Shown here: positions 1 through 64,000 of the stretch, piece after piece
How the letters are laid out: each line of letters begins with the position of its first letter
Numbering within the stretch: the stretch's first letter is position 1
Source: Paenibacillus xylanexedens
Lineage (GTDB): Bacteria > Bacillota > Bacilli > Paenibacillales > Paenibacillaceae
NCBI RefSeq assembly: GCF_001908275.1
Contig: NZ_CP018620.1
Span: forward strand, 6,076,001-6,140,000
Direction: 5' to 3'
Length of the DNA: 64,000 bases
The notes under the pieces: model-generated
The model's database searches: none
Told to the model about the DNA's origin: nothing
Seen by the model: only the letters and a program-made list of their open reading frames with translations
Position numbers and translations under genes: made by a program

Positions 1-146
1 TATATGATGGCATGCCCTGCTTCACGGGCCCTGGCAATTAATACCTGGATCTTCTGAAGCAATCGTTCCCCCTGATATACGGGATCTGCTTCATCAAACA
101 TCGCTACCTGTACGTCAATGATTAGAAGTGCACAATGCGTTGTCAT
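1..146 (-). CDS. Isochorismatase-like cysteine hydrolase (N-terminal part)
   Basis: Only the first 48 codons are present; the gene runs off the left edge. The start MTTHCALLIIDVQVAMFDEA has the family hallmark LLIIDVQ, in which the Asp belongs to the Asp-Lys-Cys catalytic set of isochorismatase-like hydrolases. The ATG follows a strong AGGAGG ribosome site. Family members hydrolyse amides or vinyl ethers such as nicotinamide or isochorismate. The part that decides the substrate, including the catalytic Cys, lies outside the window, so only the fold is called. Confidence 0.8.
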   Translation of the reverse strand, partial: MTTHCALLIIDVQVAMFDEADPVYQGERLLQKIQVLIARAREAGHAII

Positions 147-176
147 CTTGCTTTCCTCCTGACAATTCAATTTAAT

Positions 177-599
177 TCAGCTCTTTCTTCTTTGCATCTT
201 CGACAAAACTTCCAATCCCATATCGATCAGTACAAATAGGATAGCGGCAAGAACGCCAAATAAGGTCAGAACTAATGTCTCTTTGAAATCCAAGATTGCT
301 TCTCCTGCGCCCATGACCAGATAATAGATGTACATGCCCAAAACTCCAGCACATGCATAGCCTAATATCCTCGTACTTAGATACAACACATGATTAGGGA
401 ATTGTATTCGGCTGAGCAGATAGTCTAGCAATATCGATAAAGGTAGCCCGATCAACAGGATCAAGGGAGTCGCGTATACCAGATAAATAAGAATGTAAAA
501 ATCAAAACTGTAGGATTCATTCATCGATATGAGACTTGCAGCCAAAGTAAAACAAATGATGGTTAGAACCGTTGTCATCAGCTTTCTTCCCATGTTCAT
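177..599 (-). CDS. Small four-helix membrane protein, unknown function
   Basis: This 140-residue protein is not recognised as a named family. Four hydrophobic stretches are visible, at about residues 7-25, 33-60, 75-98 and 108-130, so it should be an integral membrane protein. The tail MQRRKS is short and basic, which suggests a cytoplasmic C-terminus. The ATG is preceded by GGAG at seven bases. It lies between a GrpB-family gene and a cysteine hydrolase on the same strand, with about 40 bp on the upstream side, so it may be co-transcribed with its neighbours. The reading frame looks intact. Confidence 0.7.
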   Translation of the reverse strand: MNMGRKLMTTVLTIICFTLAASLISMNESYSFDFYILIYLVYATPLILLIGLPLSILLDYLLSRIQFPNHVLYLSTRILGYACAGVLGMYIYYLVMGAGEAILDFKETLVLTLFGVLAAILFVLIDMGLEVLSKMQRRKS

Positions 600-640
600 C
601 TCATCACTCCAAGTAAGTTATCTCTATTCATTGGATGTGC

Positions 641-1186
641 TCATGCATCAGATTTTGCCGGTTGCCATCCGATTTCTTGAGACCAACGATGTGCTCTCTC
701 TAATATCCTCCACACCGTTGGCCCTTTTCCTTCAACATATTTGGGACGCTCAACTTTATACAGTGACATGAGTCTGTGCTTTTCTTCCGCATAGTTCAAA
801 CAATCTTCTGGGTGCTCCCTTAAATAGTCTCTGAACAGCAAGGTCATCTGCTCGGAGAAACTGCCTACCTGTCTAACGTGTATATGTATCCTTCTGTTTC
901 CGGGTTCTTCACGAAAGTAACGTTTAGTCTTATCTGGATTTTCTGCTCTGAATACAAATCTGACTGTTTCGATCTCATGTTTGTAGTCCAACAGATTTTC
1001 ATACTGGGAAACAGATATTTGTATATCTATGATGGGTTTCGCATCTATTCCCACAATTGAAGTGAACCCAACATGGTCAATCCGCACGGCCTTTTCTCCT
1101 AACGCTTCTCTTAATTTCGAACCCGTTTCGAGAAACAAATCACGCCATGCCGGGTCATATTTTGCGATTCTCCATTGATCCTCCAT
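641..1186 (-). CDS. GrpB family protein (UPF0157, nucleotidyltransferase-like)
   Basis: The 181-residue protein has the order typical of the GrpB/UPF0157 family: an N-terminal YDPAW motif, then RIDHVGFTSIVGIDAKPIIDIQ, the counterpart of the usual HVGSTSVPGLxAKPIIDI, and a C-terminal region rich in charged residues including LFRDYLREHPED. The family is related to nucleotidyltransferases and its cellular role is poorly defined. The motif here has F where most members have S (HVGFTS), a small deviation. The start follows AAGGAGGAG. It is the first gene to the left of the insertion sequence and its frame is unbroken. Confidence 0.85.
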   Translation of the reverse strand: MEDQWRIAKYDPAWRDLFLETGSKLREALGEKAVRIDHVGFTSIVGIDAKPIIDIQISVSQYENLLDYKHEIETVRFVFRAENPDKTKRYFREEPGNRRIHIHVRQVGSFSEQMTLLFRDYLREHPEDCLNYAEEKHRLMSLYKVERPKYVEGKGPTVWRILERAHRWSQEIGWQPAKSDA

Positions 1187-1368
1187 ACAACTCCTCCTTG
1201 GTTATCCAATCAAGCTTTATAATTAAATAACACGTTCTTTTAACCTTTTGTTACATGTAGATTATTTAGTGATGCCATATAAATAACAGGAGCTTTTTCC
1301 AAGTTTAGATCTTTATTCGCAATTATTAATATATCTATATTTTTACACAAATTAAAAAAAAGAGAAGG

Positions 1369-1378
1369 CCCGTTAGGG
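1369..1378. repeat. Left copy of 10-bp target-site duplication
   Basis: CCCGTTAGGG occurs immediately outside the left end of the IS and again at 3088-3097 outside the right end. The two copies are identical, as expected of a duplication made on insertion. Confidence 0.85.
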
Positions 1379-1387
1379 AGAGCACTG

Positions 1388-1435
1388 AAAAAGTCTTGGC
1401 TTTGTTGCCTGAAGCAACAAAGCCAAGACTTTTTT
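1388..1435. terminator. Terminator at the 3' end of the transposase gene
   Basis: Two 18-base arms (1391-1408 and 1414-1431) are exact inverted repeats around a 5-base loop, with A- and T-runs on the two sides. It can end transcription in both directions and lies just inside the left IS end. Confidence 0.85.
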
Positions 1436-1471
1436 GTCATCCATTGCTTTGCAGAGAACGGGGCTACCCAA

Positions 1472-2962
1472 CTATCGAGCCACTTTTGGGTTGGCCAGCT
1501 TCACCATTCGCTTCGCATTTACAGCAATCGCGGTCAGGACTGCTTGTATTCGCATGCCAAGAAGGCCTCGGCTATACTGTGAAATCGCCAGACCGTGATG
1601 GTTCTTTAGCTCATGGTTCTTCTGCTCAATCTTGTACCGCATCCGGTACCGTAGCTTGAAGGATTCAGATTCATGGTACTCCACCGCCTTTTGTTTAAAA
1701 TCGGGCACGATGGGAACCGAATATGTCTTGGAATCCGAACCTGTGTTGTAACAGCCTTTTTGAAGCGGACATGCCTTGCATTTCTCAACGTCAAAAAAGA
1801 ATGTCAACCTCTGGCATTCATTCCCGTTTTTACGTCCCATTTTCGCTTTGCGAATACTGTGATGCCCTCCCGGGCATTCGACCGATTCGCTATCTTTGTG
1901 GTAAACAAACTTCTCACGTTGCTCATCTTGATGCCCGTACAGCATCATTTCATTCAGCCGAATGGTAGGAATTATGTTTTCCTTCGCGAGAAGTTTGAGG
2001 TTTGTAAAACTACCATAGGCCTTATCTGCGAGTACTTCATTTACTACGAGTCCGGTTTCGGCGGTTTGCTTGATCAGGTCAGGGAATGCTTTAGAATCAC
2101 TCGCGTTGCCCGGCTCAACTTTCATAGCCGTAATAATGCCATCTTCGGTCATAGCAATGCTTTCTTTGTAGCCGAAAAATGAGGTCGTCGCGCTTTTCCA
2201 GCCAAACCGGGCATCGGGATCGATTGCCGACTGTACCCCTTTCCAAGTTAATAATCGTTCATCGCTTACGATCTTCTTCGTTTCTTCCAGACGTGACCTC
2301 AATGATCCTTCGGCATCGGGAAGCAGTTGTTCTACGGTATCGCCTAGATCAGCAAGATAAGCAAGTGCCTGTTTTTCCTTATCCCTGGTTTCCCCCTCGA
2401 ATTCAGGCATTTTGGGCAACTGCTTTAGCAGTTTGCTATTATGCTTTTTGACCGCTCGCTGCAAACGATTGGCAGCTTGTTTCAGGACTTGAAGCGGTTT
2501 AGAGGCTTCATGTTTAGAATAGCTATGGGTTGCATCCACGAGGATAGCCGACGATTTCACAAGCCCTTTTTCTACGCATTGTTTAACGACCTCAGTCAGC
2601 AGATTTTCAACCTCACCGGCCCCAATTTTGTGAACACGAAAGAGAGAAAGCAGCGAAGAGTCGGGCAAAGGATCTTCCGGGTTCAGCCCAATGAACCATT
2701 TGTACGCCAGATTAACTTTGGTTTCTTCAATGACTCTCTCGTCGGAGAGGTTGTACAACTTTTGAATGAAGATCAATCGAAACAACATCTCGGGATCTTT
2801 CGCACGCCTGCCATAAAAGAGGTTATATTGCTCTCCAACAAATTCAAGAATAAATGAAAAGTCGATAAGTTGATGAATCCGAATAAGTAAATGATTTTGG
2901 GGAATGAAATTATATAGCTCGCTATGAAAGGAGAGCGTTTGTTGTTTGTTAAGTTCTAACAT
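1472..2962 (-). CDS. IS1182-family transposase
   Basis: This 496-residue DDE transposase carries out cut-and-paste movement of the element. The N-terminal part, about residues 1-120, matches the DUF772-type DNA-binding domain (FYGRRAKDPEMLFRLIFIQK). The catalytic core shows ILVDATHSYSK, then LADKAYGS as the second Asp, a Cys-rich strip CKACPLQKGCYNTG, and NHELKNHHGL holding the Glu. I take the ATG at 2962, which has GAGGTG eight bases upstream, over a GTG three codons earlier. No frameshift or stop is seen. The length is normal for the family. Confidence 0.92.
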   Translation of the reverse strand: MLELNKQQTLSFHSELYNFIPQNHLLIRIHQLIDFSFILEFVGEQYNLFYGRRAKDPEMLFRLIFIQKLYNLSDERVIEETKVNLAYKWFIGLNPEDPLPDSSLLSLFRVHKIGAGEVENLLTEVVKQCVEKGLVKSSAILVDATHSYSKHEASKPLQVLKQAANRLQRAVKKHNSKLLKQLPKMPEFEGETRDKEKQALAYLADLGDTVEQLLPDAEGSLRSRLEETKKIVSDERLLTWKGVQSAIDPDARFGWKSATTSFFGYKESIAMTEDGIITAMKVEPGNASDSKAFPDLIKQTAETGLVVNEVLADKAYGSFTNLKLLAKENIIPTIRLNEMMLYGHQDEQREKFVYHKDSESVECPGGHHSIRKAKMGRKNGNECQRLTFFFDVEKCKACPLQKGCYNTGSDSKTYSVPIVPDFKQKAVEYHESESFKLRYRMRYKIEQKNHELKNHHGLAISQYSRGLLGMRIQAVLTAIAVNAKRMVKLANPKVAR

Positions 2963-3020
2963 TATGGTCACCTCAATTAATTATATCATATTGCCGCGGT
3001 GAATTAATAAAGTTAATGGT

Positions 3021-3053
3021 AAAAAAAGAGACTGATGATCGCTCATCAGCCTC
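3021..3053 (-). terminator. Inward terminator at the right end of the IS
   Basis: The minus strand reads a GAGGCTGATGA / TCATCAGTCTC hairpin followed by seven T. It sits between the IS end and the transposase start, where it would block read-through from the GH43 gene into the transposase. Confidence 0.8.
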
Positions 3054-3087
3054 ACTTACATATTCTGTAATCGTTTTTCAGTGGCCT

Positions 3088-3097
3088 CCCGTTAGGG
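3088..3097. repeat. Right copy of 10-bp target-site duplication
   Basis: CCCGTTAGGG, identical to 1369-1378, next to the right inverted repeat of the IS. Confidence 0.85.
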
Positions 3098-3106
3098 CCT
3101 CCCCTT
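3088..3106 (-). terminator. GH43 terminator split by the IS (proximal half)
   Basis: Removing the IS and one duplication copy restores, on the minus strand, AGGCCC-TAAC-GGGCCT followed by TCTC and eight T. This is a perfect intrinsic terminator for the GH43 gene that ends at 3113. The distal half and the U-run (about 1353-1368) are now 1.7 kb away. The insertion point is in the hairpin itself. Confidence 0.75.
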
Positions 3107-3112
3107 AACTTC

Positions 3113-4603
3113 TTAATGATAATCACACTTGAAATTTGTAAACTCAGCTAAAGTATCTTGCCCGTTCGCATATAACCCAATAAGTACGCCTGTAAAACCT
3201 CCTGCCACCTCCGATGATAGGTATCTCGTCTGTGCCGTGCCCAGCAGAATCTCTTCACCATCTGCTTGGAACAGGAAACTGTAGCGTTCTTGGCTTGAGC
3301 GGATCACCAGCGTTGCATGCTGTTTATTTCCCAGATCCACTTCATGTTCTATCGATTTGATATCACCGATATTTAGACGCTCAATCACCTTATAACCGTC
3401 CTGCAGCCCACGAATAGCCACTTCATAATGATGATTCTCATCCATGTAGATCGTGATCCCGGCTTCTTCACTCTTTACACTGACATCGACTGAAATTGTT
3501 GCATTAAAGTCTTTTTGACGTAGTCCGATGAACGTCGGGGATGCTGGAACGTCCAGCGTTACATCGGTTCCTGTTAGCGTAAGCTTGTCTGATTCAAGCT
3601 GATAATGCTCTGTATTTGGATGACGAAGGTAACACCAGTCGAGGTTCCAGTCTGTATTTGCAAACGTATAATGCTTCTTATCCTGCTGGATCACCGTATC
3701 CGGGATACGATTGGTCTCAAAACTCGTCAGTGTTGTGCCTTCATGCCCAGCTGTAAACCATCCATCTTCACCAAACGTAATTGGAGTCAGAAATACTTCT
3801 CGGCCCAGATGATGGTACGTAGCCCATCTGCCAATCTGACGGAATCCCAGGTGAAAGAGCCACCAGTTTCCCAAATCATCCTGAACCAGGTCACCATGAC
3901 CCACACCTTGCAACTCATAACCTCCCAGATTGCGGTTGGTTAGAACCGGATTGTGCGCATAAGCTTCGAACGGTCCCGAAGAAGAAGTTCCCCGAGCATA
4001 CGTAACCATATGACCATATTCGGTGCCTCCTTCAGCTGCAAGCAGGTAATAATAACCGTTCATTTTATAGAGATGCGGACTTTCCAGATATCGTCCACCT
4101 GTTCCGTTCCATATCGAACGACTCGGGGTTAGTTTGCGGCCAGTTTCAATCTCAAGCTCGCACTGGACAATTCCGCCAACGCCTTCATCATCCACCCCGT
4201 TACTCATAAACAAGGTTTTTCCATCTTCAAAATACAAATCCGGATCAATTCCGCCTTGATCCACATAGATAGGCTCAGACCATTCTCCGTAGATATTATC
4301 CGTCCAGACATAGAAATTCTGATGCGTCGTATCATTCGTTGTGACCATATAAAAACGCCCGTCATTATGCCTGATGGTTGGGGCAAATACACCCCCGGAG
4401 CTGTTCACCGTCTCCAGCTGAATCTGGCTTTTACGAGTCAGGCAGTGACCAATCTGCTTCCAATTCAGCAGATCCTTGCTTTCAAAGAGCGGTACGCCCG
4501 GAAAATATTGAAAAGAACTGCACACCATATAGTATGTATCGTGCACCTTAATCACACTAGGGTCTGGATAAAAACCTTTTACAACAGGGTTATTGTATAT
4601 CAT
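3113..4603 (-). CDS. xynB: GH43 beta-xylosidase / alpha-arabinofuranosidase
   Basis: This 496-residue intracellular glycosidase removes xylose, and possibly arabinose, from short xylan oligomers. The five-bladed propeller domain begins at once (NPVVKGFYPDPSVI, general base Asp14). GGIDPDLYF supplies the modulating Asp120 and RYLESPHLYK the general acid Glu174. A C-terminal beta-sandwich follows, as in two-domain GH43 xylosidases of about 500-540 residues. I choose the ATG at 4603, with AGAGGTGGAG upstream, because the longer frame adds 32 residues with no family similarity. There is no signal peptide. It is transcribed away from an ArsR-like regulator, a likely local controller. Its terminator is broken by the IS. 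Confidence 0.9.
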   Translation of the reverse strand: MIYNNPVVKGFYPDPSVIKVHDTYYMVCSSFQYFPGVPLFESKDLLNWKQIGHCLTRKSQIQLETVNSSGGVFAPTIRHNDGRFYMVTTNDTTHQNFYVWTDNIYGEWSEPIYVDQGGIDPDLYFEDGKTLFMSNGVDDEGVGGIVQCELEIETGRKLTPSRSIWNGTGGRYLESPHLYKMNGYYYLLAAEGGTEYGHMVTYARGTSSSGPFEAYAHNPVLTNRNLGGYELQGVGHGDLVQDDLGNWWLFHLGFRQIGRWATYHHLGREVFLTPITFGEDGWFTAGHEGTTLTSFETNRIPDTVIQQDKKHYTFANTDWNLDWCYLRHPNTEHYQLESDKLTLTGTDVTLDVPASPTFIGLRQKDFNATISVDVSVKSEEAGITIYMDENHHYEVAIRGLQDGYKVIERLNIGDIKSIEHEVDLGNKQHATLVIRSSQERYSFLFQADGEEILLGTAQTRYLSSEVAGGFTGVLIGLYANGQDTLAEFTNFKCDYH

Positions 4604-4694
4604 TACTCCACTCCACCTCTTATTATAAAATTCATAAATATAAGAATTCAAATTCGTAACAACTAAAAAAATTAAACACCATTGGCTGTAAACT

Positions 4695-4740
4695 TGCAAT
4701 GAACCTAGATTGCATCTTGGAGTTAATTTTATTAAATTAA
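4695..4740. promoter_or_regulatory. Two inverted repeats between GH43 and its divergent regulator
   Basis: TGCAAT (4695-4700) and ATTGCA (4709-4714) form a perfect repeat with an 8-base spacer. A second, TTAATTT-TATT-AAATTAA, lies at 4723-4740. Both are in the 180-bp divergent control region and are candidate operators for the winged-helix regulator. Binding is inferred only from position and symmetry. Confidence 0.4.
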
Positions 4741-4783
4741 TATATATGTGATTTTAGAAGATTGAGGGTAGGGAGTTGTACAG

Positions 4784-5686
4784 ATGATCAAAGCAAACGG
4801 GGAGCCACAGTTCCTTCCTTTATATGAGGCGCTGGCAAGTGAAGTCAGATGGAGAATCATGGATATGATTGCAGATCGCGAAATGAATGTGAAGGATATT
4901 GCCGCAGTATTAGAGCTTAGCCCCTCCATTGTCACGATGCATATTCGCAAACTGGAGGATGCGGGTCTAATTGGGAGCAGACGAGTTCGGATCAACGGAG
5001 GGACGCATAAATTATGTTACCTCAAGCAAAATCATATTGAGATCGAGCTGCCATCCGCAAGCCAAACATCACGAACCAGAGAACAGACGATAGCCGTTGG
5101 ACACTACACTGCTTTTGATATTCATCCTACCTGTGGGCTAGGGACACTTGAGAAAGAAATCGGCGTATGGGATGATCCCCGTTACTTCCTTGATCCTGAG
5201 CGTGTACACGCTGCTATCTTGTGGTTTGGGAAGGGCTATGTTGAATATAAAACACCAAATTTTGTCCTTCCTGACCAGATAACCGATGCTATTGAAATTT
5301 CGATGGAACTAGCCTCTGAGGCTCCGGGATTGCGAGATCATTGGCCTTCGGATATTCGTTTCACCTTCAACGGCGTTTCTCTTGGAACGTGGACAAGCCC
5401 TGCCGACTTTGGCAGAGCAGCACGCGGCAAATATACGCCGGAATGGTGGCATCGTAATGTAAATCAGTATGGATTATTGAAGACTATTCGTATTGATGCC
5501 TACGGTACCTATATGGATGGTGAGCGGATGTCAGACATTACTCTCAAAGATGTCAAACTAGGCGAACCGTTCTGGACGCTACGTTTCACGGTTGACGAAG
5601 AAAGCCCCAATGTAGGGGGATTAACGATCTATGGTGCTGGTTTTGGTAATCATGATCAGGATATTGTTATTCGCGTATTGGGTTAA
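4784..5686 (+). CDS. ArsR-type winged-helix regulator with large C-terminal domain
   Basis: The first 90 residues of this 300-residue protein form an ArsR-like winged helix: LYEALASEVRWRIMDMIADR, then VKDIAAVLELSPSIVTMHIRKLEDAGLI as the turn-and-recognition helix, and a wing ending near residue 80. The remaining 200 residues are a non-enzymatic-looking domain with many aromatic residues (GKYTPEWWHRNVNQYG) that I do not recognise; it may bind a sugar ligand. The start has AGGG upstream at normal distance. It faces the GH43 xylosidase gene across a short region with two inverted repeats, so control of xylo-oligosaccharide use is the likely role. This is inferred from position. Confidence 0.75.
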   Translation: MIKANGEPQFLPLYEALASEVRWRIMDMIADREMNVKDIAAVLELSPSIVTMHIRKLEDAGLIGSRRVRINGGTHKLCYLKQNHIEIELPSASQTSRTREQTIAVGHYTAFDIHPTCGLGTLEKEIGVWDDPRYFLDPERVHAAILWFGKGYVEYKTPNFVLPDQITDAIEISMELASEAPGLRDHWPSDIRFTFNGVSLGTWTSPADFGRAARGKYTPEWWHRNVNQYGLLKTIRIDAYGTYMDGERMSDITLKDVKLGEPFWTLRFTVDEESPNVGGLTIYGAGFGNHDQDIVIRVLG

Positions 5687-5712
5687 AGTGGCTAGCTGTG
5701 CTGCACAAGAAT

Positions 5713-5743
5713 CCTCCCTTTCCTGACCTACAGGAGAGGGAGG
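5713..5743. terminator. Hairpin between convergent genes
   Basis: CCTCCC-TTTCCTG / CAGGAGA-GGGAGG forms a strong stem after the regulator gene. The T-run is weak on both strands, so it may be only a partial terminator. Confidence 0.45.
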
Positions 5744-5796
5744 CACCCGAAAATGCTGCTCCTTAGCAAATTTTAAAGCACAAGCCTAATCAATCC

Positions 5797-5946
5797 TTAC
5801 CTTTGCTCTTTTAACAGTTCCTTAATCTCCCTTAACTCTGATAATATTTCTTTGGTGTGCTGGCTATTTTTTGAGTTATCTATTCCAACTTTCACAACAT
5901 AAATACCGAGGAACAGATACACCACCAACATAATGATCATTCCCAT
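5797..5946 (-). CDS. 49-residue single-span membrane protein
   Basis: The peptide starts MGMIIMLVVYLFLGIYVVKVG, a single hydrophobic helix, and continues with a charged amphipathic tail EILSELREIKELLKEQR with heptad-like leucine spacing, so a short coiled coil is likely. The ATG at 5946 has GGAGAG upstream. A longer reading that starts inside the neighbouring metallophosphoesterase gene is not supported. Small proteins of this build are common in Bacillales and their function is unknown. It follows the phosphoesterase gene by about 35 bp on the same strand and could be its last operon partner. Confidence 0.6.
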   Translation of the reverse strand: MGMIIMLVVYLFLGIYVVKVGIDNSKNSQHTKEILSELREIKELLKEQR

Positions 5947-5980
5947 GTAAATCTCTCCTTTCCAAAGTAGCAGCACATTG

Positions 5981-6721
5981 CTACGAACGTTCACTATCCT
6001 CTCTCTCCAACTGATTCCCATGGAATGCCTTCAAAATAAAAGCCCGATCCGGAACGTTTAACCGTTCATACGATTTCAGATACTCCCTGTTGTCATATGA
6101 AACGCCAATGAATTTCACGTCCACTTTGCCCTCTTGGAGATCCACGATGCCATATCTAGCTATGGCAAGATCATTACAGCCTAAAGCTCCCGGATTCATA
6201 TATACTCTTTGATCTGTCTTATAATAATGAAGAATATGATAATGACCAAAACAAACCAAATCATGGGCCGTCCCCTGATACTTCGCGTCCAATTTGGTTC
6301 CGGATGGTTCTTTATCGATGACATCCAGCTTGTCATGGTTCATATGATAGTGAGTCAGAAGGAACCGATGTCCCTCTACCTCTTTTTCAACGAATTTCGG
6401 TAGAGCTTGAATTTTCTTGATCGATTCTGCACTCAAATGCCGACCAATCCATTCGTGATGCTCGGCCATGCCTTTGTGCCCTTCTAATGGACCCTTATTT
6501 TGAAGCAAACTCAATACGGCCTCTTCGTGATTCCCGGAAATCGCTATCATATTTTCGCGGCTGTACAACATCTCGATCACTTCATTGGAGTACGGGCCAA
6601 TACCGATCATATCCCCCAAACAAAATGTATGCTCAATGTCTCCTCTGTAATCGATATCAACCAATACCGCTTGAAGCGCAGGAACATTCCCATGAATATC
6701 GGTTAAGATGGCAACCTTCAT
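5981..6721 (-). CDS. Calcineurin-like metallophosphoesterase
   Basis: The 246-residue protein carries the metallophosphoesterase metal-site motifs in order: ILTDIHGN (D-x-H) at the start, CLGDMIGIGP (GD) near residue 36, ISGNHE (GNH[D/E]) near 61, LLTHYH, and VCFGHYH (GHxH) near 158. Such YfcE/MJ0936-type enzymes hydrolyse phosphodiesters with two bound metals, usually Mn; the natural substrate is not evident. The ATG overlaps the stop of the upstream GNAT gene (ATGA-type, 6718-6721), so the two are translationally coupled. Cytoplasmic, frame intact. Confidence 0.88.
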   Translation of the reverse strand: MKVAILTDIHGNVPALQAVLVDIDYRGDIEHTFCLGDMIGIGPYSNEVIEMLYSRENMIAISGNHEEAVLSLLQNKGPLEGHKGMAEHHEWIGRHLSAESIKKIQALPKFVEKEVEGHRFLLTHYHMNHDKLDVIDKEPSGTKLDAKYQGTAHDLVCFGHYHILHYYKTDQRVYMNPGALGCNDLAIARYGIVDLQEGKVDVKFIGVSYDNREYLKSYERLNVPDRAFILKAFHGNQLEREDSERS

Positions 6722-7662
6722 TGTGATTCCTCCTCAGGAATATACATCGTCTGAATCTCCTGCACACCCGGAATAAAGCCCAGATTCAGATACACGGACT
6801 CCGCATCATTTCCTTGCATCACATACAAGCGTAAAACGGGATACTTACCCTTAAGTGCATTTAATGCTCTCTGTAACATCAGCGTAGCCAGACCTCTGCC
6901 TCTATAGGCCGGACGAACACCTATGCTATACACAGCAGCCTGATTATCTTGCAAGCACAAGCGACAATTTGCAATAAGCTGTCCCGTTTCCTTGTCATAT
7001 ACAAGCGTGGACGCTTCGGTCAGAATTTCATTGGTATAATTAGGGTCATCACTTGGTATAAAATCTGCAAGAGTGGTATGTTTTCTTCGTGTAGCTTCAA
7101 GACTTCCTGCAAAACTCTCCAGGTCACATTGAGCAATTTCATCTTCATTCACATATTTTCTATTGCCGGTTTCACTTTCAATAATCTCTGGACTCTTCAC
7201 GGTTACCCTGCTGTCCCATTCGATTTCAAAGTGATCTGTAGGCCGCTGCATCCAGCGACATTTAAACTCCACTGGCCAGAATCCAGCTCTTGCATATAGA
7301 TCAACTTGGTCTGGAAGAATCTCAAAGGTCAGAATACGTTTGGTGCGATCCGACCACTGTAATAATTTATGCTTCAGAAGCTTCAATACCTCAAAGCACT
7401 GCTGGAATGGCGGGATAAAAAACAAATGATACATCTGGTTAGGCTCCATTCTCACGCCACCTATTTTGCTTTCCCCCTTGTAAATCCAGTACGCACTGAT
7501 CTTGGAAGAACTGAACTCTTCTTCTCTGAAAAATCCGACATAACGCATATCATAATAAACCGTGCAATATAATCCCCATTCAGCAAAATCAGCTTTGCGA
7601 ATCGAATATTCATCCGACAGATTATATTGAAGAATATCTGTAGACCACTCAGTTAAACCCAT
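6718..7662 (-). CDS. GNAT family N-acetyltransferase, long form
   Basis: This 314-residue protein has a C-terminal GNAT domain at about residues 160-310. The acetyl-CoA site appears as VRPAYRGRGLATLMLQRALNAL, the R/Q-x-x-G-x-G/A loop, and YVMQGNDAESVYLNLGFIP is the closing motif. The N-terminal half looks like a degenerate second GNAT fold or a substrate domain. I place the start at the ATG at 7662, with GAGGAGG eight bases upstream. The end overlaps the metallophosphoesterase start by four bases. The acetyl acceptor is unknown. Confidence 0.82.
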   Translation of the reverse strand: MGLTEWSTDILQYNLSDEYSIRKADFAEWGLYCTVYYDMRYVGFFREEEFSSSKISAYWIYKGESKIGGVRMEPNQMYHLFFIPPFQQCFEVLKLLKHKLLQWSDRTKRILTFEILPDQVDLYARAGFWPVEFKCRWMQRPTDHFEIEWDSRVTVKSPEIIESETGNRKYVNEDEIAQCDLESFAGSLEATRRKHTTLADFIPSDDPNYTNEILTEASTLVYDKETGQLIANCRLCLQDNQAAVYSIGVRPAYRGRGLATLMLQRALNALKGKYPVLRLYVMQGNDAESVYLNLGFIPGVQEIQTMYIPEEESQ

Positions 7663-7700
7663 ATGTAATTCCTCCTCAGTTTTAATTAAATGGCAAGCAA

Positions 7701-8068
7701 TCAAATCATTTTTCTATACGCCACCCCGTGAACATGAATTAACACATGCTGTGTCTCCAAAAGTTCGAAAAAATCCAACATGTCCTTAAACGGATTCTCG
7801 AAATACGAAGACTACCAATGAAAACCTCTAATGTCTTGAACATACAGTGCTCGCCGTGAACATCAAAATACCAGTTTCCCGTTAACTCTTCTTCTCCGTG
7901 GATTACATCCGCATTGGTCAGCAAATGGTACGCACCTTCGAGAATTTCCGCCCGATCAGGCTGATCGGTTTCCAATATCAGTTGGTCGATCAATTGCCGC
8001 GCGTTTCTTTGGTACATATCTATCACAGCCAACAATTCTTCCGTGATTTCTTGGGTTATCACCTTCAC
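7701..8068 (-). pseudogene. Small hypothetical protein, frameshifted near its C-terminus
   Basis: The first frame begins MKVITQEITEELLAVIDMYQ, runs to ...HCMFKTLEVFIG and then turns into an improbable Trp/Cys/Arg-rich tail ending at 7739. From about 7816 the -1 frame gives a natural continuation, SSYFENPFKDMLDFFELL, and ends HVHGVAYRKMI at a stop at 7701. A single-base deletion near 7806-7816 (CGAAGACTACC on the plus strand) explains it. The start overlaps the stop of the upstream gene by four bases, so it was an operon member. It is either a true pseudogene or a sequencing error. The family is not recognised. Confidence 0.6.
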
Positions 8069-8694
8069 ACCTTCATATCCTTATCCGGGTATCCAATTTC
8101 TGCAATTTCACCTTCGATATCACTTAATTTCAGTTCATCATTTAATTGCTGTAGTAAGACCTCATCGATCGGCTTCATATCAAATACCTGTTCAACCAGT
8201 TTGATATCCAACGCTATCTCGTAGTAATCCTGTGCCCAAGCATGATAATATTTCGCGCCGCCTACCAAAATCTCTAACAGTTCGTATTCATGATCCCCAA
8301 GCTCCGTGCCCGCAGACCACCCTTCCTGATCCGCCACACTCCAGATACAGAACGTCGTCTGATCCATTACAAATGCCGGCTCTACCACAAAAGTATTAAA
8401 TGCTTCTGGAACGCTTTTTACCACCTCACTTCTATCAACCTTATGCTGAAGTGTATACTCTTTATCAAAGCCTTTAATAATCAGCCCATTCGGACTGAAT
8501 ATTGCAAAATAATGATCTCCTTGCCCATCTCTCATGGATGCCATTTGCTCATTCGTGTCCCACTGGGAATTATACGAGTAATACCTGTACTCCCATTCCG
8601 GCATCAAAATGGCATCCAGCATAGCTGCTGCCTTTAGAATCTGTTTGCATTCACTAATGTGAGGAAGTTTATCGATAAAATTAAGATTACCCAT
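8065..8694 (-). CDS. Hypothetical protein, about 209 residues
   Basis: I do not recognise this soluble protein. It is acidic and aromatic-rich, with no signal peptide or membrane segment. The middle part has PNGLIIKGFDKEY and FVMDQTTFCIWSVADQEGW, and the C-terminal third is helical and charged (LLQQLNDELKLSDIEGEI). This resembles small immunity- or SMI1-like bacterial proteins in general style, but no defining motif supports a call. It is coupled by a four-base overlap to the frameshifted downstream gene, which suggests the two products once worked together. Confidence 0.6.
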   Translation of the reverse strand: MGNLNFIDKLPHISECKQILKAAAMLDAILMPEWEYRYYSYNSQWDTNEQMASMRDGQGDHYFAIFSPNGLIIKGFDKEYTLQHKVDRSEVVKSVPEAFNTFVVEPAFVMDQTTFCIWSVADQEGWSAGTELGDHEYELLEILVGGAKYYHAWAQDYYEIALDIKLVEQVFDMKPIDEVLLQQLNDELKLSDIEGEIAEIGYPDKDMKV

Positions 8695-8733
8695 CGTGTG
8701 ATATTGCCTCCTTCACCCTTTCAAATGGAATAA

Positions 8734-9435
8734 TTAGTTACCCGACCTTGCGGTTAGCAAAGATACGATAACGTAGCCAAAAAGTTGAACCGTAAATACA
8801 ATGGCAACAAACTCAACCATTATGCTGTTCGCTGCATTAAAATCATTCACAAGATCCACGAAGATCTTCCCAGGTCGGGATAATACATCCCACGAATTCC
8901 ACCTATTAAATCTACCAATGTAGACCCCTATACTGCTCAATAGCAAAATAACACCGACAACCATCATGCTAATGTACTTATTTATTAATTTGTTTAACAT
9001 GCCATGGATTTGAATGATTGAACAAGTCGAGAGCAGCAATCCGATGATCGCTACGGCAAACGTCAGGGTGAGTCCATACCAAAAATCAATATTAACCCAA
9101 AATCTAACCTCCCCTTGAGCATCAAAATATCTGAATGAATGCAGAATCTCCGTAAAAAGATAGGCCGCATTGGGCAGAAAAAAGAGCCATACTCCACACA
9201 TCAGCCCCATACATATCATGCTCGTTGTCGTTAATTTCTTATTGAATATGTATCTAATGCAGGATGAGATGATGAAGGGTACCCATGCCAGGAACATATC
9301 CCAACTTAAAAATCGATACATATTTGTATCTGTTTGGGCACGTAAATACATCACAACACCTAGACTACAAAGAGTAGCCACGAGCAAAGTAACGATGAGT
9401 CGGAGATCTTGAACTGGATGTTTGTTATCTTTCAT
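8734..9435 (-). CDS. DUF1361 family membrane protein
   Basis: The 233-residue protein has about seven hydrophobic segments. It shows the DUF1361 signatures FLPNAAYLFTEILH near residue 88 and GVYIGRFNRWNSWDVLSRP near 170, between helices. The function of the family is not known. The Asn/Pro/Asp-containing loops are strongly conserved, which hints at a catalytic or binding role at the membrane. The start has GGAAGT upstream at a slightly long distance. It stands alone between the hypothetical gene and a run of GNAT genes, all on the minus strand. Confidence 0.8.
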   Translation of the reverse strand: MKDNKHPVQDLRLIVTLLVATLCSLGVVMYLRAQTDTNMYRFLSWDMFLAWVPFIISSCIRYIFNKKLTTTSMICMGLMCGVWLFFLPNAAYLFTEILHSFRYFDAQGEVRFWVNIDFWYGLTLTFAVAIIGLLLSTCSIIQIHGMLNKLINKYISMMVVGVILLLSSIGVYIGRFNRWNSWDVLSRPGKIFVDLVNDFNAANSIMVEFVAIVFTVQLFGYVIVSLLTARSGN

Positions 9436-9476
9436 TTCTTTGCTTCTACTTCCTTTTCCTTGATGAATGTTATAAG

Positions 9477-9908
9477 TTATAAATACTTTTTAAATGCCTT
9501 GCTGGATTCTCCGTTGTATCCCAATTTCGTATAAAAGTGATGTGCTTCGTTTCTGGATGATCCGCTCGTAAGAAACACCTTCACACAATTTTTCTGCACA
9601 CATACATGCTCTATATGTTTCATCAATTCAGATCCATATCCCTTGCTCTGCACATGTTCCGTAATGATAACCCGCTCAACTACGCCGAATGGTCTATTTT
9701 CCACCAAAGCATCCAGACAAATATGTAAATGAGCCGTGCCGATTACCTGATCATCCATTTCATACACAAACAAGAAACTGTTTGGGTTATTCCGAACCTC
9801 TTCAATCCGTTCTGCCAGTACCTTCGTGTTTAAGTTGTTTGGCAATAATTCTTTATACAATCTTTCGATAACCGCTGCATCTCTAGCTTCTGCCTCTCTT
9901 ATCATCAA
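9477..9908 (-). CDS. GNAT family N-acetyltransferase
   Basis: This is a 143-residue single-domain GNAT enzyme. The acetyl-CoA binding loop is IITEHVQSKGYGSELMKHIE (Q-x-x-G-Y-G), and the C-terminal signature is VFLTSGSSRNEAHHFYTKLG followed by Y-N-G. The N-terminal DAAVIERLYKEL fits the first helix of the fold. The product would acetylate an amine on a small molecule or protein. It is the first of three adjacent short GNAT genes (9477-10815), spaced by 14-20 bases and probably co-transcribed. The three sequences differ clearly, so they are not a recent tandem duplication. Confidence 0.85.
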   Translation of the reverse strand: MMIREAEARDAAVIERLYKELLPNNLNTKVLAERIEEVRNNPNSFLFVYEMDDQVIGTAHLHICLDALVENRPFGVVERVIITEHVQSKGYGSELMKHIEHVCVQKNCVKVFLTSGSSRNEAHHFYTKLGYNGESSKAFKKYL

Positions 9909-9922
9909 GCTTCCCCTCCTTG

Positions 9923-10384
9923 TTACCTCACTTGATAACTTAAAATGATATCACCGTTGTCTTCAAACTCTCCCGTTTCTTGAAACCCGCAACGCTTATA
10001 CAGCGCATTTGCCGCGATGTTATGCGGAACATGGGATACCCTGATTTGCTGGCAGTCACTTCTCTCTTGCAACATACGAACCACTTCTTGAATAGCAAGT
10101 TTGCCGTAACCCTTCCCCTGGTACTTCTCATCAATCATGAAGCGCAGAATCCAGTAATATCCGTCATTGTAGATCTCGTTATCAAATAAAATAAAACCGA
10201 CCATCTGATCCTCTGCCAAAATGCCGTATGGCTTGGACGTAATTTCCTTCGTTGCATGAATCAATGAATCGGCATTGCTAGCGACCAAATCTAGCTGATC
10301 TTCCCGTGGTTTAAGGTGGATGCACTCGAGTTCATTTTCTTTGGTTATGGGTTGTAGGGTTACTTTCTTCACATCCACAATCAT
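9923..10384 (-). CDS. GNAT family N-acetyltransferase (spermidine acetyltransferase-like)
   Basis: The 153-residue GNAT protein begins with LQPITKENELECIHLKPRED and has VGFILFDNE, YWILRFMIDEKYQGKGYGK as the acetyl-CoA loop (Q-G-K-G-Y-G), and HNIAANALYKRCGFQETGE at the end. This order is like that of the BltD/PaiA type of polyamine acetyltransferases, so spermidine or a related amine is possible, but substrate cannot be read from sequence alone. The start follows GGAG. It lies in the GNAT trio with small gaps on both sides. Confidence 0.82.
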   Translation of the reverse strand: MIVDVKKVTLQPITKENELECIHLKPREDQLDLVASNADSLIHATKEITSKPYGILAEDQMVGFILFDNEIYNDGYYWILRFMIDEKYQGKGYGKLAIQEVVRMLQERSDCQQIRVSHVPHNIAANALYKRCGFQETGEFEDNGDIILSYQVR

Positions 10385-10404
10385 TTCTCCTTGCAGCTAA
10401 CTCA

Positions 10405-10815
10405 CTAAATTTTCTTGATTAACATAATCTCCAAAGGTTGTGTATCCAGCAACAGAGCCCCTGCATCAACATACCCCAGCTTTCGATAGAAATGTTGGGC
10501 ATGTTCGTCTGATTGCGTTGAAGTCATCACCGTATCGAAGCCTTGTTGCTTCATTAAATTTTCCCAGTGATGCACGACTTTTTTGCCATATCCGCCGTTT
10601 CGATAGGGTTCATCAATCCAGATCATATTCATGAAGGGAAGGTTATCCCAAAAGTACCCGTACCTCATCCATCCAACTCTTGATCCCTCGTCCTCGTCCC
10701 ATAGGATGAATATTTCTTTCTCACTAATCTTCGTTTTCACAAGTGGTTGATGGATATGCCGATCTCTTTCAATGATATAGTCGTAGTCAGCTTCCGTTGC
10801 GTATTCAATCTTCAT
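10405..10815 (-). CDS. GNAT family N-acetyltransferase
   Basis: This 136-residue GNAT protein has IWIDEPYRNGGYGKKVVHHW as the cofactor loop (R-N-G-G-Y-G) and STQSDEHAQHFYRKLGYVD as the C-terminal motif. I use the ATG at 10815 because GGGAG lies at a proper distance from it; the start six codons earlier has no ribosome site. The N-terminus YATEADYDYIIERDRHI is typical of aminoglycoside- or amine-type GNATs. It is the promoter-proximal member of the three-gene GNAT run. Confidence 0.83.
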   Translation of the reverse strand: MKIEYATEADYDYIIERDRHIHQPLVKTKISEKEIFILWDEDEGSRVGWMRYGYFWDNLPFMNMIWIDEPYRNGGYGKKVVHHWENLMKQQGFDTVMTSTQSDEHAQHFYRKLGYVDAGALLLDTQPLEIMLIKKI

Positions 10816-10943
10816 TTGTAATACTCCCTTCATTAACTACGTCCATCATAACCCAAAATGTGGTATATGCGAACAGTTCTTTCCTCTTTTTCTCCCATGC
10901 CAAAAAACCACGGTTTCCCGTGGCTGCACCTGCTCTATTTTCC

Positions 10944-12173
10944 TCAATCCGCTGTTGATCCGCTGACCAATTGCCCCTTGTACCATACGGCCTGCCGCGC
11001 AGATCGCCGCGCAACGGCTTCCGCCGAACAACTCGCATGCACCAATACAAAACTCGCGGTGTCTCCTACCTTCGGCCAAGCTTGTTCCCCTTGTGAATCC
11101 AGCGGTGTAATACCGCCTGTTACCCATGCCAAAGATTGAGACAAGGACAGTTCGTCACTATATCCGTACAGTTCTGCGAATCGTCCCGCTTTCTCAAGCA
11201 TATCCCCATTGCCAAAAGGAGACCAATGATCCGTAAGGCTGTCTGTGGCCAGCTTCACGTTCACGCCCATACGGTGGAGCATGGGAAGAGGCATCATCGT
11301 TCTGCCAATGGGCACCGTGGAAGCAATGCTCATCCCAAGCGAGGCCATTCGCTGCGCCATATCTTCTGCTTCCTGCTGCTCTGCGCGGGCGAACCAGAAC
11401 GCATGACTTACCGTAACTTTACCCTGAAGCCCTGCTGTTTCGGTCAGATTCGCGAGTTCCAACAGCGTTTGTTTGCCAGCCTGCCCGCCATCATGCAGAT
11501 GAATATCGATGCCCGCCTGGTGCTGAACAGCCAGTTCAACTATGGCGTTCAGTGAATTCTCGATCTGTTCGTCCACCGTATGAGGATCAAGTCCGCCCAC
11601 ATGCGTTGCACCTTCCTTCATCGCTTGGCCCATAAGCTCCACTGAATGGGAGCGAAGCAGTCCATGCTGCGGGAAAGCCACGATCTCCGAAGAGATTTTG
11701 CCCGAAAATGATTCCAGAGCCTGCCGCGTCGCTTCCAGTCTTTTCAAGCCACTGACGGGTTCAATATTGCAATGACTACGTACATGAGTGGAGCCGTACC
11801 CCTGGATCAAGGTCAGAATACTCTCCGCTTGACGCTTAGCATCTGGTAGCAGTTTGGGCAACAGAACCTTCTCTTCTTCAATACGTTCGAAAATACTAGA
11901 GATACGCTTAACGGCTGTCCATGGCCCATCGTAGTAGGTTTTATCCAGATGAATATGTGCCTCCTCGAACGAAGGCAACAGCAGAAGTCCCTTGCCATCT
12001 ACTTGTGGTAGATCGCTAGACAGCGGGTTGTTTCCTTCCACAATCTCCGCGATCACTCCATCTTTAATCCGCAGATGAGCGGGGCTTGTCCGTGTCCCCA
12101 TCACCTGTTCTCCCTCCCGAACATAACTCCGCTCCACAGTCACGTTTGTTAACCAATAAGCCTGCTTCATCAT
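10944..12173 (-). CDS. Cytosine deaminase-like amidohydrolase
   Basis: This 409-residue metal-dependent hydrolase belongs to the CodA/AtzC-like branch of the amidohydrolase superfamily. Metal and catalytic motifs appear in order: EEAHIHLDKTYY (HxH) near residue 72, RSHCNIEP, FPQHGLL, GLDPH, DIHLHDGGQ near 225, VSHAFWF, and the late Asp in LATDSLTDHWSPFGNGDM. The barrel is flanked by the small beta-sandwich formed by both termini. Likely chemistry is deamination of a pyrimidine or a related cyclic amide. The start has GAGGG upstream. It is a single-gene unit downstream of the ogt terminator. Confidence 0.85.
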   Translation of the reverse strand: MMKQAYWLTNVTVERSYVREGEQVMGTRTSPAHLRIKDGVIAEIVEGNNPLSSDLPQVDGKGLLLLPSFEEAHIHLDKTYYDGPWTAVKRISSIFERIEEEKVLLPKLLPDAKRQAESILTLIQGYGSTHVRSHCNIEPVSGLKRLEATRQALESFSGKISSEIVAFPQHGLLRSHSVELMGQAMKEGATHVGGLDPHTVDEQIENSLNAIVELAVQHQAGIDIHLHDGGQAGKQTLLELANLTETAGLQGKVTVSHAFWFARAEQQEAEDMAQRMASLGMSIASTVPIGRTMMPLPMLHRMGVNVKLATDSLTDHWSPFGNGDMLEKAGRFAELYGYSDELSLSQSLAWVTGGITPLDSQGEQAWPKVGDTASFVLVHASCSAEAVARRSARQAVWYKGQLVSGSTAD

Positions 12174-12322
12174 GTCATCCCTCTTTTCTTACCCGGCATT
12201 ACGTCCCCCGGATACCGATTGATCTATGATCCATGGTACCATACGGTTTCACCGGGCAAAAATACGTAAAACGTTGGTGTTCCATATGCGAAACGTTTGC
12301 ATTACGCTACCTTAATACATGC

Positions 12323-12348
12323 AAAAAACAGGCACAATAAAGTGCCTG
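12323..12348 (-). terminator. Terminator of the alkD-ogt operon
   Basis: The minus strand has CAGGCAC-TTTATT-GTGCCTG followed by six T, 40 bases after the ogt stop. Confidence 0.85.
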
Positions 12349-12389
12349 CCCTGTCCAATCACCTTAATCTTCTTGATTACGCGAGTCTA

Positions 12390-12944
12390 TTAAAAATGAA
12401 ACCGCGCATGTCCTCCATCGGTCACGCCTTCAATCTGTTCGATATCCAGCAGTCTGCGCTTCATCTCCAGACCTCCACGAAACCCGGTCAGCTTGCGATT
12501 AGCCCCTATAATGCGGTGGCATGGTAGCAGAACCGGAATCGGATTAGCCCCATTTGCGGCCCCAACTGCTCGCACAGCCGAAGGTCTTCCAATTGCAGCA
12601 GCTATATCACCATAGGTCCGAATTTCACCGTAAGGCACACGCCCTAGCTCTCTCCATACCTCCTGCTGGAAGTTCGTTCCAATCAAGTCCAGTGGGATCG
12701 CATCTGTATAAGCCATGGGTTCTCCTGCAAAATAGGACTGTAACCAGTCCATCATACCTGTTTGTTTCAGAGCATCCTCGTTCTCTTCCAGTTCCACGCC
12801 AGGTGCAACTTTCTGTATCCAGCCGTTCCAATCCTCCAGTGTTTCGTTGGGCATGACCACTCGGCACAATCCCTGTTCCGTAGCGAGCAGCACCCATGGA
12901 CGACCGTCCAACTGCATCGTGGTGTACATCAACTTTTTTCTCAT
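12390..12944 (-). CDS. ogt: Methylated-DNA--protein-cysteine methyltransferase
   Basis: This is a 184-residue suicide DNA-repair protein that takes the methyl group from O6-methylguanine or O4-methylthymine onto its own cysteine. The active-site motif PVLLPCHRIIGANR puts the acceptor at Cys142. The winged-helix part shows NFQQEVWRELGRVPYGEIRTYGD and the arginine finger region RPSAVRAVGAANGANP. The N-terminal 80 residues form the usual structural domain. Its ATG overlaps the stop of the AlkD-like gene (12941-12944), so the two alkylation-repair proteins are made together. Cytoplasmic. Confidence 0.92.
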   Translation of the reverse strand: MRKKLMYTTMQLDGRPWVLLATEQGLCRVVMPNETLEDWNGWIQKVAPGVELEENEDALKQTGMMDWLQSYFAGEPMAYTDAIPLDLIGTNFQQEVWRELGRVPYGEIRTYGDIAAAIGRPSAVRAVGAANGANPIPVLLPCHRIIGANRKLTGFRGGLEMKRRLLDIEQIEGVTDGGHARFHF

Positions 12945-13687
12945 TCGTTTACCGCCCTCTCCCTGGTGGAATGCTTAATGCTAGAACTAGTAATCTGCTT
13001 CTTCACCTTACGTTTCATACTGCGGATCATCTGCTTGCTCTCTGGATCCACGCGATAAGATTCCGTGATTTTCTGAAGTGCCTTATTATACGTAAAATCG
13101 TCCAGGGTATTATGGTGCAGATAACGCATAGTCACCTCAGGTTGTTTCACATAAGCCATTGAGATGGCCCAAGCAACTGCCATTTTCACATAATACGCCT
13201 CGTGTCTAATCTGATCCAATGCAGATAGAACCTGATCGATATATCTCTCATTCAGATAAAAATTCAACAGCATTACCACACCAAACCGGATTTCATATTC
13301 CTGATCAGATCTCAGATACGGCTGCAAGAACGCCCACATGGGCTCCGAATGAACCTTCGTATATTTCAGTCCAGCACAGAAGCTGTCACACACCGACCAG
13401 TTGTCAATCTTCGGTACAAATGTTTCAATAGCCTTTAACAGTTCGTCCAGATCAGCCTGTACATGTCCAATGACCATTGCTTGCAACATCACTTCTTCAA
13501 AATATTCATCCTCTGCCGTTTCCAGATACGTGCGCCAGTCCCCGGCGGCAAGTTGCTTGGCAATTTTTCGTAAGGCTGGCAACCTTACACCTAGTACATT
13601 CGTGATGTTGGGAATAAGTGCAGCCGAGAATTTCTGATACTCCGGCTCAACCATGCTGAGCAATTGTGTTCTGATATCTACTTCCAC
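12941..13687 (-). CDS. AlkD-like DNA alkylation repair protein
   Basis: This HEAT-repeat protein of 248 residues is of the AlkD type, which removes or helps remove N3- and N7-alkylated purines. Family motifs include LGVRLPALRKIAKQLA near residue 38, the helix pairs through EEVMLQAMVIGHVQADLDEL, and DNWSVCDSFCAGLKYT, with the Trp/Asp region used by AlkD enzymes. The most likely start is GTG at 13687, with GAGGAGG ten bases upstream. A longer ATG start adds 23 residues that do not fit the family. It overlaps ogt by four bases. Confidence 0.85.
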   Translation of the reverse strand: MEVDIRTQLLSMVEPEYQKFSAALIPNITNVLGVRLPALRKIAKQLAAGDWRTYLETAEDEYFEEVMLQAMVIGHVQADLDELLKAIETFVPKIDNWSVCDSFCAGLKYTKVHSEPMWAFLQPYLRSDQEYEIRFGVVMLLNFYLNERYIDQVLSALDQIRHEAYYVKMAVAWAISMAYVKQPEVTMRYLHHNTLDDFTYNKALQKITESYRVDPESKQMIRSMKRKVKKQITSSSIKHSTRERAVNE

Positions 13688-13877
13688 TAGCGCATGTCCT
13701 CCTCGTCTGTTGCTGTACAACAAGTATATCCTTGAAGTGGCTGTTTGTAAGCCCATATCGAATGTTTGAGCAAGATTACAATATCATTTTGGGACTCTCA
13801 TTTTTTCTCCATTTGTTTAATTCCCAACCCATTTCGTTTAAAAATATGAAGCTGACCGAATAGAAAGGAGTATCGAT

Positions 13878-15248
13878 ATGAACGGACCTCATACTAAGAA
13901 AGATTTCTCCGTGGAGGAGATCACCGAACAACTCGTGCAACATGTACAATCCCGGAACCTTCCCGATTTCTATAAATTGGTGAAAGAACTGCATCCCTAC
14001 GACCTCTCACTTGTATATAAAAAGTTCCCTGAAGAAGAAACCAATCGGTTTTTGCTTCTATTCAAACCCGATGCTCTGGCGGATCTCGCCGAGACCTTAA
14101 AGCTGCACGAACAGATTCAACTGTTTGAACGACTTGGGCCGGAACGAACACTTGAAGTCATGCAGCAGATGGACAAAAGTGATCTGATCCGGTTCATGCA
14201 CGATTTGCCTGCCAAACGCAGAGAAGAATTGCTTTCCAACATGAACCTAGATCACTCTGCCATTATCCGATCCGTGCTTAATTACCCGCCGGAAACGGCA
14301 GGACGCATCATGACAGATCAATATCGGACCCTGCTCGCTCATGAGACAGCCAAGGAAGCCTTACGACAATCGCAAGGTACCATGCATATCTCAGCCTCCA
14401 GTTATCTCTATGTAACCGATAATGAAGGCAAACTGGTCGGTGTCGTGAGTTATCGATCCCTTGCCTTGGCTGACGATAAGACCCAGGTTGAAGAACTGAT
14501 GACCCGGCGGGTGATCCATGCAACGGTAGATATGGACCAGGAAGAAGCAGCACAGCTTCTACAGCGTTATGAGTTTATTGCACTTCCGGTGGTGGATGAA
14601 AATCACAGGTTATGCGGTATCATTCAGATGGATGATGTCATCGATATTATTATGGATGAAGCAAGTGAAGATTTGGCCAAGATGGGGGGCGGCAGCAAGG
14701 ATATCGACTTTGATACCAAACCACTCGTGGCCGTCAGACGCAGGCTTCCCTGGCTCATCTTGCTTCTATTGATTGGTCTAATCTCGGGAAGTATTGTGGA
14801 TTTCTTTGAGGATACACTCAATCAGGTTGTGGCATTGGCATTTTTCATGCCGATGATCGCAGGTATGACCGGTAACACAGGAACGCAGTCTCTGGCTGTT
14901 GTGGTACGCGGACTGATCGGACGCAAACTCGACAAAGCCACCGTACTCGCACTGATTGGTCGGGAGATCAAGGTAGGCATCATGATTGGCTTGGTATGTG
15001 GATTACTGATCACCGTCATCGCTTATTTCTGGCAAGGGGACTGGCTGCTGGGTGCCATTATTGGGGTATCTCTGTTCCTCACTCTGGTCATTGGTACACT
15101 GACCGGTACATGCATCCCGCTTCTGCTTAGTCGTTTCAAAGTCGACCCGGCTGTTGCCTCTGGCCCATTAATCACCACATTGAATGATATCTTGTCCCTG
15201 TTTATCTATTTTGGCATCGCCACACGTTTCCTCGATGCCTTGATGTAA
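13878..15248 (+). CDS. mgtE: Magnesium transporter MgtE
   Basis: The 456-residue protein has the full MgtE layout: a cytosolic alpha-superhelical N domain (about 20-125, with LHPYDLSLVYKKFPEEE), two CBS domains (about 135-255) ending IIQMDDVIDIIMDEASEDL, a plug helix, and five membrane helices from residue 290 on. The pore signature PMIAGMTGNTGTQSLAVVVRG is present. MgtE is a Mg2+-gated channel: the N and CBS domains close it when cytosolic Mg2+ is high. AAAGGAG precedes the ATG. The 120-bp upstream region is too short for a Mg2+ riboswitch and none is seen. Confidence 0.95.
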   Translation: MNGPHTKKDFSVEEITEQLVQHVQSRNLPDFYKLVKELHPYDLSLVYKKFPEEETNRFLLLFKPDALADLAETLKLHEQIQLFERLGPERTLEVMQQMDKSDLIRFMHDLPAKRREELLSNMNLDHSAIIRSVLNYPPETAGRIMTDQYRTLLAHETAKEALRQSQGTMHISASSYLYVTDNEGKLVGVVSYRSLALADDKTQVEELMTRRVIHATVDMDQEEAAQLLQRYEFIALPVVDENHRLCGIIQMDDVIDIIMDEASEDLAKMGGGSKDIDFDTKPLVAVRRRLPWLILLLLIGLISGSIVDFFEDTLNQVVALAFFMPMIAGMTGNTGTQSLAVVVRGLIGRKLDKATVLALIGREIKVGIMIGLVCGLLITVIAYFWQGDWLLGAIIGVSLFLTLVIGTLTGTCIPLLLSRFKVDPAVASGPLITTLNDILSLFIYFGIATRFLDALM

Positions 15249-15267
15249 ATAAGTTGGGCATACAGCA

Positions 15268-15304
15268 AAACAGACCTGATCCTGAGATCAAGGTCTGTTT
15301 TTTT
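15268..15304 (+). terminator. mgtE terminator
   Basis: AACAGACCT-GATC / GATCA-AGGTCTGTT stem followed by seven T directly after the mgtE stop. Confidence 0.85.
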
Positions 15305-15318
15305 CATTTTACCAAGTT

Positions 15319-16482
15319 TTACGCTGATCTTTTATTTTTATTATAGATATCAAACGCTACAGCGAGCAGCAGTACCAATCCCTTAATCCCCTGTTGCCAG
15401 TCAATACCAAGACCAATCAGGGACATCCCGTTATTCAGCACACCCATAACCAAACCACCGATGATGGCACCAAATACCGTACCTATGCCCCCTGAAGCGG
15501 AAGCACCACCGATGAAGCAGGCCGCAATGGCATCCAGCTCGAAGTTGGTACCTGCTCTTGGCGTAGCCGCATTCAGACGTGCGGCGAAGATCAACCCGGA
15601 TACCGCGGCAAGTGTACCCATGTTCACGAAAACCCAGAAGGTTACCTTTTTTGTTTTGACCCCAGACAGACCTGCGGCCTTCTCATTACCTCCAAGCGCA
15701 TACACATGCCGTCCCATGACAGTACGATTCATAACGAAGGAGTACACAACGATCAGGACAAACAGCAGGACCAGGATATTCGGAATACCTGCATAACTTG
15801 CGAGTACAAACGTAAACAGATTTGTCACAACAGCCACCACAATCAACTTGAGCAAGAACAGTCCCTGTGACACGACCTCAAATCCATATTTTCGCTGGGA
15901 ACGGCGTTCCCGCAGTTCATTGACAATGTACCAGACGGTGAGCACAAGACCCACAATGATGGATACCAGACCAAAACCTGAGAATTGAATGTCCGCCAGG
16001 AAGCCAGAGCTTATTTTCTGGAATCCACCCGGGAAAGGAGAGATCGATTGTCCCTCCAGCACGATCATCGTCAAGCCTCGGAACAGCAGCATACCTGCCA
16101 GCGTCACGATAAATGCCGGAATTCGCACATAGGCGATCCAGAAGCCTTGCCATGCACCGATCAAAGCGCCAACCAGTAAGGAAGCGATGACAGCAAGCCA
16201 AGCCGGAAGCTGCCAATCAACCATCATAATTGCGGCAACGGCACCAACAAAGGCTGCAATGGAACCAACAGACAGGTCAATATGCCCGGTAATGATGACC
16301 AGCACCATTCCGATCGCCAGCACCAAAATGTAACTGTTCTGCAAAATCAAATTTGTAATATTAATCGGCTTGAGCAACAGCCCGCCTGTAAGTACCTCGA
16401 ACAAAAGCATAATCACTACCAGGGCAATAATCATGCCATATTGACGGATATTATTTTTGAACAGTTTTGTTATCATTTCCAT
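15319..16482 (-). CDS. Monosaccharide ABC transporter permease (XylH/MmsB type)
   Basis: This 387-residue inner-membrane permease belongs to the ribose/xylose class. About ten hydrophobic segments are visible. The class signature [20 protein letters not shown] is at about residue 55, and the cytoplasmic coupling region contains [16 protein letters not shown]. The length of nearly 390 residues fits the XylH/GguB subgroup rather than RbsC (about 320). Its start lies inside the end of the ATPase gene (32-bp overlap), so translation is coupled. It forms the channel for the binding protein and double ATPase encoded just upstream, with xylose or a related aldose the most likely substrate. Confidence 0.9.
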
Positions 16483-18016
16483 GCTTGCCGCCTCCAGACT
16501 TGGTCATATATCTCATCAACGTTTCCTGCGATGCTTGCTCCCGGCTGACTTCACCGGTGATTCGTCCGGCATTCATCACATAGATCCGGTCACACAGGCC
16601 AAGAACCTCCGGAAGCTCGGATGAGATTACCAGTACGCCCTTGCCTTCAGCAGCAAGCCGATGAATGATCGTATAGATTTCGAATTTCGCTCCCACATCA
16701 ATACCGCGGGTAGGTTCATCCAGGATAAGGATATCTGGTCCGGCAAAAATCCATTTGCTGAGCACCACTTTTTGCTGGTTGCCTCCACTCAGATTACCGG
16801 TCTTCTGCAAAATACTTGGTGCTTTGATGTTCATGCTTTTCTTCATCTTTTCCGCTACCAGTACTTCTTCACGCTCGTTCACTACCGCGTTTCGCGTCAG
16901 CTTGCTCAGACCCGTCAAGGAAATATTGCGCTTGATGTCATCCATCAGAATGAGTCCGTATTCCTTGCGGTCTTCTGTCACATAAGCAAACCCATTCTGA
17001 ATAGCCTCTGTGACGGTATTGTTGTGGATCGGTTTACCATTCTTAATGAGTTGACCCGAAATATTCCGGCCATAGGATTTGCCAAATATGCTCATGGCAA
17101 GTTCGGTACGCCCAGCGCCCATCAGCCCAGCAATCCCTACAATCTCACCACGTCTGATATTCATATCGATCTGATCCAGTACTTTTCGCTCGGCATGATG
17201 TTCGTGATATACCGTCCAGTCCTTTACCTCAAGGATAACTTCTCCAATGGTGGCATGACGCTCCGGATAACGGCTAGTGAGATCACGTCCTACCATTCCG
17301 CTAATAATCCGGTCCTCCGTCACTTTTTCCTTCTTCATATCCAACGTCTCAATTGTCTTGCCATCCCGTAAAATAGTCACCGAATCGGATACCTTGGATA
17401 CCTCATTCAGCTTGTGTGAGATCAGGATACAGGCGATGCCCTGTTTCTTGAATTCCAGCATCAACTGCAGCAGATTTTCACTGTCGTCCTCGTTCAGCGC
17501 AGCGGTTGGCTCATCCAGAATAAGCAGCCGCACCTTTTTGGAGAGCGCTTTCGCAATTTCGACCAGTTGCTGCTTGCCTACCCCAATGCTGGATACCAGC
17601 GTGTTTGGATTTTCGCTCAGTCCCACCTTCGAGAGCAGTTCTCGTGTACCTACAAAAGTTTCCTTCCAGTTGACAATTCCTCTGCTCGCACGCTCGTTGC
17701 CCAGATATATATTTTCCGCGATTGAAAGGTAGGGAATAAGGGCCAACTCCTGATGGATAATGACGATTCCCAGATCCTCGCTCTGCTTAATATCCTTGAA
17801 CTCACAATTTTTGCCCTGAAATAAAATGTCGCCTTCATACGTGCCATGTGGATATACACCACTCAGTACCTTCATCAACGTAGATTTACCTGCGCCATTT
17901 TCACCACATATGGAATGGATTTCGCCTTCACGGACTTTCAGATTGACATTTTCCAGCGCTTTGACGCCAGGAAAGGTTTTGGTGATGTTTTTCATTTCCA
18001 GAATGATTCCGGCCAT
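16451..18016 (-). CDS. Monosaccharide ABC transporter double ATPase (XylG/MmsA type)
   Basis: This 521-residue protein has two fused nucleotide-binding domains. The first has [17 protein letters not shown], the signature [17 protein letters not shown] and [11 protein letters not shown]. The second has a degenerate Walker [19 protein letters not shown], then [14 protein letters not shown] and [20 protein letters not shown]. This asymmetric pattern is normal for RbsA/XylG ATPases. I take the ATG at 18016, eight bases after AAAGGAG. It sits 21 bp after the binding-protein gene and overlaps the permease gene. Confidence 0.92.
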
Positions 18017-18037
18017 GGGATGTGCTCCTTTCATTTA

Positions 18038-19123
18038 TTATTTCAGTCCGATCTCTTCCTTCGTGTAATACTGTGTACCAACGATATCCTGCTCCACATT
18101 TGTACGGTCCACCGAGATCGGATCCAAGAGATACGCCGGAACAACCTCAATTCCATTGTTATATGATGTTTTATCATTAACTTCCGCCTGTTTTCCTTGC
18201 AAAATACTATTGGCCATCTCTACCGTCTTCTCCGCTAGCTTCCGTGTATCCTTAAACACCGTCTGCGTCTGTTCCCCGGCCACAATGGACTTGATTGAGG
18301 CAAGTTCGGCATCCTGTCCTGTAATAACGGGCAGCGGTTTGTTCGAAGTACCGTAACCAATCCCTTTCAAAGATGAAATGATACCAATACTGATTCCATC
18401 ATAAGGAGACAATACTGCATCCAGATTATCACCCGAGTAATACGCACTCAGCAGGTTATCCATCCGTGACTGGGCCAGTGCTCCGTCCCAGCGCAAGGTC
18501 GCAATCTGAGCCATCGTCATCTGCTTGCTGCGCACGACCAGCTTGCCGGAATCGATGTACGGCTTCAGGACAGACATCGCACCGTCGAAGAAGAAATAGG
18601 CGTTATTATCATCAGGAGAGCCACCAAACAGCTCAATGTTATACGGTCCTTTTCCATCCTTGAGTCCAAGCTTTTGTTCGATGTAGGAGGCTTGAAGCAC
18701 ACCCACCTTAAAATTGTCGAACGTGGCGTAATAGGTTAAGTATGGCGTATTGCGAATGAGCCGATCATACGAGATCACTTGTATCCCTTCGTCATGCGCT
18801 TTCTTTATTACATCCGTTAATGTGTTGCCATCCACGGACGCGATGACCATCACATCCACACCTTTGGTGATCATGTTTTCAATCTGTGAAATCTGATTCT
18901 CGACCACATCCTCAGCATACTGAAGATCGGTTTTGTACCCCTGCTCCTGAAACAGACGGACCATGTTCTCCCCGTCTCCCACCCATCGTTCTGATGATTT
19001 GGTTGGCATAGATATACCGACATATCCCTTTTCTTTACTGCCTGGGCCACTCTCTGCCAGATTGCAGGCCGAAAGCATCAAGGTCATCACCAGAAGCCAG
19101 ATGAGCATTGCTCCTTTTTTCAT
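18038..19123 (-). CDS. Monosaccharide-binding lipoprotein (XylF/ChvE type)
   Basis: The 361-residue extracellular substrate-binding lipoprotein starts [20 protein letters not shown], a lipobox (LSAC) that anchors the protein by Cys20. The mature part is a type I periplasmic-binding fold: [60 protein letters not shown] and [20 protein letters not shown]. These are hallmarks of the multiple-monosaccharide/xylose ChvE-XylF group. The ATG at 19123 follows AAGGGGAA. It is first in the three-gene transporter operon, behind a cre-like site, and probably receives control from the kinase-regulator pair just upstream. Confidence 0.9.
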
Positions 19124-19169
19124 ATGAAGTTCCCCTTTCCTCACGTCATACGGTTCTGAATGAGTTATA

Positions 19170-19183
19170 AGATAACGCTTACA
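19170..19183. promoter_or_regulatory. cre-like site upstream of the sugar ABC operon
   Basis: AGATAACGCTTACA matches 13 of 14 positions of the CcpA consensus TGWNANCGNTNWCA and lies 47 bases before the binding-protein start. A weaker 11/14 match lies at 19299-19312. It is probably a catabolite-repression site or an operator for a LacI-type regulator. Confidence 0.55.
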
Positions 19184-19348
19184 ATACATGTAGTGCATCC
19201 TGTTGCTTGCTGTTCCTATCTGAGACCAATCGTAGCATTGGAGAAGCCATAAGGTCTTTGCACGTTTTGAACTTTTTTTATAAAAATTTAACTTTTGATA
19301 GAAACGCTTAAAGTACAAGTGTGATCCATGAGTTACCATTCCAGAGTC

Positions 19349-19397
19349 AAAAAAAAGGACATGCTCCACTTCGCTTCACACGAAGTAGAACATATCC
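19349..19397 (-). terminator. Terminator of the sensor-kinase-regulator operon
   Basis: The minus strand has a 17-base imperfect stem (19357-19373 with 19381-19397) followed by eight T, 45 bases after the response-regulator stop. It separates the sensing operon from the transporter operon. Confidence 0.85.
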
Positions 19398-19441
19398 ATC
19401 TCATTTATCATACGTCTGAATGAACCACTGTAATACGATAT

Positions 19442-20764
19442 TTAATTCGCAGAAGGATGATAAGCCGTTCCCCCGTTCTTTCGATACTGCACTGGCGAAA
19501 TGCCCATTGTTTTCTTAAATGCAGTGCTGAAATAATGCTGGGTGTCATAACCTACACGCTCAGCGATGGTGTGGATCGGCAGTGTTGTTGAGTCCAACAG
19601 CTGTATAGCCTTACGAATGCGAGCATGGGTGACAAGCGTGACAAAGGAATCATTCAGCTCTTTCTTCAACACACGACTAAGATATACGGCAGATACTTGT
19701 AGACGGGAAGCGAGTGATTCCAGGGTCAGTTCCCGCTCCGCATATTCTTCGTGAATAAGTTGTCTTGCCCGGCGCACCAGAGGGGACAACTGCACTTCCC
19801 CGTATACCCGTTCACGGCAATGACGGTACGTATCCGGCGTCTCCTCCAGTGTCCCTGCATGCGTCGCCACATGAGCATGAATGGCAATATTCAGGCAAGA
19901 ACTGATCTGTTGTTCCAGAAGGGACTCTATTTCTTCGGGAGCTTCCTGCCACAGACACATGCCGATCGACCCGCTTACGTCCCGAAACAGGACATGTGGC
20001 ACGTCCCCCAGCAGTTCACTAATTATATTTTCCACTGCAAACAGAAACAACTGACGATCATTCTCTCTCAGTATCGTCTGACGCGCTTCAGCGGCAGGCC
20101 ACCGTACGACCCCAATCTGCACAGGTGGGACGGGGGGCAACCGCAAAAACACAAGCTGCTCCGTCAGATCCCTCCTTTCAGCCTGCCCCTCCAGCCACTC
20201 CAGCATAAATCGCTGGCGAAGCAACGGGATATTACGTTCAATCTGATGAGCTGCCTGCTGTACATATGCCGTCCTCTGGTGCTCTTCAGTAAGTCGCTTA
20301 TGTAATCGCTCAAGTGCAGTATATAATTGTTCTGCTTGCACAGGCTTTAAGATGTAATCCTCTACGCCAAGTCGAACCGCCTCCTGCGCATATGCAAATT
20401 CATCATGTCCCGAGATGATCAGGTAACGACAGCCCGGGCACTTCTGCTGAAGGGCACGGATTAGTTCGATTCCGTTCAGGAATGGCATATTCATATCAAC
20501 GAGAACAATATCCACACCCAAGTCAGCCGCCCGTTCCAGCGCTTCCTCGCCATCTTCCGCTTCACCAACAACCTCCATCCCGAGAGTTGTCCAGTCAATT
20601 GCATCCCGAATTCCCTCACGAATGATCGGTTCATCATCAGCGATGAGCACGCGGTATTTCTTAGCCATGTGGCTATCCGGCGTAATCTCCATTACTGTAG
20701 TCAATGCGGATGTCTCATCTGTTTCAGTGGAAGCTGTCACGGTCGATTTCATGAATTTTCCCAT
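19442..20764 (-). CDS. YesN-type response regulator with AraC output domain
   Basis: This 440-residue regulator has an N-terminal extension, a receiver domain (about 38-160, YRVLIADDEPIIREGIRDAI, phospho-acceptor Asp90 in VLVDMNMPFLNG, and Lys in YILKPVQ), a linker, and a C-terminal AraC pair of helix-turn-helix motifs (about 335-432, ending RVGYDTQHYFSTAFKKTMGI). I keep the start at 20764 because CAGGAGAG precedes it; a later ATG before AKKYRVL lacks a site. It overlaps the kinase gene by 16 bp. The likely target is the sugar transporter operon directly downstream. Confidence 0.9.
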   Translation of the reverse strand: MGKFMKSTVTASTETDETSALTTVMEITPDSHMAKKYRVLIADDEPIIREGIRDAIDWTTLGMEVVGEAEDGEEALERAADLGVDIVLVDMNMPFLNGIELIRALQQKCPGCRYLIISGHDEFAYAQEAVRLGVEDYILKPVQAEQLYTALERLHKRLTEEHQRTAYVQQAAHQIERNIPLLRQRFMLEWLEGQAERRDLTEQLVFLRLPPVPPVQIGVVRWPAAEARQTILRENDRQLFLFAVENIISELLGDVPHVLFRDVSGSIGMCLWQEAPEEIESLLEQQISSCLNIAIHAHVATHAGTLEETPDTYRHCRERVYGEVQLSPLVRRARQLIHEEYAERELTLESLASRLQVSAVYLSRVLKKELNDSFVTLVTHARIRKAIQLLDSTTLPIHTIAERVGYDTQHYFSTAFKKTMGISPVQYRKNGGTAYHPSAN

Positions 20765-22719
20765 TCACTCTCCTGCCTCTCTTCGTTATTGATTTGCTTG
20801 GTTGGTGGGAGCTCTCGCATCAACGGATGAATGATGGTCACACTCGTTCCTTCACCTTCCTGGCTCTCCAGCACAATACCGTACTCATCGCCAAAGGACA
20901 GCCGGAGACGGGCCTGCACATTCAACATTCCATAACTTTTGCCTGTCATCCCAGGCGAAGACGCTTCCAAACTTGCCAAAGGAGCTTCGAGCAGATGCTG
21001 CATCTCGGCAAGCCGTTCGTTGGACATGCCTGCTCCATTATCCTGAACGGTCAGCAGCAGTCTGTTATGTTCCAATCTGGCCTCCACCCGAATGTGTCCC
21101 GGCCCACGCCTGCCTTTGATTCCATGATAGATTGCATTCTCTATCAGGGGCTGAAGCAGCAGCTTTAACACCAAAAGGTCCCGCAGTTCCTCTGGAATAT
21201 TCAATGTATACTGAAGACGATCGCGGTATCGTGTCTGCTGAATTTGCATATAGCTGGTCATATGTTCAATCTCGGAATGCAGCGGAATGTAATCCTGTCC
21301 TTTACTAAGCCCTATGCGAAATAATCGAGATAACGCGCCAACCATGCCGGACACATCTTCTGCACCCTCTTTGCGTGCCATCCAATGAATCGTATCCAGG
21401 GTATTGTACAAAAAGTGTGGTTTGATATGCTCCTGCAAACTCCGCATTTCAGCATCGCGCTTCTGCCGCTCCCGCAATTCATTTAATGATATCAGTTGTC
21501 TAATCTGTGCCAGCATTCGGTTATAACTGTTGCCAAGCATGCCAATCTCGTCAGCACGATCGCTCCAGCGGCCTGGTCTGAGATTGCCGGTCTCCGCCCT
21601 GCGCATATAGGACATGAGCCGGAAAATGGGCTGAGCAATGGAACGGGAGAACCATAAAGAGGCGCTCAGGCCAAACAAACACACCACAAATACAAAGCTA
21701 ACCACGTAAAACTGGATTTGGCGTACTTCGGATATCGAGTCTCTTGTGGGAAATACCCCTACCGTTCTCCAATCTGTAAAGGTAGACGACTGATACATGA
21801 ATAATAACGTTCCACCTTCTGTATCGGCGGTAAATGTTCCACTCTCACCGGAGGGGAACCAGTCTGTGGGAATGTGTTCTATTAGCGGGTGCTCCGGCTT
21901 GTATACACTTTGACCTTCTGCATCAGTCACCATCACATAACCGGATTTCCCCAAGGTTACATTACGGGCAGCCTGAGAGACGGACCTTAGTTTAAGATCA
22001 ATCATAATCACGCCCCGCACACGTCCTGACGCTTCATCCGTTATGGAACGTGCAACCGATACAATCTCATCATCCTTGTACCGTACATGTGTCGTGAGAT
22101 TACGCTCTTTCGGCTGACCCAACACCATGAAGATGCCCGGATTGGCCGAAGCTTTTTGATACCAATTTTCCTGGATCAGGCTCTGTTCCGCTCGGGGATA
22201 CATCTCGTTGCTAATATAGTCACCACTTGCATTGACGAGAACAATCCCGGCGATTTCAGGATACAATGTTGTGAACCCCTGCAAGGTCTGCTTGATACCA
22301 TATAACCGATTTTGCTCCGTTGCTGCATTTATGTCCATGTTCATCGGTTCGATGCCTGCATCATCATTCGGTGGCATTTTGTCGTTCATAAAAGCATCAA
22401 TATCCGGCTCAAAGGCAATCAGGTAGGTCATGTTTTGCAAATTCTCCATTTTGCTGTTAAGAGCTTCATTCACTTTGCCAATCAGTTGCATGGTATGCCC
22501 TTCAACCTGTCGCTCAACTACGCGCTCCACCGTCCAGTTCACAAGCAACCCAAGTCCTACAGAAGGTACAATGGCGAATAACAGAAAAAGCAGCATCAGC
22601 TGGTAGCGAAGGGGCATATTACGCAAGCGTAAACGCCGAATCCCGTTCCTGAAAGTGGAGAGAATTGCTCTCCTGCTCCAAGGCCTTGGACTCTTGAAAT
22701 CTCCCTTGTTATTTGGCAT
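20749..22719 (-). CDS. YesM/LytS-type sensor histidine kinase
   Basis: This 656-residue membrane kinase has a transmembrane helix (about 40-62), an extracellular Cache-like sensor of about 280 residues, a second helix near 345-367 (VVSFVFVVCLFGLSASLWF), a HAMP linker, the His_kinase motif EHIKPHFLYNTLD with His435 as the phosphorylation site, and an HATPase domain (LLQPLIENAIYHG, DNGAGM, GKSYGMLN). Of two close starts I use the ATG at 22719, which overlaps the upstream sensor-protein gene by 11 bp. It pairs with the AraC-type regulator downstream. Confidence 0.9.
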   Translation of the reverse strand: MPNNKGDFKSPRPWSRRAILSTFRNGIRRLRLRNMPLRYQLMLLFLLFAIVPSVGLGLLVNWTVERVVERQVEGHTMQLIGKVNEALNSKMENLQNMTYLIAFEPDIDAFMNDKMPPNDDAGIEPMNMDINAATEQNRLYGIKQTLQGFTTLYPEIAGIVLVNASGDYISNEMYPRAEQSLIQENWYQKASANPGIFMVLGQPKERNLTTHVRYKDDEIVSVARSITDEASGRVRGVIMIDLKLRSVSQAARNVTLGKSGYVMVTDAEGQSVYKPEHPLIEHIPTDWFPSGESGTFTADTEGGTLLFMYQSSTFTDWRTVGVFPTRDSISEVRQIQFYVVSFVFVVCLFGLSASLWFSRSIAQPIFRLMSYMRRAETGNLRPGRWSDRADEIGMLGNSYNRMLAQIRQLISLNELRERQKRDAEMRSLQEHIKPHFLYNTLDTIHWMARKEGAEDVSGMVGALSRLFRIGLSKGQDYIPLHSEIEHMTSYMQIQQTRYRDRLQYTLNIPEELRDLLVLKLLLQPLIENAIYHGIKGRRGPGHIRVEARLEHNRLLLTVQDNGAGMSNERLAEMQHLLEAPLASLEASSPGMTGKSYGMLNVQARLRLSFGDEYGIVLESQEGEGTSVTIIHPLMRELPPTKQINNEERQESEWENS

Positions 22720-23716
22720 AGTAATCATCCACATCCGAGCGTGTCACCACAGAGATCCCTGTGTCCACCATCACGGGAAGCGGTGCATTTTCACCGGATG
22801 AGGATGGGGCCGGAACCGTTAACTGGTGATGCAGATGGAACAGATATTGGAGTGACCAATATCCCATATTCCAGGTTCCCTGTGCAATTGTAGCTGAGAT
22901 CGTACCGTTCTTGATCATATCCAATGTAGTCTTATTTGTATCAAACGAAATAATCTGCAATGGATGTCTGTCCCCGACAGTATGAACGGCTTCCCCCGCT
23001 CCTGCCCCTCCGGTAGCTTCAGTCACAAAAATTCCCGCCAGCTCGGGATGTTCCTTCATCATTCTCTGTGTTTCGTCTCTGGATACCATCGCATCACCGT
23101 GTCCGTCTGCAACTTCAACAATCTGCATGGAAGGGTATCTCTCCTTGATCGTATCGCGGAAGCCCTTCGTCCGCTCTTCATGATTTTGTTGCCCAGGCAA
23201 GGTTAATACCGCGACCTCTCCCTCACGCCCCAGCAGTTCAGCCATTTTATCAGCAGCCATTACACCCGACTTGTAATTATCTGTCCCAAGAAAAGAATAG
23301 GCCTGGCTATCAGGTGCATCCGCGTCAAATAATACAACAGGGATATCTGCGTCGATTGCCTTGTTAATCACTGGAACTAGCGATTGTGGGTCGATTGCAG
23401 ATATGGCAATGCCCGCGGGTTTGCGAGCGATAGCCTGCTCGATTACCATGGTCTGTTCCTTCGCATCATACCGGGTAGCCCCGCGATATTCTACGGTCAC
23501 GCCAAGCGCATCCGCGGCATCCTCGAAACCTTTGAGCGGGCTCTTCCAATACTCCAGCCCGGACTGGAATGTAATCATGATATACGTCTCTCCGATATCA
23601 CCGCGCAGCCCACGGTCCTCCCAAGAACTGTTTACCTGACTGGTGTATTCAAATCTCAACACATACAACGCAAATGCTGATATTAGTAAAATGTAAACCA
23701 GCAGCATTTTTTTCAT
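22709..23716 (-). CDS. Membrane-tethered sugar-binding sensor protein (XylFII-like)
   Basis: This 335-residue protein has one N-terminal hydrophobic anchor (MLLVYILLISAFALYVLRF) without a lipobox Cys. A RbsB-like type I binding fold follows: GFEDAADALGVTVEYRGATR, AGIAISAIDPQSLVPVINKA, IPVVLFDADAPDSQAYSFLG, AAITVE-like DETQ repeats and ISFDTNKTTLDMIKNGTI. It is first in an operon with a YesM-like kinase and YesN-like regulator, next to a sugar ABC transporter. This is the arrangement described for the XylFII-LytS-YesN xylose sensor of clostridia. I infer that it presents bound sugar to the kinase rather than to the transporter. Confidence 0.82.
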   Translation of the reverse strand: MKKMLLVYILLISAFALYVLRFEYTSQVNSSWEDRGLRGDIGETYIMITFQSGLEYWKSPLKGFEDAADALGVTVEYRGATRYDAKEQTMVIEQAIARKPAGIAISAIDPQSLVPVINKAIDADIPVVLFDADAPDSQAYSFLGTDNYKSGVMAADKMAELLGREGEVAVLTLPGQQNHEERTKGFRDTIKERYPSMQIVEVADGHGDAMVSRDETQRMMKEHPELAGIFVTEATGGAGAGEAVHTVGDRHPLQIISFDTNKTTLDMIKNGTISATIAQGTWNMGYWSLQYLFHLHHQLTVPAPSSSGENAPLPVMVDTGISVVTRSDVDDYYAK

Positions 23717-23764
23717 TCCGTTCACTTCCTCAAGTCGTCTGATCACCTTGTACTTCGTTTAAAT

Positions 23765-23778
23765 TGTAAACGCAATCA
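23765..23778. promoter_or_regulatory. cre-like site upstream of the sugar-sensing operon
   Basis: TGTAAACGCAATCA matches 13 of 14 positions of TGWNANCGNTNWCA, 49 bases before the sensor start. With the site at 19170 it suggests that both sensing and uptake are under catabolite repression. Confidence 0.5.
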
Positions 23779-23919
23779 TTCAAAAAGAAAACTACCCCTT
23801 ATCTTTTAAACGGAAGCTCCTGTTGTTATCCGTGTACCTGTTGCAATAATGTACTATATGGTTTCTCTCTCTGGACGTATGATCATGGAACTAGACTACA
23901 ACCAGAGGAGAGCACCATC

Positions 23920-24501
23920 ATGAATCTTGCATCTTTTTTAATCTACTGCATCGTCGTTACGTTCACACCTGGCCCCAGCAATATCGTAATTCTTTCTTCC
24001 GTACAACACGTTGGGGCACGTCAAACGATGCACTATGTGTGGGGAGCTACGCTGGCATTTGGTCTGCTGCTTACCGCATCAGCTTTTCTTAATCAGCTTC
24101 TTGCGGGAGTGTTACCCGGAATTCTGAAGGTGATGCAGATTGTCGGCGGCCTTTACATGGTGTATCTGGCGTACCAGATCTACAAGATGGGTACCACCGA
24201 GGATGAACCGAAACAAGTTACCGGATTATGGAACGGTTTCGTCATGCAATTTGTGAATCCAAAGGTGGTCATGTTTACTTTCACTGTCATTCCAAGCTAT
24301 GTATTGCCCTTTTATCAAAGCTCATTCTCATCGTTTCTGTTCGTGGTGCTCATTACCTTCATTGGTTTTCTGGCATATTCCAGTTGGGTTGTTTTTGGCA
24401 CGGTTTTCAGAACGTTGCTGAATCGCCACCAAAAATTACTGAGTATTCTCATGGCTCTTTTTTTGTTATACTCAGCCATTATAGTATCCGGATTAATCTA
24501 A
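23920..24501 (+). CDS. LysE/RhtB family amino-acid exporter
   Basis: This 193-residue membrane protein has about six hydrophobic segments. It opens with the family motif FTPGPSNIVILSSVQHVGAR (PGP near residue 18) and continues with WGATLAFGLLL and FVMQFVNPKVVMFTFTVIPS, both typical of LysE/RhtB exporters of amino acids such as cysteine, threonine or homoserine. The substrate is not readable from sequence. GAGGAGAG precedes the ATG. The AraC-type regulator gene starts 19 bp after its stop, so the two probably form one operon. Confidence 0.88.
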   Translation: MNLASFLIYCIVVTFTPGPSNIVILSSVQHVGARQTMHYVWGATLAFGLLLTASAFLNQLLAGVLPGILKVMQIVGGLYMVYLAYQIYKMGTTEDEPKQVTGLWNGFVMQFVNPKVVMFTFTVIPSYVLPFYQSSFSSFLFVVLITFIGFLAYSSWVVFGTVFRTLLNRHQKLLSILMALFLLYSAIIVSGLI

Positions 24502-24520
24502 AGCTTGGGAGGTGTGCTGC

Positions 24521-25306
24521 ATGGAACGGTTTAACTATAAAAAGTCGCAAGACGTGCTGGCACTATCCGCCAGCTTTACCGATTTTGCATACAAAAAACA
24601 TTGCCACGAAGAGTATGCGGTCGGCGTAACCCTGCGTGGCATTCAACAATACAACCTGGACGGACAATATCAGGCCTCTCACCAAAATGGTGTCATGTTG
24701 TTTAACCGTGAACAGTCCCATGATGGAAGCTCCTATGATAAGGCTGGCATTGACTATGTGATGTTGTATTTGAAGCCTGAATTAGTAGAGGAGATTATAG
24801 GCAAAAAGGAATTGCGTTTTGGAAGTCCCATCGTCTATGATCCCGAGCTTGCACGTAGTATCCTGATGCTGAACGATGCCGTTCAACTCAGACAGAACGA
24901 AGCCGAGTGCAGCGAACGGGTCTTCGATCTGGTTCACCTTCTGGCTCAGAAGGAAATGGACACCAAGCTCTGGTTGCCTCAGGACAGTCTGGTTCGAAAA
25001 GCCAAGGAAATCATGTTTTGCAGCACCGAAGATCTGCTCAAGTTGGACAACCTGAGCTCCGAATTTGGCATGTCCAAGTTTCAATTTATCCGTGAATTCA
25101 AGGCACATGCAGGCATATCCCCCTACCAGTTTTTCTTAAACTGCAAGGTGGAGCGTGCCCGTCAATCCATCGAAATGCAGAAGGACGTCTATGCTGCTGT
25201 TGCCGATTGCGGATTCGTCGATCTGACCCATCTAAACCGACATTTCAAACGGGTATTTGGTGTCACAGCTTATGAATACATGTTGCAGCTAAACTATAAA
25301 AATTGA
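24521..25306 (+). CDS. AraC family transcriptional regulator
   Basis: The 261-residue protein has an N-terminal cupin-like sensor domain (about 10-150, CHEEYAVGVTLRGIQQYNLD) and a C-terminal AraC DNA-binding domain with two helix-turn-helix motifs: LDNLSSEFGMSKFQFIREFK and VYAAVADCGFVDLTHLNRHF, followed by KRVFGVTAYEYM. This arrangement is common in regulators linked to LysE-type exporters. I place the start at the ATG at 24521, eight bases after GGGAGG. It probably controls the upstream exporter gene and responds to its substrate. Confidence 0.87.
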   Translation: MERFNYKKSQDVLALSASFTDFAYKKHCHEEYAVGVTLRGIQQYNLDGQYQASHQNGVMLFNREQSHDGSSYDKAGIDYVMLYLKPELVEEIIGKKELRFGSPIVYDPELARSILMLNDAVQLRQNEAECSERVFDLVHLLAQKEMDTKLWLPQDSLVRKAKEIMFCSTEDLLKLDNLSSEFGMSKFQFIREFKAHAGISPYQFFLNCKVERARQSIEMQKDVYAAVADCGFVDLTHLNRHFKRVFGVTAYEYMLQLNYKN

Positions 25307-25320
25307 ACTAAAGAATATTT

Positions 25321-25470
25321 ACACTGGCCACTCCGATGACAGAATAACCTTCTGATCGCTGTTATCCCCAGATTTTTTTGATCCCTTTTATAAAGGGAAA
25401 ATCCGGTGATAAAGGCGAACGCTCCGCTTCTTCAAGTTCTTTCTGTCCTCTCCGTTTTGTGTAAATGTTT
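25321..25470. repeat. Palindromic dispersed element, copy A
   Basis: About 150 bp, closely similar to 62361-62508 and in its core to 28694-28838. The centre is an imperfect long hairpin: TTATCCCCAGATTTT and CCCTTT on the left pair with AAAGGG and AAAATCCGGTGATAA on the right. Outer arms CTCCGATGACAGAA and TTTCTGTCCTCTCCG are also roughly complementary. It lies between convergent genes, after the AraC-type regulator. No coding frame is conserved. It looks like a MITE- or BIME-type repeat, or a mobile structured RNA. Confidence 0.8.
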
Positions 25471-25545
25471 AGTTTAATTTATATATTTCCATCGGATCGA
25501 TAGAACCGACTCCAAATGGATACAATTTTGCCGCCACTCCTAAAA

Positions 25546-25600
25546 ATCCCCGTATAGAACGTCAATGTTTCTTAACGTTCTGTACGGGGATTAGCTTTTT
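25546..25600. terminator. Bidirectional terminator between convergent genes
   Basis: ATCCCCGTATAGAACGT pairs with ACGTTCTGTACGGGGAT (one mismatch). T-runs follow on both strands, the longer on the plus strand. Confidence 0.85.
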
Positions 25601-25614
25601 TTTCCGTTGGGCAA

Positions 25615-26193
25615 TCAGATTCTTTTCTTTCGTCTCCAGGTCCACACGATTGCCAACGCTGCTAATAAAATGACTCCGCCATATAAGATGAGATAGAAAG
25701 GCCCAGTTCGCCCACCACCATCATTGGTTTCTCCAAAATCTTCTTTACTTACAACCTTTCCTGCACCCAGCAATTTCAGATCGTCTCCAGCTTGTTCAAT
25801 TGGAACATTGCGACTGCACAGATTCGTATGTAGCTTATGATCCACTTCATATTGATAAGCATAGATCAGGTAGGACTGATTCTTTTCAAATTGAATGCCA
25901 CAGGATTCAGACCCTCCGTCACTCGCAAGGATTTTCATCTTTTTGGCATTAACCCCCTTCCATGCAGTATCTACATCAAAGGTATACTCTCTTAATAAGC
26001 CATCATGCTTCGACTGTTGAGAACGTCCCTTCTTCACCACTTCTCCTGTAAATACAGTTGTGTTTGTCTTCAATCTCTCTTGAACATCACTCTCGACACA
26101 ACTGCAAGCATACACTTTCTCTCCGGGAAATAGAGCTAACCCAGACGTAACCAACAGTAAGATCAACATGCACATCACCAAACGTCGTTTCAT
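25615..26193 (-). CDS. Secreted TIMP/NTR-like protein with C-terminal membrane anchor
   Basis: The 192-residue precursor has a signal peptide, MKRRLVMCMLILLLVTSGLA, ending around VYACSC so that mature CSC is near the new N-terminus. Four Cys in all fit the netrin/TIMP-like fold seen in many Bacillales proteins (ACSCVES...FTGEVV, GGSESCGIQFEKNQSYLIYA, NLCSRNVPI). A C-terminal helix YLILYGGVILLAALAIVWTW followed by RRKKRI anchors it in the membrane. The start at 26193 has AGGAGGGGAG upstream. Its role is unknown; the fold suggests protein binding or protease inhibition outside the cell. Confidence 0.75.
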   Translation of the reverse strand: MKRRLVMCMLILLLVTSGLALFPGEKVYACSCVESDVQERLKTNTTVFTGEVVKKGRSQQSKHDGLLREYTFDVDTAWKGVNAKKMKILASDGGSESCGIQFEKNQSYLIYAYQYEVDHKLHTNLCSRNVPIEQAGDDLKLLGAGKVVSKEDFGETNDGGGRTGPFYLILYGGVILLAALAIVWTWRRKKRI

Positions 26194-26365
26194 TCCGACC
26201 GCTCCCCTCCTACATTCTCTGCTTGAACAACCGTTGTTAAGGTTACATATTTTTATTGCTGCTATATTTATTGTAAAATTATAGCACAATACAAATATCG
26301 TTATGTCCGAGATACACAAGGACACAACATACGAAATCAACCATCACGGAGGAACTCAACATTTG

Positions 26366-27031
26366 ATGCACAACTGGAAAAAGAATATCTCCTTCCCGCT
26401 GCTCGTTGCAGCGTTATGCATGATCGCCTTTATAAGCATCGCCCTGTCCATCAGCGACAACCAAATTCATCGATTTGATGATACCTTAATCGGATGGATT
26501 CAGGGGTTGGAATCCCCTGGTATGACACAATTCATGCACCTTTTCACCTGGATCGGCAGCGAAATGCCAGTGGTCTTCATTACCATCATCGCCATGATTG
26601 TGTTATACATTTTCCTGCGACACAAACGCGAACTGCTCTTCCTGGCTTGTGTGCTCGCAGGTTCAACCCTGTTAAATGCATTGCTCAAGCTGGTATTCCA
26701 GCGTGCCAGACCTACCATTAACCGGATCATTGAAGTGAGCGGCTATAGCTTCCCCAGTGGGCATTCTATGGCAGCATTTAGCCTGTATGGTGGACTGGCC
26801 TTTCTAATCTGGAAACATGTACCCACCGTCACAGGACGTGTGCTGATGATTGTTGCCAGCGCCGTATTTATACTGACCATTGGTATAAGTCGTATCTACT
26901 TGGGGGTGCATTATCCAAGTGATATCGTAGGCGGATACTTCTTGAGTGGTTGCTGGCTCTCCACATGCATATGGTTTTATCGGCGGCACTTGGAGCGCAT
27001 GTCCCAACTGCAAAGCAGAAGGCTGGCCTAG
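26366..27031 (+). CDS. PAP2 family membrane phosphatase
   Basis: This protein of about 221 residues carries the three phosphatidic-acid-phosphatase motifs: KLVFQRARP (KxxxxxxRP), YSFPSGHSMAAF (PSGH) and SRIYLGVHYPSDIVGG (SRxxxxxHxxxD). Six membrane helices surround them. Such enzymes dephosphorylate undecaprenyl pyrophosphate or phosphatidyl phosphates at the outer membrane face. The start is uncertain: GGAGG is 13 bases before the ATG at 26366 but ten before a TTG at 26363. A longer reading adds an unlikely His-rich leader. Confidence 0.88.
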   Translation: MHNWKKNISFPLLVAALCMIAFISIALSISDNQIHRFDDTLIGWIQGLESPGMTQFMHLFTWIGSEMPVVFITIIAMIVLYIFLRHKRELLFLACVLAGSTLLNALLKLVFQRARPTINRIIEVSGYSFPSGHSMAAFSLYGGLAFLIWKHVPTVTGRVLMIVASAVFILTIGISRIYLGVHYPSDIVGGYFLSGCWLSTCIWFYRRHLERMSQLQSRRLA

Positions 27032-27055
27032 GCGGCCCGCTATTGAACTACACAA

Positions 27056-27101
27056 AGAAATACCCGGCTTTCCTTAACTGAAGGATCGCCGGGTATTTTT
27101 A
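27056..27101. terminator. Terminator after the PAP2 gene
   Basis: AAATACCCGGC / GCCGGGTATTTTT stem and T-run. Another hairpin with seven T on the plus strand follows near 27140-27187, so the convergent GH1 gene is well shielded. Confidence 0.8.
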
Positions 27102-27194
27102 TATTCATATATTGTAGTCCTGAACTCGTTCAGGACCACATGGACCGCTTGTCCCATTTAAGGGAACAGACGGATCTGGTTTTTTTACACCAAA

Positions 27195-28838
<1,644 letters not shown>

Positions 28839-28958
28839 ATCGATATCGTCCCCTTCACTACTCCCCAATAAATGAAGAACAGATTATAAATCTGAGTCAA
28901 AATGTCTTGGTAAGACTTTTACACCAGTGTACCACCCATACCCTGACACCTATTGTCA

Positions 28959-28967
28959 TGGTATAAT
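28959..28967 (+). promoter_or_regulatory. Extended -10 promoter of the WYL regulator
   Basis: TGGTATAAT is an exact extended -10 element (TGnTATAAT). The expected transcription start falls on or next to the ATG at 28974, so the message may be leaderless. Confidence 0.5.
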
Positions 28968-28973
28968 TATGGC

Positions 28974-29915
28974 ATGGAAAATAACCGACTATTTCGAATG
29001 TTGCTTTTGTTATTGGAGAAAAAGAAAGCCACTGCACCCGAACTCGCCCGTATGTTCGAGATTTCTGTACGCACGGTGTACCGTGATATAGATCGGTTGA
29101 GTGCTGCGGGCATTCCCGTCTATACAACGACCGGCAAGCATGGCGGTATCCATCTGATGGACAACTATGTCATGGACAAGTCCCTGTTGTCGGAAGAAGA
29201 CCAGAATGAAATTTTGATGGGACTATATAGCATCAGTGCGATCCCACATCTTAACAGTGCCCATATGCTGCAACGGTTAACCGCCCTTTTTGATCACAAG
29301 CTGGATTGGATCGAATTCAATTTCTCACCATGGGGCAGCATCCCTCTGCAGGAGAGAGAACTGTTCAATCAGGTGAAGCAGGCTATATTAACGAATCAAC
29401 TGATTACGTTTCATTATGTTAATTCGGATGGTGAGAAGAGCATTCCGACCGTGGAGCCACAGAAGCTTATTTTCAAAAACAGTACATGGTACTTCAAAGG
29501 CTATATTCATGATGATCCTGATCGTAAAGAATTCGAGACATTCAAGATGAAACGGATCACCCAGTTGACTTTTCTGGCGAGAAAACACGATCACTCTGTT
29601 ACTGTCGGATCAAACGACCCTGAATCAGAAGCAGCTCCTGTTCTGACTCCTCTTACACTCTCGTTCTCCAGCATCATTGCATACCGAGTGTATGATTTTT
29701 TCGAACCTTCCCTCATTGAAAAAGAGCCTGATGGCAGGCTCCGTGTGTCTCTCGACTTGAATGTAGGGGAATGGCTCTACTCCTTCCTGCTGTCGTTTGG
29801 TTCCGAGTTGACCGTCATCGAGCCTGTTCATGTTGGACAGGAATTGCTCAGGCGTCATATCAAAGCCGTTGAACATTTGCAGAACGTCATGAACAAACTT
29901 CCCAACAATGAATGA
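28974..29915 (+). CDS. YafY-type HTH-WYL transcriptional regulator
   Basis: The 313-residue protein has a DeoR-like winged helix in the first 60 residues (RLFRMLLLLLEKKKATAPEL, EISVRTVYRDIDRLSAAGIP). A WYL domain is at about 135-215, whose signature appears as TWYFKGYIHDDPDRKEFETF and KMKRI. A C-terminal extension domain follows. WYL proteins sense nucleic-acid or small ligands. No ribosome site precedes the ATG at 28974; instead a TGnTATAAT promoter lies just upstream, so translation from a leaderless message is plausible. It faces the GH1 gene and may regulate it. Confidence 0.82.
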   Translation: MENNRLFRMLLLLLEKKKATAPELARMFEISVRTVYRDIDRLSAAGIPVYTTTGKHGGIHLMDNYVMDKSLLSEEDQNEILMGLYSISAIPHLNSAHMLQRLTALFDHKLDWIEFNFSPWGSIPLQERELFNQVKQAILTNQLITFHYVNSDGEKSIPTVEPQKLIFKNSTWYFKGYIHDDPDRKEFETFKMKRITQLTFLARKHDHSVTVGSNDPESEAAPVLTPLTLSFSSIIAYRVYDFFEPSLIEKEPDGRLRVSLDLNVGEWLYSFLLSFGSELTVIEPVHVGQELLRRHIKAVEHLQNVMNKLPNNE

Positions 29916-29988
29916 TATAATATAGGCCTATACAACTTTTGATCACAGCTGACTCTCCGTCATCCATCTGACCGAAGGAGGTTTATTC

Positions 29989-30804
29989 ATGCAAGACATT
30001 AGACGCAACAATGTGGAACGTTTCAAAGGTTTTGGTACGTTATACGATCAGAACCGACCAGCCGCTCCCACTGAAGTCGTGGATATTCTAACGACATATC
30101 TTGGCAGCACACCGCGGATGGTCGCAGATGTTGGCTGTGGCACCGGTTTATCATCGTGGATCTGGCTTAATGAGGCAGAACGCATCATTGGCTTTGAACC
30201 CAGCGATGACATGAGGTCTGTAGCGGAATCCAAGTGGGAATCTGCCGGGAAGCCGGATAACCTGCGGTTTGTGTCCGGCTTGTCTCACGACCTCGGACTA
30301 CCAGATGGCAGTGTCGACGTGCTGACCTGCTCCCAATCATTTCACTGGATGGAGCCGCAACCCACACTACGCGAGTTTGCACGTGTACTTCGTACAGGGG
30401 GCATATTTGCAGCCTACGATTGCGACTGGCCGCCAATGCTGGACTGGCAGCTGGAACAGGCCTATCTGCAGCTGAATAAGGAAGCAGATCAACGAGCAGC
30501 CAGTCTGGCTCCCCAAGATAGTCAGGCACACAAATGGAGCAAGGATGGGCATTTGCAGCAGATTCAGCAGTCCGGGCTGTTCCGATATGTCCGGGAAATT
30601 GTATTTCATCACCACGAGACATTCACTGCCGATCGATATGTCAATCTCGCCCTGAGTCAAGGCGGCTTGCAAACGGCGTTGAAGCTCGGAGCGGAAGATC
30701 TATTAACAGCGGCCGACGACTTCAGAGCGCTGGCTAATCGTGTATTTGACGGAGAAACAAGAAAAGTACTCTTTTCTTATCGCATGCGCCTTGGTATTGT
30801 TTGA
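29989..30804 (+). CDS. Class I SAM-dependent methyltransferase
   Basis: The 271-residue cytoplasmic methyltransferase has the glycine-rich SAM site VADVGCGTGLSSWIW near residue 46, the acidic residue after strand 2 (IIGFEPSDDM) and motif VDVLTCSQSFHWMEP near 105, the FHWM style of UbiE/Tam-like methyltransferases. Small-molecule methylation is likely; the substrate is unknown. GAAGGAGG precedes the ATG. It is a single-gene unit after the WYL regulator and ends at a strong bidirectional terminator. Confidence 0.88.
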   Translation: MQDIRRNNVERFKGFGTLYDQNRPAAPTEVVDILTTYLGSTPRMVADVGCGTGLSSWIWLNEAERIIGFEPSDDMRSVAESKWESAGKPDNLRFVSGLSHDLGLPDGSVDVLTCSQSFHWMEPQPTLREFARVLRTGGIFAAYDCDWPPMLDWQLEQAYLQLNKEADQRAASLAPQDSQAHKWSKDGHLQQIQQSGLFRYVREIVFHHHETFTADRYVNLALSQGGLQTALKLGAEDLLTAADDFRALANRVFDGETRKVLFSYRMRLGIV

Positions 30805-30843
30805 AAACCGTCCGTTGCTTGCATCTCCGTACATACCAAAATG

Positions 30844-30893
30844 AAAAAGGAGGTCCTACACATCATAAACATGATCTGCAGGACCTCCTTTTG
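30844..30893. terminator. Bidirectional terminator
   Basis: AAAGGAGGTCCT pairs with AGGACCTCCTTT, with T-runs on both strands. It serves the methyltransferase gene and the convergent membrane-protein gene. Confidence 0.85.
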
Positions 30894-30902
30894 TCTACAT
30901 CC

Positions 30903-31697
30903 TCAAGAGGAGAATAAGTCACTTAATTGTCGCTCCTGTACATTCAATGCCAACACCAATTTTGTTGGGTCTTGTCTTGAATAGATGACGTTAATGATAT
31001 GGCCTTGCTGCACCTGCGGCAGCGCAGATGACAAAATTTCTTTTTGCGTTGTCACATTGAAGGTTTCACCGTTCGTTTTCGTTATGCTTAGTTTGAGCTG
31101 AAGCTTGATCTTGTTACTGCCTCCACTTCCAAGTGGAGTGACATCAAGGATCTTGGCCATCGCTTTTTCCCCTGTTCTTGCAATATCCATCATTTCAGGT
31201 GATACCCCTTGCTGTACCATCTTTTCATCCAACAATTGCTGCATATCCTCCTGTGATAATTGCCCCTTCATATCAAGCCCTACCTTGCGCTCATCCTTTA
31301 CGGAGACAACTAACGGAATAAAACTGCCCGGCTGAAACTGTGCCATGGAGGTCAGTGGAATGACGCTTTTCATCTCCGTATCGTATTTCTCCCGCCCCTT
31401 ACGCGAAACCGTCAGACCCAACCGAACCTCAGGCTGTTCATTAATATACGTACCTGTCTGTTGTATAGTTTTAATGACCCCAACTGCTGGTAAACCTGTC
31501 TTCACTCGACCTACGCCAAAAATATTGCTCAAAATCGCAGGAACAAAGATCAGTGCAAACCCGGCAAAGATTGCCGGAGTATACCACCATGCCTGCATAA
31601 TCATAAACGGATCATTCCACAGCTGCTGTGCCAGAAATGGGGAGAACCCCACTCCGAACACCGTTAATACGCCAATCAATCTCAGGAAACCTACCAT
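30903..31697 (-). CDS. Membrane protein with two copies of a TG-x-x-IN beta domain
   Basis: The 264-residue protein starts with two hydrophobic helices (VGFLRLIGVLTVFGVGF and YTPAIFAGFALIFVPAILSN), then a long soluble part. Two related segments are visible, GVIKTIQQTGTYINEQPEVR near residue 75 and AKILDVTPLGSGGSNKIKLQ near 185. Each is followed by alternating V/L strands and a PxVxxG-x-I/F turn. The same domain appears once in the upstream gene 31820-32236. Such repeats occur in uncharacterised bacterial proteins. The start at 31697 has GAGAGG nine bases upstream. Function unknown; probably membrane-associated scaffolding or sensing. Confidence 0.65.
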   Translation of the reverse strand: MVGFLRLIGVLTVFGVGFSPFLAQQLWNDPFMIMQAWWYTPAIFAGFALIFVPAILSNIFGVGRVKTGLPAVGVIKTIQQTGTYINEQPEVRLGLTVSRKGREKYDTEMKSVIPLTSMAQFQPGSFIPLVVSVKDERKVGLDMKGQLSQEDMQQLLDEKMVQQGVSPEMMDIARTGEKAMAKILDVTPLGSGGSNKIKLQLKLSITKTNGETFNVTTQKEILSSALPQVQQGHIINVIYSRQDPTKLVLALNVQERQLSDLFSS

Positions 31698-31819
31698 ATG
31701 ACCCACCCTCTCTTAATCCTTCTCTTAATATCTCTATCAAAACCTCTAATGATGTATCTATTAATCGTTGTTATACGCATTATTTAAATAGAGTATCGCT
31801 GTCTATAACCAAATACCTT

Positions 31820-32236
31820 CTAGATGGACACTAGACCCATGTAGATCAGTTCGGACGGATTCGCTGGATTCTGACCTAATCCCACCCGATCGCCTACTCG
31901 TGGAATCTGCATTTTGGACACCAATGTCTCCAATGTTCGCTGATACTGGTTGCCGTTTGTCTCTGTCACATCCAATACAAGCACAACAATCGGATCAAAG
32001 TTGATCAGTTTGCCTGTATCGGTGATTGTCACCACCGTAGCCGTAGCTGTTAAAGGCAGAGAACCACTCGCTGCCAACTGTGCCTGCTTCGCCGAATCCA
32101 GACTTTGGTTGATGGCCTCCCGATGTTCTTTCGATACAAAACCTTTCATCATCATGCCAGTGAGTCCTTTATTCATCATTTTATCCGCTTTGGCAATCGC
32201 ATCTTCCTGTTTGTTCTTTTTACCGAACCATCCCAT
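31820..32236 (-). CDS. Small soluble protein with one TG-x-x-IN beta domain
   Basis: This 138-residue protein begins MGWFGKKNKQEDAIAKADKM, a charged helical segment, and then carries one beta domain: VVTITDTGKLINFDPIVVLV, TNGNQYQRTLETLVSKMQIP, RVGDRVGLGQNPANPSELIY. The TG-x-x-IN-x-x-P-x-V core matches both repeats of the downstream membrane protein, so the two genes, 122 bp apart on the same strand, likely act as partners. GAGGTG precedes the ATG by eight bases. No enzymatic motif is visible. Confidence 0.65.
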   Translation of the reverse strand: MGWFGKKNKQEDAIAKADKMMNKGLTGMMMKGFVSKEHREAINQSLDSAKQAQLAASGSLPLTATATVVTITDTGKLINFDPIVVLVLDVTETNGNQYQRTLETLVSKMQIPRVGDRVGLGQNPANPSELIYMGLVSI

Positions 32237-32273
32237 ATCAAGCACCTCATTTGTTTTATTTGTTTTTAGAAGT

Positions 32274-32441
32274 TGTTCAAAAAGTCCACTTTTGATTACG
32301 AATCATGCCTAGCGGCATCATCAGCATCGAATATGAAATTCAGCCGAAATGTCCGTTGCTCACGTAGGTCTCCTACGCTCCGCTACTCCATTTCTAGCTT
32401 CATTCCATCTTCTCGGTACTGAAAACCAGACTTTTTGAACA
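32274..32441. repeat. 168-bp MITE-like element with terminal inverted repeats
   Basis: The left end TGTTCAAAAAGTC and right end GACTTTTTGAACA are exact 13-base inverted repeats. The interior has further symmetric parts (ATGCCTAGCGGCAT; CACGTAGGTCTCCTACG). It has no ORF. I associate sequences of this type with dispersed repeats in Paenibacillus genomes, from memory only. It lies upstream of the gene at 31820-32236. Confidence 0.7.
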
Positions 32442-32503
32442 CGTATTTATAATTAAATTATAAACACCGCGGCTTGTCCTTGAATACCCTTCTGGCGGTA
32501 TAC

Positions 32504-32540
32504 AAAAAAAACGAAAAATCCGGTATTTGAATGACCGGAT
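32504..32540 (-). terminator. Terminator downstream of the HTH-TPR gene
   Basis: The minus strand has ATCCGGT-CATTCAAAT-ACCGGAT then TTTTCG and eight T. A weaker AAGATC/GATCTT hairpin lies at about 32585-32605, closer to the gene. The rest of 32442-32694 shows no gene. Confidence 0.7.
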
Positions 32541-32694
32541 AATCGTTTCTTTGGTAAAGTCTTATACTTATTTCACAAAAAAAGATCTGCTTAACCGATC
32601 TTCATTTCATGATTGGCAGCTATATTTTGTGGAAAATACGTAGGCAGTAGACAAAATAATGCCTCACTTAGGAAGTTTCATGCTCTTTTCCGCT

Positions 32695-33975
32695 CTACTT
32701 TTTGCGTAACAGATAGACCAGTTTCCGATAATACATGGCTGCTTCCTTGTATTTCCGCTGATCCTCCGATACTACGGCCATCCCCTCATATAACGGTTCA
32801 AGCCGCATGATATGCTGCGCGGATTCAAAATAAGGCAGACAGGCAAGCGCCCGCTCCATAAAAACTTCGCGATCTCCATGCGCAAGAGCCAGATGGCTCT
32901 GGTAGAAGGTTGCGCTCATCTGCTGGTCCTGTGTCGTTGCACATTTTAAGAGTTGATCTACACTCTGCGCGAGCACGCCCCAGTTCTTCCATGCCAGAGC
33001 TACTTCGCATCGATATACACCGATGAGCGGCTGCATCGCCTGCTGTGTTTCTTCCGGTTCCTGCTGCAATAGCGACTCAAATCGTTCAATCTCCGCCTGT
33101 GCCTGATCCAGTTCACCTGTCATCGTTAACATGACAATCCGATTGTTGGCAATCGCCGTCACCAAATCTCCCTGGTTGCCGGCATACACGAGGTTTGCCT
33201 CCGCCATGGTTAATGCCGAAAGTGCCTCCTGAACCAGCCCCATCGCGAAACAATACCCACTATATGCCACATATAACCCGGACAACCGATGGAACATCCG
33301 CTGATCATAGACATGACGCATTGTAAGCTCAAATACCTGTTTTGCCTCTTCATACCGTTTGACCTGGATGTAGGCTTCCATCTTGATATTTTGCACAGAC
33401 AGCCAGAATTCACTGCCAGGGAGTGCCAGCTCACTGAGCCTGGTTGCATGAGTTAATACATCCACAAAAGCCATTTTGGAGCGATAATATTGTATTTTAT
33501 AGAATAAAAGTGCCTTGACTAACGGACGCGGCAGATCAATATCGTCTGGACGTCCGTATTTCTCCAGGTAAAAATTGAGGTAGGACGTATGTATATACTC
33601 ATGAGCCGTTGCATCGTTTAATTGCTGATAGTAGACCGCCTTCATCAAGGCCGTTGTCAGCTCAACGGTCAGCGTGTCATCCCGATCTGCCTGTGCATGC
33701 ACCGTATCTTCGGATATCGCCGACGCTGGAACAGACATTTGTTCGAAAATAACCTCTGCCCGTTCAAGTGTCTCCTCGTCCTGAGCCGCAGCCTTTAGAA
33801 TATAGGAAGGGGATACCCCAAGACGCCCGGCGATGGCTTCTGCCAAGTCCTCAGGTAGCGGATAACGATCCGCCAGGATATTGGCAAAGTGTGCCTGCGT
33901 GACCAGACCTTCCACAAGGTCTTTACGGGAGATTTGTTTTCTTTTGCTTAGTAGTTCAATGCGTTCCTTCAGCAT
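32695..33975 (-). CDS. XRE-type regulator with TPR-like repeats (RRNPP-like)
   Basis: This 426-residue protein has an N-terminal helix-turn-helix of the XRE type, somewhat atypical (RIELLSKRKQISRKDLVEGL, then AIAGRLGVSPSYILKAA). About 300 residues of helical pairs follow (RYEEAKQVFELTMRHVYDQR, LVQEALSALTMAEANLVYAG, RKYKEAAMYYRKLVYLLRK) that read as tetratricopeptide repeats. This layout is that of Rgg/PlcR/AimR-like regulators that bind short peptides. No peptide gene is evident beside it. It is divergent from fabV across 200 bp, so either self-control or control of fabV is possible. Confidence 0.72.
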   Translation of the reverse strand: MLKERIELLSKRKQISRKDLVEGLVTQAHFANILADRYPLPEDLAEAIAGRLGVSPSYILKAAAQDEETLERAEVIFEQMSVPASAISEDTVHAQADRDDTLTVELTTALMKAVYYQQLNDATAHEYIHTSYLNFYLEKYGRPDDIDLPRPLVKALLFYKIQYYRSKMAFVDVLTHATRLSELALPGSEFWLSVQNIKMEAYIQVKRYEEAKQVFELTMRHVYDQRMFHRLSGLYVAYSGYCFAMGLVQEALSALTMAEANLVYAGNQGDLVTAIANNRIVMLTMTGELDQAQAEIERFESLLQQEPEETQQAMQPLIGVYRCEVALAWKNWGVLAQSVDQLLKCATTQDQQMSATFYQSHLALAHGDREVFMERALACLPYFESAQHIMRLEPLYEGMAVVSEDQRKYKEAAMYYRKLVYLLRKK

Positions 33976-34178
33976 GGTATCCCTGTCCTTTCTATCCTAA
34001 CTAGCGAGTACATTCTATTCACATCATCGCAAAATTAGAGATATAACGCCACCCTTCCGGCGAAATCAAACGAAACGGTTTCCGTTTCCGAGGTAATTGT
34101 TTTACAATAAGAAAGTATGTGTAAGAGCATTTTATCGAAATGCTGAAACATGAGCTGAATATGAAAGGATGCAAATAA

Positions 34179-35372
34179 ATGATTATTAAACCAAGAACAC
34201 GTGGTTTTATTTGTACCACTTCCCATCCTGTAGGTTGCGCTGCGCAAGTGCAGGAACAGATTGATTATGTGAAATCCCAGCCTGAGCTGAAAGGACCGCG
34301 TAATGTGCTCGTGATCGGTGCTTCCACTGGATACGGTCTGGCGTCACGCGTTGTTTCTGCCTTTGGAGCTGGAGCGAATACAGTCGGCATTTATCGTCCA
34401 AGCAGTTCCACAGAGAAACGTACAGCGTCAGCAGGTTGGTACAACTCCGCTGCATTCGAAAAAGCCGCTGAAGAAGCAGGCCTCAAATCGTACAGTATCA
34501 CAGGTGATGCATTTGCAAACGAAACACGAGACAAAGCCGTTGAACTGATTCGCAGTGAACTCGGTCAAGTCGATCTGGTTGTATACAGCGTCGCCTCGGC
34601 ACGCCGTACCGATCCGAACACGGGTGAAGTATTTAACTCTGTGCTGAAGCCTATCGGACAATCCTACACGAACAAAACGGTGAACTTCCACACAGGAGAA
34701 ATTAGCTCCGTTACCCTTGAACCGGCAAACGAAGAGGAAATTCGTCAGACGGTAACTGTTATGGGCGGAGATGATTGGGAACTATGGATGGATGCCCTGC
34801 AACAAGGCGGCGTGCTTGCCGACGATGCAACAACGATCGCTTTCTCCTACATCGGTCCTGAACTTACCCATGCCATTTATCGTGATGGTTCCATCGGTCA
34901 AGCCAAGAATCATCTGGAAGCGACTGCACACAAGCTGAATGATCGCCTAAGTGCAAAAGGTGGACGTGCGTACTTAACTGTAGCCAAAGCGCTGGTGACT
35001 CAATCCAGTTCTGCGATTCCAGTCGTGCCGCTGTACATCTCAGCATTGTACAAGGTCATGAAAGAAAAAGGCTTGCATGAAGGATGCATCGAGCAATTGC
35101 AACGTCTGTTCGCTGATCGCTTGTATGCGGGGGGAGAAGTTCCAACCGACGCTGAAGGTCGCATTCGCATTGACGATTGGGAGATGAGAGCTGACGTTCA
35201 GGAAGAAGTGGCTAAGCTCTGGAATGAGTTGACCACAGAGAACATCTACGATCTGTCCGATCTGGAAGGTTACCGTCGCGAATTCTTCCAGCTGTTTGGT
35301 TTTGAAACCGATGGTGTGGATTATGAAGCAGATGTTGATCCCAACGTTGAAATGCCTCATCTGGTGAACTAA
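34179..35372 (+). CDS. fabV: Enoyl-[acyl-carrier-protein] reductase FabV
   Basis: This 397-residue NADH-dependent enzyme catalyses the last reduction of fatty-acid elongation. The start MIIKPRTRGFICTTSHPVGC is diagnostic for FabV. The nucleotide site is VLVIGASTGYGLASRVVSAF. The catalytic pair follows the FabV pattern Tyr-x8-Lys, Tyr234 and Lys243 in AIYRDGSIGQAKNHLE, and differs from the Tyr-x6-Lys of FabI. The length is normal for the family. FabV enzymes are known for low sensitivity to triclosan. AAAGGATG precedes the ATG. Single-gene unit with its own terminator. Confidence 0.95.
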   Translation: MIIKPRTRGFICTTSHPVGCAAQVQEQIDYVKSQPELKGPRNVLVIGASTGYGLASRVVSAFGAGANTVGIYRPSSSTEKRTASAGWYNSAAFEKAAEEAGLKSYSITGDAFANETRDKAVELIRSELGQVDLVVYSVASARRTDPNTGEVFNSVLKPIGQSYTNKTVNFHTGEISSVTLEPANEEEIRQTVTVMGGDDWELWMDALQQGGVLADDATTIAFSYIGPELTHAIYRDGSIGQAKNHLEATAHKLNDRLSAKGGRAYLTVAKALVTQSSSAIPVVPLYISALYKVMKEKGLHEGCIEQLQRLFADRLYAGGEVPTDAEGRIRIDDWEMRADVQEEVAKLWNELTTENIYDLSDLEGYRREFFQLFGFETDGVDYEADVDPNVEMPHLVN

Positions 35373-35462
35373 AGAAGTTTTGGCGTGGACGTGAACCTAG
35401 GTTTTTGTTTTCGTTAGCACTTCTGATGTCATGCTAGAGATATGATATTAAAATCAAATGAA

Positions 35463-35493
35463 GAAGGAGGGGCCCTCTGGCTCCTCCTTTTTT
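35463..35493 (+). terminator. fabV terminator
   Basis: GGAGGGGCC-CTCT-GGCTCCTCC stem followed by seven T. Confidence 0.85.
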
Positions 35494-35559
35494 GTCCTTT
35501 TTAATTCCGCTCAAAAAATCCAATTTCCGTGTCCATACATTCTTTCATGTATCCCCTAA

Positions 35560-36807
35560 TCAAATCGATTTAAGCAGCTTTTTCAGCTCTTTCGGTACCG
35601 TCTTCTCGATAGTGATCGAATGCGCTCCATGCATGGACGCAAAGAATTGAAGCCCCTCCCGAAAATCCGTAATCCATTCCTCCACAGGTGGAGCAGTCTC
35701 TTTCATCGATAACAAACGAACGGTAAGTACTCCAGTTTTGCGATCAAGTCGTGGGTCCATACGTCCAATCAACCGATCACCGTGAAGAATAGGCATGGCA
35801 TAATAACCGTAGGTTCTTTTCACCTCTGACGTATAAATCTCCCATTTATAATGAAAATCAAATAAATCAACAATACGTTCTCTTCTCCATAACAGGTTGT
35901 CCAGCGGCGGCAGGAAACGGACCGGGCCAGACGGATCATAGTGTGGCTCTTCCCTTTCCATGTGCAGTAGCAAATCCTCATCTTCAGCACGAATATAATA
36001 AGGCGTGGCCACGTCCTCCACCTTAAGCGGGATCATTCGCCCATCTGACACACGGGCTGCAATATCGGCGCGTCTTTCAGCCGCTGTAGATTTCAGCCAA
36101 CCCAGACGGGGATCACGGGCATCTACGACACGATACGCATAAATGTATTTATCCAGCAGAGCCTGTCTCTGGGCCAACACATCGATGTCTTCTTTTATCG
36201 TAAGTCCCTGTTGTTGCAATCTGGATTCGGTAATATGAAAATAACGTTCATTCCCCTGCCGCGCCACCACACGAATCACAGCGGAGTCTAACAGTAGATT
36301 AAGAGCAAGTGTGGTATCCTTTGTCTTTGGCACATCTGCACTGTCCCAATATCCACTTACCCGCTCAACAGCACGAAAGGCTCTTGAAGGTAAAGGTCCT
36401 TCTTCCTTCAAACGCTGTAACACATGCTGCACTGTTTTCTCCAGACCTTGCAAGGACGGAGCCAGACGCTCCCTTAACCGAGCACGCACAGGTTCAAAGA
36501 GAGCATAATCCTCGATTGGAATGACACAAGCGGCATTTGCAAAATATTCAAACACCTTGTGATCACTCAGCAGCGTATTTAAGCTGTCAGCAGTATAACC
36601 AGGGTCACGAGCCCCCAGCACCAAATGCTGGTTTCCAGTTACAGCAGCCACAGGATCGATCTGCACGCATCCAAGGGAACGAATCAAACTCAAAACTTGA
36701 TCGGGTCCCGAAGGTAAGGAAACTGTGGGCCAACGTCCAAGTAAAGCTTGCGTTTGCAGCAAAAAACGCCGAACGATTTTTTTATTCATGTGCAGCGCTG
36801 TTGTCAT
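35560..36807 (-). CDS. YcaQ/AlkX-like winged-helix DNA glycosylase
   Basis: The 415-residue protein matches the HTH_42/YcaQ family, whose studied members unhook DNA interstrand crosslinks. Visible family features are RSLGCVQIDPVAAVTGNQHL near residue 46, a mid-region of winged-helix folds (LKEEGPLPSRAFRAVERVSG) and a C-terminal block LPPLDNLLWRRERIVDLFDF then EVKRTYGYYAMPILHGDRLI. The start follows GAAGGGAAG at a long distance; an ATG seven codons in is an alternative. Together with Ogt and the AlkD-like protein it makes three alkylation-repair functions in the window. Confidence 0.85.
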   Translation of the reverse strand: MTTALHMNKKIVRRFLLQTQALLGRWPTVSLPSGPDQVLSLIRSLGCVQIDPVAAVTGNQHLVLGARDPGYTADSLNTLLSDHKVFEYFANAACVIPIEDYALFEPVRARLRERLAPSLQGLEKTVQHVLQRLKEEGPLPSRAFRAVERVSGYWDSADVPKTKDTTLALNLLLDSAVIRVVARQGNERYFHITESRLQQQGLTIKEDIDVLAQRQALLDKYIYAYRVVDARDPRLGWLKSTAAERRADIAARVSDGRMIPLKVEDVATPYYIRAEDEDLLLHMEREEPHYDPSGPVRFLPPLDNLLWRRERIVDLFDFHYKWEIYTSEVKRTYGYYAMPILHGDRLIGRMDPRLDRKTGVLTVRLLSMKETAPPVEEWITDFREGLQFFASMHGAHSITIEKTVPKELKKLLKSI

Positions 36808-36856
36808 ATGTATAGGTTCTTCCCTTCATTTAGTGTACAAAATTCTATCGTCTTAC

Positions 36857-37084
36857 TTATCCAGCAATCGGCGCCTCATAGAAAAAATAAAAAGAAGCAC
36901 CACCATCCTGGATGATCTGCTTCTTGTGTTTGACCTTTTGCAATTTTTCCTGCTTCGTAGGCATGAGCCGTACATGCTGGGATAACGCACCATAATCTCC
37001 ATTAACTCTTCGGCTCTGTTTCGAGCACCATTGACCTGACCGCTCTGCTTTACGTAATGCTTTTTGTGTTTGTGTACGTGCCAT
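36857..37084 (-). CDS. Small basic protein of 75 residues
   Basis: MARTQTQKALRKAERSGQWC starts a Lys/Arg-rich protein, which continues with GDYGALSQHVRLMPTKQEKL and QKVKHKKQ. The style is that of short conserved hypothetical proteins of Bacillales. It probably binds nucleic acid or ribosomes, but this is inferred only from charge. AAAGGAG lies 13 bases upstream, slightly far. The overlapping frame with a GTG start is not supported. It is on the same strand as the YcaQ-like and nuclease genes. Confidence 0.6.
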   Translation of the reverse strand: MARTQTQKALRKAERSGQWCSKQSRRVNGDYGALSQHVRLMPTKQEKLQKVKHKKQIIQDGGASFYFFYEAPIAG

Positions 37085-37201
37085 AATGGATCACACACTC
37101 CTTTGGTTGATATACACTCAATATATCATGTGCAGCTACGCAAGTGAAGGTGCTTCCTGCTGGAATGAGATACATCATTAAAAAGGCTTCCACCCAAGTA
37201 C

Positions 37202-37798
37202 TTAGCGGGATTGCCGCTTTCGCCGGGACTGCCACGTCTCGATTGGCTCGTGGTCATCTTCTTCGATCAGTTCCAATGCTTCTTCCACTCTTCTGGCTTT
37301 GAATAACAGAATTAATTCCATCAGGTCTTCCCGGTCCAGCAGCTTCACTCCATTAACCGCTGCAAGCGTCCGACAGGCTTCGGTGTAACGGGCGGACGTT
37401 AATACAATCGACCGGTCGGCTTCATAATAACGCATCGATGTATATATCTCCTGCACAGCACTCAACCCTACCGGATGGTTCGCACCATATCGCTTCGCCT
37501 GTATAACACTTCGTCTGCCGAGTCTATCAACAAACACCAGATCTGCACCAAAATCCCTGCTGCTCGTTGTCTTATGCACCTCATCGTACCCAAGCTCTTC
37601 GAATAAATGATAGAGATATAATTCAAACTCCGAACCATCCTCCATCTTGTCGATGTCCTTTATTGTAATCTTACGAGGGTTGGCTTCACTTCGAATCCGC
37701 TGCCCGCGCCCGATAACCCGCCGAATAATCCAGGCCAGCAGCAACAATATGATGATACATCCAATGACCCATAGGGTCACATTTTCACTCCAGTTCAT
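37202..37798 (-). CDS. Membrane-anchored Mrr-like restriction endonuclease
   Basis: This 198-residue protein has one N-terminal helix (VTLWVIGCIIILLLLAWIIR), a short basic linker and a PD-(D/E)xK nuclease domain of the Mrr type at about 50-150: SEFELYLYHLFEELGYDEVH, then SSRDFGADLVFVD with the catalytic Asp, and RRSVIQAKRYGANHPVG with the Q-x-K motif. Mrr-type enzymes cut modified or foreign DNA. The membrane anchor is notable, since it would put the nuclease at the inner face where incoming DNA enters. No methylase lies nearby. The start has AAGGAGAAT upstream. Confidence 0.82.
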   Translation of the reverse strand: MNWSENVTLWVIGCIIILLLLAWIIRRVIGRGQRIRSEANPRKITIKDIDKMEDGSEFELYLYHLFEELGYDEVHKTTSSRDFGADLVFVDRLGRRSVIQAKRYGANHPVGLSAVQEIYTSMRYYEADRSIVLTSARYTEACRTLAAVNGVKLLDREDLMELILLFKARRVEEALELIEEDDHEPIETWQSRRKRQSR

Positions 37799-38060
37799 AG
37801 CTATTCTCCTTGTTTCATTTCCTATGTTCTATCCAAAGTCTTACGCTGATATGGCTTGTCACCGCACTAAATATATCAGACTTCCACCTTCATCGAAAGA
37901 AGATGAATTCCCTGTAACCGTTATACTTCACCAAACATAGTCATTCCGACAAACCAATGATAAAAGGTTACAGTGCGTTCGGTTGAATTCAGCTTGACTT
38001 TAATGATAAAATTCAACAATCGGTTCTATTTTGAACCGAAGAAGAAAGGTGGTTTATCAC

Positions 38061-39332
38061 TTGCATACATTGACCAAACACAAGTCCAAAACATGGGCTG
38101 CCCTCATTCTCAGCGGCATGCTCCTCTTCACCATGAATACAACAGGTTACGCCGCTGCTTCAACCGAATCCATGCCCAAACCGGCGTGGACGTCATCTTC
38201 CCTGATGTTATCTGAGGCTAATACAGAGAAAGATGTCCTGATCAAGGGAATCCATGCCGTGCCATCCAAAAATCTTGTATATGTACATGCCTCCCAGCCC
38301 GTGACCAAAACAAGCAGCAAAACAACACTCGACTGGCAACTGGACTCTCTCCAAGCATTCGATGCGACAACTGGACAATTGAAGTGGAATACGATATTCC
38401 ATGAGAAAAGTGGTCCTTATACCACATACTCCGATTCGGTATATGCCAGCAACGGTACAGCTTATGTGTATATGGAATATTCAGACAAAACCAAAAAATT
38501 GTATTCATTCAATACATCCGGTAAAACCAACTGGATCAAAACGGTGAATTCACCTGCAAGCATATCCCTATTGGATAACGATACGTTGATGGTTGCTTCA
38601 AGTCAGGGCGTGCAATCGAATGGTTCGGTTCGCTCCACCATCTCGTTATATGACAAAAAGGGCAAGCTGATTACCGAAAAGACCATCAACGGCAACGTGC
38701 TTAAGGCTGATCATGGTCGAATTGTAGTGGATGCCAGTAAACAAACCAAGGTAGGCAACTTCTGGCAGCAAGCTGCGAATCCCAAAGTGGAGATCTATGA
38801 TCGTACGTTGAATCGTCTGTCCTTCTACCAATTCCCTGCCAATGCAAATACACTCGGAGATGGCGGCGGTGAATCGCTGGCCATTCTCGACGATGGATCC
38901 ATTATTATGCGTGCCAATGTCGAAAACACCGGTAACCGACTGATGGGCTTTGGTGTTGATGGCAAGCTTGCTTGGGGACGTGCCATTGCGGGTGATGCCT
39001 ACATTCAGACAGCTGGCAACGGTTATACAGTCTTTACAGGGCAGAAGCTGGAATTGTACACGATGAAAGGCAAAGTGACTGAGCGTACATTCAAGGACGC
39101 ACAGCCTGCACTTATGCGTGTTGACCAGACACAGGATGGTCAGTATCAGCTTGATTTTGCCAAAACAGGATACATTCTTGATCCACAGACGCTGGAAGAC
39201 GTGCATATCTACACGACCAGTGCCTCGGTTCCTTCATTAGAAGGTGTCTCTACTTATGTGGATGATGTCATCTATTCCATGAACGATGAGACATTGTCCA
39301 AATATGTACTGAAGTCCAATTCTGCAAAATAA
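38061..39332 (+). CDS. Secreted beta-propeller-like protein (PQQ-type repeats)
   Basis: This secreted protein of about 423 residues has the signal peptide WAALILSGMLLFTMNTTGYA, with likely cleavage after AAA. The mature part consists of repeated four-strand units such as DSLQAFDATTGQLKWNTIFH, KLYSFNTSGKTNWIKTVNSP, STISLYDKKGKLITEKTING and RLMGFGVDGKLAWGRAIAGD, which read as PQQ/WD-like propeller blades. It may bind a ligand or the cell wall; no catalytic motif is evident. The start is best taken as TTG at 38061, eight bases after AAAGGTGG. A TTG ten codons earlier lacks a ribosome site. Confidence 0.72.
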   Translation: MHTLTKHKSKTWAALILSGMLLFTMNTTGYAAASTESMPKPAWTSSSLMLSEANTEKDVLIKGIHAVPSKNLVYVHASQPVTKTSSKTTLDWQLDSLQAFDATTGQLKWNTIFHEKSGPYTTYSDSVYASNGTAYVYMEYSDKTKKLYSFNTSGKTNWIKTVNSPASISLLDNDTLMVASSQGVQSNGSVRSTISLYDKKGKLITEKTINGNVLKADHGRIVVDASKQTKVGNFWQQAANPKVEIYDRTLNRLSFYQFPANANTLGDGGGESLAILDDGSIIMRANVENTGNRLMGFGVDGKLAWGRAIAGDAYIQTAGNGYTVFTGQKLELYTMKGKVTERTFKDAQPALMRVDQTQDGQYQLDFAKTGYILDPQTLEDVHIYTTSASVPSLEGVSTYVDDVIYSMNDETLSKYVLKSNSAK

Positions 39333-39346
39333 ATACTCGATCTAAT

Positions 39347-39387
39347 AATAAGCCGGGAGAGTTCCATAAGGAGCTCTCCCGGCTTAT
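39347..39387. terminator. Bidirectional terminator
   Basis: AATAAGCCGGGAGAG pairs with CTCTCCCGGCTTATT (39373-39387). It lies between the secreted protein gene and convergent msrA. The T-run is short on both sides. Confidence 0.75.
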
Positions 39388-39409
39388 TCATTGGCAGGAT
39401 AGAATCATC

Positions 39410-39925
39410 CTATTTCCAATTCTCGTCTATAAATTCGTCCCGTCCAGATAACGCACGGTCTTCCTTATAATGTTTTTCGTTTTTCTTGTGGTAATCCTGA
39501 TGATAGTCTTCAGCCGGATAGAACATAGCTGCCTCACGTATTTCCGTAACAATTGGTTGAGTGAATCGTCCGCTGGCTGCCAGTTCCTGTTTGGACTGTT
39601 CAGCAAGCTCACGTTGACGTTCATTATGCACAAAGATCGCCGTACGATACTGTGTCCCCCGATCCTGGAACTGGCCTCCGTCATCCGTCGGATCAATCTG
39701 TGGCCAGTACAGCTCCAGCAGTCGTTCATAAGGGAATACATCTGGATCAAATGTAATTTCAACCACTTCGACATGACCGGTCTCCCCTGTTTTGACCTGC
39801 TCATATGTTGGATTCTCGACGTGACCGCCAGCATAACCCGATATAATGCCATGAATGCCCGGTTGTTCTTCAAACGGTGTAACCATACACCAGAAACATC
39901 CGCCGGCGAATGTAGCTTTTTCCAT
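39410..39925 (-). CDS. msrA: Peptide-methionine (S)-S-oxide reductase MsrA
   Basis: The 171-residue enzyme repairs oxidised methionine in proteins. The active-site motif [17 protein letters not shown] gives the catalytic Cys10. The family motifs [28 protein letters not shown] and [14 protein letters not shown] follow in the usual order, and [10 protein letters not shown] closes the domain. I prefer the ATG at 39925, nine bases after GAGGGG, to the one three codons earlier, which would sit directly on that site. Cytoplasmic, single-domain (no MsrB fusion). Confidence 0.95.
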
Positions 39926-40005
39926 TCCGTTCATCCCCTCTTATCGAAACTATCTATAGAATACTGATGCTAAGTTACGCATACATTCTTATATTTTAAA
40001 ACAAC

Positions 40006-40051
40006 AAGAGGTTGATTGAAAGCCATGGTTATGGCTCTCAATCAACCTCTT
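40006..40051 (-). terminator. Terminator of the GlsB/YeaQ gene
   Basis: A 17-18 bp stem, AAGAGGTTGATTG-A-AAGCC against GGCTC-T-CAATCAACCTCTT, follows the gene by about 50 bases. The T-run on the minus strand is interrupted. Confidence 0.6.
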
Positions 40052-40103
40052 CATTGGTAAAACATTTGGCTGACAACTAATTCAAGAAATTATCTTAATT
40101 AAG

Positions 40104-40361
40104 TTACCCGCGACTACGTCCCATCGAACGGAAGATCAAGCTTACGATGGCTACAAGAACGATCGCACCGATCAATGCAGGTACAATGTAGAATCCGCCC
40201 ATCTCAGGACCCATATCTCCCAAGATTACTCCACCTAACCATCCACCGATAAAACCAGCAATGATGTTACCGATAACACCACCTGGAATGTCACGACCAA
40301 CGATCAAACCTGCCAACCATCCAATGATACCACCGATAATTAATGACCATAACCAACCCAT
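40104..40361 (-). CDS. GlsB/YeaQ/YmgE family stress membrane protein
   Basis: The protein of 85 residues has three glycine-rich membrane helices in the order typical of transglycosylase-associated (GlsB/YeaQ) proteins: SLIIGGIIGWLAGLIVGRDI, GVIGNIIAGFIGGWLGGVIL and VPALIGAIVLVAIVSLIFRS. The family is induced by general stress in several bacteria, but its mechanism is unknown. The ATG at 40361 is eight bases after GAGGTG. A sigma-B-like promoter is visible about 45 bases upstream, in keeping with a stress role. Confidence 0.88.
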   Translation of the reverse strand: MGWLWSLIIGGIIGWLAGLIVGRDIPGGVIGNIIAGFIGGWLGGVILGDMGPEMGGFYIVPALIGAIVLVAIVSLIFRSMGRSRG

Positions 40362-40405
40362 ATCATTCACCTCTAATTAAAGTTTTTGTTGTTGTCTGTC
40401 TACTA

Positions 40406-40430
40406 TTAACCGCTACAGAAGCATTTAAAC
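40406..40430 (-). promoter_or_regulatory. Sigma-B-like promoter of the GlsB/YeaQ gene
   Basis: The minus strand has GTTTAA, 13 bases, GGTTAA, against the sigma-B consensus GTTTAA-N12-14-GGGTAT. The rest of the 301-bp gap 40371-40671 shows no convincing gene on either strand. Confidence 0.35.
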
Positions 40431-40671
40431 AATTGGCATAAAAATTTTTGCATATTACCTTTTGTCCCCATGCATCTTTCTCTGCAAAACAAGCCTTAGT
40501 CAGGTATGGAAAACAGATCGCGTTACTTTCCGGCATCTCACCAGCTCAGGGCTGCGTTATGTACCTCCCGAAAGTCATTGTATGTTAGAGCAGACAAGGT
40601 TAGTATCACCAATTGAGGTAGGATTATTTATAAATTTGCGTCATATTATAGGATGGATGGGTTAGGTCTGA

Positions 40672-41976
40672 TCAATAAAAGCCTGCACGGCCCTTACCTG
40701 GCTGCGCCAGCCAAGTATGTTTATGGCTCTTGTCCAACTCGCCACGCATCGACTGAATGACTTTCACAATGTCTGTCTGTCCATTCTGATGCCATTCCAG
40801 CGCAGCGCTCACATACAACTCACCTAGTTGTGCAAGAGAAAACGTGTCGGTCAGACGAGCTGCTTCTACCGTGCCTTCTTCACCCGCAAATACGGTAAAG
40901 CCTCGTTGGCGCAAATATTGCAGGCGCAGCGCTTCATCTGGCAACGGAATTTCGTAAGCCCGGTCAAACCGTCCGGCACGGTTCATGAGGCCAGGATCTA
41001 TTTTCTCCGGATAATTCGTTGTCCCAATCAGGAAAATGCCTTCTTTTGACGTAGCTCCATCCAATGTATTCAGGAAAAAGGAACGGACTTCATCCGGCAT
41101 TGAATCGATGTCCTCAATGATCAGTACCATCGGCGCCAACCGTTTGGCAGCCTCGAACACTTCACGCACTGATTCACTGTTGGTATATTCCGTAATCTGC
41201 CAATACGCAGCCGGGCCCGGGATACTTCCAGCAATGGATTTTACCAACGTGGTCTTACCATTCCCCGGATGCCCATACAATAAAATGCCCCGTTTGTACG
41301 GGATATCATAATCTCTGTAAAAGGAACGATCCGCTTCGAAGAACTGATCCAGCGAGCGGAAAATATCCTGCTTGATCTGTGCCGAAAGAACAACATCCTC
41401 TCTTCCCACGGAGCGAGTGATGGATTCCACATGACGATCGCTGCCATTGCGGGCATCGGTGTAGACCGTTACTTTTTTCATATTTTGCTGACGTTCCCGT
41501 TCCCGGACACTTCCCAGAAATTGCTTCATCTCCTCATCACCGACGGCAAAGACAAAGTCTTCACTGTAGATCCCGTTTTCTCGGAAAAACGGAACCCGCA
41601 CAAGTGCTACGCCCCATTTCGGATAAGCAAATACGTTATTGCGAATGGAGTAGTGCACACCATAAGTAGGCACATCTCCATCATCGTCGTAATGCAAGGT
41701 CTGAAGCTCCAGATCTTCGAATATACGGGCTACCAACTCCACTTCGTCACTGCCATTTTGCAGATCTTCCCGGAGTAACTCCCAGTATTCATTGTTCGGA
41801 TCAGAACTGGCATAAAGCTTGTACTCAACTCCATAGCGCTGAAGGAGCGCCTCACTGATTCCACGAATCAGCCTTGAATAGATGGCGTACCCTTCCACTC
41901 GAATTCGGGTATCATGTTGTTCGTCATAGGTATAGATCGCCTGGGTTGGATCTGTTTGTTTTTCGTTTATTGTCAT
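40672..41976 (-). CDS. AAA ATPase coupled to RtcB
   Basis: This 434-residue protein has a novel-looking N-terminal domain of about 200 residues ([20 protein letters not shown] ... [20 protein letters not shown]) and a classical AAA module: Walker A GHPGNGKT at 235-242, Walker B VLIIEDID at 284-291, sensor [20 protein letters not shown] with the arginine region. This is a CDC48/BCS1-like remodelling ATPase, not a sigma-54 activator. Its ATG shares one base with the rtcB stop (TAATG), so the two proteins are made together. I infer that it remodels or recharges RtcB or its RNA substrate. Confidence 0.85.
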
Positions 41977-43439
41977 TATTTCGCTCCCTTTACCGCTACA
42001 AGCGGTTTGCATTTGGCTACAACTTGAGCCAGGCCTGCGCCGGTAACACTGTCTATAATTTCATCTACATTTTTATAAGCCTGAGGTGATTCATCAATAA
42101 TGGATTCAAGTGAGCGTTGATTTACCACGATCTCATCTTCTGTACCCACACCCAGTGCCGTAGCAAAATCTTCCACGCTAATCAATCGTTTCGTTGCCGT
42201 CCGTGAACGGATCCGACCCGCACCGTGACATATTGAATAATAATTATCAGCACCCTGCGGCTGACCTACCATGATATATGAAGCAGTTCCCATGGAACCG
42301 GGAATAAGCGCCGGATGCCCTGTTGCCAGATAAGGCTTTGGATTGTCCGGATGACCTGCCGGCAACGCACGTGTCGCCCCTTTGCGATGCACAAAAACAG
42401 AACCTTGGTCTGCGTGAGATTCCTCCCAGGCATAGTTGTGCATCAGATCGTATAACGTACGAAATTCACATTTGGAGCCAAACACATCCCGGAATGCTTC
42501 GCGAATAGCATACGCAATCAGGTGACGATTGACAACAGCGTAATTCAATGCAGAATACATCATGTTCACATAATGACGACCTTCCGCATGCTCCAGTGGA
42601 GCAAATACCAGTCTGGGATCGGATGTACCCAGGTTAAGCCGCTGCATGACTTTGGCAATCGCTGACGAACTCGTCTGGCTTACATACCCACCCCATGCAC
42701 GAGAGCCGGAATGAATCATGATCACGACCTGTCCATCATACAATCCCCAAGCTTCGGCGATTTCACGATTCTCTTCAGCGATCTCAATCGCCTGGATCTC
42801 GGCAAAATGATTCCCCCCACCCAGTGTTCCGAGCTGACGATGCGAACGATGCCATGTCATATCAGGAACGTGGTTTAACACATCCTCATCGTAACTGAAC
42901 TTACTGCTTTCCACATGTGTCATCGCGGTTGATTTTTTCGGTGTATAGCTGTCCGGAATATACTTTTTGGGTAAACCATGCAGTCCTTTACGAACAATAT
43001 GCTCCAGTCTGATATCCGAGTAATGACCTCGCTGGTTCGCCTCCATCGGCAATACTTTCTCAATGGCCTTGACGAGTTTGCGACGGAGCTTGATGTCTTT
43101 CAATTCGTCCTTGTGCAAGTTTGTCATATGCACTCGCATGCCACAGCCGATGTCACTGCCCACGATGGAGGGAGAAACATATCCGGTCTGCGCATCCCAC
43201 ACGGCTGTCGTTCCAATGCACGTACCTACACCGACGTGTACGTCTGGCGTGTAACTCATATAAGAGATTCCCGGAATCTGCAGATTATTGTTTGCCATCT
43301 CAAACACCTTGTAATCAAGCGAGGAGAAGAGTTGTTGCGCCGCATATACGGTTAGGTCGCCTGCAGGCAATTTTACTTCATGCCGGTAGCCACCTGCGAT
43401 TTCATTTGGATTGGTAAATAAATTAAATTCTGTATTCAT
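41976..43439 (-). CDS. rtcB: RtcB family RNA ligase
   Basis: This 487-residue enzyme joins RNA 2',3'-cyclic phosphate or 3'-phosphate ends to 5'-OH ends using GTP and Mn2+. Metal and guanylylation motifs are present: [33 protein letters not shown] with metal ligand Cys99, [24 protein letters not shown], and the late [16 protein letters not shown] that holds the His accepting GMP. An archease gene, the usual activator in other organisms, is not adjacent; instead an AAA ATPase gene overlaps its stop codon. A structured leader with a terminator hairpin precedes it. Confidence 0.93.
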
Positions 43440-43507
43440 AAAAGTGTATTATTCCTTCCTGTACGTTCAGCAAATTCGGTTTGCTGATTCATCTGTAAAA
43501 TAAAACT

Positions 43508-43538
43508 AAAAAAAGCCATAGGCTAATCGCCCATGACT
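43508..43538 (-). terminator. Terminator-like hairpin in the rtcB leader
   Basis: The minus strand has AGTCATGGGC-GATTA-GCCTATGGCT, all ten pairs formed (two G-T), then seven T. It ends 69 bases before the rtcB start. It could end the small upstream transcript or attenuate rtcB. Confidence 0.7.
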
Positions 43539-43567
43539 TCTACTGAATGACAATAACGGAGAACAGA

Positions 43568-43655
43568 ACAGCATAAACATGCTGTGTGTCTGTCATCCAT
43601 CGCTATAATATAAGCGAAGAACGCATATCGATTATAAAACTGCTAAACGATATGC
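43568..43655 (-). other. Run of three hairpins in the rtcB leader
   Basis: In transcript order: GCATATCG / CGATATGC (43655-43623), TCGCTTATA / TATAGCGA-type (43617-43600) and ACAGCAT-GTTT-ATGCTGT (43585-43568), followed by the terminator hairpin. The spacing is tight, so the 3' part of this leader should be highly structured. It matches no riboswitch class I know. Confidence 0.4.
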
Positions 43656-43662
43656 CTATCCC

Positions 43663-43758
43663 CTATGTCGACCGTATGAGGCCAATGAAACGATGAGCCG
43701 GATATGCTATTGTGTCTACGTTGCGCCCTGTTTTAATCAAATCATAACCAAGCATCAT
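43663..43758 (-). CDS. Possible 31-residue leader peptide or small protein
   Basis: ATG at 43758 follows GGGAGG by nine bases and opens a 31-codon frame, MMLGYDLIKTGRNVDTIAYP and then AHRFIGLIRST, ended by TAG. A promoter-like TTGACA-18-TAATAT lies 34-63 bases upstream. After the stop come several hairpins and a terminator-like stem, then rtcB. The set of promoter, ribosome site, short frame and terminator reads as a complete small gene or as a leader peptide controlling rtcB. No homologue is known to me; coding by chance is possible because the frame is short. Confidence 0.4.
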   Translation of the reverse strand: MMLGYDLIKTGRNVDTIAYPAHRFIGLIRST

Positions 43759-43791
43759 GTCTCTCGGCCTCCCTTCGTTAATGTTAGTCTT

Positions 43792-43821
43792 ATATTAAGG
43801 GGACTAGAATTCATGTGTCAA
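43792..43821 (-). promoter_or_regulatory. Promoter-like element for the rtcB leader
   Basis: TTGACA (43821-43816), 18 bases, TAATAT (43797-43792) on the minus strand, placed just downstream of the terC terminator. Confidence 0.45.
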
Positions 43822-43866
43822 CCCTTTTCTTGGAAATTGGTCCATGGTGTAGATTGCATATGTAAA

Positions 43867-43903
43867 CAAAAACAGGAGATTGTCCTAGGACAATCTCCTG
43901 TTT
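43867..43903 (-). terminator. terC terminator
   Basis: ACAGGAGATTGTCCT / AGGACAATCTCCTGT is a perfect 15-bp palindrome followed by T5 on the minus strand. Confidence 0.9.
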
Positions 43904-43940
43904 CCCAAATAATAATGATGTTGTTAGCGTAACATGATTA

Positions 43941-44762
43941 TTACAGTCCTGCTTGTTTTTCCAACTCTTCAACCGGATTTTCGTCTTCTTTTTCAGGAAC
44001 TTTGGAAGACAAGAACCAACCACATACCGCAATGGTGATCAGTACAATATAGAATCCGAATTTCCAAATTTTATTTTCCGGGAAATGCTCATCCAGAACA
44101 CCCAATGAAGGGTGTGCGAGTGTAATAACTGCCAGCTTAACCCCTACCCAACCTACGATGACAAAGGCCGCAACTTCAAGTCCTGGACGGGAATGTAGCA
44201 ATTTTACAAAGTATGAGGCTGCAAAACGCATGATCACAAGCCCGATGAATCCACCGAGGAAGATAACGATAAACTGTCCACCGTCGAGTCCGCCAATTGG
44301 AGGCAATCCACTTGGTGGCAACGCCACGGCCAAAGCAACAGCAGCCAGAATGGAATCAACTGCAAATGCGATATCCGCTACTTCGACCTTGAAAACGGTC
44401 ATCCAGAAACCGGATTGTTTTTTCGGTTTCTTCGGCGTTGAATCAGCTGCTTCATCTGTCTTATTGCGACTACCCAGTATCTTTTTAACGATATGGTTAA
44501 TCGAAATGTACAGGAGATACAGGGCACCGATCGCTTGCACCTGCCATACATCGACGAGGAAAGAGATCAGGAACAACGAACCTAAACGGAAAACAAATGC
44601 ACCCATCAGACCATAGAACAACGCTTTTTTGCGCTTATCTTCAGGCAAGTGTTTAACCATAATTGCGAGTACCAATGCATTATCTGCTGCGAGTAATCCT
44701 TCAAGGACCACTAAGACAGCAAGCACCCACCCATATTCTAATAATAATGAAACATCCAACAT
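43941..44762 (-). CDS. TerC family membrane protein (YkoY-like)
   Basis: The 273-residue protein has about seven membrane helices with the two acidic TerC signatures: VVLEGLLAADNALVLAIMVK (E and DN in the first helix) and FKVEVADIAFAVDSILAAVA. The tail VPEKEDENPVEELEKQ is charged and cytoplasmic. YkoY-type TerC proteins are linked to Mn2+ export and metal loading of secreted enzymes in Bacillus. A yybP-ykoY manganese riboswitch directly upstream supports that role here. The start has GGAGGAG upstream; the longer frame begins inside the leader hairpins and is rejected. Confidence 0.92.
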   Translation of the reverse strand: MLDVSLLLEYGWVLAVLVVLEGLLAADNALVLAIMVKHLPEDKRKKALFYGLMGAFVFRLGSLFLISFLVDVWQVQAIGALYLLYISINHIVKKILGSRNKTDEAADSTPKKPKKQSGFWMTVFKVEVADIAFAVDSILAAVALAVALPPSGLPPIGGLDGGQFIVIFLGGFIGLVIMRFAASYFVKLLHSRPGLEVAAFVIVGWVGVKLAVITLAHPSLGVLDEHFPENKIWKFGFYIVLITIAVCGWFLSSKVPEKEDENPVEELEKQAGL

Positions 44763-44798
44763 TGACTCCTCCTTAATATTCTTATGATGTACAAAAAA

Positions 44799-44965
44799 AA
44801 GGACCTTTACCATCACTGGTAAGGTCCTTTTATATCCACAAAAAGAGACCTTTACCGAGCATGAAAACTTGGTAAAGGTCTCGCTAACAACAAAATTGCT
44901 GCCAATAAAGCCGGGGATATGATCCCGAATTGACGACTTTACTGTAAAAGCTACTCCCCTTTAAC
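44799..44965 (-). ncRNA. yybP-ykoY manganese riboswitch with two terminator hairpins
   Basis: The minus strand shows the conserved pieces in order: TTAAAGGGGAGTAGC, GTCAATTCGGG, CCCCGGCTTTATTGGCAGC, TTAGCGAGACCTTTACC. P1 pairs TAAAGG (44963-44958) with CCTTTA (44878-44873). The 3' P1 strand is also the 5' arm of terminator 1 (GAGACCTTTACC / GGTAAAGGTCTC, then T5). A second hairpin, AAGGACCTTACCA / TGGTAAAGGTCCTT with T8, lies 12 bases further at 44799-44828. Mn2+ binding should stabilise P1 and turn the terC gene on. Confidence 0.9.
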
Positions 44966-45036
44966 AGGAATATGTAGTTTTAGTTGGAACGGGTTGTTTA
45001 ACCTGTACTCATCATATTTCATAACGTTAAATAAAG

Positions 45037-45348
45037 TCAAGCTTTATTTAGTTGACGATACAACTTACGGAATACGACAACATCGTAGATCATATTCCCC
45101 AGTGGAATGAAAGAAACAAAGAACAGAGCAATTGGACGGCGCAGACGCCATTTCTGTGAGGTGTACATAGTCACCATAAATAACAAATACATTAAAAACA
45201 AAAAACCGTACAGATTCCCAAACCATGTGACAGCCTGTGGCATAACCCCGGCATCTCTCAACGGAAAAGCAACAAACAGTAACAACACGTACGAAATGCC
45301 CTGCAACCACAACATCAGCCGGAAGCGTCCCAGCGTAGAATGTAACAT
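45037..45348 (-). CDS. DUF3817 family membrane protein
   Basis: The 103-residue protein has three hydrophobic helices: GISYVLLLFVAFPLRD, WFGNLYGFLFLMYLLFMVTM and ALFFVSFIPLGNMIYDVVVF. The order and the G-x-S-Y start, H/N-G helix and PxG-x-x-xD loop match the DUF3817 family of small integral membrane proteins with unknown role. GGAGG lies six bases before the ATG at 45348. It stands alone upstream of the riboswitch-controlled terC gene, and the frame is intact. Confidence 0.78.
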   Translation of the reverse strand: MLHSTLGRFRLMLWLQGISYVLLLFVAFPLRDAGVMPQAVTWFGNLYGFLFLMYLLFMVTMYTSQKWRLRRPIALFFVSFIPLGNMIYDVVVFRKLYRQLNKA

Positions 45349-45563
45349 TATTTTCCTCCTGCTTTTATACATGTAACGAATTCAATTGTTCCCGTACAGT
45401 ATATCACAAAAGCTGAATATCTCGCTTCCTTCCATGCAGCAGATTATTCCTGCACGCTTATATGGTTGGCTCACCTACCATTTCGCAGGAGCCAAATGCT
45501 TCAACTTCTCATAAGATATATGACGAAGATTGTTACAGATGTCGGACAAGAAGGAGCCGGATC

Positions 45564-46667
45564 ATGAAAATAGCTATGGTTGCGCCCGAGAAATTGCCTT
45601 TGCCCGGTAATGGTTCCGTGGAAATCTGTATCCTGGGCATCGCTCGTGAACTAGCCCATCGCCATCAGGTGACCATTATAAGTCGTCAAATGCAAGGTCT
45701 CGCCGCCACAGAACAGATCGATGGGATCACCATTCAACGTGTCCCTGCGTCGAGTCCTGTCATGTACACCAAAGCAGTCATACGTTTGTTATCCCAACAA
45801 CCCTACGATGTAATTCAAGTGGATAACAGGCCACGAAGTATGGCTACCATCAAACGAGCTTTTCCACGCACTCCCGTTGTACTCTATCTTCACTCGTTAA
45901 CGTTTGCTCAGCCCGGGCCTTCCAAACTCACATTAATGAAAAAAGCTGATTGGATTGCCGTCAACAGTCATTCCCTACGACAAAGGTTAGGCCGCAGATT
46001 TCCGTTGGTAAAACACCGAATGAGTGTTGTTCCATTGGGTGCAGATCTAAGCCGCTTCAGGCCTGTTGAATCCAGCGAAGAACAGATTCATCTGCGTACA
46101 CAATTTGGAGTAACTAAACCATTCTCTATTCTGTATGTCGGCAGGCTGATCCCTGGAAAAGGTGTAGACGTATTAATTCGTGCGACTGCCCTCCTTCAGC
46201 AACAGGTACCTGTTCAACTGGTTGTTGCAGGCAAAGGACCCCCGTATTACATGCGTAAACTTCGCCAACTTGCCCAAAAACAAAAGGTCCATGTTTCCTT
46301 CCGTGGTCAGATAAACCATGAGCATATCGATCAGTTGTATCGGGCAGTCGATTGTCTGGTCTGTCCGTCTCAAGAACATGAAGCTTTTGGCTTGGTTAAT
46401 GTTGAGGCGATGGCTTCAGGATTACCCGTCATTGCTTCGGATAACGGAGGTATTCGTGAGATTATTGAATCAGGTATCAATGGATACCTTGTCACCGCTT
46501 ATAAGCGCCCTCAACGTTTCACCTCTTACCTGTACAAACTTGCAAGCAATCACACTTTTGCCGAGAAGTTAGGAAAGGCTGGTCGAGACAGCGCAAGGGC
46601 ATATTTCAGTTGGGCAAGAACAGCCATGCATCTGGAAGCGACCTATACCAGGCTCATCCGTAAATGA
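45564..46667 (+). CDS. CotSA-like GT4 glycosyltransferase
   Basis: The 367-residue GT-B glycosyltransferase starts KIAMVAPEKLPLPGNGSVEI. The donor-binding half has FSILYVGRLIPGKGVDVLIR, KVHVSFRGQINHEHIDQLYR and the acid motif CPSQEHEAFGLVNVEAMASG (EAFGLxxxEAMA, the GT4 E-x7-E). It resembles CotSA, which modifies the spore coat in Bacillus, so spore-surface glycosylation is plausible but not proven. AAGGAG precedes the ATG at 45564. A longer frame adds 34 unlikely residues. The sugar and acceptor are unknown. Confidence 0.85.
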   Translation: MKIAMVAPEKLPLPGNGSVEICILGIARELAHRHQVTIISRQMQGLAATEQIDGITIQRVPASSPVMYTKAVIRLLSQQPYDVIQVDNRPRSMATIKRAFPRTPVVLYLHSLTFAQPGPSKLTLMKKADWIAVNSHSLRQRLGRRFPLVKHRMSVVPLGADLSRFRPVESSEEQIHLRTQFGVTKPFSILYVGRLIPGKGVDVLIRATALLQQQVPVQLVVAGKGPPYYMRKLRQLAQKQKVHVSFRGQINHEHIDQLYRAVDCLVCPSQEHEAFGLVNVEAMASGLPVIASDNGGIREIIESGINGYLVTAYKRPQRFTSYLYKLASNHTFAEKLGKAGRDSARAYFSWARTAMHLEATYTRLIRK

Positions 46668-46687
46668 GCCTTCTTTTGTTAGGATGA

Positions 46688-47050
46688 TCAAGCCTTTTCA
46701 CGAAATTGCCATCCCGTAATCAAAGCATCCATCTGCGGAACAGGAATGTGACTCATCTCAATTAACTCCATAATCACCATATCTCTCATCATGAATCGTA
46801 CTTTGGCACACGTTAGTTGATGAAATACATCGTAGAATGCCGTCCCAGCCCAACATCCATGAGGTACGACCAGCGGATCATTAACGATATAACCTACGGC
46901 TCCAATCGGGGGAATAACAACCTTAATTGCTTGATGATCCAAACGATTATCTGGATCTTTGACGAGATACACGGTATCCCCCACATGTAAAGCCTGTACT
47001 CCATGGTAGTGATCCATTCCATACATAGCTGCGAATAATTTGGTGCTCAT
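46688..47050 (-). CDS. HIRAN domain protein
   Basis: This 120-residue protein consists mainly of a HIRAN domain: YGMDHYHGVQALHVGDTVYL, KDPDNRLDHQAIKVVIPPIG, AVGYIVNDP, the pattern of a beta-barrel that binds ssDNA 3' ends in HLTF/Rad5 proteins. Stand-alone HIRAN proteins occur in many Firmicutes, with an unknown role in DNA or RNA handling. AGGAGC precedes the ATG. It lies 42 bp downstream of the WYL regulator gene on the same strand and may be co-transcribed with it. Confidence 0.75.
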   Translation of the reverse strand: MSTKLFAAMYGMDHYHGVQALHVGDTVYLVKDPDNRLDHQAIKVVIPPIGAVGYIVNDPLVVPHGCWAGTAFYDVFHQLTCAKVRFMMRDMVIMELIEMSHIPVPQMDALITGWQFREKA

Positions 47051-47092
47051 ATTACCTGCTCCTTTTCCTGTATTTCTCCATGATTAAAATTT

Positions 47093-48064
47093 TTACAATG
47101 ATACATCGGTTTCATAATGTTCCAACCACTCGACAAGTTGCCTGCGTATCTCTTTACGAAACTCACGAGGTTCAAGTACCTCTGCCTCGGGCCCAAATTG
47201 ATACAACCATTTCAAAAATTCTCTGCTGCTATTCAGTGTCACTTCAAATAACAATCCCCCATCCGACATATTCGTCATTCGCGGGCGAACAAACATTTCT
47301 TCTTCTTTTATGTAGGGGGCCACTTTCTCAGAGAATCTTACCTTGAAATGGATATTTTCGTCGCCACGGTCAATAGACCATGTGTTCTTCATGTACTGCG
47401 TTATGTTGAAATCACCCTTGTCGAAACCGGCATTTGTTCGTGTCACATCCAAAAAACGGCTGATCCGAAACAATCGAACTTTTTGCAGCAAATGGCAGTA
47501 TCCGATCAAATAAAAACGTTGATCACGTGGAATGAGATAATAGGGATCGATATCCCGGACTGTGATCTCATTTCTTGTCAGCGTATGATATTGAGTACGA
47601 ATGGTTTGCTGGCTTAGAATAGCTTCGATAATGGGAATCAGCAAATTAGGGTCTTTTCCTTCCTCACGATAAGCTGGCGTGCCCATCCGAATAATTCCCG
47701 CAATATTCTCTACAATGTCACTGTTTCTTGATTTTAATTTGGTATGAGCCGACATAACCTTGTCAAACGCTGAATCAAACTCAGCAGGTAACTTGGAGGT
47801 ATCAACTACGGACGGGAGCAAGGAGAAAACCATTGCTTCCTGTTCAGTAAAATCTAATGGATACATCGCAAACTCACCAATAAATCGGTAACCTTTGCCG
47901 TATCCTTCATTCATAATCGGGGCGACCCTATCCAAAATCCGGAGATCACGATAAATCGTGCGTACAGTCGTACCGCATTTCAGCGCCAATTCCTTGGCCG
48001 AAATTCCAGGATTTGCTTGTATAGCCTGAAGTATACGCAGCAGACGAATTAATTTCTCTGTCAT
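47093..48064 (-). CDS. YafY-type HTH-WYL transcriptional regulator
   Basis: The 323-residue regulator has an N-terminal winged helix (LLRILQAIQANPGISAKELA, KCGTTVRTIYRDLRILDRVA). A WYL domain is at about 150-215, with DPYYLIPRDQRFYLIGYCHL and FRISRFLDVTRTN. A C-terminal extension follows. It is the second regulator of this type in the window and differs clearly from the one at 28974. An inverted repeat TTTAGT-ACAGA-ACTAAA lies about 47-63 bases upstream of its start and could be an autoregulatory operator. Confidence 0.83.
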   Translation of the reverse strand: MTEKLIRLLRILQAIQANPGISAKELALKCGTTVRTIYRDLRILDRVAPIMNEGYGKGYRFIGEFAMYPLDFTEQEAMVFSLLPSVVDTSKLPAEFDSAFDKVMSAHTKLKSRNSDIVENIAGIIRMGTPAYREEGKDPNLLIPIIEAILSQQTIRTQYHTLTRNEITVRDIDPYYLIPRDQRFYLIGYCHLLQKVRLFRISRFLDVTRTNAGFDKGDFNITQYMKNTWSIDRGDENIHFKVRFSEKVAPYIKEEEMFVRPRMTNMSDGGLLFEVTLNSSREFLKWLYQFGPEAEVLEPREFRKEIRRQLVEWLEHYETDVSL

Positions 48065-48110
48065 GTAGTTTCTCCCCTTCGATATTTTATCGGCAAGGAA
48101 AACTAGTTCC

Positions 48111-48127
48111 TTTAGTACAGAACTAAA
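48111..48127. promoter_or_regulatory. Inverted repeat upstream of the WYL regulator
   Basis: TTTAGT-ACAGA-ACTAAA is a perfect 6-5-6 repeat, with further GAACTA/TTTAGT fragments around it. It is an operator candidate from symmetry and position only. Confidence 0.3.
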
Positions 48128-48291
48128 TCTTTAGTCCCAATATTATTTTCGCAATTTCACCATTTTTGTATAGTCCAATTGCACTCTTACCCCCTTTTAA
48201 TATACATTCTCTTACTCGCTTGCGTAAAACATTAACCCAAAAGACCTTAAACCTAAGCCTGAAAGCCTATACAATTTTCTAAAAATAATAC

Positions 48292-48329
48292 AAAAAAAGC
48301 CCTGATCTCCACAAAGAGACAAGGCTTTT
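48292..48329 (-). terminator. Terminator of the 48337-48858 gene
   Basis: AAGCCTTG-TCTC / GAGA-TCAGGGCTT stem and seven T on the minus strand, directly after the stop. Confidence 0.8.
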
Positions 48330-48336
48330 CTCGGAA

Positions 48337-48858
48337 TTACTGGTTATGCAACTGTAATAATTGATTCATCACATTTGCCATATGCTCACAGAGTTCAGCA
48401 ATGTCCCCCATCTGGTCTTCATTCACACTGCGGTCAAAATAAACGTGAGCCGTGACGTTATACATGATTGGCTGTTCATCAAAGATATACTTGATGCTCT
48501 GGCACATCCTCTGCTCAGGCCAGCTCTTCTGTAATATCGAACGAATGGCTGGGCACTGCTTCTCAGGCTCCTTCACAACCATACTAAACCGTAGTTCCAA
48601 GCGGCAACCCGGATTCGCACCAGGCGTCTCCAGGATCTCCGCTGCAAGCTCCTCAAGGGAACTGCTTAATACAACTTCTCCTGTTACTTCCGGACGATCC
48701 CTGAGACAGAATTGTAATGTAAACTCTCTGGACATCACTGCCATCTCCAGCCGATCTTTACGCCCCGTAATCTGAATACGTTCGTCCAGGTTATCCATAT
48801 CATAGAGATAATTCTCAAACCCGACTTTCAGATTGTCATACACCGTTGGATCAAACAT
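48337..48858 (-). CDS. Conserved hypothetical protein, 173 residues
   Basis: I do not recognise a named family. The protein is soluble and acidic, with strands (DERIQITGRKDRLEMAVMSR, CRLELRFSMVVKEPEKQCPA) followed by a helical C-terminus (MGDIAELCEHMANVMNQLLQ). No signal peptide, membrane helix or catalytic motif is visible. It forms a single-gene unit: a terminator follows, and upstream lies the ctc terminator. The start is ATG at 48858 with AGAAAGTAGG upstream. A role cannot be stated. Confidence 0.65.
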   Translation of the reverse strand: MFDPTVYDNLKVGFENYLYDMDNLDERIQITGRKDRLEMAVMSREFTLQFCLRDRPEVTGEVVLSSSLEELAAEILETPGANPGCRLELRFSMVVKEPEKQCPAIRSILQKSWPEQRMCQSIKYIFDEQPIMYNVTAHVYFDRSVNEDQMGDIAELCEHMANVMNQLLQLHNQ

Positions 48859-48950
48859 TGAATTAAACCTACTTTCTAACCCTTTAACATGTATTGTAGT
48901 ACATTCTCATTTTTCATGCGACTAGCACACTCTCTTGTCCTGGAAATATA

Positions 48951-48978
48951 AAAAGCCCAGTCACTAGGACTGGGCTTT
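48951..48978 (-). terminator. rplY/ctc terminator
   Basis: AAAGCCCAGTC-CTAGT-GACTGGGCTTTTTA on the minus strand, after the L25 gene. Confidence 0.88.
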
Positions 48979-49016
48979 GGTTAAGCATGAGATCTGGCAA
49001 GATCCCGTAGCTTGGC

Positions 49017-49646
49017 TTATTCTTCTGTAGCTTTTTCTTCAGCTGTCGGCTCAGCTTCCTCAGCAGAGGCCGTTGGCTCTTCCTCAGCCGCTTGTGGCGG
49101 CATGACGGAAGCGATGATGGATTCAGGTGATGTTATGAGTGTCAAACCTTTATCCAGTTTGATATCCGCAGCAGTCAAGCGATCGCCAATATCCAATCCA
49201 CTAACATCAACTTCAATGGACGTTGGCAGATCCGCAGGCAATCCTTCTACTTCCAGCTGTGTCTCCTGTGTCTGGAATACACCGCCAGCTTTCGAGCCGG
49301 CCGCTGTACCCTGGAAGTCGATCGATACACTTACACTGATCGGCTTGTTCTTGGAAATTTGCAAAAAGTCTACATGCAGCAAACGTCCGTTACGCTCTTG
49401 CTGATCCTTGATCAGCACCGGAACCGTTTTACCGCCCTCAACATTCAGGTTGAACATTTCGGAGCGGCCTGTGCGTGCCACTTTCAGCATTTCTTTTTCA
49501 TCTACATGTATTGAAGCACCTTCAAGTCCCGGGCCGTAAACGACTGCGGGAACTCGTCCGCCTTGTCTTAACAGGCGCAGTGCTGCACCTTTCTTTTCCG
49601 TTCTTGGCGTTGCTGTAAGTTGAGCCATTTTTCCGTTGGATTTCAT
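49017..49646 (-). CDS. rplY: 50S ribosomal protein L25 / general stress protein Ctc
   Basis: The long form of L25 (209 residues, TL5/CTC type) binds 5S rRNA in the large ribosomal subunit. The N-terminal L25 domain has TPRTEKKGAALRLLRQGGRV and PAVVYGPGLEGASIHVDEKE. The C-terminal beta domain (about 95-185) has FQISKNKPISVSVSIDFQGT-like strands and DVSGLDIGDRL. The acidic tail EEEPTASAEEAEPTAEEKAT is usual for the long form. In Bacillus the gene is stress-induced; a sigma-B-like element is seen about 120 bases upstream. GAAGGAGG precedes the ATG. Confidence 0.93.
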   Translation of the reverse strand: MKSNGKMAQLTATPRTEKKGAALRLLRQGGRVPAVVYGPGLEGASIHVDEKEMLKVARTGRSEMFNLNVEGGKTVPVLIKDQQERNGRLLHVDFLQISKNKPISVSVSIDFQGTAAGSKAGGVFQTQETQLEVEGLPADLPTSIEVDVSGLDIGDRLTAADIKLDKGLTLITSPESIIASVMPPQAAEEEPTASAEEAEPTAEEKATEE

Positions 49647-49764
49647 GATTGAACATCCTCCTTCAAGGGATCACTACATTATATTTGTTGGAAAGCACTA
49701 AGGCTTATCTCATAGACCATAATGGTCTTTTTTCCTTTGGCCGAATCGTGGGCTATATCTATAT

Positions 49765-49791
49765 TTACCCCAATGATAGAGGATCTCAAAC
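49765..49791 (-). promoter_or_regulatory. Sigma-B-like promoter of rplY/ctc
   Basis: The minus strand has GTTTGA, 15 bases, GGGTAA. Both boxes fit sigma-B but the spacer is one base long. A small AGACCAT/ATGGTCT hairpin lies between it and the gene. Confidence 0.3.
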
Positions 49792-49926
49792 ACGAAACAG
49801 GACAATTAATTATTTTTTGGCAAGTTATGTGGCTTCTAATCAGACCAAAAAAGCAGTAGGAATCTCTTCCAACTGCTGGTTTAACAAGGTTTTGACGAAC
49901 TACATTCGACGTTATACATAAAGAAA

Positions 49927-52827
49927 CTATGCGCTATTACGATCCTCTGTTTTTTCACTTTCACGAATGATCTGCATCTCGTCTGATCCGCTACGGACAA
50001 TAATGTGTACATCCCCGTCTTCAGGTACAATGTCCACGTAACGGTCTCCGCACGTATCTTTAGCTTCCCATTCGTTCAATCGAATGATCAATCCCAGGTG
50101 ATGCAGACCCGGAGCAACGCGGAAGCGGGCTTCGGCGGCATTACCGACTTGTTCCAGCCGTACGGCTCCGTCCTCCATACCTGTGCCCCATACCCAGACA
50201 TCCCAACCTTCATAATGCTGGTCTTCCCGTTCGTATCGAAGCGTGACGGTTCGCGAAATCTGTTTATGAATCGTTACGCCAAACGTTGCCCGGATTCCTC
50301 CAGCTTCAGCAATAATATGGGTTACTCCTGGTGTCATCGCACGTACGATCCCTGCTGCACTCACCGCTGCAAGTTCTGGATGAGAAGAGCTCCAGCGTAT
50401 ATTTGAATCCTGAAGCGGCTGACCAAATTGATCCAAAACCAAGGCACGGAAGCGACTGATTCGAGTCATGTACATGACAGGTTCGCCCACAATTTCAATT
50501 CGTTCAGCATGACGATAATCCACTTGTAACATACAGCTTGCCGTTATGTCCCCACAGTGGACTGTAATCGAAGCTTCCCCTCGTTCCAGTGCATGGATTG
50601 TTCCATCAGGCTGGATCTGAATAATATCCGGATCAGAAGAAGTCCAGGTAACTGGAGCTTTTTCCACAACATTGCCAATGCTGTCCCGTACGATCGCTCG
50701 CAGTTGAGTGGTCTCCTTCGGACTATATACCTGGCGAGGAAAACTAATCTCCACTGTTGATGGTTCAGCGCCTCCAGCATGCTCTGTGTCATACAGTACC
50801 ATTAAGGACCATCGTTCTACCTGAACAGTACCACGAACAGTCTCGATCACGTCTGTGCCTGCCTGATGATCATTGACTACAACATGCCAGTCCCCTTCCC
50901 CCAGATCAACATGCTGCTCATGTTCCGTTCCGTTATAGATGACCATAATCTGATTCCAGGTGTCCTGATTCGCACCATTCTGAAGTATAAAGGCAACTAC
51001 ATTGCCATCCGCACGAATAACACGAAGGTGATTTCGTACCTGTTCAGCATCAATCATACGAAAAGCGGGATGTGTTCGCCGCAAATGAATAAGACCACGA
51101 TAGTAGTCAAACACCGGTCTGAAGCGTGATTTGTTGGCCCATGTGATGGCGTTCACCGCATCCCCGCTCCGATAACTGTTATGATCACCGGCTTTGGATC
51201 TGAGCATCTCATCCCCTGAATGCAGAAACGGAATTCCCTGAGAAGTAAGCAGAATGCCGGAGGACAGTAACGAGCGACGAACCATCTCATGATTCAAAAC
51301 ATCATCTGCATCCACATACCGATAAGGATCTGCTGCTTTTACCGCGGACTCAGCACTTCCGCCACCCACGGGCTGTCCGTCCTTCCATACGGGAAATCCT
51401 AATTCCTGTCTAAGGTTCATTGTTGTCGCAATTTTATCCCACAGATTGAGATTGTCATGGGCAGTTACATAATTGACAACCTCCACAGGTGAAGATGTGA
51501 AATCATCCAATGCTCCCGCTAATCCCCTAATAAGCTCATATTCCTGCCCTCCGGCACCCGTAACAAACCCTCTGCCACTGCCATCACTATCGCCCTTGAT
51601 TGCACTGCGAAAATGATCATTAAACACTGCAAACCCCTGACCTCGCTGGGTTCCTTTTAATGTTTTACGGTCCAAAGGTGAATCTCCACCCATCCAGGGT
51701 TCCCCATAGATCAGAAACGCCGGATCGATCTGCTCCCGCAATTCACGTGTCAATTCATTCATCGTTTCCGTATCAATCAGGGCCATAAGGTCAAATCGAA
51801 ATCCGTCCACATGATATTCTTCTGCCCAATATCGGAGAGAATCCAGAATATATTTTCGCACCATTGGACGTTCTGTCGCCAATTCATTGCCTACACCAGA
51901 ACCATTACTGAGGGTGCCATCCTCCCGATAACGGTAATAATAGCCTGGTACAATCCGTTCAAAAGGACCCTCTTCCACGCTATACGTGTGATTATAGACA
52001 ACATCAAGTACAACGCGAATGCCTTGTCTGTGCAGCGATTGAACGAGTGATTTGAGCTCCCGAATTCGAACTGCAGGATCACGAGGGTCGGTAGCATACG
52101 AACCTTCGGGAACGTTATAATGCTGGGGATCATACCCCCAGTTGTATGGTGCTCTGACATTTGAACCCACTTCTGCCGTAGCAAGTTCATTCACCGTCTG
52201 ATAATCCGCCACAGGCAGAAGATGTACATGAGTGACTCCCAGTTCGGCAAGATGGTCTACGCCAATACTATTGCCTGCTCTATCCGTCAGACCGGATGCC
52301 GTGAATGCCAGATATTTTCCCTTATACGGAATATCTGCATGTGGGTCTGAGGAGAAATCACGGACATGCAACTCATATAACACGGCATCAACAGGACGCA
52401 GAAAAGCAGGTTTGACATCCAGGTCCCAATCGACCGGATTGGTGGTCTCCGGATCTATAATAGCCGTTCGTTGCCCATTAGCCGTTACCGCTCTGGCATA
52501 AGGATCAACAACTACTTCAATCCGCTGATCATCATGGATAATTCGGTACATATAATAATGTCCTGCCCAATCGCCGCTGAGATTCAGATTCCATATTCCG
52601 TCCGCATCACGTGTCAAGAAATGTTCCTGCCCATTTTCATGATCTTGTACTTTACCACTATCGTTGTAATGCCCTTCATCGTCAAAAATCAATATATAAA
52701 CCTGTTGTGCCGTAGGTGCCCACAATTTAAAAGTACTTGCTGCACGAGTATATGTTAAGCCAAGATCGTTGCCTTCGTAACAAAAAGAAGTCCATTCCGG
52801 CATCGTTCCCACCGCCTTTATATCCAT
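49927..52827 (-). CDS. Type I pullulanase with C-terminal Ig-like and CBM41-like domains
   Basis: This 966-residue debranching enzyme cuts alpha-1,6 links in pullulan and related glucans. An N-terminal CBM48-like domain (about 20-115) is followed by a GH13 barrel: YNWGYDPQHYNVPEGSY (type I signature), VVLDVVYNHTYS, DGFRFDLMALID with the nucleophile Asp, LIYGEPWMGGD with the acid Glu, and TAHDNLNLWDK. After about residue 700 come two Big_2-type Ig-like repeats (APVTWTSSDPDIIQIQPDGT; LQDSNIRWSSSHPELAAVSA) and a CBM41-like segment (DQHYEGWDVWVWGTGMEDGA, DRYVDIVPEDGDVHI). No signal peptide is seen, unusual for a protein with such domains. Confidence 0.9.
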   Translation of the reverse strand: MDIKAVGTMPEWTSFCYEGNDLGLTYTRAASTFKLWAPTAQQVYILIFDDEGHYNDSGKVQDHENGQEHFLTRDADGIWNLNLSGDWAGHYYMYRIIHDDQRIEVVVDPYARAVTANGQRTAIIDPETTNPVDWDLDVKPAFLRPVDAVLYELHVRDFSSDPHADIPYKGKYLAFTASGLTDRAGNSIGVDHLAELGVTHVHLLPVADYQTVNELATAEVGSNVRAPYNWGYDPQHYNVPEGSYATDPRDPAVRIRELKSLVQSLHRQGIRVVLDVVYNHTYSVEEGPFERIVPGYYYRYREDGTLSNGSGVGNELATERPMVRKYILDSLRYWAEEYHVDGFRFDLMALIDTETMNELTRELREQIDPAFLIYGEPWMGGDSPLDRKTLKGTQRGQGFAVFNDHFRSAIKGDSDGSGRGFVTGAGGQEYELIRGLAGALDDFTSSPVEVVNYVTAHDNLNLWDKIATTMNLRQELGFPVWKDGQPVGGGSAESAVKAADPYRYVDADDVLNHEMVRRSLLSSGILLTSQGIPFLHSGDEMLRSKAGDHNSYRSGDAVNAITWANKSRFRPVFDYYRGLIHLRRTHPAFRMIDAEQVRNHLRVIRADGNVVAFILQNGANQDTWNQIMVIYNGTEHEQHVDLGEGDWHVVVNDHQAGTDVIETVRGTVQVERWSLMVLYDTEHAGGAEPSTVEISFPRQVYSPKETTQLRAIVRDSIGNVVEKAPVTWTSSDPDIIQIQPDGTIHALERGEASITVHCGDITASCMLQVDYRHAERIEIVGEPVMYMTRISRFRALVLDQFGQPLQDSNIRWSSSHPELAAVSAAGIVRAMTPGVTHIIAEAGGIRATFGVTIHKQISRTVTLRYEREDQHYEGWDVWVWGTGMEDGAVRLEQVGNAAEARFRVAPGLHHLGLIIRLNEWEAKDTCGDRYVDIVPEDGDVHIIVRSGSDEMQIIRESEKTEDRNSA

Positions 52828-53289
52828 TGATTTCGTGTTGTCCCGATGTTACGGAGTGGGACGTTGTTTGTCAACCCGGGGTTGTCTGTACTCATCATAT
52901 CGGTCCAATTTGCGTATTCAATTAGCAATCGCTTTCAAAATATAGGATATGAAAACAAGCGCCATAGATTGACAGCATTTGTACCTGTCCCGACAAAAAA
53001 ATTTGGAATATACGAGAATAAATTACAGGATGTCATTTAGTTGAGATTAAAAATGTACTAACCGGTGCACAGCATAAAGAAGTTCGAGACATGACAATGT
53101 ACAGCCCTGCGACCAAGGCAATGGTCTCTGAAGCATCAACAAATCCCCCTTTCATACGGGAAAGGGGGATTTGTTATATCTCAATTTATTTGATTAAATT
53201 CGATTGATTGGATATCTTGAACGTTTCCTTGTTAGCGATTTACTAATGGTTTGTTGGTACCCTTCAATTCTTGGCAAGCATTGCGTTCA
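52828..53289. other. 462-bp gap between the two pullulanase genes
   Basis: No convincing gene. A short plus-strand frame ending KKFGIYENKLQDVI (to 53040) has no ribosome site and may be a remnant. The stretch 52900-53060 is AT-rich. The terminator at 53138-53175 is the only clear signal. Confidence 0.5.
53138..53175. terminator. Terminator between the pullulanase genes
   Basis: AACAAATCCCCCTTTC pairs exactly with GAAAGGGGGATTTGTT around a six-base loop. It lies 115 bases after the second pullulanase stop. Confidence 0.75.
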
Positions 53290-55338
53290 TTAGGAATTCG
53301 AATACATCACCGTTAGGGATATCGCATTCACATGTACCTTTCCGTCCTGTATGGTGCGTATCGTATCAACGCTTGCTTGTCCTTTTTCTACAATCACATT
53401 CCATGTCCCTGTGGGAACAGCGATGTCACGGTTTTCTTTTGCCGCGTTATAGATGACAACAATACGTTCCCATGAATCGCTGGCTGCTGTACCGTTCAGT
53501 TCATACGCTAACAGCCCATTACCTTTTTCGATTAGACGAACATGCTTCTCGATCTCTTCCCGTGTACGAAGCCGAAAGGCTGGATGTTCTCGCCGAAGAC
53601 GGATCAGCCCACGATAATAATCAAACACCGGCTTGAACAGCTTCTTCTGCTCCCAATGTACGGCATTGACCACGTCTCCACTCTGGTGGCTGTTGGCGTC
53701 CCCATATTTGCTGCGAAGCAGCTCATCACCAGCCGCGATCAGGGGAACACCCTGGGAGGTTAGAACGATACCATTGGCAAGCAGACTACGCCTAACGGTC
53801 TCATTCTCCAGAATGTGTTCCGGATCAATCTGTAGGTAAGGCTTAGCCTTCTCTACGGCCTCCTCCACACTCTGGCATCCACGAATACTTCCATCCTCGT
53901 CATAGGTGAGGAAATTCAAGGTATCGTGGAGTCCTTGTGTACGTGCGACTTTGTCCCACAGGTTGAGATTATCATGCACTGTTACATAGTTAATCGTCTC
54001 GGATGGACCATCCGTAAAATCTTGAATGGCTCCCCGGACGCCAGTCCACAATTCGTCTTCTTTTCCGTCCGCACCCGTCGCAAATCCCGTACCCATGCCA
54101 TCACTGTCTCCCTTGATCACTCCGCGGAAATTATCGTTAAACACAGCAAAACCCGCTCCGCGCTGCGTTCCTTTTAGGGTCATATCATCCCCAAGCGGCG
54201 AATCCAGCGCGCCCCATGGTTCACCATATAACAATATGGAAGGTGACACATCTGTGTGCAATTCCGCTGCAAGCTGTTTCATCGTAGTTGTGTCGATCAG
54301 GCCCATAAGATCAAATCGAAAACCATCAACATGGTACTCCTCTGCCCAGTAACGGACCGAGTCGATGATAAACTTGCGAACCATGGCGCGTTCAGTAGCC
54401 ACCTCATTGCCTGTACCTGAGCCATTGCTATAGGTTCCATCAGCGTTTTGACGATAGTAGTACCCTGGTACAAGTTTTTCAAAAGAGCTGCCTGCCGTAT
54501 CAAACGTATGATTATATACCACATCCATAATGACACCTATTCCCTTGTTATGAAGGGCAAGCACCATTGATTTGAACTCACGAATCCGTGTCTCCGGATC
54601 ATCTGCACGTGATGCATAGGAACCTTCCGGGACATTGTAATGAAGTGGATCATATCCCCAGTTATAGTTGGAGGCATCAGACGTATCACCATCCACCCTG
54701 GATTCATCCACCGTCGCAAAATCAAATACAGGCAGCAGATGAACATGGGTAATCCCGAGTTCAACCAAATGATCGAGCCCCAGTGTGTTGCCCTCCGAAT
54801 CACGCAGACCCGTCTCGGTGAAAGCCATGTATTTACCTTTATTCGTTATACCCGATGATGGGTGAATGGAAAAATCACGTACATGCAGTTCGTACAGGAC
54901 TGCATCTACAGGACTGGTCAATTGCGGGCGAATATCCTCACTCCATCCATTCGGATGTGTCTGCTCCAGTCTCACAATTACAGCCATTTCTCCATTCATG
55001 GTCACTGCTCGTGCGTAGGGATCTACAGCATGGGTTGAATGTCCGTCTTCGAAAGTAGGCTTGTACATGTAACGGTAGCTGTTTAAATCACCCTCCAGTT
55101 CCAGAACCCAGATGCCCTGATCTTTCTTTTGCATAGGTAACGCCTGTTGTTTCCGTTGATTGGGCTCTTCCTCCGGGCTCCCCCCTGTCAAAGGTGGGTA
55201 CAGAAGTAGTTCCATCTGAACAGCTAACGGTGACCAGACTTTGAAGTGACAGGCTTGTGCTTCTAATGTGACGCCTAAATCTCTTCCTTTGTATGTATCT
55301 TCTGAAATCAATAGTTCCTGCTTATCCTCTTCAATCAT
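53290..55338 (-). CDS. Type I pullulanase, core form
   Basis: The 682-residue debranching enzyme lacks a signal peptide and probably works on glycogen or imported branched dextrins in the cytoplasm. An N-terminal CBM48-like domain (CHFKVWSPLAVQMELLLYPP) precedes the GH13 barrel with YNWGYDPLHYNVPEGSYA, GVIMDVVYNHTFD, DGFRFDLMGLID (nucleophile), ILLYGEPWGALDSP (acid) and YVTVHDNLNLWDKVA. Length and order match AmyX-type pullulanases. It is the closest relative in the window of the larger enzyme at 49927 and lies just upstream of it on the same strand, so tandem duplication followed by domain gain is likely. Confidence 0.93.
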   Translation of the reverse strand: MIEEDKQELLISEDTYKGRDLGVTLEAQACHFKVWSPLAVQMELLLYPPLTGGSPEEEPNQRKQQALPMQKKDQGIWVLELEGDLNSYRYMYKPTFEDGHSTHAVDPYARAVTMNGEMAVIVRLEQTHPNGWSEDIRPQLTSPVDAVLYELHVRDFSIHPSSGITNKGKYMAFTETGLRDSEGNTLGLDHLVELGITHVHLLPVFDFATVDESRVDGDTSDASNYNWGYDPLHYNVPEGSYASRADDPETRIREFKSMVLALHNKGIGVIMDVVYNHTFDTAGSSFEKLVPGYYYRQNADGTYSNGSGTGNEVATERAMVRKFIIDSVRYWAEEYHVDGFRFDLMGLIDTTTMKQLAAELHTDVSPSILLYGEPWGALDSPLGDDMTLKGTQRGAGFAVFNDNFRGVIKGDSDGMGTGFATGADGKEDELWTGVRGAIQDFTDGPSETINYVTVHDNLNLWDKVARTQGLHDTLNFLTYDEDGSIRGCQSVEEAVEKAKPYLQIDPEHILENETVRRSLLANGIVLTSQGVPLIAAGDELLRSKYGDANSHQSGDVVNAVHWEQKKLFKPVFDYYRGLIRLRREHPAFRLRTREEIEKHVRLIEKGNGLLAYELNGTAASDSWERIVVIYNAAKENRDIAVPTGTWNVIVEKGQASVDTIRTIQDGKVHVNAISLTVMYSNS

Positions 55339-55442
55339 GTGTGTTGTTCCCCTCTCGTTGAGAAAATTGATGAATATGGATGGTACGAGTGCTCCTTACC
55401 CTTTATACCCGTTCTGCTGCCCGACCATAATCCAAATTACAC

Positions 55443-55491
55443 AAAAAAGAAGACAAACGTCATGTAGATTCACATGACGCCTGCCTTCTTT
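55443..55491 (-). terminator. Terminator of the giant surface-protein gene
   Basis: On the minus strand a stem of about 18 bp (AAGAAGGCAGGCGTCATGT with ACATGACGTTTGTCTTCTT) is followed by six T, 20 bases after the stop. Confidence 0.85.
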
Positions 55492-55511
55492 ATGGGTAAA
55501 ACGATACCCCT

Positions 55512-58500
55512 CTAATGTGGTACCTGGGATTGGAAATCATTTCGGCTGGATTGATCCGCGTGGTACAAAACCACGTCCCCATCTTGCATCGGCCAACTTC
55601 TCCCCTGACCATCTACCGGGCTGTTATCAAAACCTTCCATTTGCCATTGATTCATCAACGGTGCATGAATATATTGCAGATGTGGTGCATTCGTATTGCC
55701 ACTGCGCAATGTTTCGATATTGAAGTTAACCACAATGTAACCGCCCCTCAGAAATACCGTCGCCTTCTCATCCAACCGGTTTTGTCTGGCAAGCGACTCG
55801 AGATCGGTTCCTTTGGGCACTGCATATACATCTGCTGGCAAGCTATATTCCCCATACCAGCGCTGAATCGCTGCATTCGCCCGATCCACATTAACACTGG
55901 AGGGAATATCTGCTTTTGGGCCAATAAGTGTTCGGATCTGTGAAGGAAGAATCATCCAGTCATAACGACCTACCCACGTTTTATGATGAGAGGTCTGATC
56001 CACGAAACGAACCATATGTTCCGCCATTGTACCCTGTATGCGTTCCTCCGCCGACAGTTCATAGGTATACTGATAACGCGCTGTATCACCCAACTCCGTA
56101 CTGGGGACATTCCGCAACCGTGAGTTCAGGACAACAAAACGTTTTTCTAAATCTTGTGAAGATCCGATACGAATGAGTCGATCCTGTCCTCGATGGTAGT
56201 ATAAATCCACTTCTTGCCGGGTGGTGCCATCTTTACTCACAAAAGAGAACGTCGGCGTGATTCGGATACCATCCTGTTTCCCAAACATATTGCCCTTGGT
56301 TTTCAGATCAAACTTGAAATGGTAACCTGTCTTCACTGCAGCATTTCGGAAACCCTGTACCGGATGACTGCCGGGACGAATAGGCAGGACATAGGGAGCC
56401 AAGTTACCTCGGGGATCTCCGTCAATACCGTTTCCTCCGGTCCAATAGCTCACACCCGTTGGTTCCGGGCTGCCCATCCGCTTGCGGAACACATTCTCCC
56501 AGTTGTAGTCTGAAACATCGGTAATGTGAAAATCATACAACCTTCCGATAACCTCTACAGCAACGGTATCTGCTGCGACATGATGGGTCAGATTCGTATT
56601 GGCATCCTGTTGTTCTGTGAAGTTTGCCGGTGCATTTTCGGCGATATTACGAAACTCAATCTGGTAATTCCCTTCATCTACCCATACAGGAAGATAAAAA
56701 GGGGTGTCCAACTGATTTACCGGAATATCCACCCATGTCATGGCCGGAATAAACTGACTTCTGGCACCGTTATAGACATCGAATGGGAAACGAACCTGTT
56801 TGATCCGGAAATATTTCGCATAATCATGGTTTCCATAACCAGGGTAACTCGCTACATCCAGATGCTGCCCTGAAGTTGGGATGCGTACAATAAACGGACG
56901 CTCTAAAATAAGTGCAGCTCTGGTCGGATCAGGCGTAGTCTTCTGGTTATGCGGCTGATCATCTGACACCCAGGCATAGTTCACAACTGGAGTATGTACT
57001 GTCACCGAGTTGATGCCCAGAATGGGGAACTTCTGATCCCGCCCTCCGTTAACATTGCCAGGGAGCAGTCCATACGTTATCTCACCCGTGGTTGGCTGGT
57101 TAGCTTTGTTCATCAATGTGTTTTTGATCGTCAGACGGTTCTGGTACAGAACATCGTCTCCGATCATGCCAGGCTGGGGGATCGTCCCAGGTCTTGGAGC
57201 TGTTTTTTCCACCGGGGCAGAATCCATAATTGTCGCTCCATTAAAGGTTACCTTGTCGTTATTAACGGTGTTCTCTCTAACCTCCGCTTCAGCTTCAGAT
57301 TGAAACAATGACGTTTCATCTGGCGTAGAGGGTTCAGTAGAACCACCCGGAACCCCTTTGATGCCAAGATCAATTTCTCGACATGGCGCAGGTTTCACAT
57401 GATTGGTAACCGCAGTATCCATAGCCGATTGCAAAGTCGGTGCTGTATATGCATTGGGCATCAGGGTCACGGTGTCGCCATAACCGCCTAGCGCATAGTT
57501 AGATACCTTGGCCTCATTTAACTTGTATACCTCCAGGTTATCGATCTGCCAATAGCTATATGTCCGTGTTACTTGCATGGTTTTATCCCCAGGCACATCA
57601 CGTTCTTTGGGCTCAGGAGGTGTTCCTGGATCCCCCTCACCACTAGACGCTCTTCCCGGGATCGTCCAGGTTTTATGATAAACCCTTTTCACCTTAACGG
57701 TGTAAGTCACCGTTCCTGTCATGTTAACCCAACGGTGCTGAAACAGATATTCCTTGGCTAAAACATTGGCATAGAGATCTTCCGAAGTTGGAATACCACG
57801 GGTAACATCGAACTTCTCAGATCCACGCTCGTCTGCCTTCAACACACCTCGAACAGACGGGTCTATAACCGATGCTTCAATAACCGTGCCTCTACTCGGT
57901 GGGCTGATGGTCACAGGGCAAGTGTTCGCAGGGTCACCCCCCGGATCGCCATCATTACCACCCTCTCCATTATCCGTGCAGTCCTTCACCTCAAGCACCT
58001 GAGTCCCTTGTTCATCCAGTTGCTGAGCAGAATCAAGAAAATGAGCTTTTATGGTAGTGCTACCGACGATCCCTTTAGTCGTGATTTTGCCATCTGCGCC
58101 GATCGTTGCCACAGCCGGATTCGAGCTTTGCCACGTCAATTTAGGATGAGCTGTCAGTTTATGAACAGAGCGATCCGGTTTGGTTAGAACTGCTTCCGCC
58201 TGTAGTGGTGTTGTATTGGCTTTACAAGCGTTCGGCAAATTCACCACGAGTCCTGGCTCAGACGTAACGGTTATGGTGGCTGTATCCGAGATCAGATATG
58301 TACCATTGTTCCAGATTGCACGCACAGTGACCGTGCCCGGACTTTCGGCCGTTAACATCCCTGTTTTCAACTCTATACTCGCAATTGTCTCGTCAGAAGA
58401 AAACCATTTGATCTCTGCTTCCCTGCGGGATACGTCAATGCCCTCACCAAAGGCTGTCGCACCATAACCTTTCGTCTTCACCTTGGCTTCCATCTGTTGT

Positions 58501-59198
58501 GTTTTCCCTATGGTAAGGGTTGAATCTGGGGTTACATCGATTTCTTTTTCTTCGTGAATCTTACCTTCCCAGAAGATGCTAACAGGGGTGTGGTACACCA
58601 TCTTATATTTGGGTTTATTGCCTGGCCTAGTCCCATAAGGTTCCCTTTCAAAGAACTCAAACCCTTTGCCAGTATATGTTCTAAGATCCGCATTTTTTTC
58701 ACTTGTAACTCTTGGACTACCTATTCCTTCATAACTATTTACCTGCTGATATTTTACACCATCAGGATCGTTCTTTAACTTAATATCAGTTACCATTTCC
58801 TTATCAATTCCTATACCTCTATATGGCTTCCAACTTAGTGGGGGCCATCTACTCATATCAACATTATCAGGAATTTCTGTTTTTACAGGGTATGCATCAT
58901 AATCAGTTCCTCCGTTATCCACATCTTTGTGCGTACCTTGATATTCTGCCCTAAATTCTCCTGAATCAAGTTGATACCAGTAAACTCCTGGTGTTCCTTG
59001 AGTTGGGTTTGCATCAACTGTGACTGCTGGCCCTTTCATGGATTTGGAACCATATTGTTCTTCTACGGCATTAGCTTTAAGAGTATCAAAAGTGCAGTAA
59101 TAGACTGGTAATGTCATAAATATAATTACTAAGATTCTATATAAACTTTTAAAACCACCTAGTAGATAACGTTTAATATTAAATTTAAACACCACCAA
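55512..59198 (-). CDS. Large secreted protein with Ig-like (Big_2) domains
   Basis: This 1228-residue exported protein has a hydrophobic leader (SLYRILVIIFMTLPVYYC) followed by ANA-like cleavage near residue 44. Residues about 45-215 are a distinct N-terminal part. Then come two Big_2-like Ig repeats (AEIKWFSSDETIASIELKTG; PKLTWQSSNPAVATIGADGK), a Gly/Asp/Pro linker (NGEGGNDGDPGGDPANTC) and some 750 residues of beta-rich sequence I cannot assign. It resembles Paenibacillus DUF5704-type surface proteins, by memory only. The start is uncertain (TTG at 59198, no clear ribosome site), probably translationally coupled to the SLH gene that ends six bases earlier. Confidence 0.75.
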   Translation of the reverse strand: MVVFKFNIKRYLLGGFKSLYRILVIIFMTLPVYYCTFDTLKANAVEEQYGSKSMKGPAVTVDANPTQGTPGVYWYQLDSGEFRAEYQGTHKDVDNGGTDYDAYPVKTEIPDNVDMSRWPPLSWKPYRGIGIDKEMVTDIKLKNDPDGVKYQQVNSYEGIGSPRVTSEKNADLRTYTGKGFEFFEREPYGTRPGNKPKYKMVYHTPVSIFWEGKIHEEKEIDVTPDSTLTIGKTQQMEAKVKTKGYGATAFGEGIDVSRREAEIKWFSSDETIASIELKTGMLTAESPGTVTVRAIWNNGTYLISDTATITVTSEPGLVVNLPNACKANTTPLQAEAVLTKPDRSVHKLTAHPKLTWQSSNPAVATIGADGKITTKGIVGSTTIKAHFLDSAQQLDEQGTQVLEVKDCTDNGEGGNDGDPGGDPANTCPVTISPPSRGTVIEASVIDPSVRGVLKADERGSEKFDVTRGIPTSEDLYANVLAKEYLFQHRWVNMTGTVTYTVKVKRVYHKTWTIPGRASSGEGDPGTPPEPKERDVPGDKTMQVTRTYSYWQIDNLEVYKLNEAKVSNYALGGYGDTVTLMPNAYTAPTLQSAMDTAVTNHVKPAPCREIDLGIKGVPGGSTEPSTPDETSLFQSEAEAEVRENTVNNDKVTFNGATIMDSAPVEKTAPRPGTIPQPGMIGDDVLYQNRLTIKNTLMNKANQPTTGEITYGLLPGNVNGGRDQKFPILGINSVTVHTPVVNYAWVSDDQPHNQKTTPDPTRAALILERPFIVRIPTSGQHLDVASYPGYGNHDYAKYFRIKQVRFPFDVYNGARSQFIPAMTWVDIPVNQLDTPFYLPVWVDEGNYQIEFRNIAENAPANFTEQQDANTNLTHHVAADTVAVEVIGRLYDFHITDVSDYNWENVFRKRMGSPEPTGVSYWTGGNGIDGDPRGNLAPYVLPIRPGSHPVQGFRNAAVKTGYHFKFDLKTKGNMFGKQDGIRITPTFSFVSKDGTTRQEVDLYYHRGQDRLIRIGSSQDLEKRFVVLNSRLRNVPSTELGDTARYQYTYELSAEERIQGTMAEHMVRFVDQTSHHKTWVGRYDWMILPSQIRTLIGPKADIPSSVNVDRANAAIQRWYGEYSLPADVYAVPKGTDLESLARQNRLDEKATVFLRGGYIVVNFNIETLRSGNTNAPHLQYIHAPLMNQWQMEGFDNSPVDGQGRSWPMQDGDVVLYHADQSSRNDFQSQVPH

Positions 59199-59690
59199 AA
59201 GTTCTATTGATAGATTTGAACTTCTTTACCAGCATCATTCTTTAACATATATCCTCCCTTTACAGGATCCAGAGTATGTGATGACCAAAATTTGGTAGAT
59301 ACCCCTTGCTTCAACATTGCGTTTGAATCGTCTGGTAAAGTAATAAACCCTTTTTCTTTCAAATAGCTCACGTTAAATAACCGTTGAATTGGAATAACTA
59401 TATTATCATTCGCTCTAGCAATATTTAAAAGATTTGACTTATCAAGTCTTGAAGTAAACGTTATCTCAGCGTAGGTAGAAAAGCGCCCCTTTTGTGCCCT
59501 AGTCAAGTTATTTTGATCTACAAATAACGTTGCGTACAGTCCCTTGGGCTTAGTCCCTCGGGTATCCACTACGATAAATCTATGGTACCTTACGACCCCC
59601 ACATTATTTTTCAATGTGTACTCTGTATTAACTATATCTCCGAAGTTACCTTTAATATATTTGTAACTTGATACTGTCGTTAAATTCGTA
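58560..59690. other. AT-rich segment across the junction of the SLH and giant genes
   Basis: Counts on several 60-base lines give 23-45% G+C here against about 45-57% on both sides. It covers the last 160 codons of the SLH gene and the first 210 codons of the giant gene. Its edges fall at domain borders in both proteins. This suggests a block exchanged as a unit. Confidence 0.55.
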
Positions 59691-60472
59691 CCCGTCGTGC
59701 CGACCTCTCTCATTTCATTCAGATCACTGTACTTCCCGGCATCCGTGCCCTCCACGTCCATATAACGCAGTAAAATGGCCGATACTTCTGCACGAGTGGT
59801 GGAATCCGCAGGTTTTAATGTGCCATCCTGAAATCCACCCACAATGCCTGTCCCACGGACAAGGGCAAGATACGGAATCTGCTCAGCACGAATGGTGCCA
59901 CGGTTCACTTCCGGTGTGGGAAGCAGCGTATTTTTGGTATCGTTAAAAGCATCCTGGAAGCTGGTTCCGGACTTAATCAGTCCATTTGCAATCCATTTCA
60001 TCATCTCGTAACGCGTCAGCTCCACATTTGGATTGAACCCTTTGGCGTAATCGCCAGTATTAATGAATCCTTGTCCAACAAGTTGGCTAACCGCCGCTTC
60101 AGACCAATGTCCCTTGAGATCGGAAAACGGGTTTTGCCCCTCCACCTTCTCTAGTCCAGTCGCACGGGCAAGTATGGTTGCATATTCCCCACGCGTGATT
60201 TTGCCATTGGGACGGAACGTTCCGTCTTGGTAACCTGAGATCAAGTTTTTTTCATAAGCTTTGGCAATCGTTGCTTGAGCCCAGTGGCCCTTGATATCTT
60301 TGAACTTGCTAAGGGCCGTGTCACTTGTTCCCGATGCTGCATTAGCTGTGGACGTCAGATGTACGGGTCCAACGGGCAATAATGTTCCTGCCAATACAGC
60401 TGTCGTTAACAACCCGACGATCCAACCGTTCCGTTTTTTCTTCTTCTCATGACCTTCAATTCGTTTCTTCAA
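59204..60472 (-). CDS. SLH-domain surface protein
   Basis: The protein of about 422 residues has a signal peptide (GWIVGLLTTAVLAGTLLPVG, cleavage near ANAA) and three SLH modules at about 55-265: FKDIKGHWAQATIAKAYEKN, FSDLKGHWSEAAVSQLVGQG, and a third with GGFQDGTLKPADSTTRAEVS. These bind pyruvylated wall polymers and hold the protein on the cell surface. The last 150 residues are a separate AT-rich-coded domain of unknown function. TTG at 60472 is best, ten bases after AGGAG; a GTG three codons earlier is too close to it. It overlaps no gene and is followed after six bases by the giant secreted protein, a likely partner. Confidence 0.85.
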   Translation of the reverse strand: MKKRIEGHEKKKKRNGWIVGLLTTAVLAGTLLPVGPVHLTSTANAASGTSDTALSKFKDIKGHWAQATIAKAYEKNLISGYQDGTFRPNGKITRGEYATILARATGLEKVEGQNPFSDLKGHWSEAAVSQLVGQGFINTGDYAKGFNPNVELTRYEMMKWIANGLIKSGTSFQDAFNDTKNTLLPTPEVNRGTIRAEQIPYLALVRGTGIVGGFQDGTLKPADSTTRAEVSAILLRYMDVEGTDAGKYSDLNEMREVGTTGTNLTTVSSYKYIKGNFGDIVNTEYTLKNNVGVVRYHRFIVVDTRGTKPKGLYATLFVDQNNLTRAQKGRFSTYAEITFTSRLDKSNLLNIARANDNIVIPIQRLFNVSYLKEKGFITLPDDSNAMLKQGVSTKFWSSHTLDPVKGGYMLKNDAGKEVQIYQ

Positions 60473-60678
60473 TCTACTCACGCTCCTATGTACCTTAGTA
60501 TGGGGATGCTTTACTTGGTCAACCTAGTCAATTCTCTTCATAACCAAAACCTAAATTTGCCATAATAATCAATATTCTACCATGTTGTACTAGGCTATTG
60601 GTATTATTTTTCGTCCATCCCCATCACGTTAAGGCGTGCGCCCCTCCTTCCATAGACCCACTTCATTCGCCTAAAACA

Positions 60679-60715
60679 CAAAAAAAGGCCATGAATCCGC
60701 AGATTCATAGCCTTA
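60679..60715 (-). terminator. Terminator between the solute-binding and SLH genes
   Basis: AAGGCTATGAATC-TGCG-GATTCATGGCCTT followed by seven T on the minus strand, about 100 bases after the binding-protein stop. The rest of 60473-60817 holds the SLH-gene promoter region with no other gene seen. Confidence 0.85.
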
Positions 60716-60817
60716 TGCTTTAAGGGTGTGGTCTTTCTTATGATATTGGAAAATGAATTCACTCATAGAATAAACCATATCATTCCATTTGATCAACCTT
60801 TTTTATTTCACCCAGCT

Positions 60818-62329
60818 TTATTTTCCGTTCAATTCCTTATAGGATGCTTCAAGTTCCGTGATTAATTGATCACCACCGGCTTTTCTCCAGCTTGCGATTT
60901 CCTGCTCCCAACCTGCGTCATCGATTTTACCCATGATGTACTTCGTCTGCGCATCCCAGATCATCTGATCCAACTCCTGACCACGCTCGGTATAGATTGC
61001 CGAAGACAAGGTGAGTGCCGGATTGGCGATGGCGTATTGCTCATTCTCACGCGCCATCTTCGTACCTTTCATACCAATCGGAACATCAACCAGTTCAGGT
61101 ACATTATAACCTTCAATACTTAACAGATTATCCCGGTATGGCTTCACTTCACGCTGATAAGCGTCAAAATCTTTAAGTTCGGTTTTCCCATCCGCAGTCT
61201 TGGTGTAGTGCACATCGAGCAATCCACGGAGCTGCAACGCGCTTAATTCCTCATCCATCAACTGATCCAGGAACGTGAGCACCTGCTTCAACTGCTCCTC
61301 ATCCGTTACGGACGCCTTCGGGATGACTAGCATTCCATAGTTTCCTGGCTCGCCGGCGATTCGAATGCCGTCGGTTCCCTGGAACGGAGCCACATCAATT
61401 TCTCCATCCGGAGCGTTAGGTGTAAGCCGCTGCTGAGAGGACTTTCCGTTCTGGGCCACACCGTTAAGCTTCATGCCAACCAGGCCGGAATCCATTTTTT
61501 TGTCCGCATCAGAAGGGTCCAGAGCAGGGAAATCACTATTAATCAGTCCCTCGCTGAACAGTCGCTTGAAGAGTTTCATTGTATCCACATATTCGGTAGT
61601 CAAGAACTCCGGGGTCAGTTTCCCAGCATCATCCACTCCCCATTTGTTAACACCGCCAATACTTACAGCAACCCGCGTCAGTGGGGAAGAGACACCCTCA
61701 TTATACTTTTTGAAGAGCAGTGCACCGTACGTATCTTCCTTACCATTTCCGTCAGGGTCATCCTTACGAATAGAGCGCATCACTTCATACCAATCATCCA
61801 GCGTTTTGGGTATATCCAGCTTCAACGTATCAAACCAGTCCTTGCGATATACGATCGCAGTCCGGCCAATATCCCGGAAGTTCGGAATACCGTAGACCTT
61901 GCCTTCAATTTTGATATTGTTAAAATAAGCTTCGGATTGGGCAGACAGGTTCTTATAATCCTTCAAGTAAGGCCCCAGTTCCCAGAACAGTCCCGTTTTG
62001 GCGGCATTAAATGTGGTCGGTACATAATTCACACGCATAATGGTCGGCATCTCACCTGAAGCAACCATAACATTCACCTTATCATCAAAAGCAGACTGCG
62101 GAATCCACTGTACATTGACATCCGTATTTGTATATTCCTCAATCTTCTTTTCAATCCCGTTCTCCTTGGCCGGTATATCTCCTACCTGCATTAAAGAGAT
62201 GGAAATGGGAAGTTTACCTTCCCCTGCAGCAGGTGCTTTTTCTCCCCCGCAACCTGCAAGCAATCCAGCGGACATTGCACCAATTACAACGATTCCGCCT
62301 AAACGGGACATTGGACCTTTTGGACTCAT
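60818..62329 (-). CDS. ABC transporter solute-binding lipoprotein (LplA type)
   Basis: This 503-residue extracellular lipoprotein has a lipobox in GAMSAGLLAGCGGEKAPA. The type II binding fold shows NVMVASGEMPTIMRVNYVPT, VYGIPNFRDIGRTAIVYRKD, LDIPKTLDDWYEVMRSIRKD with the Ca2+-like loop KDDPDGNGKEDTYGAL, and the end TKYIMGKIDDAGWEQEIASW. The length and DPDGNGKED loop mark the LplA/YtcQ family of Paenibacillus and Bacillus, which bind large oligosaccharides. AAAGGAGAG precedes the ATG. A second, similar protein is encoded at the right edge, with a GH105 gene between, so pectin-derived oligosaccharides are likely. Confidence 0.9.
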   Translation of the reverse strand: MSPKGPMSRLGGIVVIGAMSAGLLAGCGGEKAPAAGEGKLPISISLMQVGDIPAKENGIEKKIEEYTNTDVNVQWIPQSAFDDKVNVMVASGEMPTIMRVNYVPTTFNAAKTGLFWELGPYLKDYKNLSAQSEAYFNNIKIEGKVYGIPNFRDIGRTAIVYRKDWFDTLKLDIPKTLDDWYEVMRSIRKDDPDGNGKEDTYGALLFKKYNEGVSSPLTRVAVSIGGVNKWGVDDAGKLTPEFLTTEYVDTMKLFKRLFSEGLINSDFPALDPSDADKKMDSGLVGMKLNGVAQNGKSSQQRLTPNAPDGEIDVAPFQGTDGIRIAGEPGNYGMLVIPKASVTDEEQLKQVLTFLDQLMDEELSALQLRGLLDVHYTKTADGKTELKDFDAYQREVKPYRDNLLSIEGYNVPELVDVPIGMKGTKMARENEQYAIANPALTLSSAIYTERGQELDQMIWDAQTKYIMGKIDDAGWEQEIASWRKAGGDQLITELEASYKELNGK

Positions 62330-62360
62330 GAACCATCTCTCCTTTTGGATAAGGTTATGT

Positions 62361-62508
62361 ACACAGACCACTCCGATGACAGAACAACCTTCAGATCGCT
62401 GTTATCCCCAGATTTTTTGATTCCCTTTTAAAAAGGGGAAATCCGGGGATAAAGGCGAACGCTTCGCTTCATCAGATTATTTCTGCCCTCTCCGTTCTCA
62501 TGTACATG
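62361..62508. repeat. Palindromic dispersed element, copy C
   Basis: Nearly the same as copy A at 25321-25470 over its whole length. The central arms are TTATCCCCAGATTTT and AAATCCGGGGATAA, with CCCTTTT/AAAAGGG inside. It fills the space between the GH105 stop and the binding-protein start, so it would be transcribed between the two genes. Confidence 0.8.
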
Positions 62509-63621
62509 TTAGTTTGACTTGTAAAGTTCAATCTCCACTCCCGCCAAAATGAACGGAGCGACCGACTTCGGATCATTGATCCGAATGGACTCGGTCACAT
62601 AATACTCATAGGACCCGTCACGATACGGGCTTCCTCCAAGACCGGCTCCGCCATTACACTGCGTCAAGGACAGTACGCCTTCACGATCGTTTTGCAGCAG
62701 ATGCTGTAGCAGACCCTGGTACCCTTTTTCCGCAACCGCTTTGAACTTGCCACTCAGATATCCTTTACGTACACCTTTGGCCAATGCATAGACAAACATC
62801 GAGGTCCCGGAAGCCTCCAGATAATTCCGCTCACGTCCCGGTTGATCCAGCAAATGTGGCCATAATCCAGTCTGTTGATCCTGCACATGCACAAGTGCAT
62901 TTGCTACACGTTCGAAGATACCCACAATCTGCCCGCGCTGCGGATGATCTACTGGCAGGTGATCTAATGTATCCACAACCGCCATCACATACCAGCCCAT
63001 CGCCCGACTCCAGACATGCGGAGAACATCCGGTCTCTCCCGAACTCCAGCGCTGCTCTTTGCTCTCATCCCAGGCATGATACAAGAGACCACTACGCGGA
63101 TCACGTGTACGTTGCTCCACCAGCAAGAGCTGCAGAGATGCCTTGTCAAACCACTTCTCTTCTCCCGTCACTGCACCATACTGGGTCAGATACGGAGTAG
63201 CCATGTACAATCCATCCAGCCACATCTGGAAAGGGTAAATCTTTTTGTGCCAGAACCCGCCTTCACTCGTATGTGGCTGTCCCTTAAGCTGAGTCATAAG
63301 CAACTCCGCAGCTTTGCGATACTTCTCTTCTCCCGTTTTCTCGTGCAACAGGAACAGTGATTTCCCCTGATTGATCTGATCCAGATTATATTCCTCGATC
63401 GTATAGGAGCGAATGGAGCCATCTTCCTGAACGAAATGATCCATGAGCTCACGGATGTAGTCAAAATATTTTTGCTCCCCCGTGTGCGTATACAGCTCCT
63501 CCAGCGCTTTCAGTAAGCAGCCGTTCTCATAATGCCAAGTGGAATACAGCTCATGGTTGCGATAACTTTCCATGAATTGCTGTGCCATGCGCACCGATGT
63601 GAGTTGCAGTGTTTCCTTCAT
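62509..63621 (-). CDS. GH105 unsaturated rhamnogalacturonyl hydrolase
   Basis: The 370-residue cytoplasmic enzyme of the YteR/YesR family removes unsaturated galacturonate from rhamnogalacturonan fragments made by pectin lyases. The (alpha/alpha)6 barrel is recognisable from STWHYENGCLLKALEELY, EYNLDQINQGKSLFLLHEKT with the conserved Asp, KKIYPFQMWLDGLYMATPYL with the second catalytic Asp, WSRAMGWYVMAVVDTL and NYLEASGTSMFVYALAKGVR. The ATG at 63621 is preceded by GGGGG. It lies between two similar binding-protein genes on the same strand and is probably part of one pectin-use operon. Confidence 0.92.
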   Translation of the reverse strand: MKETLQLTSVRMAQQFMESYRNHELYSTWHYENGCLLKALEELYTHTGEQKYFDYIRELMDHFVQEDGSIRSYTIEEYNLDQINQGKSLFLLHEKTGEEKYRKAAELLMTQLKGQPHTSEGGFWHKKIYPFQMWLDGLYMATPYLTQYGAVTGEEKWFDKASLQLLLVEQRTRDPRSGLLYHAWDESKEQRWSSGETGCSPHVWSRAMGWYVMAVVDTLDHLPVDHPQRGQIVGIFERVANALVHVQDQQTGLWPHLLDQPGRERNYLEASGTSMFVYALAKGVRKGYLSGKFKAVAEKGYQGLLQHLLQNDREGVLSLTQCNGGAGLGGSPYRDGSYEYYVTESIRINDPKSVAPFILAGVEIELYKSN

Positions 63622-63645
63622 GATCAAGCCCCCGCTTCCGGCTCT

Positions 63646-64000
63646 TTATTGAGCCTGTTTTTTGTAATCTTCGGCATATTCCTCACGAATCTTATTTCCA
63701 CCCGCATTGCCCCAATTCTCGATTTCCTTTTCCCAGCCACTTTGATCGATCTTGCCCATAATGTATTTCGTCTGTGCATCGGCAATCACCTGATCCAGAT
63801 CCGCCCCACGGTCACCATACGTTGGAGAATATAACGTCAGCGCAGGGTTTGGCACAGCGTGCTCCGCCAGTTCCTTGGCAAGTGCCGTACCTTTTTCCCC
63901 CAGTTCGGTGTCCTTCAATTTCGGTACGTTATACCCTTCGACATAAGGAAGGTTGTCACGGTAAGGTTTCACTTCACGCTGGAATGCATCGAAGTCACTC
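63646..64000 (-). CDS. ABC transporter solute-binding lipoprotein, C-terminal part
   Basis: Only the last 117 codons are in the window. The frame is open to the right edge (SDFDAFQREVKPYRDNL) and ends NAGGNKIREEYAEDYKKQAQ. It aligns over its whole visible length with the C-terminus of the lipoprotein at 60818-62329: VEGYNVPKLKDTELG against the IEGYNVPELVDVPIG region, and ADAQTKYIMGKIDQSGWEKE against DAQTKYIMGKIDDAGWEQE. The pair looks like an old tandem duplication with the GH105 gene between the copies. The permease genes, not seen, are presumably to the right. Confidence 0.85.
   Translation of the reverse strand, partial: SDFDAFQREVKPYRDNLPYVEGYNVPKLKDTELGEKGTALAKELAEHAVPNPALTLYSPTYGDRGADLDQVIADAQTKYIMGKIDQSGWEKEIENWGNAGGNKIREEYAEDYKKQAQ

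Follow-up and report, generated by a model that had tools for sequence, protein, structure and literature searches.

A mobile repeat of Paenibacillus with a conserved hairpin core: a candidate structured leader RNA carried by IS630-type MITEs

The window analyzed here, a 64,000-nucleotide stretch of Paenibacillus xylanexedens (contig NZ_CP018620.1, positions 6,076,001 to 6,140,000), carries three related repeats, A, B, and C, lying in three unlike settings as originally predicted (Table 1). Copy A is found between convergent AraC-type and TIMP-domain genes, copy B between divergent GH1 and WYL-regulator genes, and copy C between two co-directional genes, before a solute-binding-protein gene. 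Pairwise alignment confirmed that all three are real repeats, with A and C sharing 84% identity across 180-184 bp (E 1e-45). B aligns with the other two only in its core, at 77% over 88 bp for A and 73% over 82 bp for C (E 1e-11 to 4e-9). The repeats had thus been correctly recognized but delimited too tightly (A spans 25297-25483, and C ends at 62526), and of the core and tail that B was thought to share, only the core matched, its outer arms being different.

Table 1. Repeat copies, their parts, and adjacent genes in the window
Feature	Position	Strand	Basis or remark
Copy A, complete 187-bp MITE	25297..25483	- (RNA-sense strand of core)	inverted repeats, empty alleles
Left TA target-site duplication, copy A	25295..25296	.	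empty alleles
Left terminal inverted repeat (TIR), copy A; holds present stop of AraC-type ORF (25304-25306)	25297..25313	+	TIR consensus, ORF
Right terminal inverted repeat, copy A	25468..25483	-	TIR consensus
Right TA target-site duplication, copy A	25484..25485	.	empty alleles
Structured core of A; member of alignment behind model R1	25340..25445	-	
Copy B, old and diverged; core within B-type outer arms GAGTAGCC...CACTACTC	28685..28863	-	
Stretch around B missing from alleles L062, L066, L069, L070, L079	28652..28911, ends approximate	.	allele comparison
40-nt side-hairpin module in B	28777..28815	-	missing from orthologues L073, L077, L078; recurs in ~240-bp subfamily
GH1 6-phospho-beta-glucosidase-type gene beside B	27195..28628	-	
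Copy C, old MITE, left inverted repeat eroded	62350..62526, left limit approximate	-	leader region of solute-binding-protein gene
Structured core of C	62380..62485	-	
Ribosome-binding-site-like AAAAGGAGAG of the gene that follows C (start codon at 62327-62329)	62337..62346	-	
Extracellular solute-binding protein gene (PF01547) beside C	60821..62329	-	

The insertion of copy A can be read directly from six clean empty alleles (L065-L068, L070, L071), which have AAC-TA-GTT where the A-bearing sequence has AAC-TA-(element)-TA-TTTCC. Copy A splits the TAG stop codon of the AraC-type gene and itself supplies a replacement stop three residues further. No intrinsic terminator-like site was found in 25200-25600 around copy A, and a terminator role was rejected, the other copies being judged by inspecting the consensus. 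In the same genome, a core 16-mer (at most two mismatches) gave 199 matches compared with 0 for a reversed-pattern control, and the inverted-repeat pattern gave 146 compared with 3. The whole A-type element measures about 190 bases and reaches about 200 copies in one genome.

An IS630 element in a relative (L137) fits the MITE consensus TATATAARTTSAACTAAA at both ends with 0 mismatches, and its shared inverted repeats make IS630-type MITEs the best interpretation of the A-type copies. TA duplication was established from empty alleles at one MITE locus, copy A, and from ORF continuity for the L137 element, which splits another ORF at TA. The transposase of this exactly matching element (NF033545/PF13358) is in two pieces, so the element is itself broken; L126 holds related repeats and an intact 347-aa IS630 transposase. 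Among 23 transposase loci, the MITE repeat (pattern, at most three mismatches) was present at both ends in one and at one end in six more. The P. xylanexedens genome gave no DDE_3 match at E ≤ 0.001, such matches being found in 11 of the 39 genomes searched (this one included); non-autonomous copies may outlive their partner. Spread by phage or plasmid was rejected, as 50,697 phage records gave 0 matches and only 2 of 72,556 plasmid records matched, both from Paenibacillus cellulosilyticus and covering 62% and 43% of the query.

The extra 40 bp reported for copy B proved to be a discrete module common to a subfamily of about 230-240 bp. At locus C, this module is present in 7 of 12 aligned sequences (the window counted) and missing in 5, and L100 carries it in three tandem copies. 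Copy B is more conserved than both neighbouring genes in 6 of 8 orthologues; in L064, 172 of 173 positions are identical, compared with 92-94% for the genes. In copy C, the ribosome-binding site of the solute-binding-protein gene now stands in place of the left end.

A core of about 108 nt was detected in 240 of the 296 Paenibacillales genomes searched, representing 32 of 48 genera, and occurs with differing outer ends across genera. It is predicted to pair into a long stem interrupted by an asymmetric bulge that is conserved (consensus CUGGAGAAGCG-A-GCGUUCGCCUUUG / CAACAGCGAUCGGAAG). Of 20 genomes sampled, 16 contain 1-6 copies of the core (E ≤ 1e-4). Among them are L292, L297, and L298, which belong to another family and each carry a single copy at one orthologous place, with ends unlike those of IS630. 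Several non-A types are also repeated inside genomes. By our own reading of the sequences, the neighbours of low-copy cores vary by genus (fucosidase-like, prepilin-peptidase-like, response-regulator-like), and no common gene was seen. Searched against Rfam 15, the whole window gave no family at gathering score, with five weak matches at E ≤ 1 and none in A, B, or C; five element-bearing loci gave four weak matches, and none of these approached its gathering score. Rfam 15 does not appear to include this putative RNA family. No description of the element was found in the open-access literature searched.

Core alignments bore out the claim that paired positions change together. The example given in the original prediction, CCCTTTTATAAAGGG versus CCCTTTTAAAAAGGG, falls in the hairpin loop rather than in a base pair, but true compensatory changes were found elsewhere in the element. 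In the genus alignment (A2), 28 of 57 pairs displayed two-sided changes, with a covariation of 0.121 compared with 0.079 ± 0.003 after shuffling. The alignment of other genera (A4), which was fitted to model R1 and therefore leans towards it, showed such changes in 22 of 24 pairs (0.461 compared with 0.159 ± 0.007).

Selection on RNA can be separated from selection on DNA inside one element by comparing G-U pairs in the core with those in the inverted repeats. Given that a fold made on the same strand inflates the G-U count, we relied on a strand-symmetric choice of pairs, with a Watson-Crick threshold of 80% for the core and 70% for the inverted-repeat control. In the A2 core, G-U exceeded A-C by 58 to 4 (23 pairs versus 0), while the inverted repeats showed 43 of each. 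The copies are related to one another, so that p-values serve as guides; the excess was 42 to 12 in A4 (14 pairs versus 5, p 0.064) and 19 to 16 in A3 (9 pairs versus 4, p 0.27). Pairs taken from the opposite-strand fold gave G-U:A-C counts of 25:22, 21:32, and 68:35 for A2, A3, and A4, respectively, and pairs common to both folds gave 20:0, 18:8, and 68:32. The large excess of G-U over A-C in the core, missing from the inverted repeats, argues for selection at the RNA level, strongly in the genus and more weakly in the diverse sets.

Placement was analyzed for 168 copies with genes on both sides, drawn from 169 of distinct place or sequence that had a profile score of at least 60 and at least 900 bp of flank on each side; copy B scored below 60 and was left out. 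A gene start, as placed by our own small gene caller rather than by annotation, lay no more than 40 nt from the left end in 73 copies and from the right end in 2 (p 1.5e-19). In most copies, the RNA-sense strand of the core points the same way as the next gene, and the element often stops 10-30 nt short of the start codon, immediately before the ribosome-binding site. Among 69 distant copies from other genera, with 20 skipped because a gene call was missing on one side, co-directional tandem copies outnumbered opposite ones by 31 to 9. The types of region occupied were 70% tandem, 14% convergent (24/168), and 15% divergent, compared with 72%, 14% (25/176), and 14% for 176 sampled intergenic gaps of at least 20 nt. 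Within tandem gaps, 57 preferred-orientation copies lay near the start when 45 were expected under uniformity, a mild enrichment suggesting that tolerance, not benefit, may explain the position. The 61 downstream genes listed look diverse, with no functional theme on reading their N-termini, and hence no regulon was seen.

An orientation bias was apparent by chromosome arm and first suggested that orientation is directed by replication. Splitting the copies by flanking gene weakened this candidate: the preferred orientation prevailed by 41 to 8 where genes are leading, with no clear bias elsewhere, where numbers are small (4 versus 6 among the 10 lagging tandem copies, 10:6 in convergent and 8:7 in divergent regions). 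Orientation thus seems to be tied to the gene rather than to replication.

Taken together, the features of a cis-regulatory leader RNA were observed, namely, a conserved covarying structure, confinement to one strand (strong in the genus, weak in A3 and A4), and a position upstream of genes. The element is probably a structured leader RNA that is mobile, comparable to the pneumococcal BOX element and, by description, distinct from it. As DNA, the A-type would be a non-autonomous IS630-type transposon, whose inverted repeats of about 17 bp would be recognised by an IS630-family transposase acting in trans, leading to insertion at TA. As RNA, the core, read in one direction and transcribed as part of a leader, would fold into the bulged stem; a host RNA-binding protein or RNase may bind or cut the bulge and thereby determine how stable the downstream mRNA is or how well it is translated. 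Only in that orientation would insertion into a 5' leader then be tolerated or bring a benefit. Copies with convergent genes on either side, A among them, cannot act as leaders there. The original reading, which offered either a mobile repeat of the MITE/BIME type or a structured RNA that moves, is supported, in its MITE part by the IS630-like inverted repeats, TA duplication, empty sites, and some 200 core matches, and in its RNA part by covariation, the one-strand G-U tolerance (strong in the genus, weaker in diverse sets), and co-directional placement before genes, in whose leaders the core would be transcribed. The BIME part is without support in the present data. The additional copies, compensatory changes, and defined ends on which that reading depended were all found.

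The TA duplication, common inverted repeats, empty sites, and many copies would also fit a plain IS630-type MITE without RNA function, in which the hairpin is the transposon palindrome and the orientation bias is what was left after gene-silencing copies were purged. The match of region types to background, the lack of a functional theme downstream, and the weak strand test in A3 and A4 point the same way. We nevertheless consider this explanation unlikely, as the core is kept with quite different outer ends and strong covariation in other genera, and as its strand-specific G-U excess in the genus is missing from the inverted repeats. Somewhat better placed, yet still doubtful, is that the core represents a family of host RNAs, either riboswitch-like or leaders under protein control, that is older than the transposon and that IS630 ends later captured and multiplied. 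The low copy number in most sampled genomes, the single orthologous copies with non-IS630 ends, and the conservation of copy B above its flanking genes are consistent with such an origin; however, low-copy contexts differ between genera without a common gene, and several non-A types are themselves repeated. This possibility overlaps the leader RNA that we favour and differs from it in origin, so the likelihoods are not mutually exclusive.

Adjacency of the left end to gene starts would likewise be expected if an outward promoter drove the neighbouring gene and made one leader orientation harmless or useful, and the available text of PMC10969869 reports promoters in Correia elements located upstream of genes. 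Such a promoter is improbable here: mean best SigA-like scores on the two strands of 118 complete copies (8.5 and 8.2) do not exceed that of 60 mononucleotide-shuffled copies (9.1), so that a SigA promoter was rejected as far as SigA-like motifs are concerned. Moreover, a ribosome-binding-like motif begins 0-10 nt past the inverted repeat in several copies, leaving little space for a start site, and covariation on the RNA strand would go unexplained. The imperfect hairpin with its conserved bulge and the apparent bias by chromosome arm recall a single-stranded DNA element of the REP/BIME kind, moved at replication by a Y1/RAYT-type transposase, but the gene-dependent bias (subject to the small numbers away from leading genes), the TA duplication, and the IS630 ends make this highly improbable.

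Mobile hairpin repeats are usually taken as DNA parasites with incidental effects on genes. More tentatively than for the leader RNA itself, we propose that the core defines a class of structured RNA, hitherto undescribed and spanning the order, that travels as DNA in varied transposon packagings, with about 200 copies in one Paenibacillus, many of them in 5' leaders in one orientation, and a swappable 40-nt side hairpin. Such a mobile, modular leader regulator could subject unrelated genes in their hundreds to a single RNA-binding factor. Transposition may here be spreading an uncharacterised, control-like RNA; if confirmed, this would add a large family to those of Rfam 15 and offer a directly testable example, in soil bacteria with practical uses, of a single RNA control module reaching many leaders by way of transposons.

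Several known repeats share parts of this description. RUP, the repeat unit of pneumococcus, is 107 bp long and described as one simple family. The accessible portions of PMC2229807 and PMC3049150 present it as a short MITE with inverted repeats like those of IS630-Spn1 and insertion at TA. The A-type resembles it in its IS630-type ends and TA insertion, whereas here a conserved RNA-like core comes in several packagings, of which the IS630 ends are only one, and copies show polarity towards gene starts. Correia/NEMIS elements of Neisseria are MITEs upstream of many genes (PMC10969869) with a transcript hairpin proposed as an RNase III target (PMC2229807); unlike them, the present element has no SigA-like promoter above shuffled copies, and no order-wide core with a conserved bulge is described for them in the accessible parts of these two sources. 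The enterobacterial ERIC affects co-transcribed mRNA in an orientation-dependent manner, according to the accessible part of PMC2229807, which describes no order-wide covarying core. Orientation dependence is alike in both, observed here as placement and proposed for the effect on mRNA, and the host phylum is unrelated.

The boxB unit of BOX in Streptococcus pneumoniae is about 45 nt long. From the accessible text of PMC3049150, BOX is a composite in which boxA and boxC are combined with internal boxB units that vary in number, structured if transcribed, for which mobilisation by an IS was proposed from similar inverted repeats; pneumococcal repeats are also over-represented there between convergent genes. 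Unlike these repeats, the present copies match the regional background and orient their left end to gene starts, and unlike BOX, compared by description only, the core extends across most genera of an order. As in BOX, the number of internal modules varies, the 40-nt module being present or missing at one locus and occurring three times in tandem in L100.

The three related segments claimed in the original prediction are present, with copies A and C 84% identical over 180-184 bp and copy B sharing 82-88 bp of the core with both. Searching the 7.1-Mb genome, in which the window spans 6,076,001-6,140,000, with copy A returned at least 42 matches at E≤10, while the inverted repeat gave 146 matches versus 3 for a reversed control and a 16-mer of the core gave 199 versus 0. 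This 16-mer had at least one match in each of the 75 genus genomes searched, ranging from 1 (G054, whose single match does not exceed its control value of 2) to 216 (G035). Exact 16-mer copies were sparse, among the matches listed, at 1.6-3.7 Mb of the G036 chromosome and at 2.1-3.3 Mb of the G011 chromosome; matches to R1, a covariance model of the core, do occur in this G036 region. No Rfam family matched at gathering score anywhere in the 64-kb window, its weak matches (E≤1) all fell outside A, B, and C, and five element-bearing loci gave only weak matches, far under the gathering score. Elsewhere in the window, an Mn2+ riboswitch match stays below threshold (E = 1.9e-4; 30.2 bits, gathering score 45).

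Coordinates of the element copies, the module, and neighboring or related features
Feature	Location	Strand	Remark
Copy A	window 25297-25483	-	187-bp MITE
Copy B	window 28685-28863	-	
Side-hairpin module	window 28777-28815		inside copy B
Copy C	window 62350-62526	-	
Locus C copies with module	L354, L356-L359, L361, L362		
Small protein with TIMP-like domain	window 25618-26193	-	adjoins copy A
Mn2+ (yybP-ykoY) riboswitch match	window 44886-44971	-	sub-threshold
IS630 element	L137:874-2039		

The termini of aligned copies read CTATATAARTTSAACTAAA ... TTTAGTTSAAYTTATATAG, and the copy A site is AAC-TA-GTT in six empty alleles from other species versus AAC-TA-(187 bp)-TA-TTTCC in the window. These termini, taken with the TA duplication, indicate an element of the IS630 (Tc1/mariner) family. 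Among 23 loci with a DDE_3 transposase domain inspected in relatives, only L137 matches the MITE inverted-repeat consensus at both ends, with 0 mismatches; the repeat (≤3 mismatches) is found at one end in 6 others and at neither in 16. The L137 IS630 transposase is split over two reading frames, and the element sits at a TA within another ORF, an IS256-like transposase by sequence reading. An intact 347-aa IS630 transposase (NF033545) accompanied by similar repeats occurs at L126, where the protein is 100% identical to one of Paenibacillus terrae HPL-003, and the repeats differ at a further DDE_3 locus, L128. By inspection, the MITE has nothing but its ends in common with these insertion sequences, so it did not arise from them by simple deletion. 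A DDE_3 search of the window's own genome gave no match, and the copies there therefore appear to be now without a transposase partner. At L098 and L099, elements of 99-127 bp with complete inverted repeats and a mostly deleted core were seen as second-order deletion derivatives. The small protein adjoining copy A carries a TIMP-like domain (PF00965, 28.6 bits).

Copy B and copies from more distant genomes have only the central ~110 nt in common and carry different outer arms. In nine genomes (G208, G135, G112, G194, G149, G203, G297, G063, and G153), copies compared in pairs share their cores and, to a variable extent, their arms. Of 296 genomes searched in the order, 240 gave the core with R1 at E≤0.001 and stricter filters, as did 32 of 48 genera; in G119, G122, and G144, which belong to another family, the sole copy found occupies one orthologous place.

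The core fold of 73 genus copies (alignment A2) was obtained with RNAalifold, and inverted-repeat pairs were added by hand. In this alignment, 93.7% of cells were paired and 28 of 57 pairs changed on both sides, with a covariation of 0.121 versus 0.079 ± 0.003 when shuffled and 0.020-0.033 when slid. Two-sided changes affected 18 of 24 pairs among 45 diverse cores (A3; covariation 0.269 versus 0.130 ± 0.007) and 22 of 24 among copies of other genera fitted to R1 (A4; 75 rows, 73 distinct; 97% paired; 0.461 versus 0.159 ± 0.007). The bulge sequences are almost fixed and both stems variable. The compensatory change originally quoted as an example does not hold, as it falls in a loop and not in a base pair.

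Each G-U pair in one strand corresponds to an A-C mismatch in its complement, and RNA selection on one strand should therefore leave more G-U than A-C. G-U:A-C counts were 25:22 (A2), 21:32 (A3), and 68:35 (A4) for pairs from the opposite-strand fold, and 20:0, 18:8, and 68:32, respectively, for pairs common to both strands' folds. Pairs were also chosen strand-symmetrically (Watson-Crick in at least 80% for the core and at least 70% for the inverted repeats). Core counts were then 58:4 in A2 (23 pairs versus 0, p = 2.4e-7), 50:7 in a larger set from the genus (118 cores; 14 versus 2, p = 0.004), 42:12 in A4 (14 versus 5, p = 0.064), and 19:16 in A3 (9 versus 4, p = 0.27), the p-values being guides only given that the copies are related and hence not independent. 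With this choice of pairs, the G-U excess has the same direction in all four core sets and is strong in the genus. A general mutational asymmetry as its cause is argued against by the inverted repeats, which gave 43:43 in the same sequences and orientation (17 of 18 pairs; 6 versus 7).

Placement was analyzed for 168 copies flanked by called genes on both sides (90 from the own genome, 50 from G036, and 28 others). The left end has a gene start within 40 nt in 73 copies, compared with 2 for the right end (p = 1.5e-19), and in tandem gaps the RNA sense of the core is co-directional with the genes in 98 cases and opposite in 20. In the own genome and G036, 61 copies have a start at -5 to 40 nt from the left end, and for 44 of them the distance is 10-30 nt; the 61 downstream genes are diverse in appearance. 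In divergent gaps, the left start is the closer one in 21 of 26 and sits at 14-28 nt in 14 of 26. Ribosome-binding-like motifs were seen beyond the left end for 34 of 70 copies, versus 8 of 70 for the right end. Co-directional tandem gaps also prevail in other genera (31 versus 9; 49 of 69 copies usable) and among the 30 top-scoring genus loci (17 versus 7), and gap types match the background (72% tandem, 14% convergent, and 14% divergent).

With dnaA at 0.72 Mb and chromosome arms set with GC skew, an orientation bias by arm is apparent; split by flanking genes, it is clear only in tandem gaps of leading genes (41:8), the ratio being 4:6 in tandem gaps of lagging genes, 10:6 in convergent gaps, and 8:7 in divergent ones. 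Position is near uniform in tandem gaps of the preferred orientation (57 starts within 40 nt versus 45 expected), and starts are avoided in those of the opposite one (1 observed versus 5.3 expected). At a minimum, therefore, we claim that leaders tolerate the element one way round, whereas copies facing the other way are purged. The most likely reading, which we favor with some reserve, is that the core, when co-transcribed, works as a leader RNA. A host factor would bind or cut the bulged stem in the leader, and its action would keep the downstream gene expressed, such that the transposon could settle in leaders. Twenty genus loci have a gene start on the side where the core ends; in 12 of these, ~58-75 nt separate the end of the core from the start codon downstream. 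Readings of the element as a promoter (SigA-like scores) or a terminator (copy A region) found no support. Related kinds of element are BOX, RUP, Correia/NEMIS, and ERIC (PMC3049150, PMC2229807, PMC10969869); BOX comes nearest in its modular middle and RUP in its IS630 ends, and what sets the present element apart is its oriented, order-wide, RNA-like core.

By length class, 39 of 118 complete copies contain a side hairpin of ~40 nt, at one and the same place. At locus C, this module is present in 7 of 12 aligned sequences and absent from 5, including the window, the remainder being nearly identical. Orthologous pairs between G036 and G000 differ in length by 35-39 nt in nine of 16 cases; the corresponding alignment gap measures 37-39 nt in eight of these and 56 nt in the ninth. 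As read from these alignments, close species have gained or lost the module at orthologous loci, at one fixed place in the element. By inspection, the core's bulge motif, UCGCC / AUCGGAAG, recurs in the module, of which three stand in tandem at L100. At the copy A site, L063 and L069 have the left end of A and the module, with a different right inverted repeat and flank; this difference is recombination or deletion.

Copy B was seen in eight orthologues, two of them ~87% identical in the GH1 gene; several closer ones are without it. In 6 of 8 comparisons its conservation exceeds that of either flanking gene, for example with 95.3% versus 86.8 and 79.3% at L075 and identity at 172 of 173 positions at L064. 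At L072 it practically equals its flanking genes and at L077 it falls between them (L073, L077, and L078 were aligned only up to the module gap). Copy C occurs in 14 genomes besides that of the window, and genomes without it hold other sequence of ~70-340 bp between the flanks, 93 bp in six.
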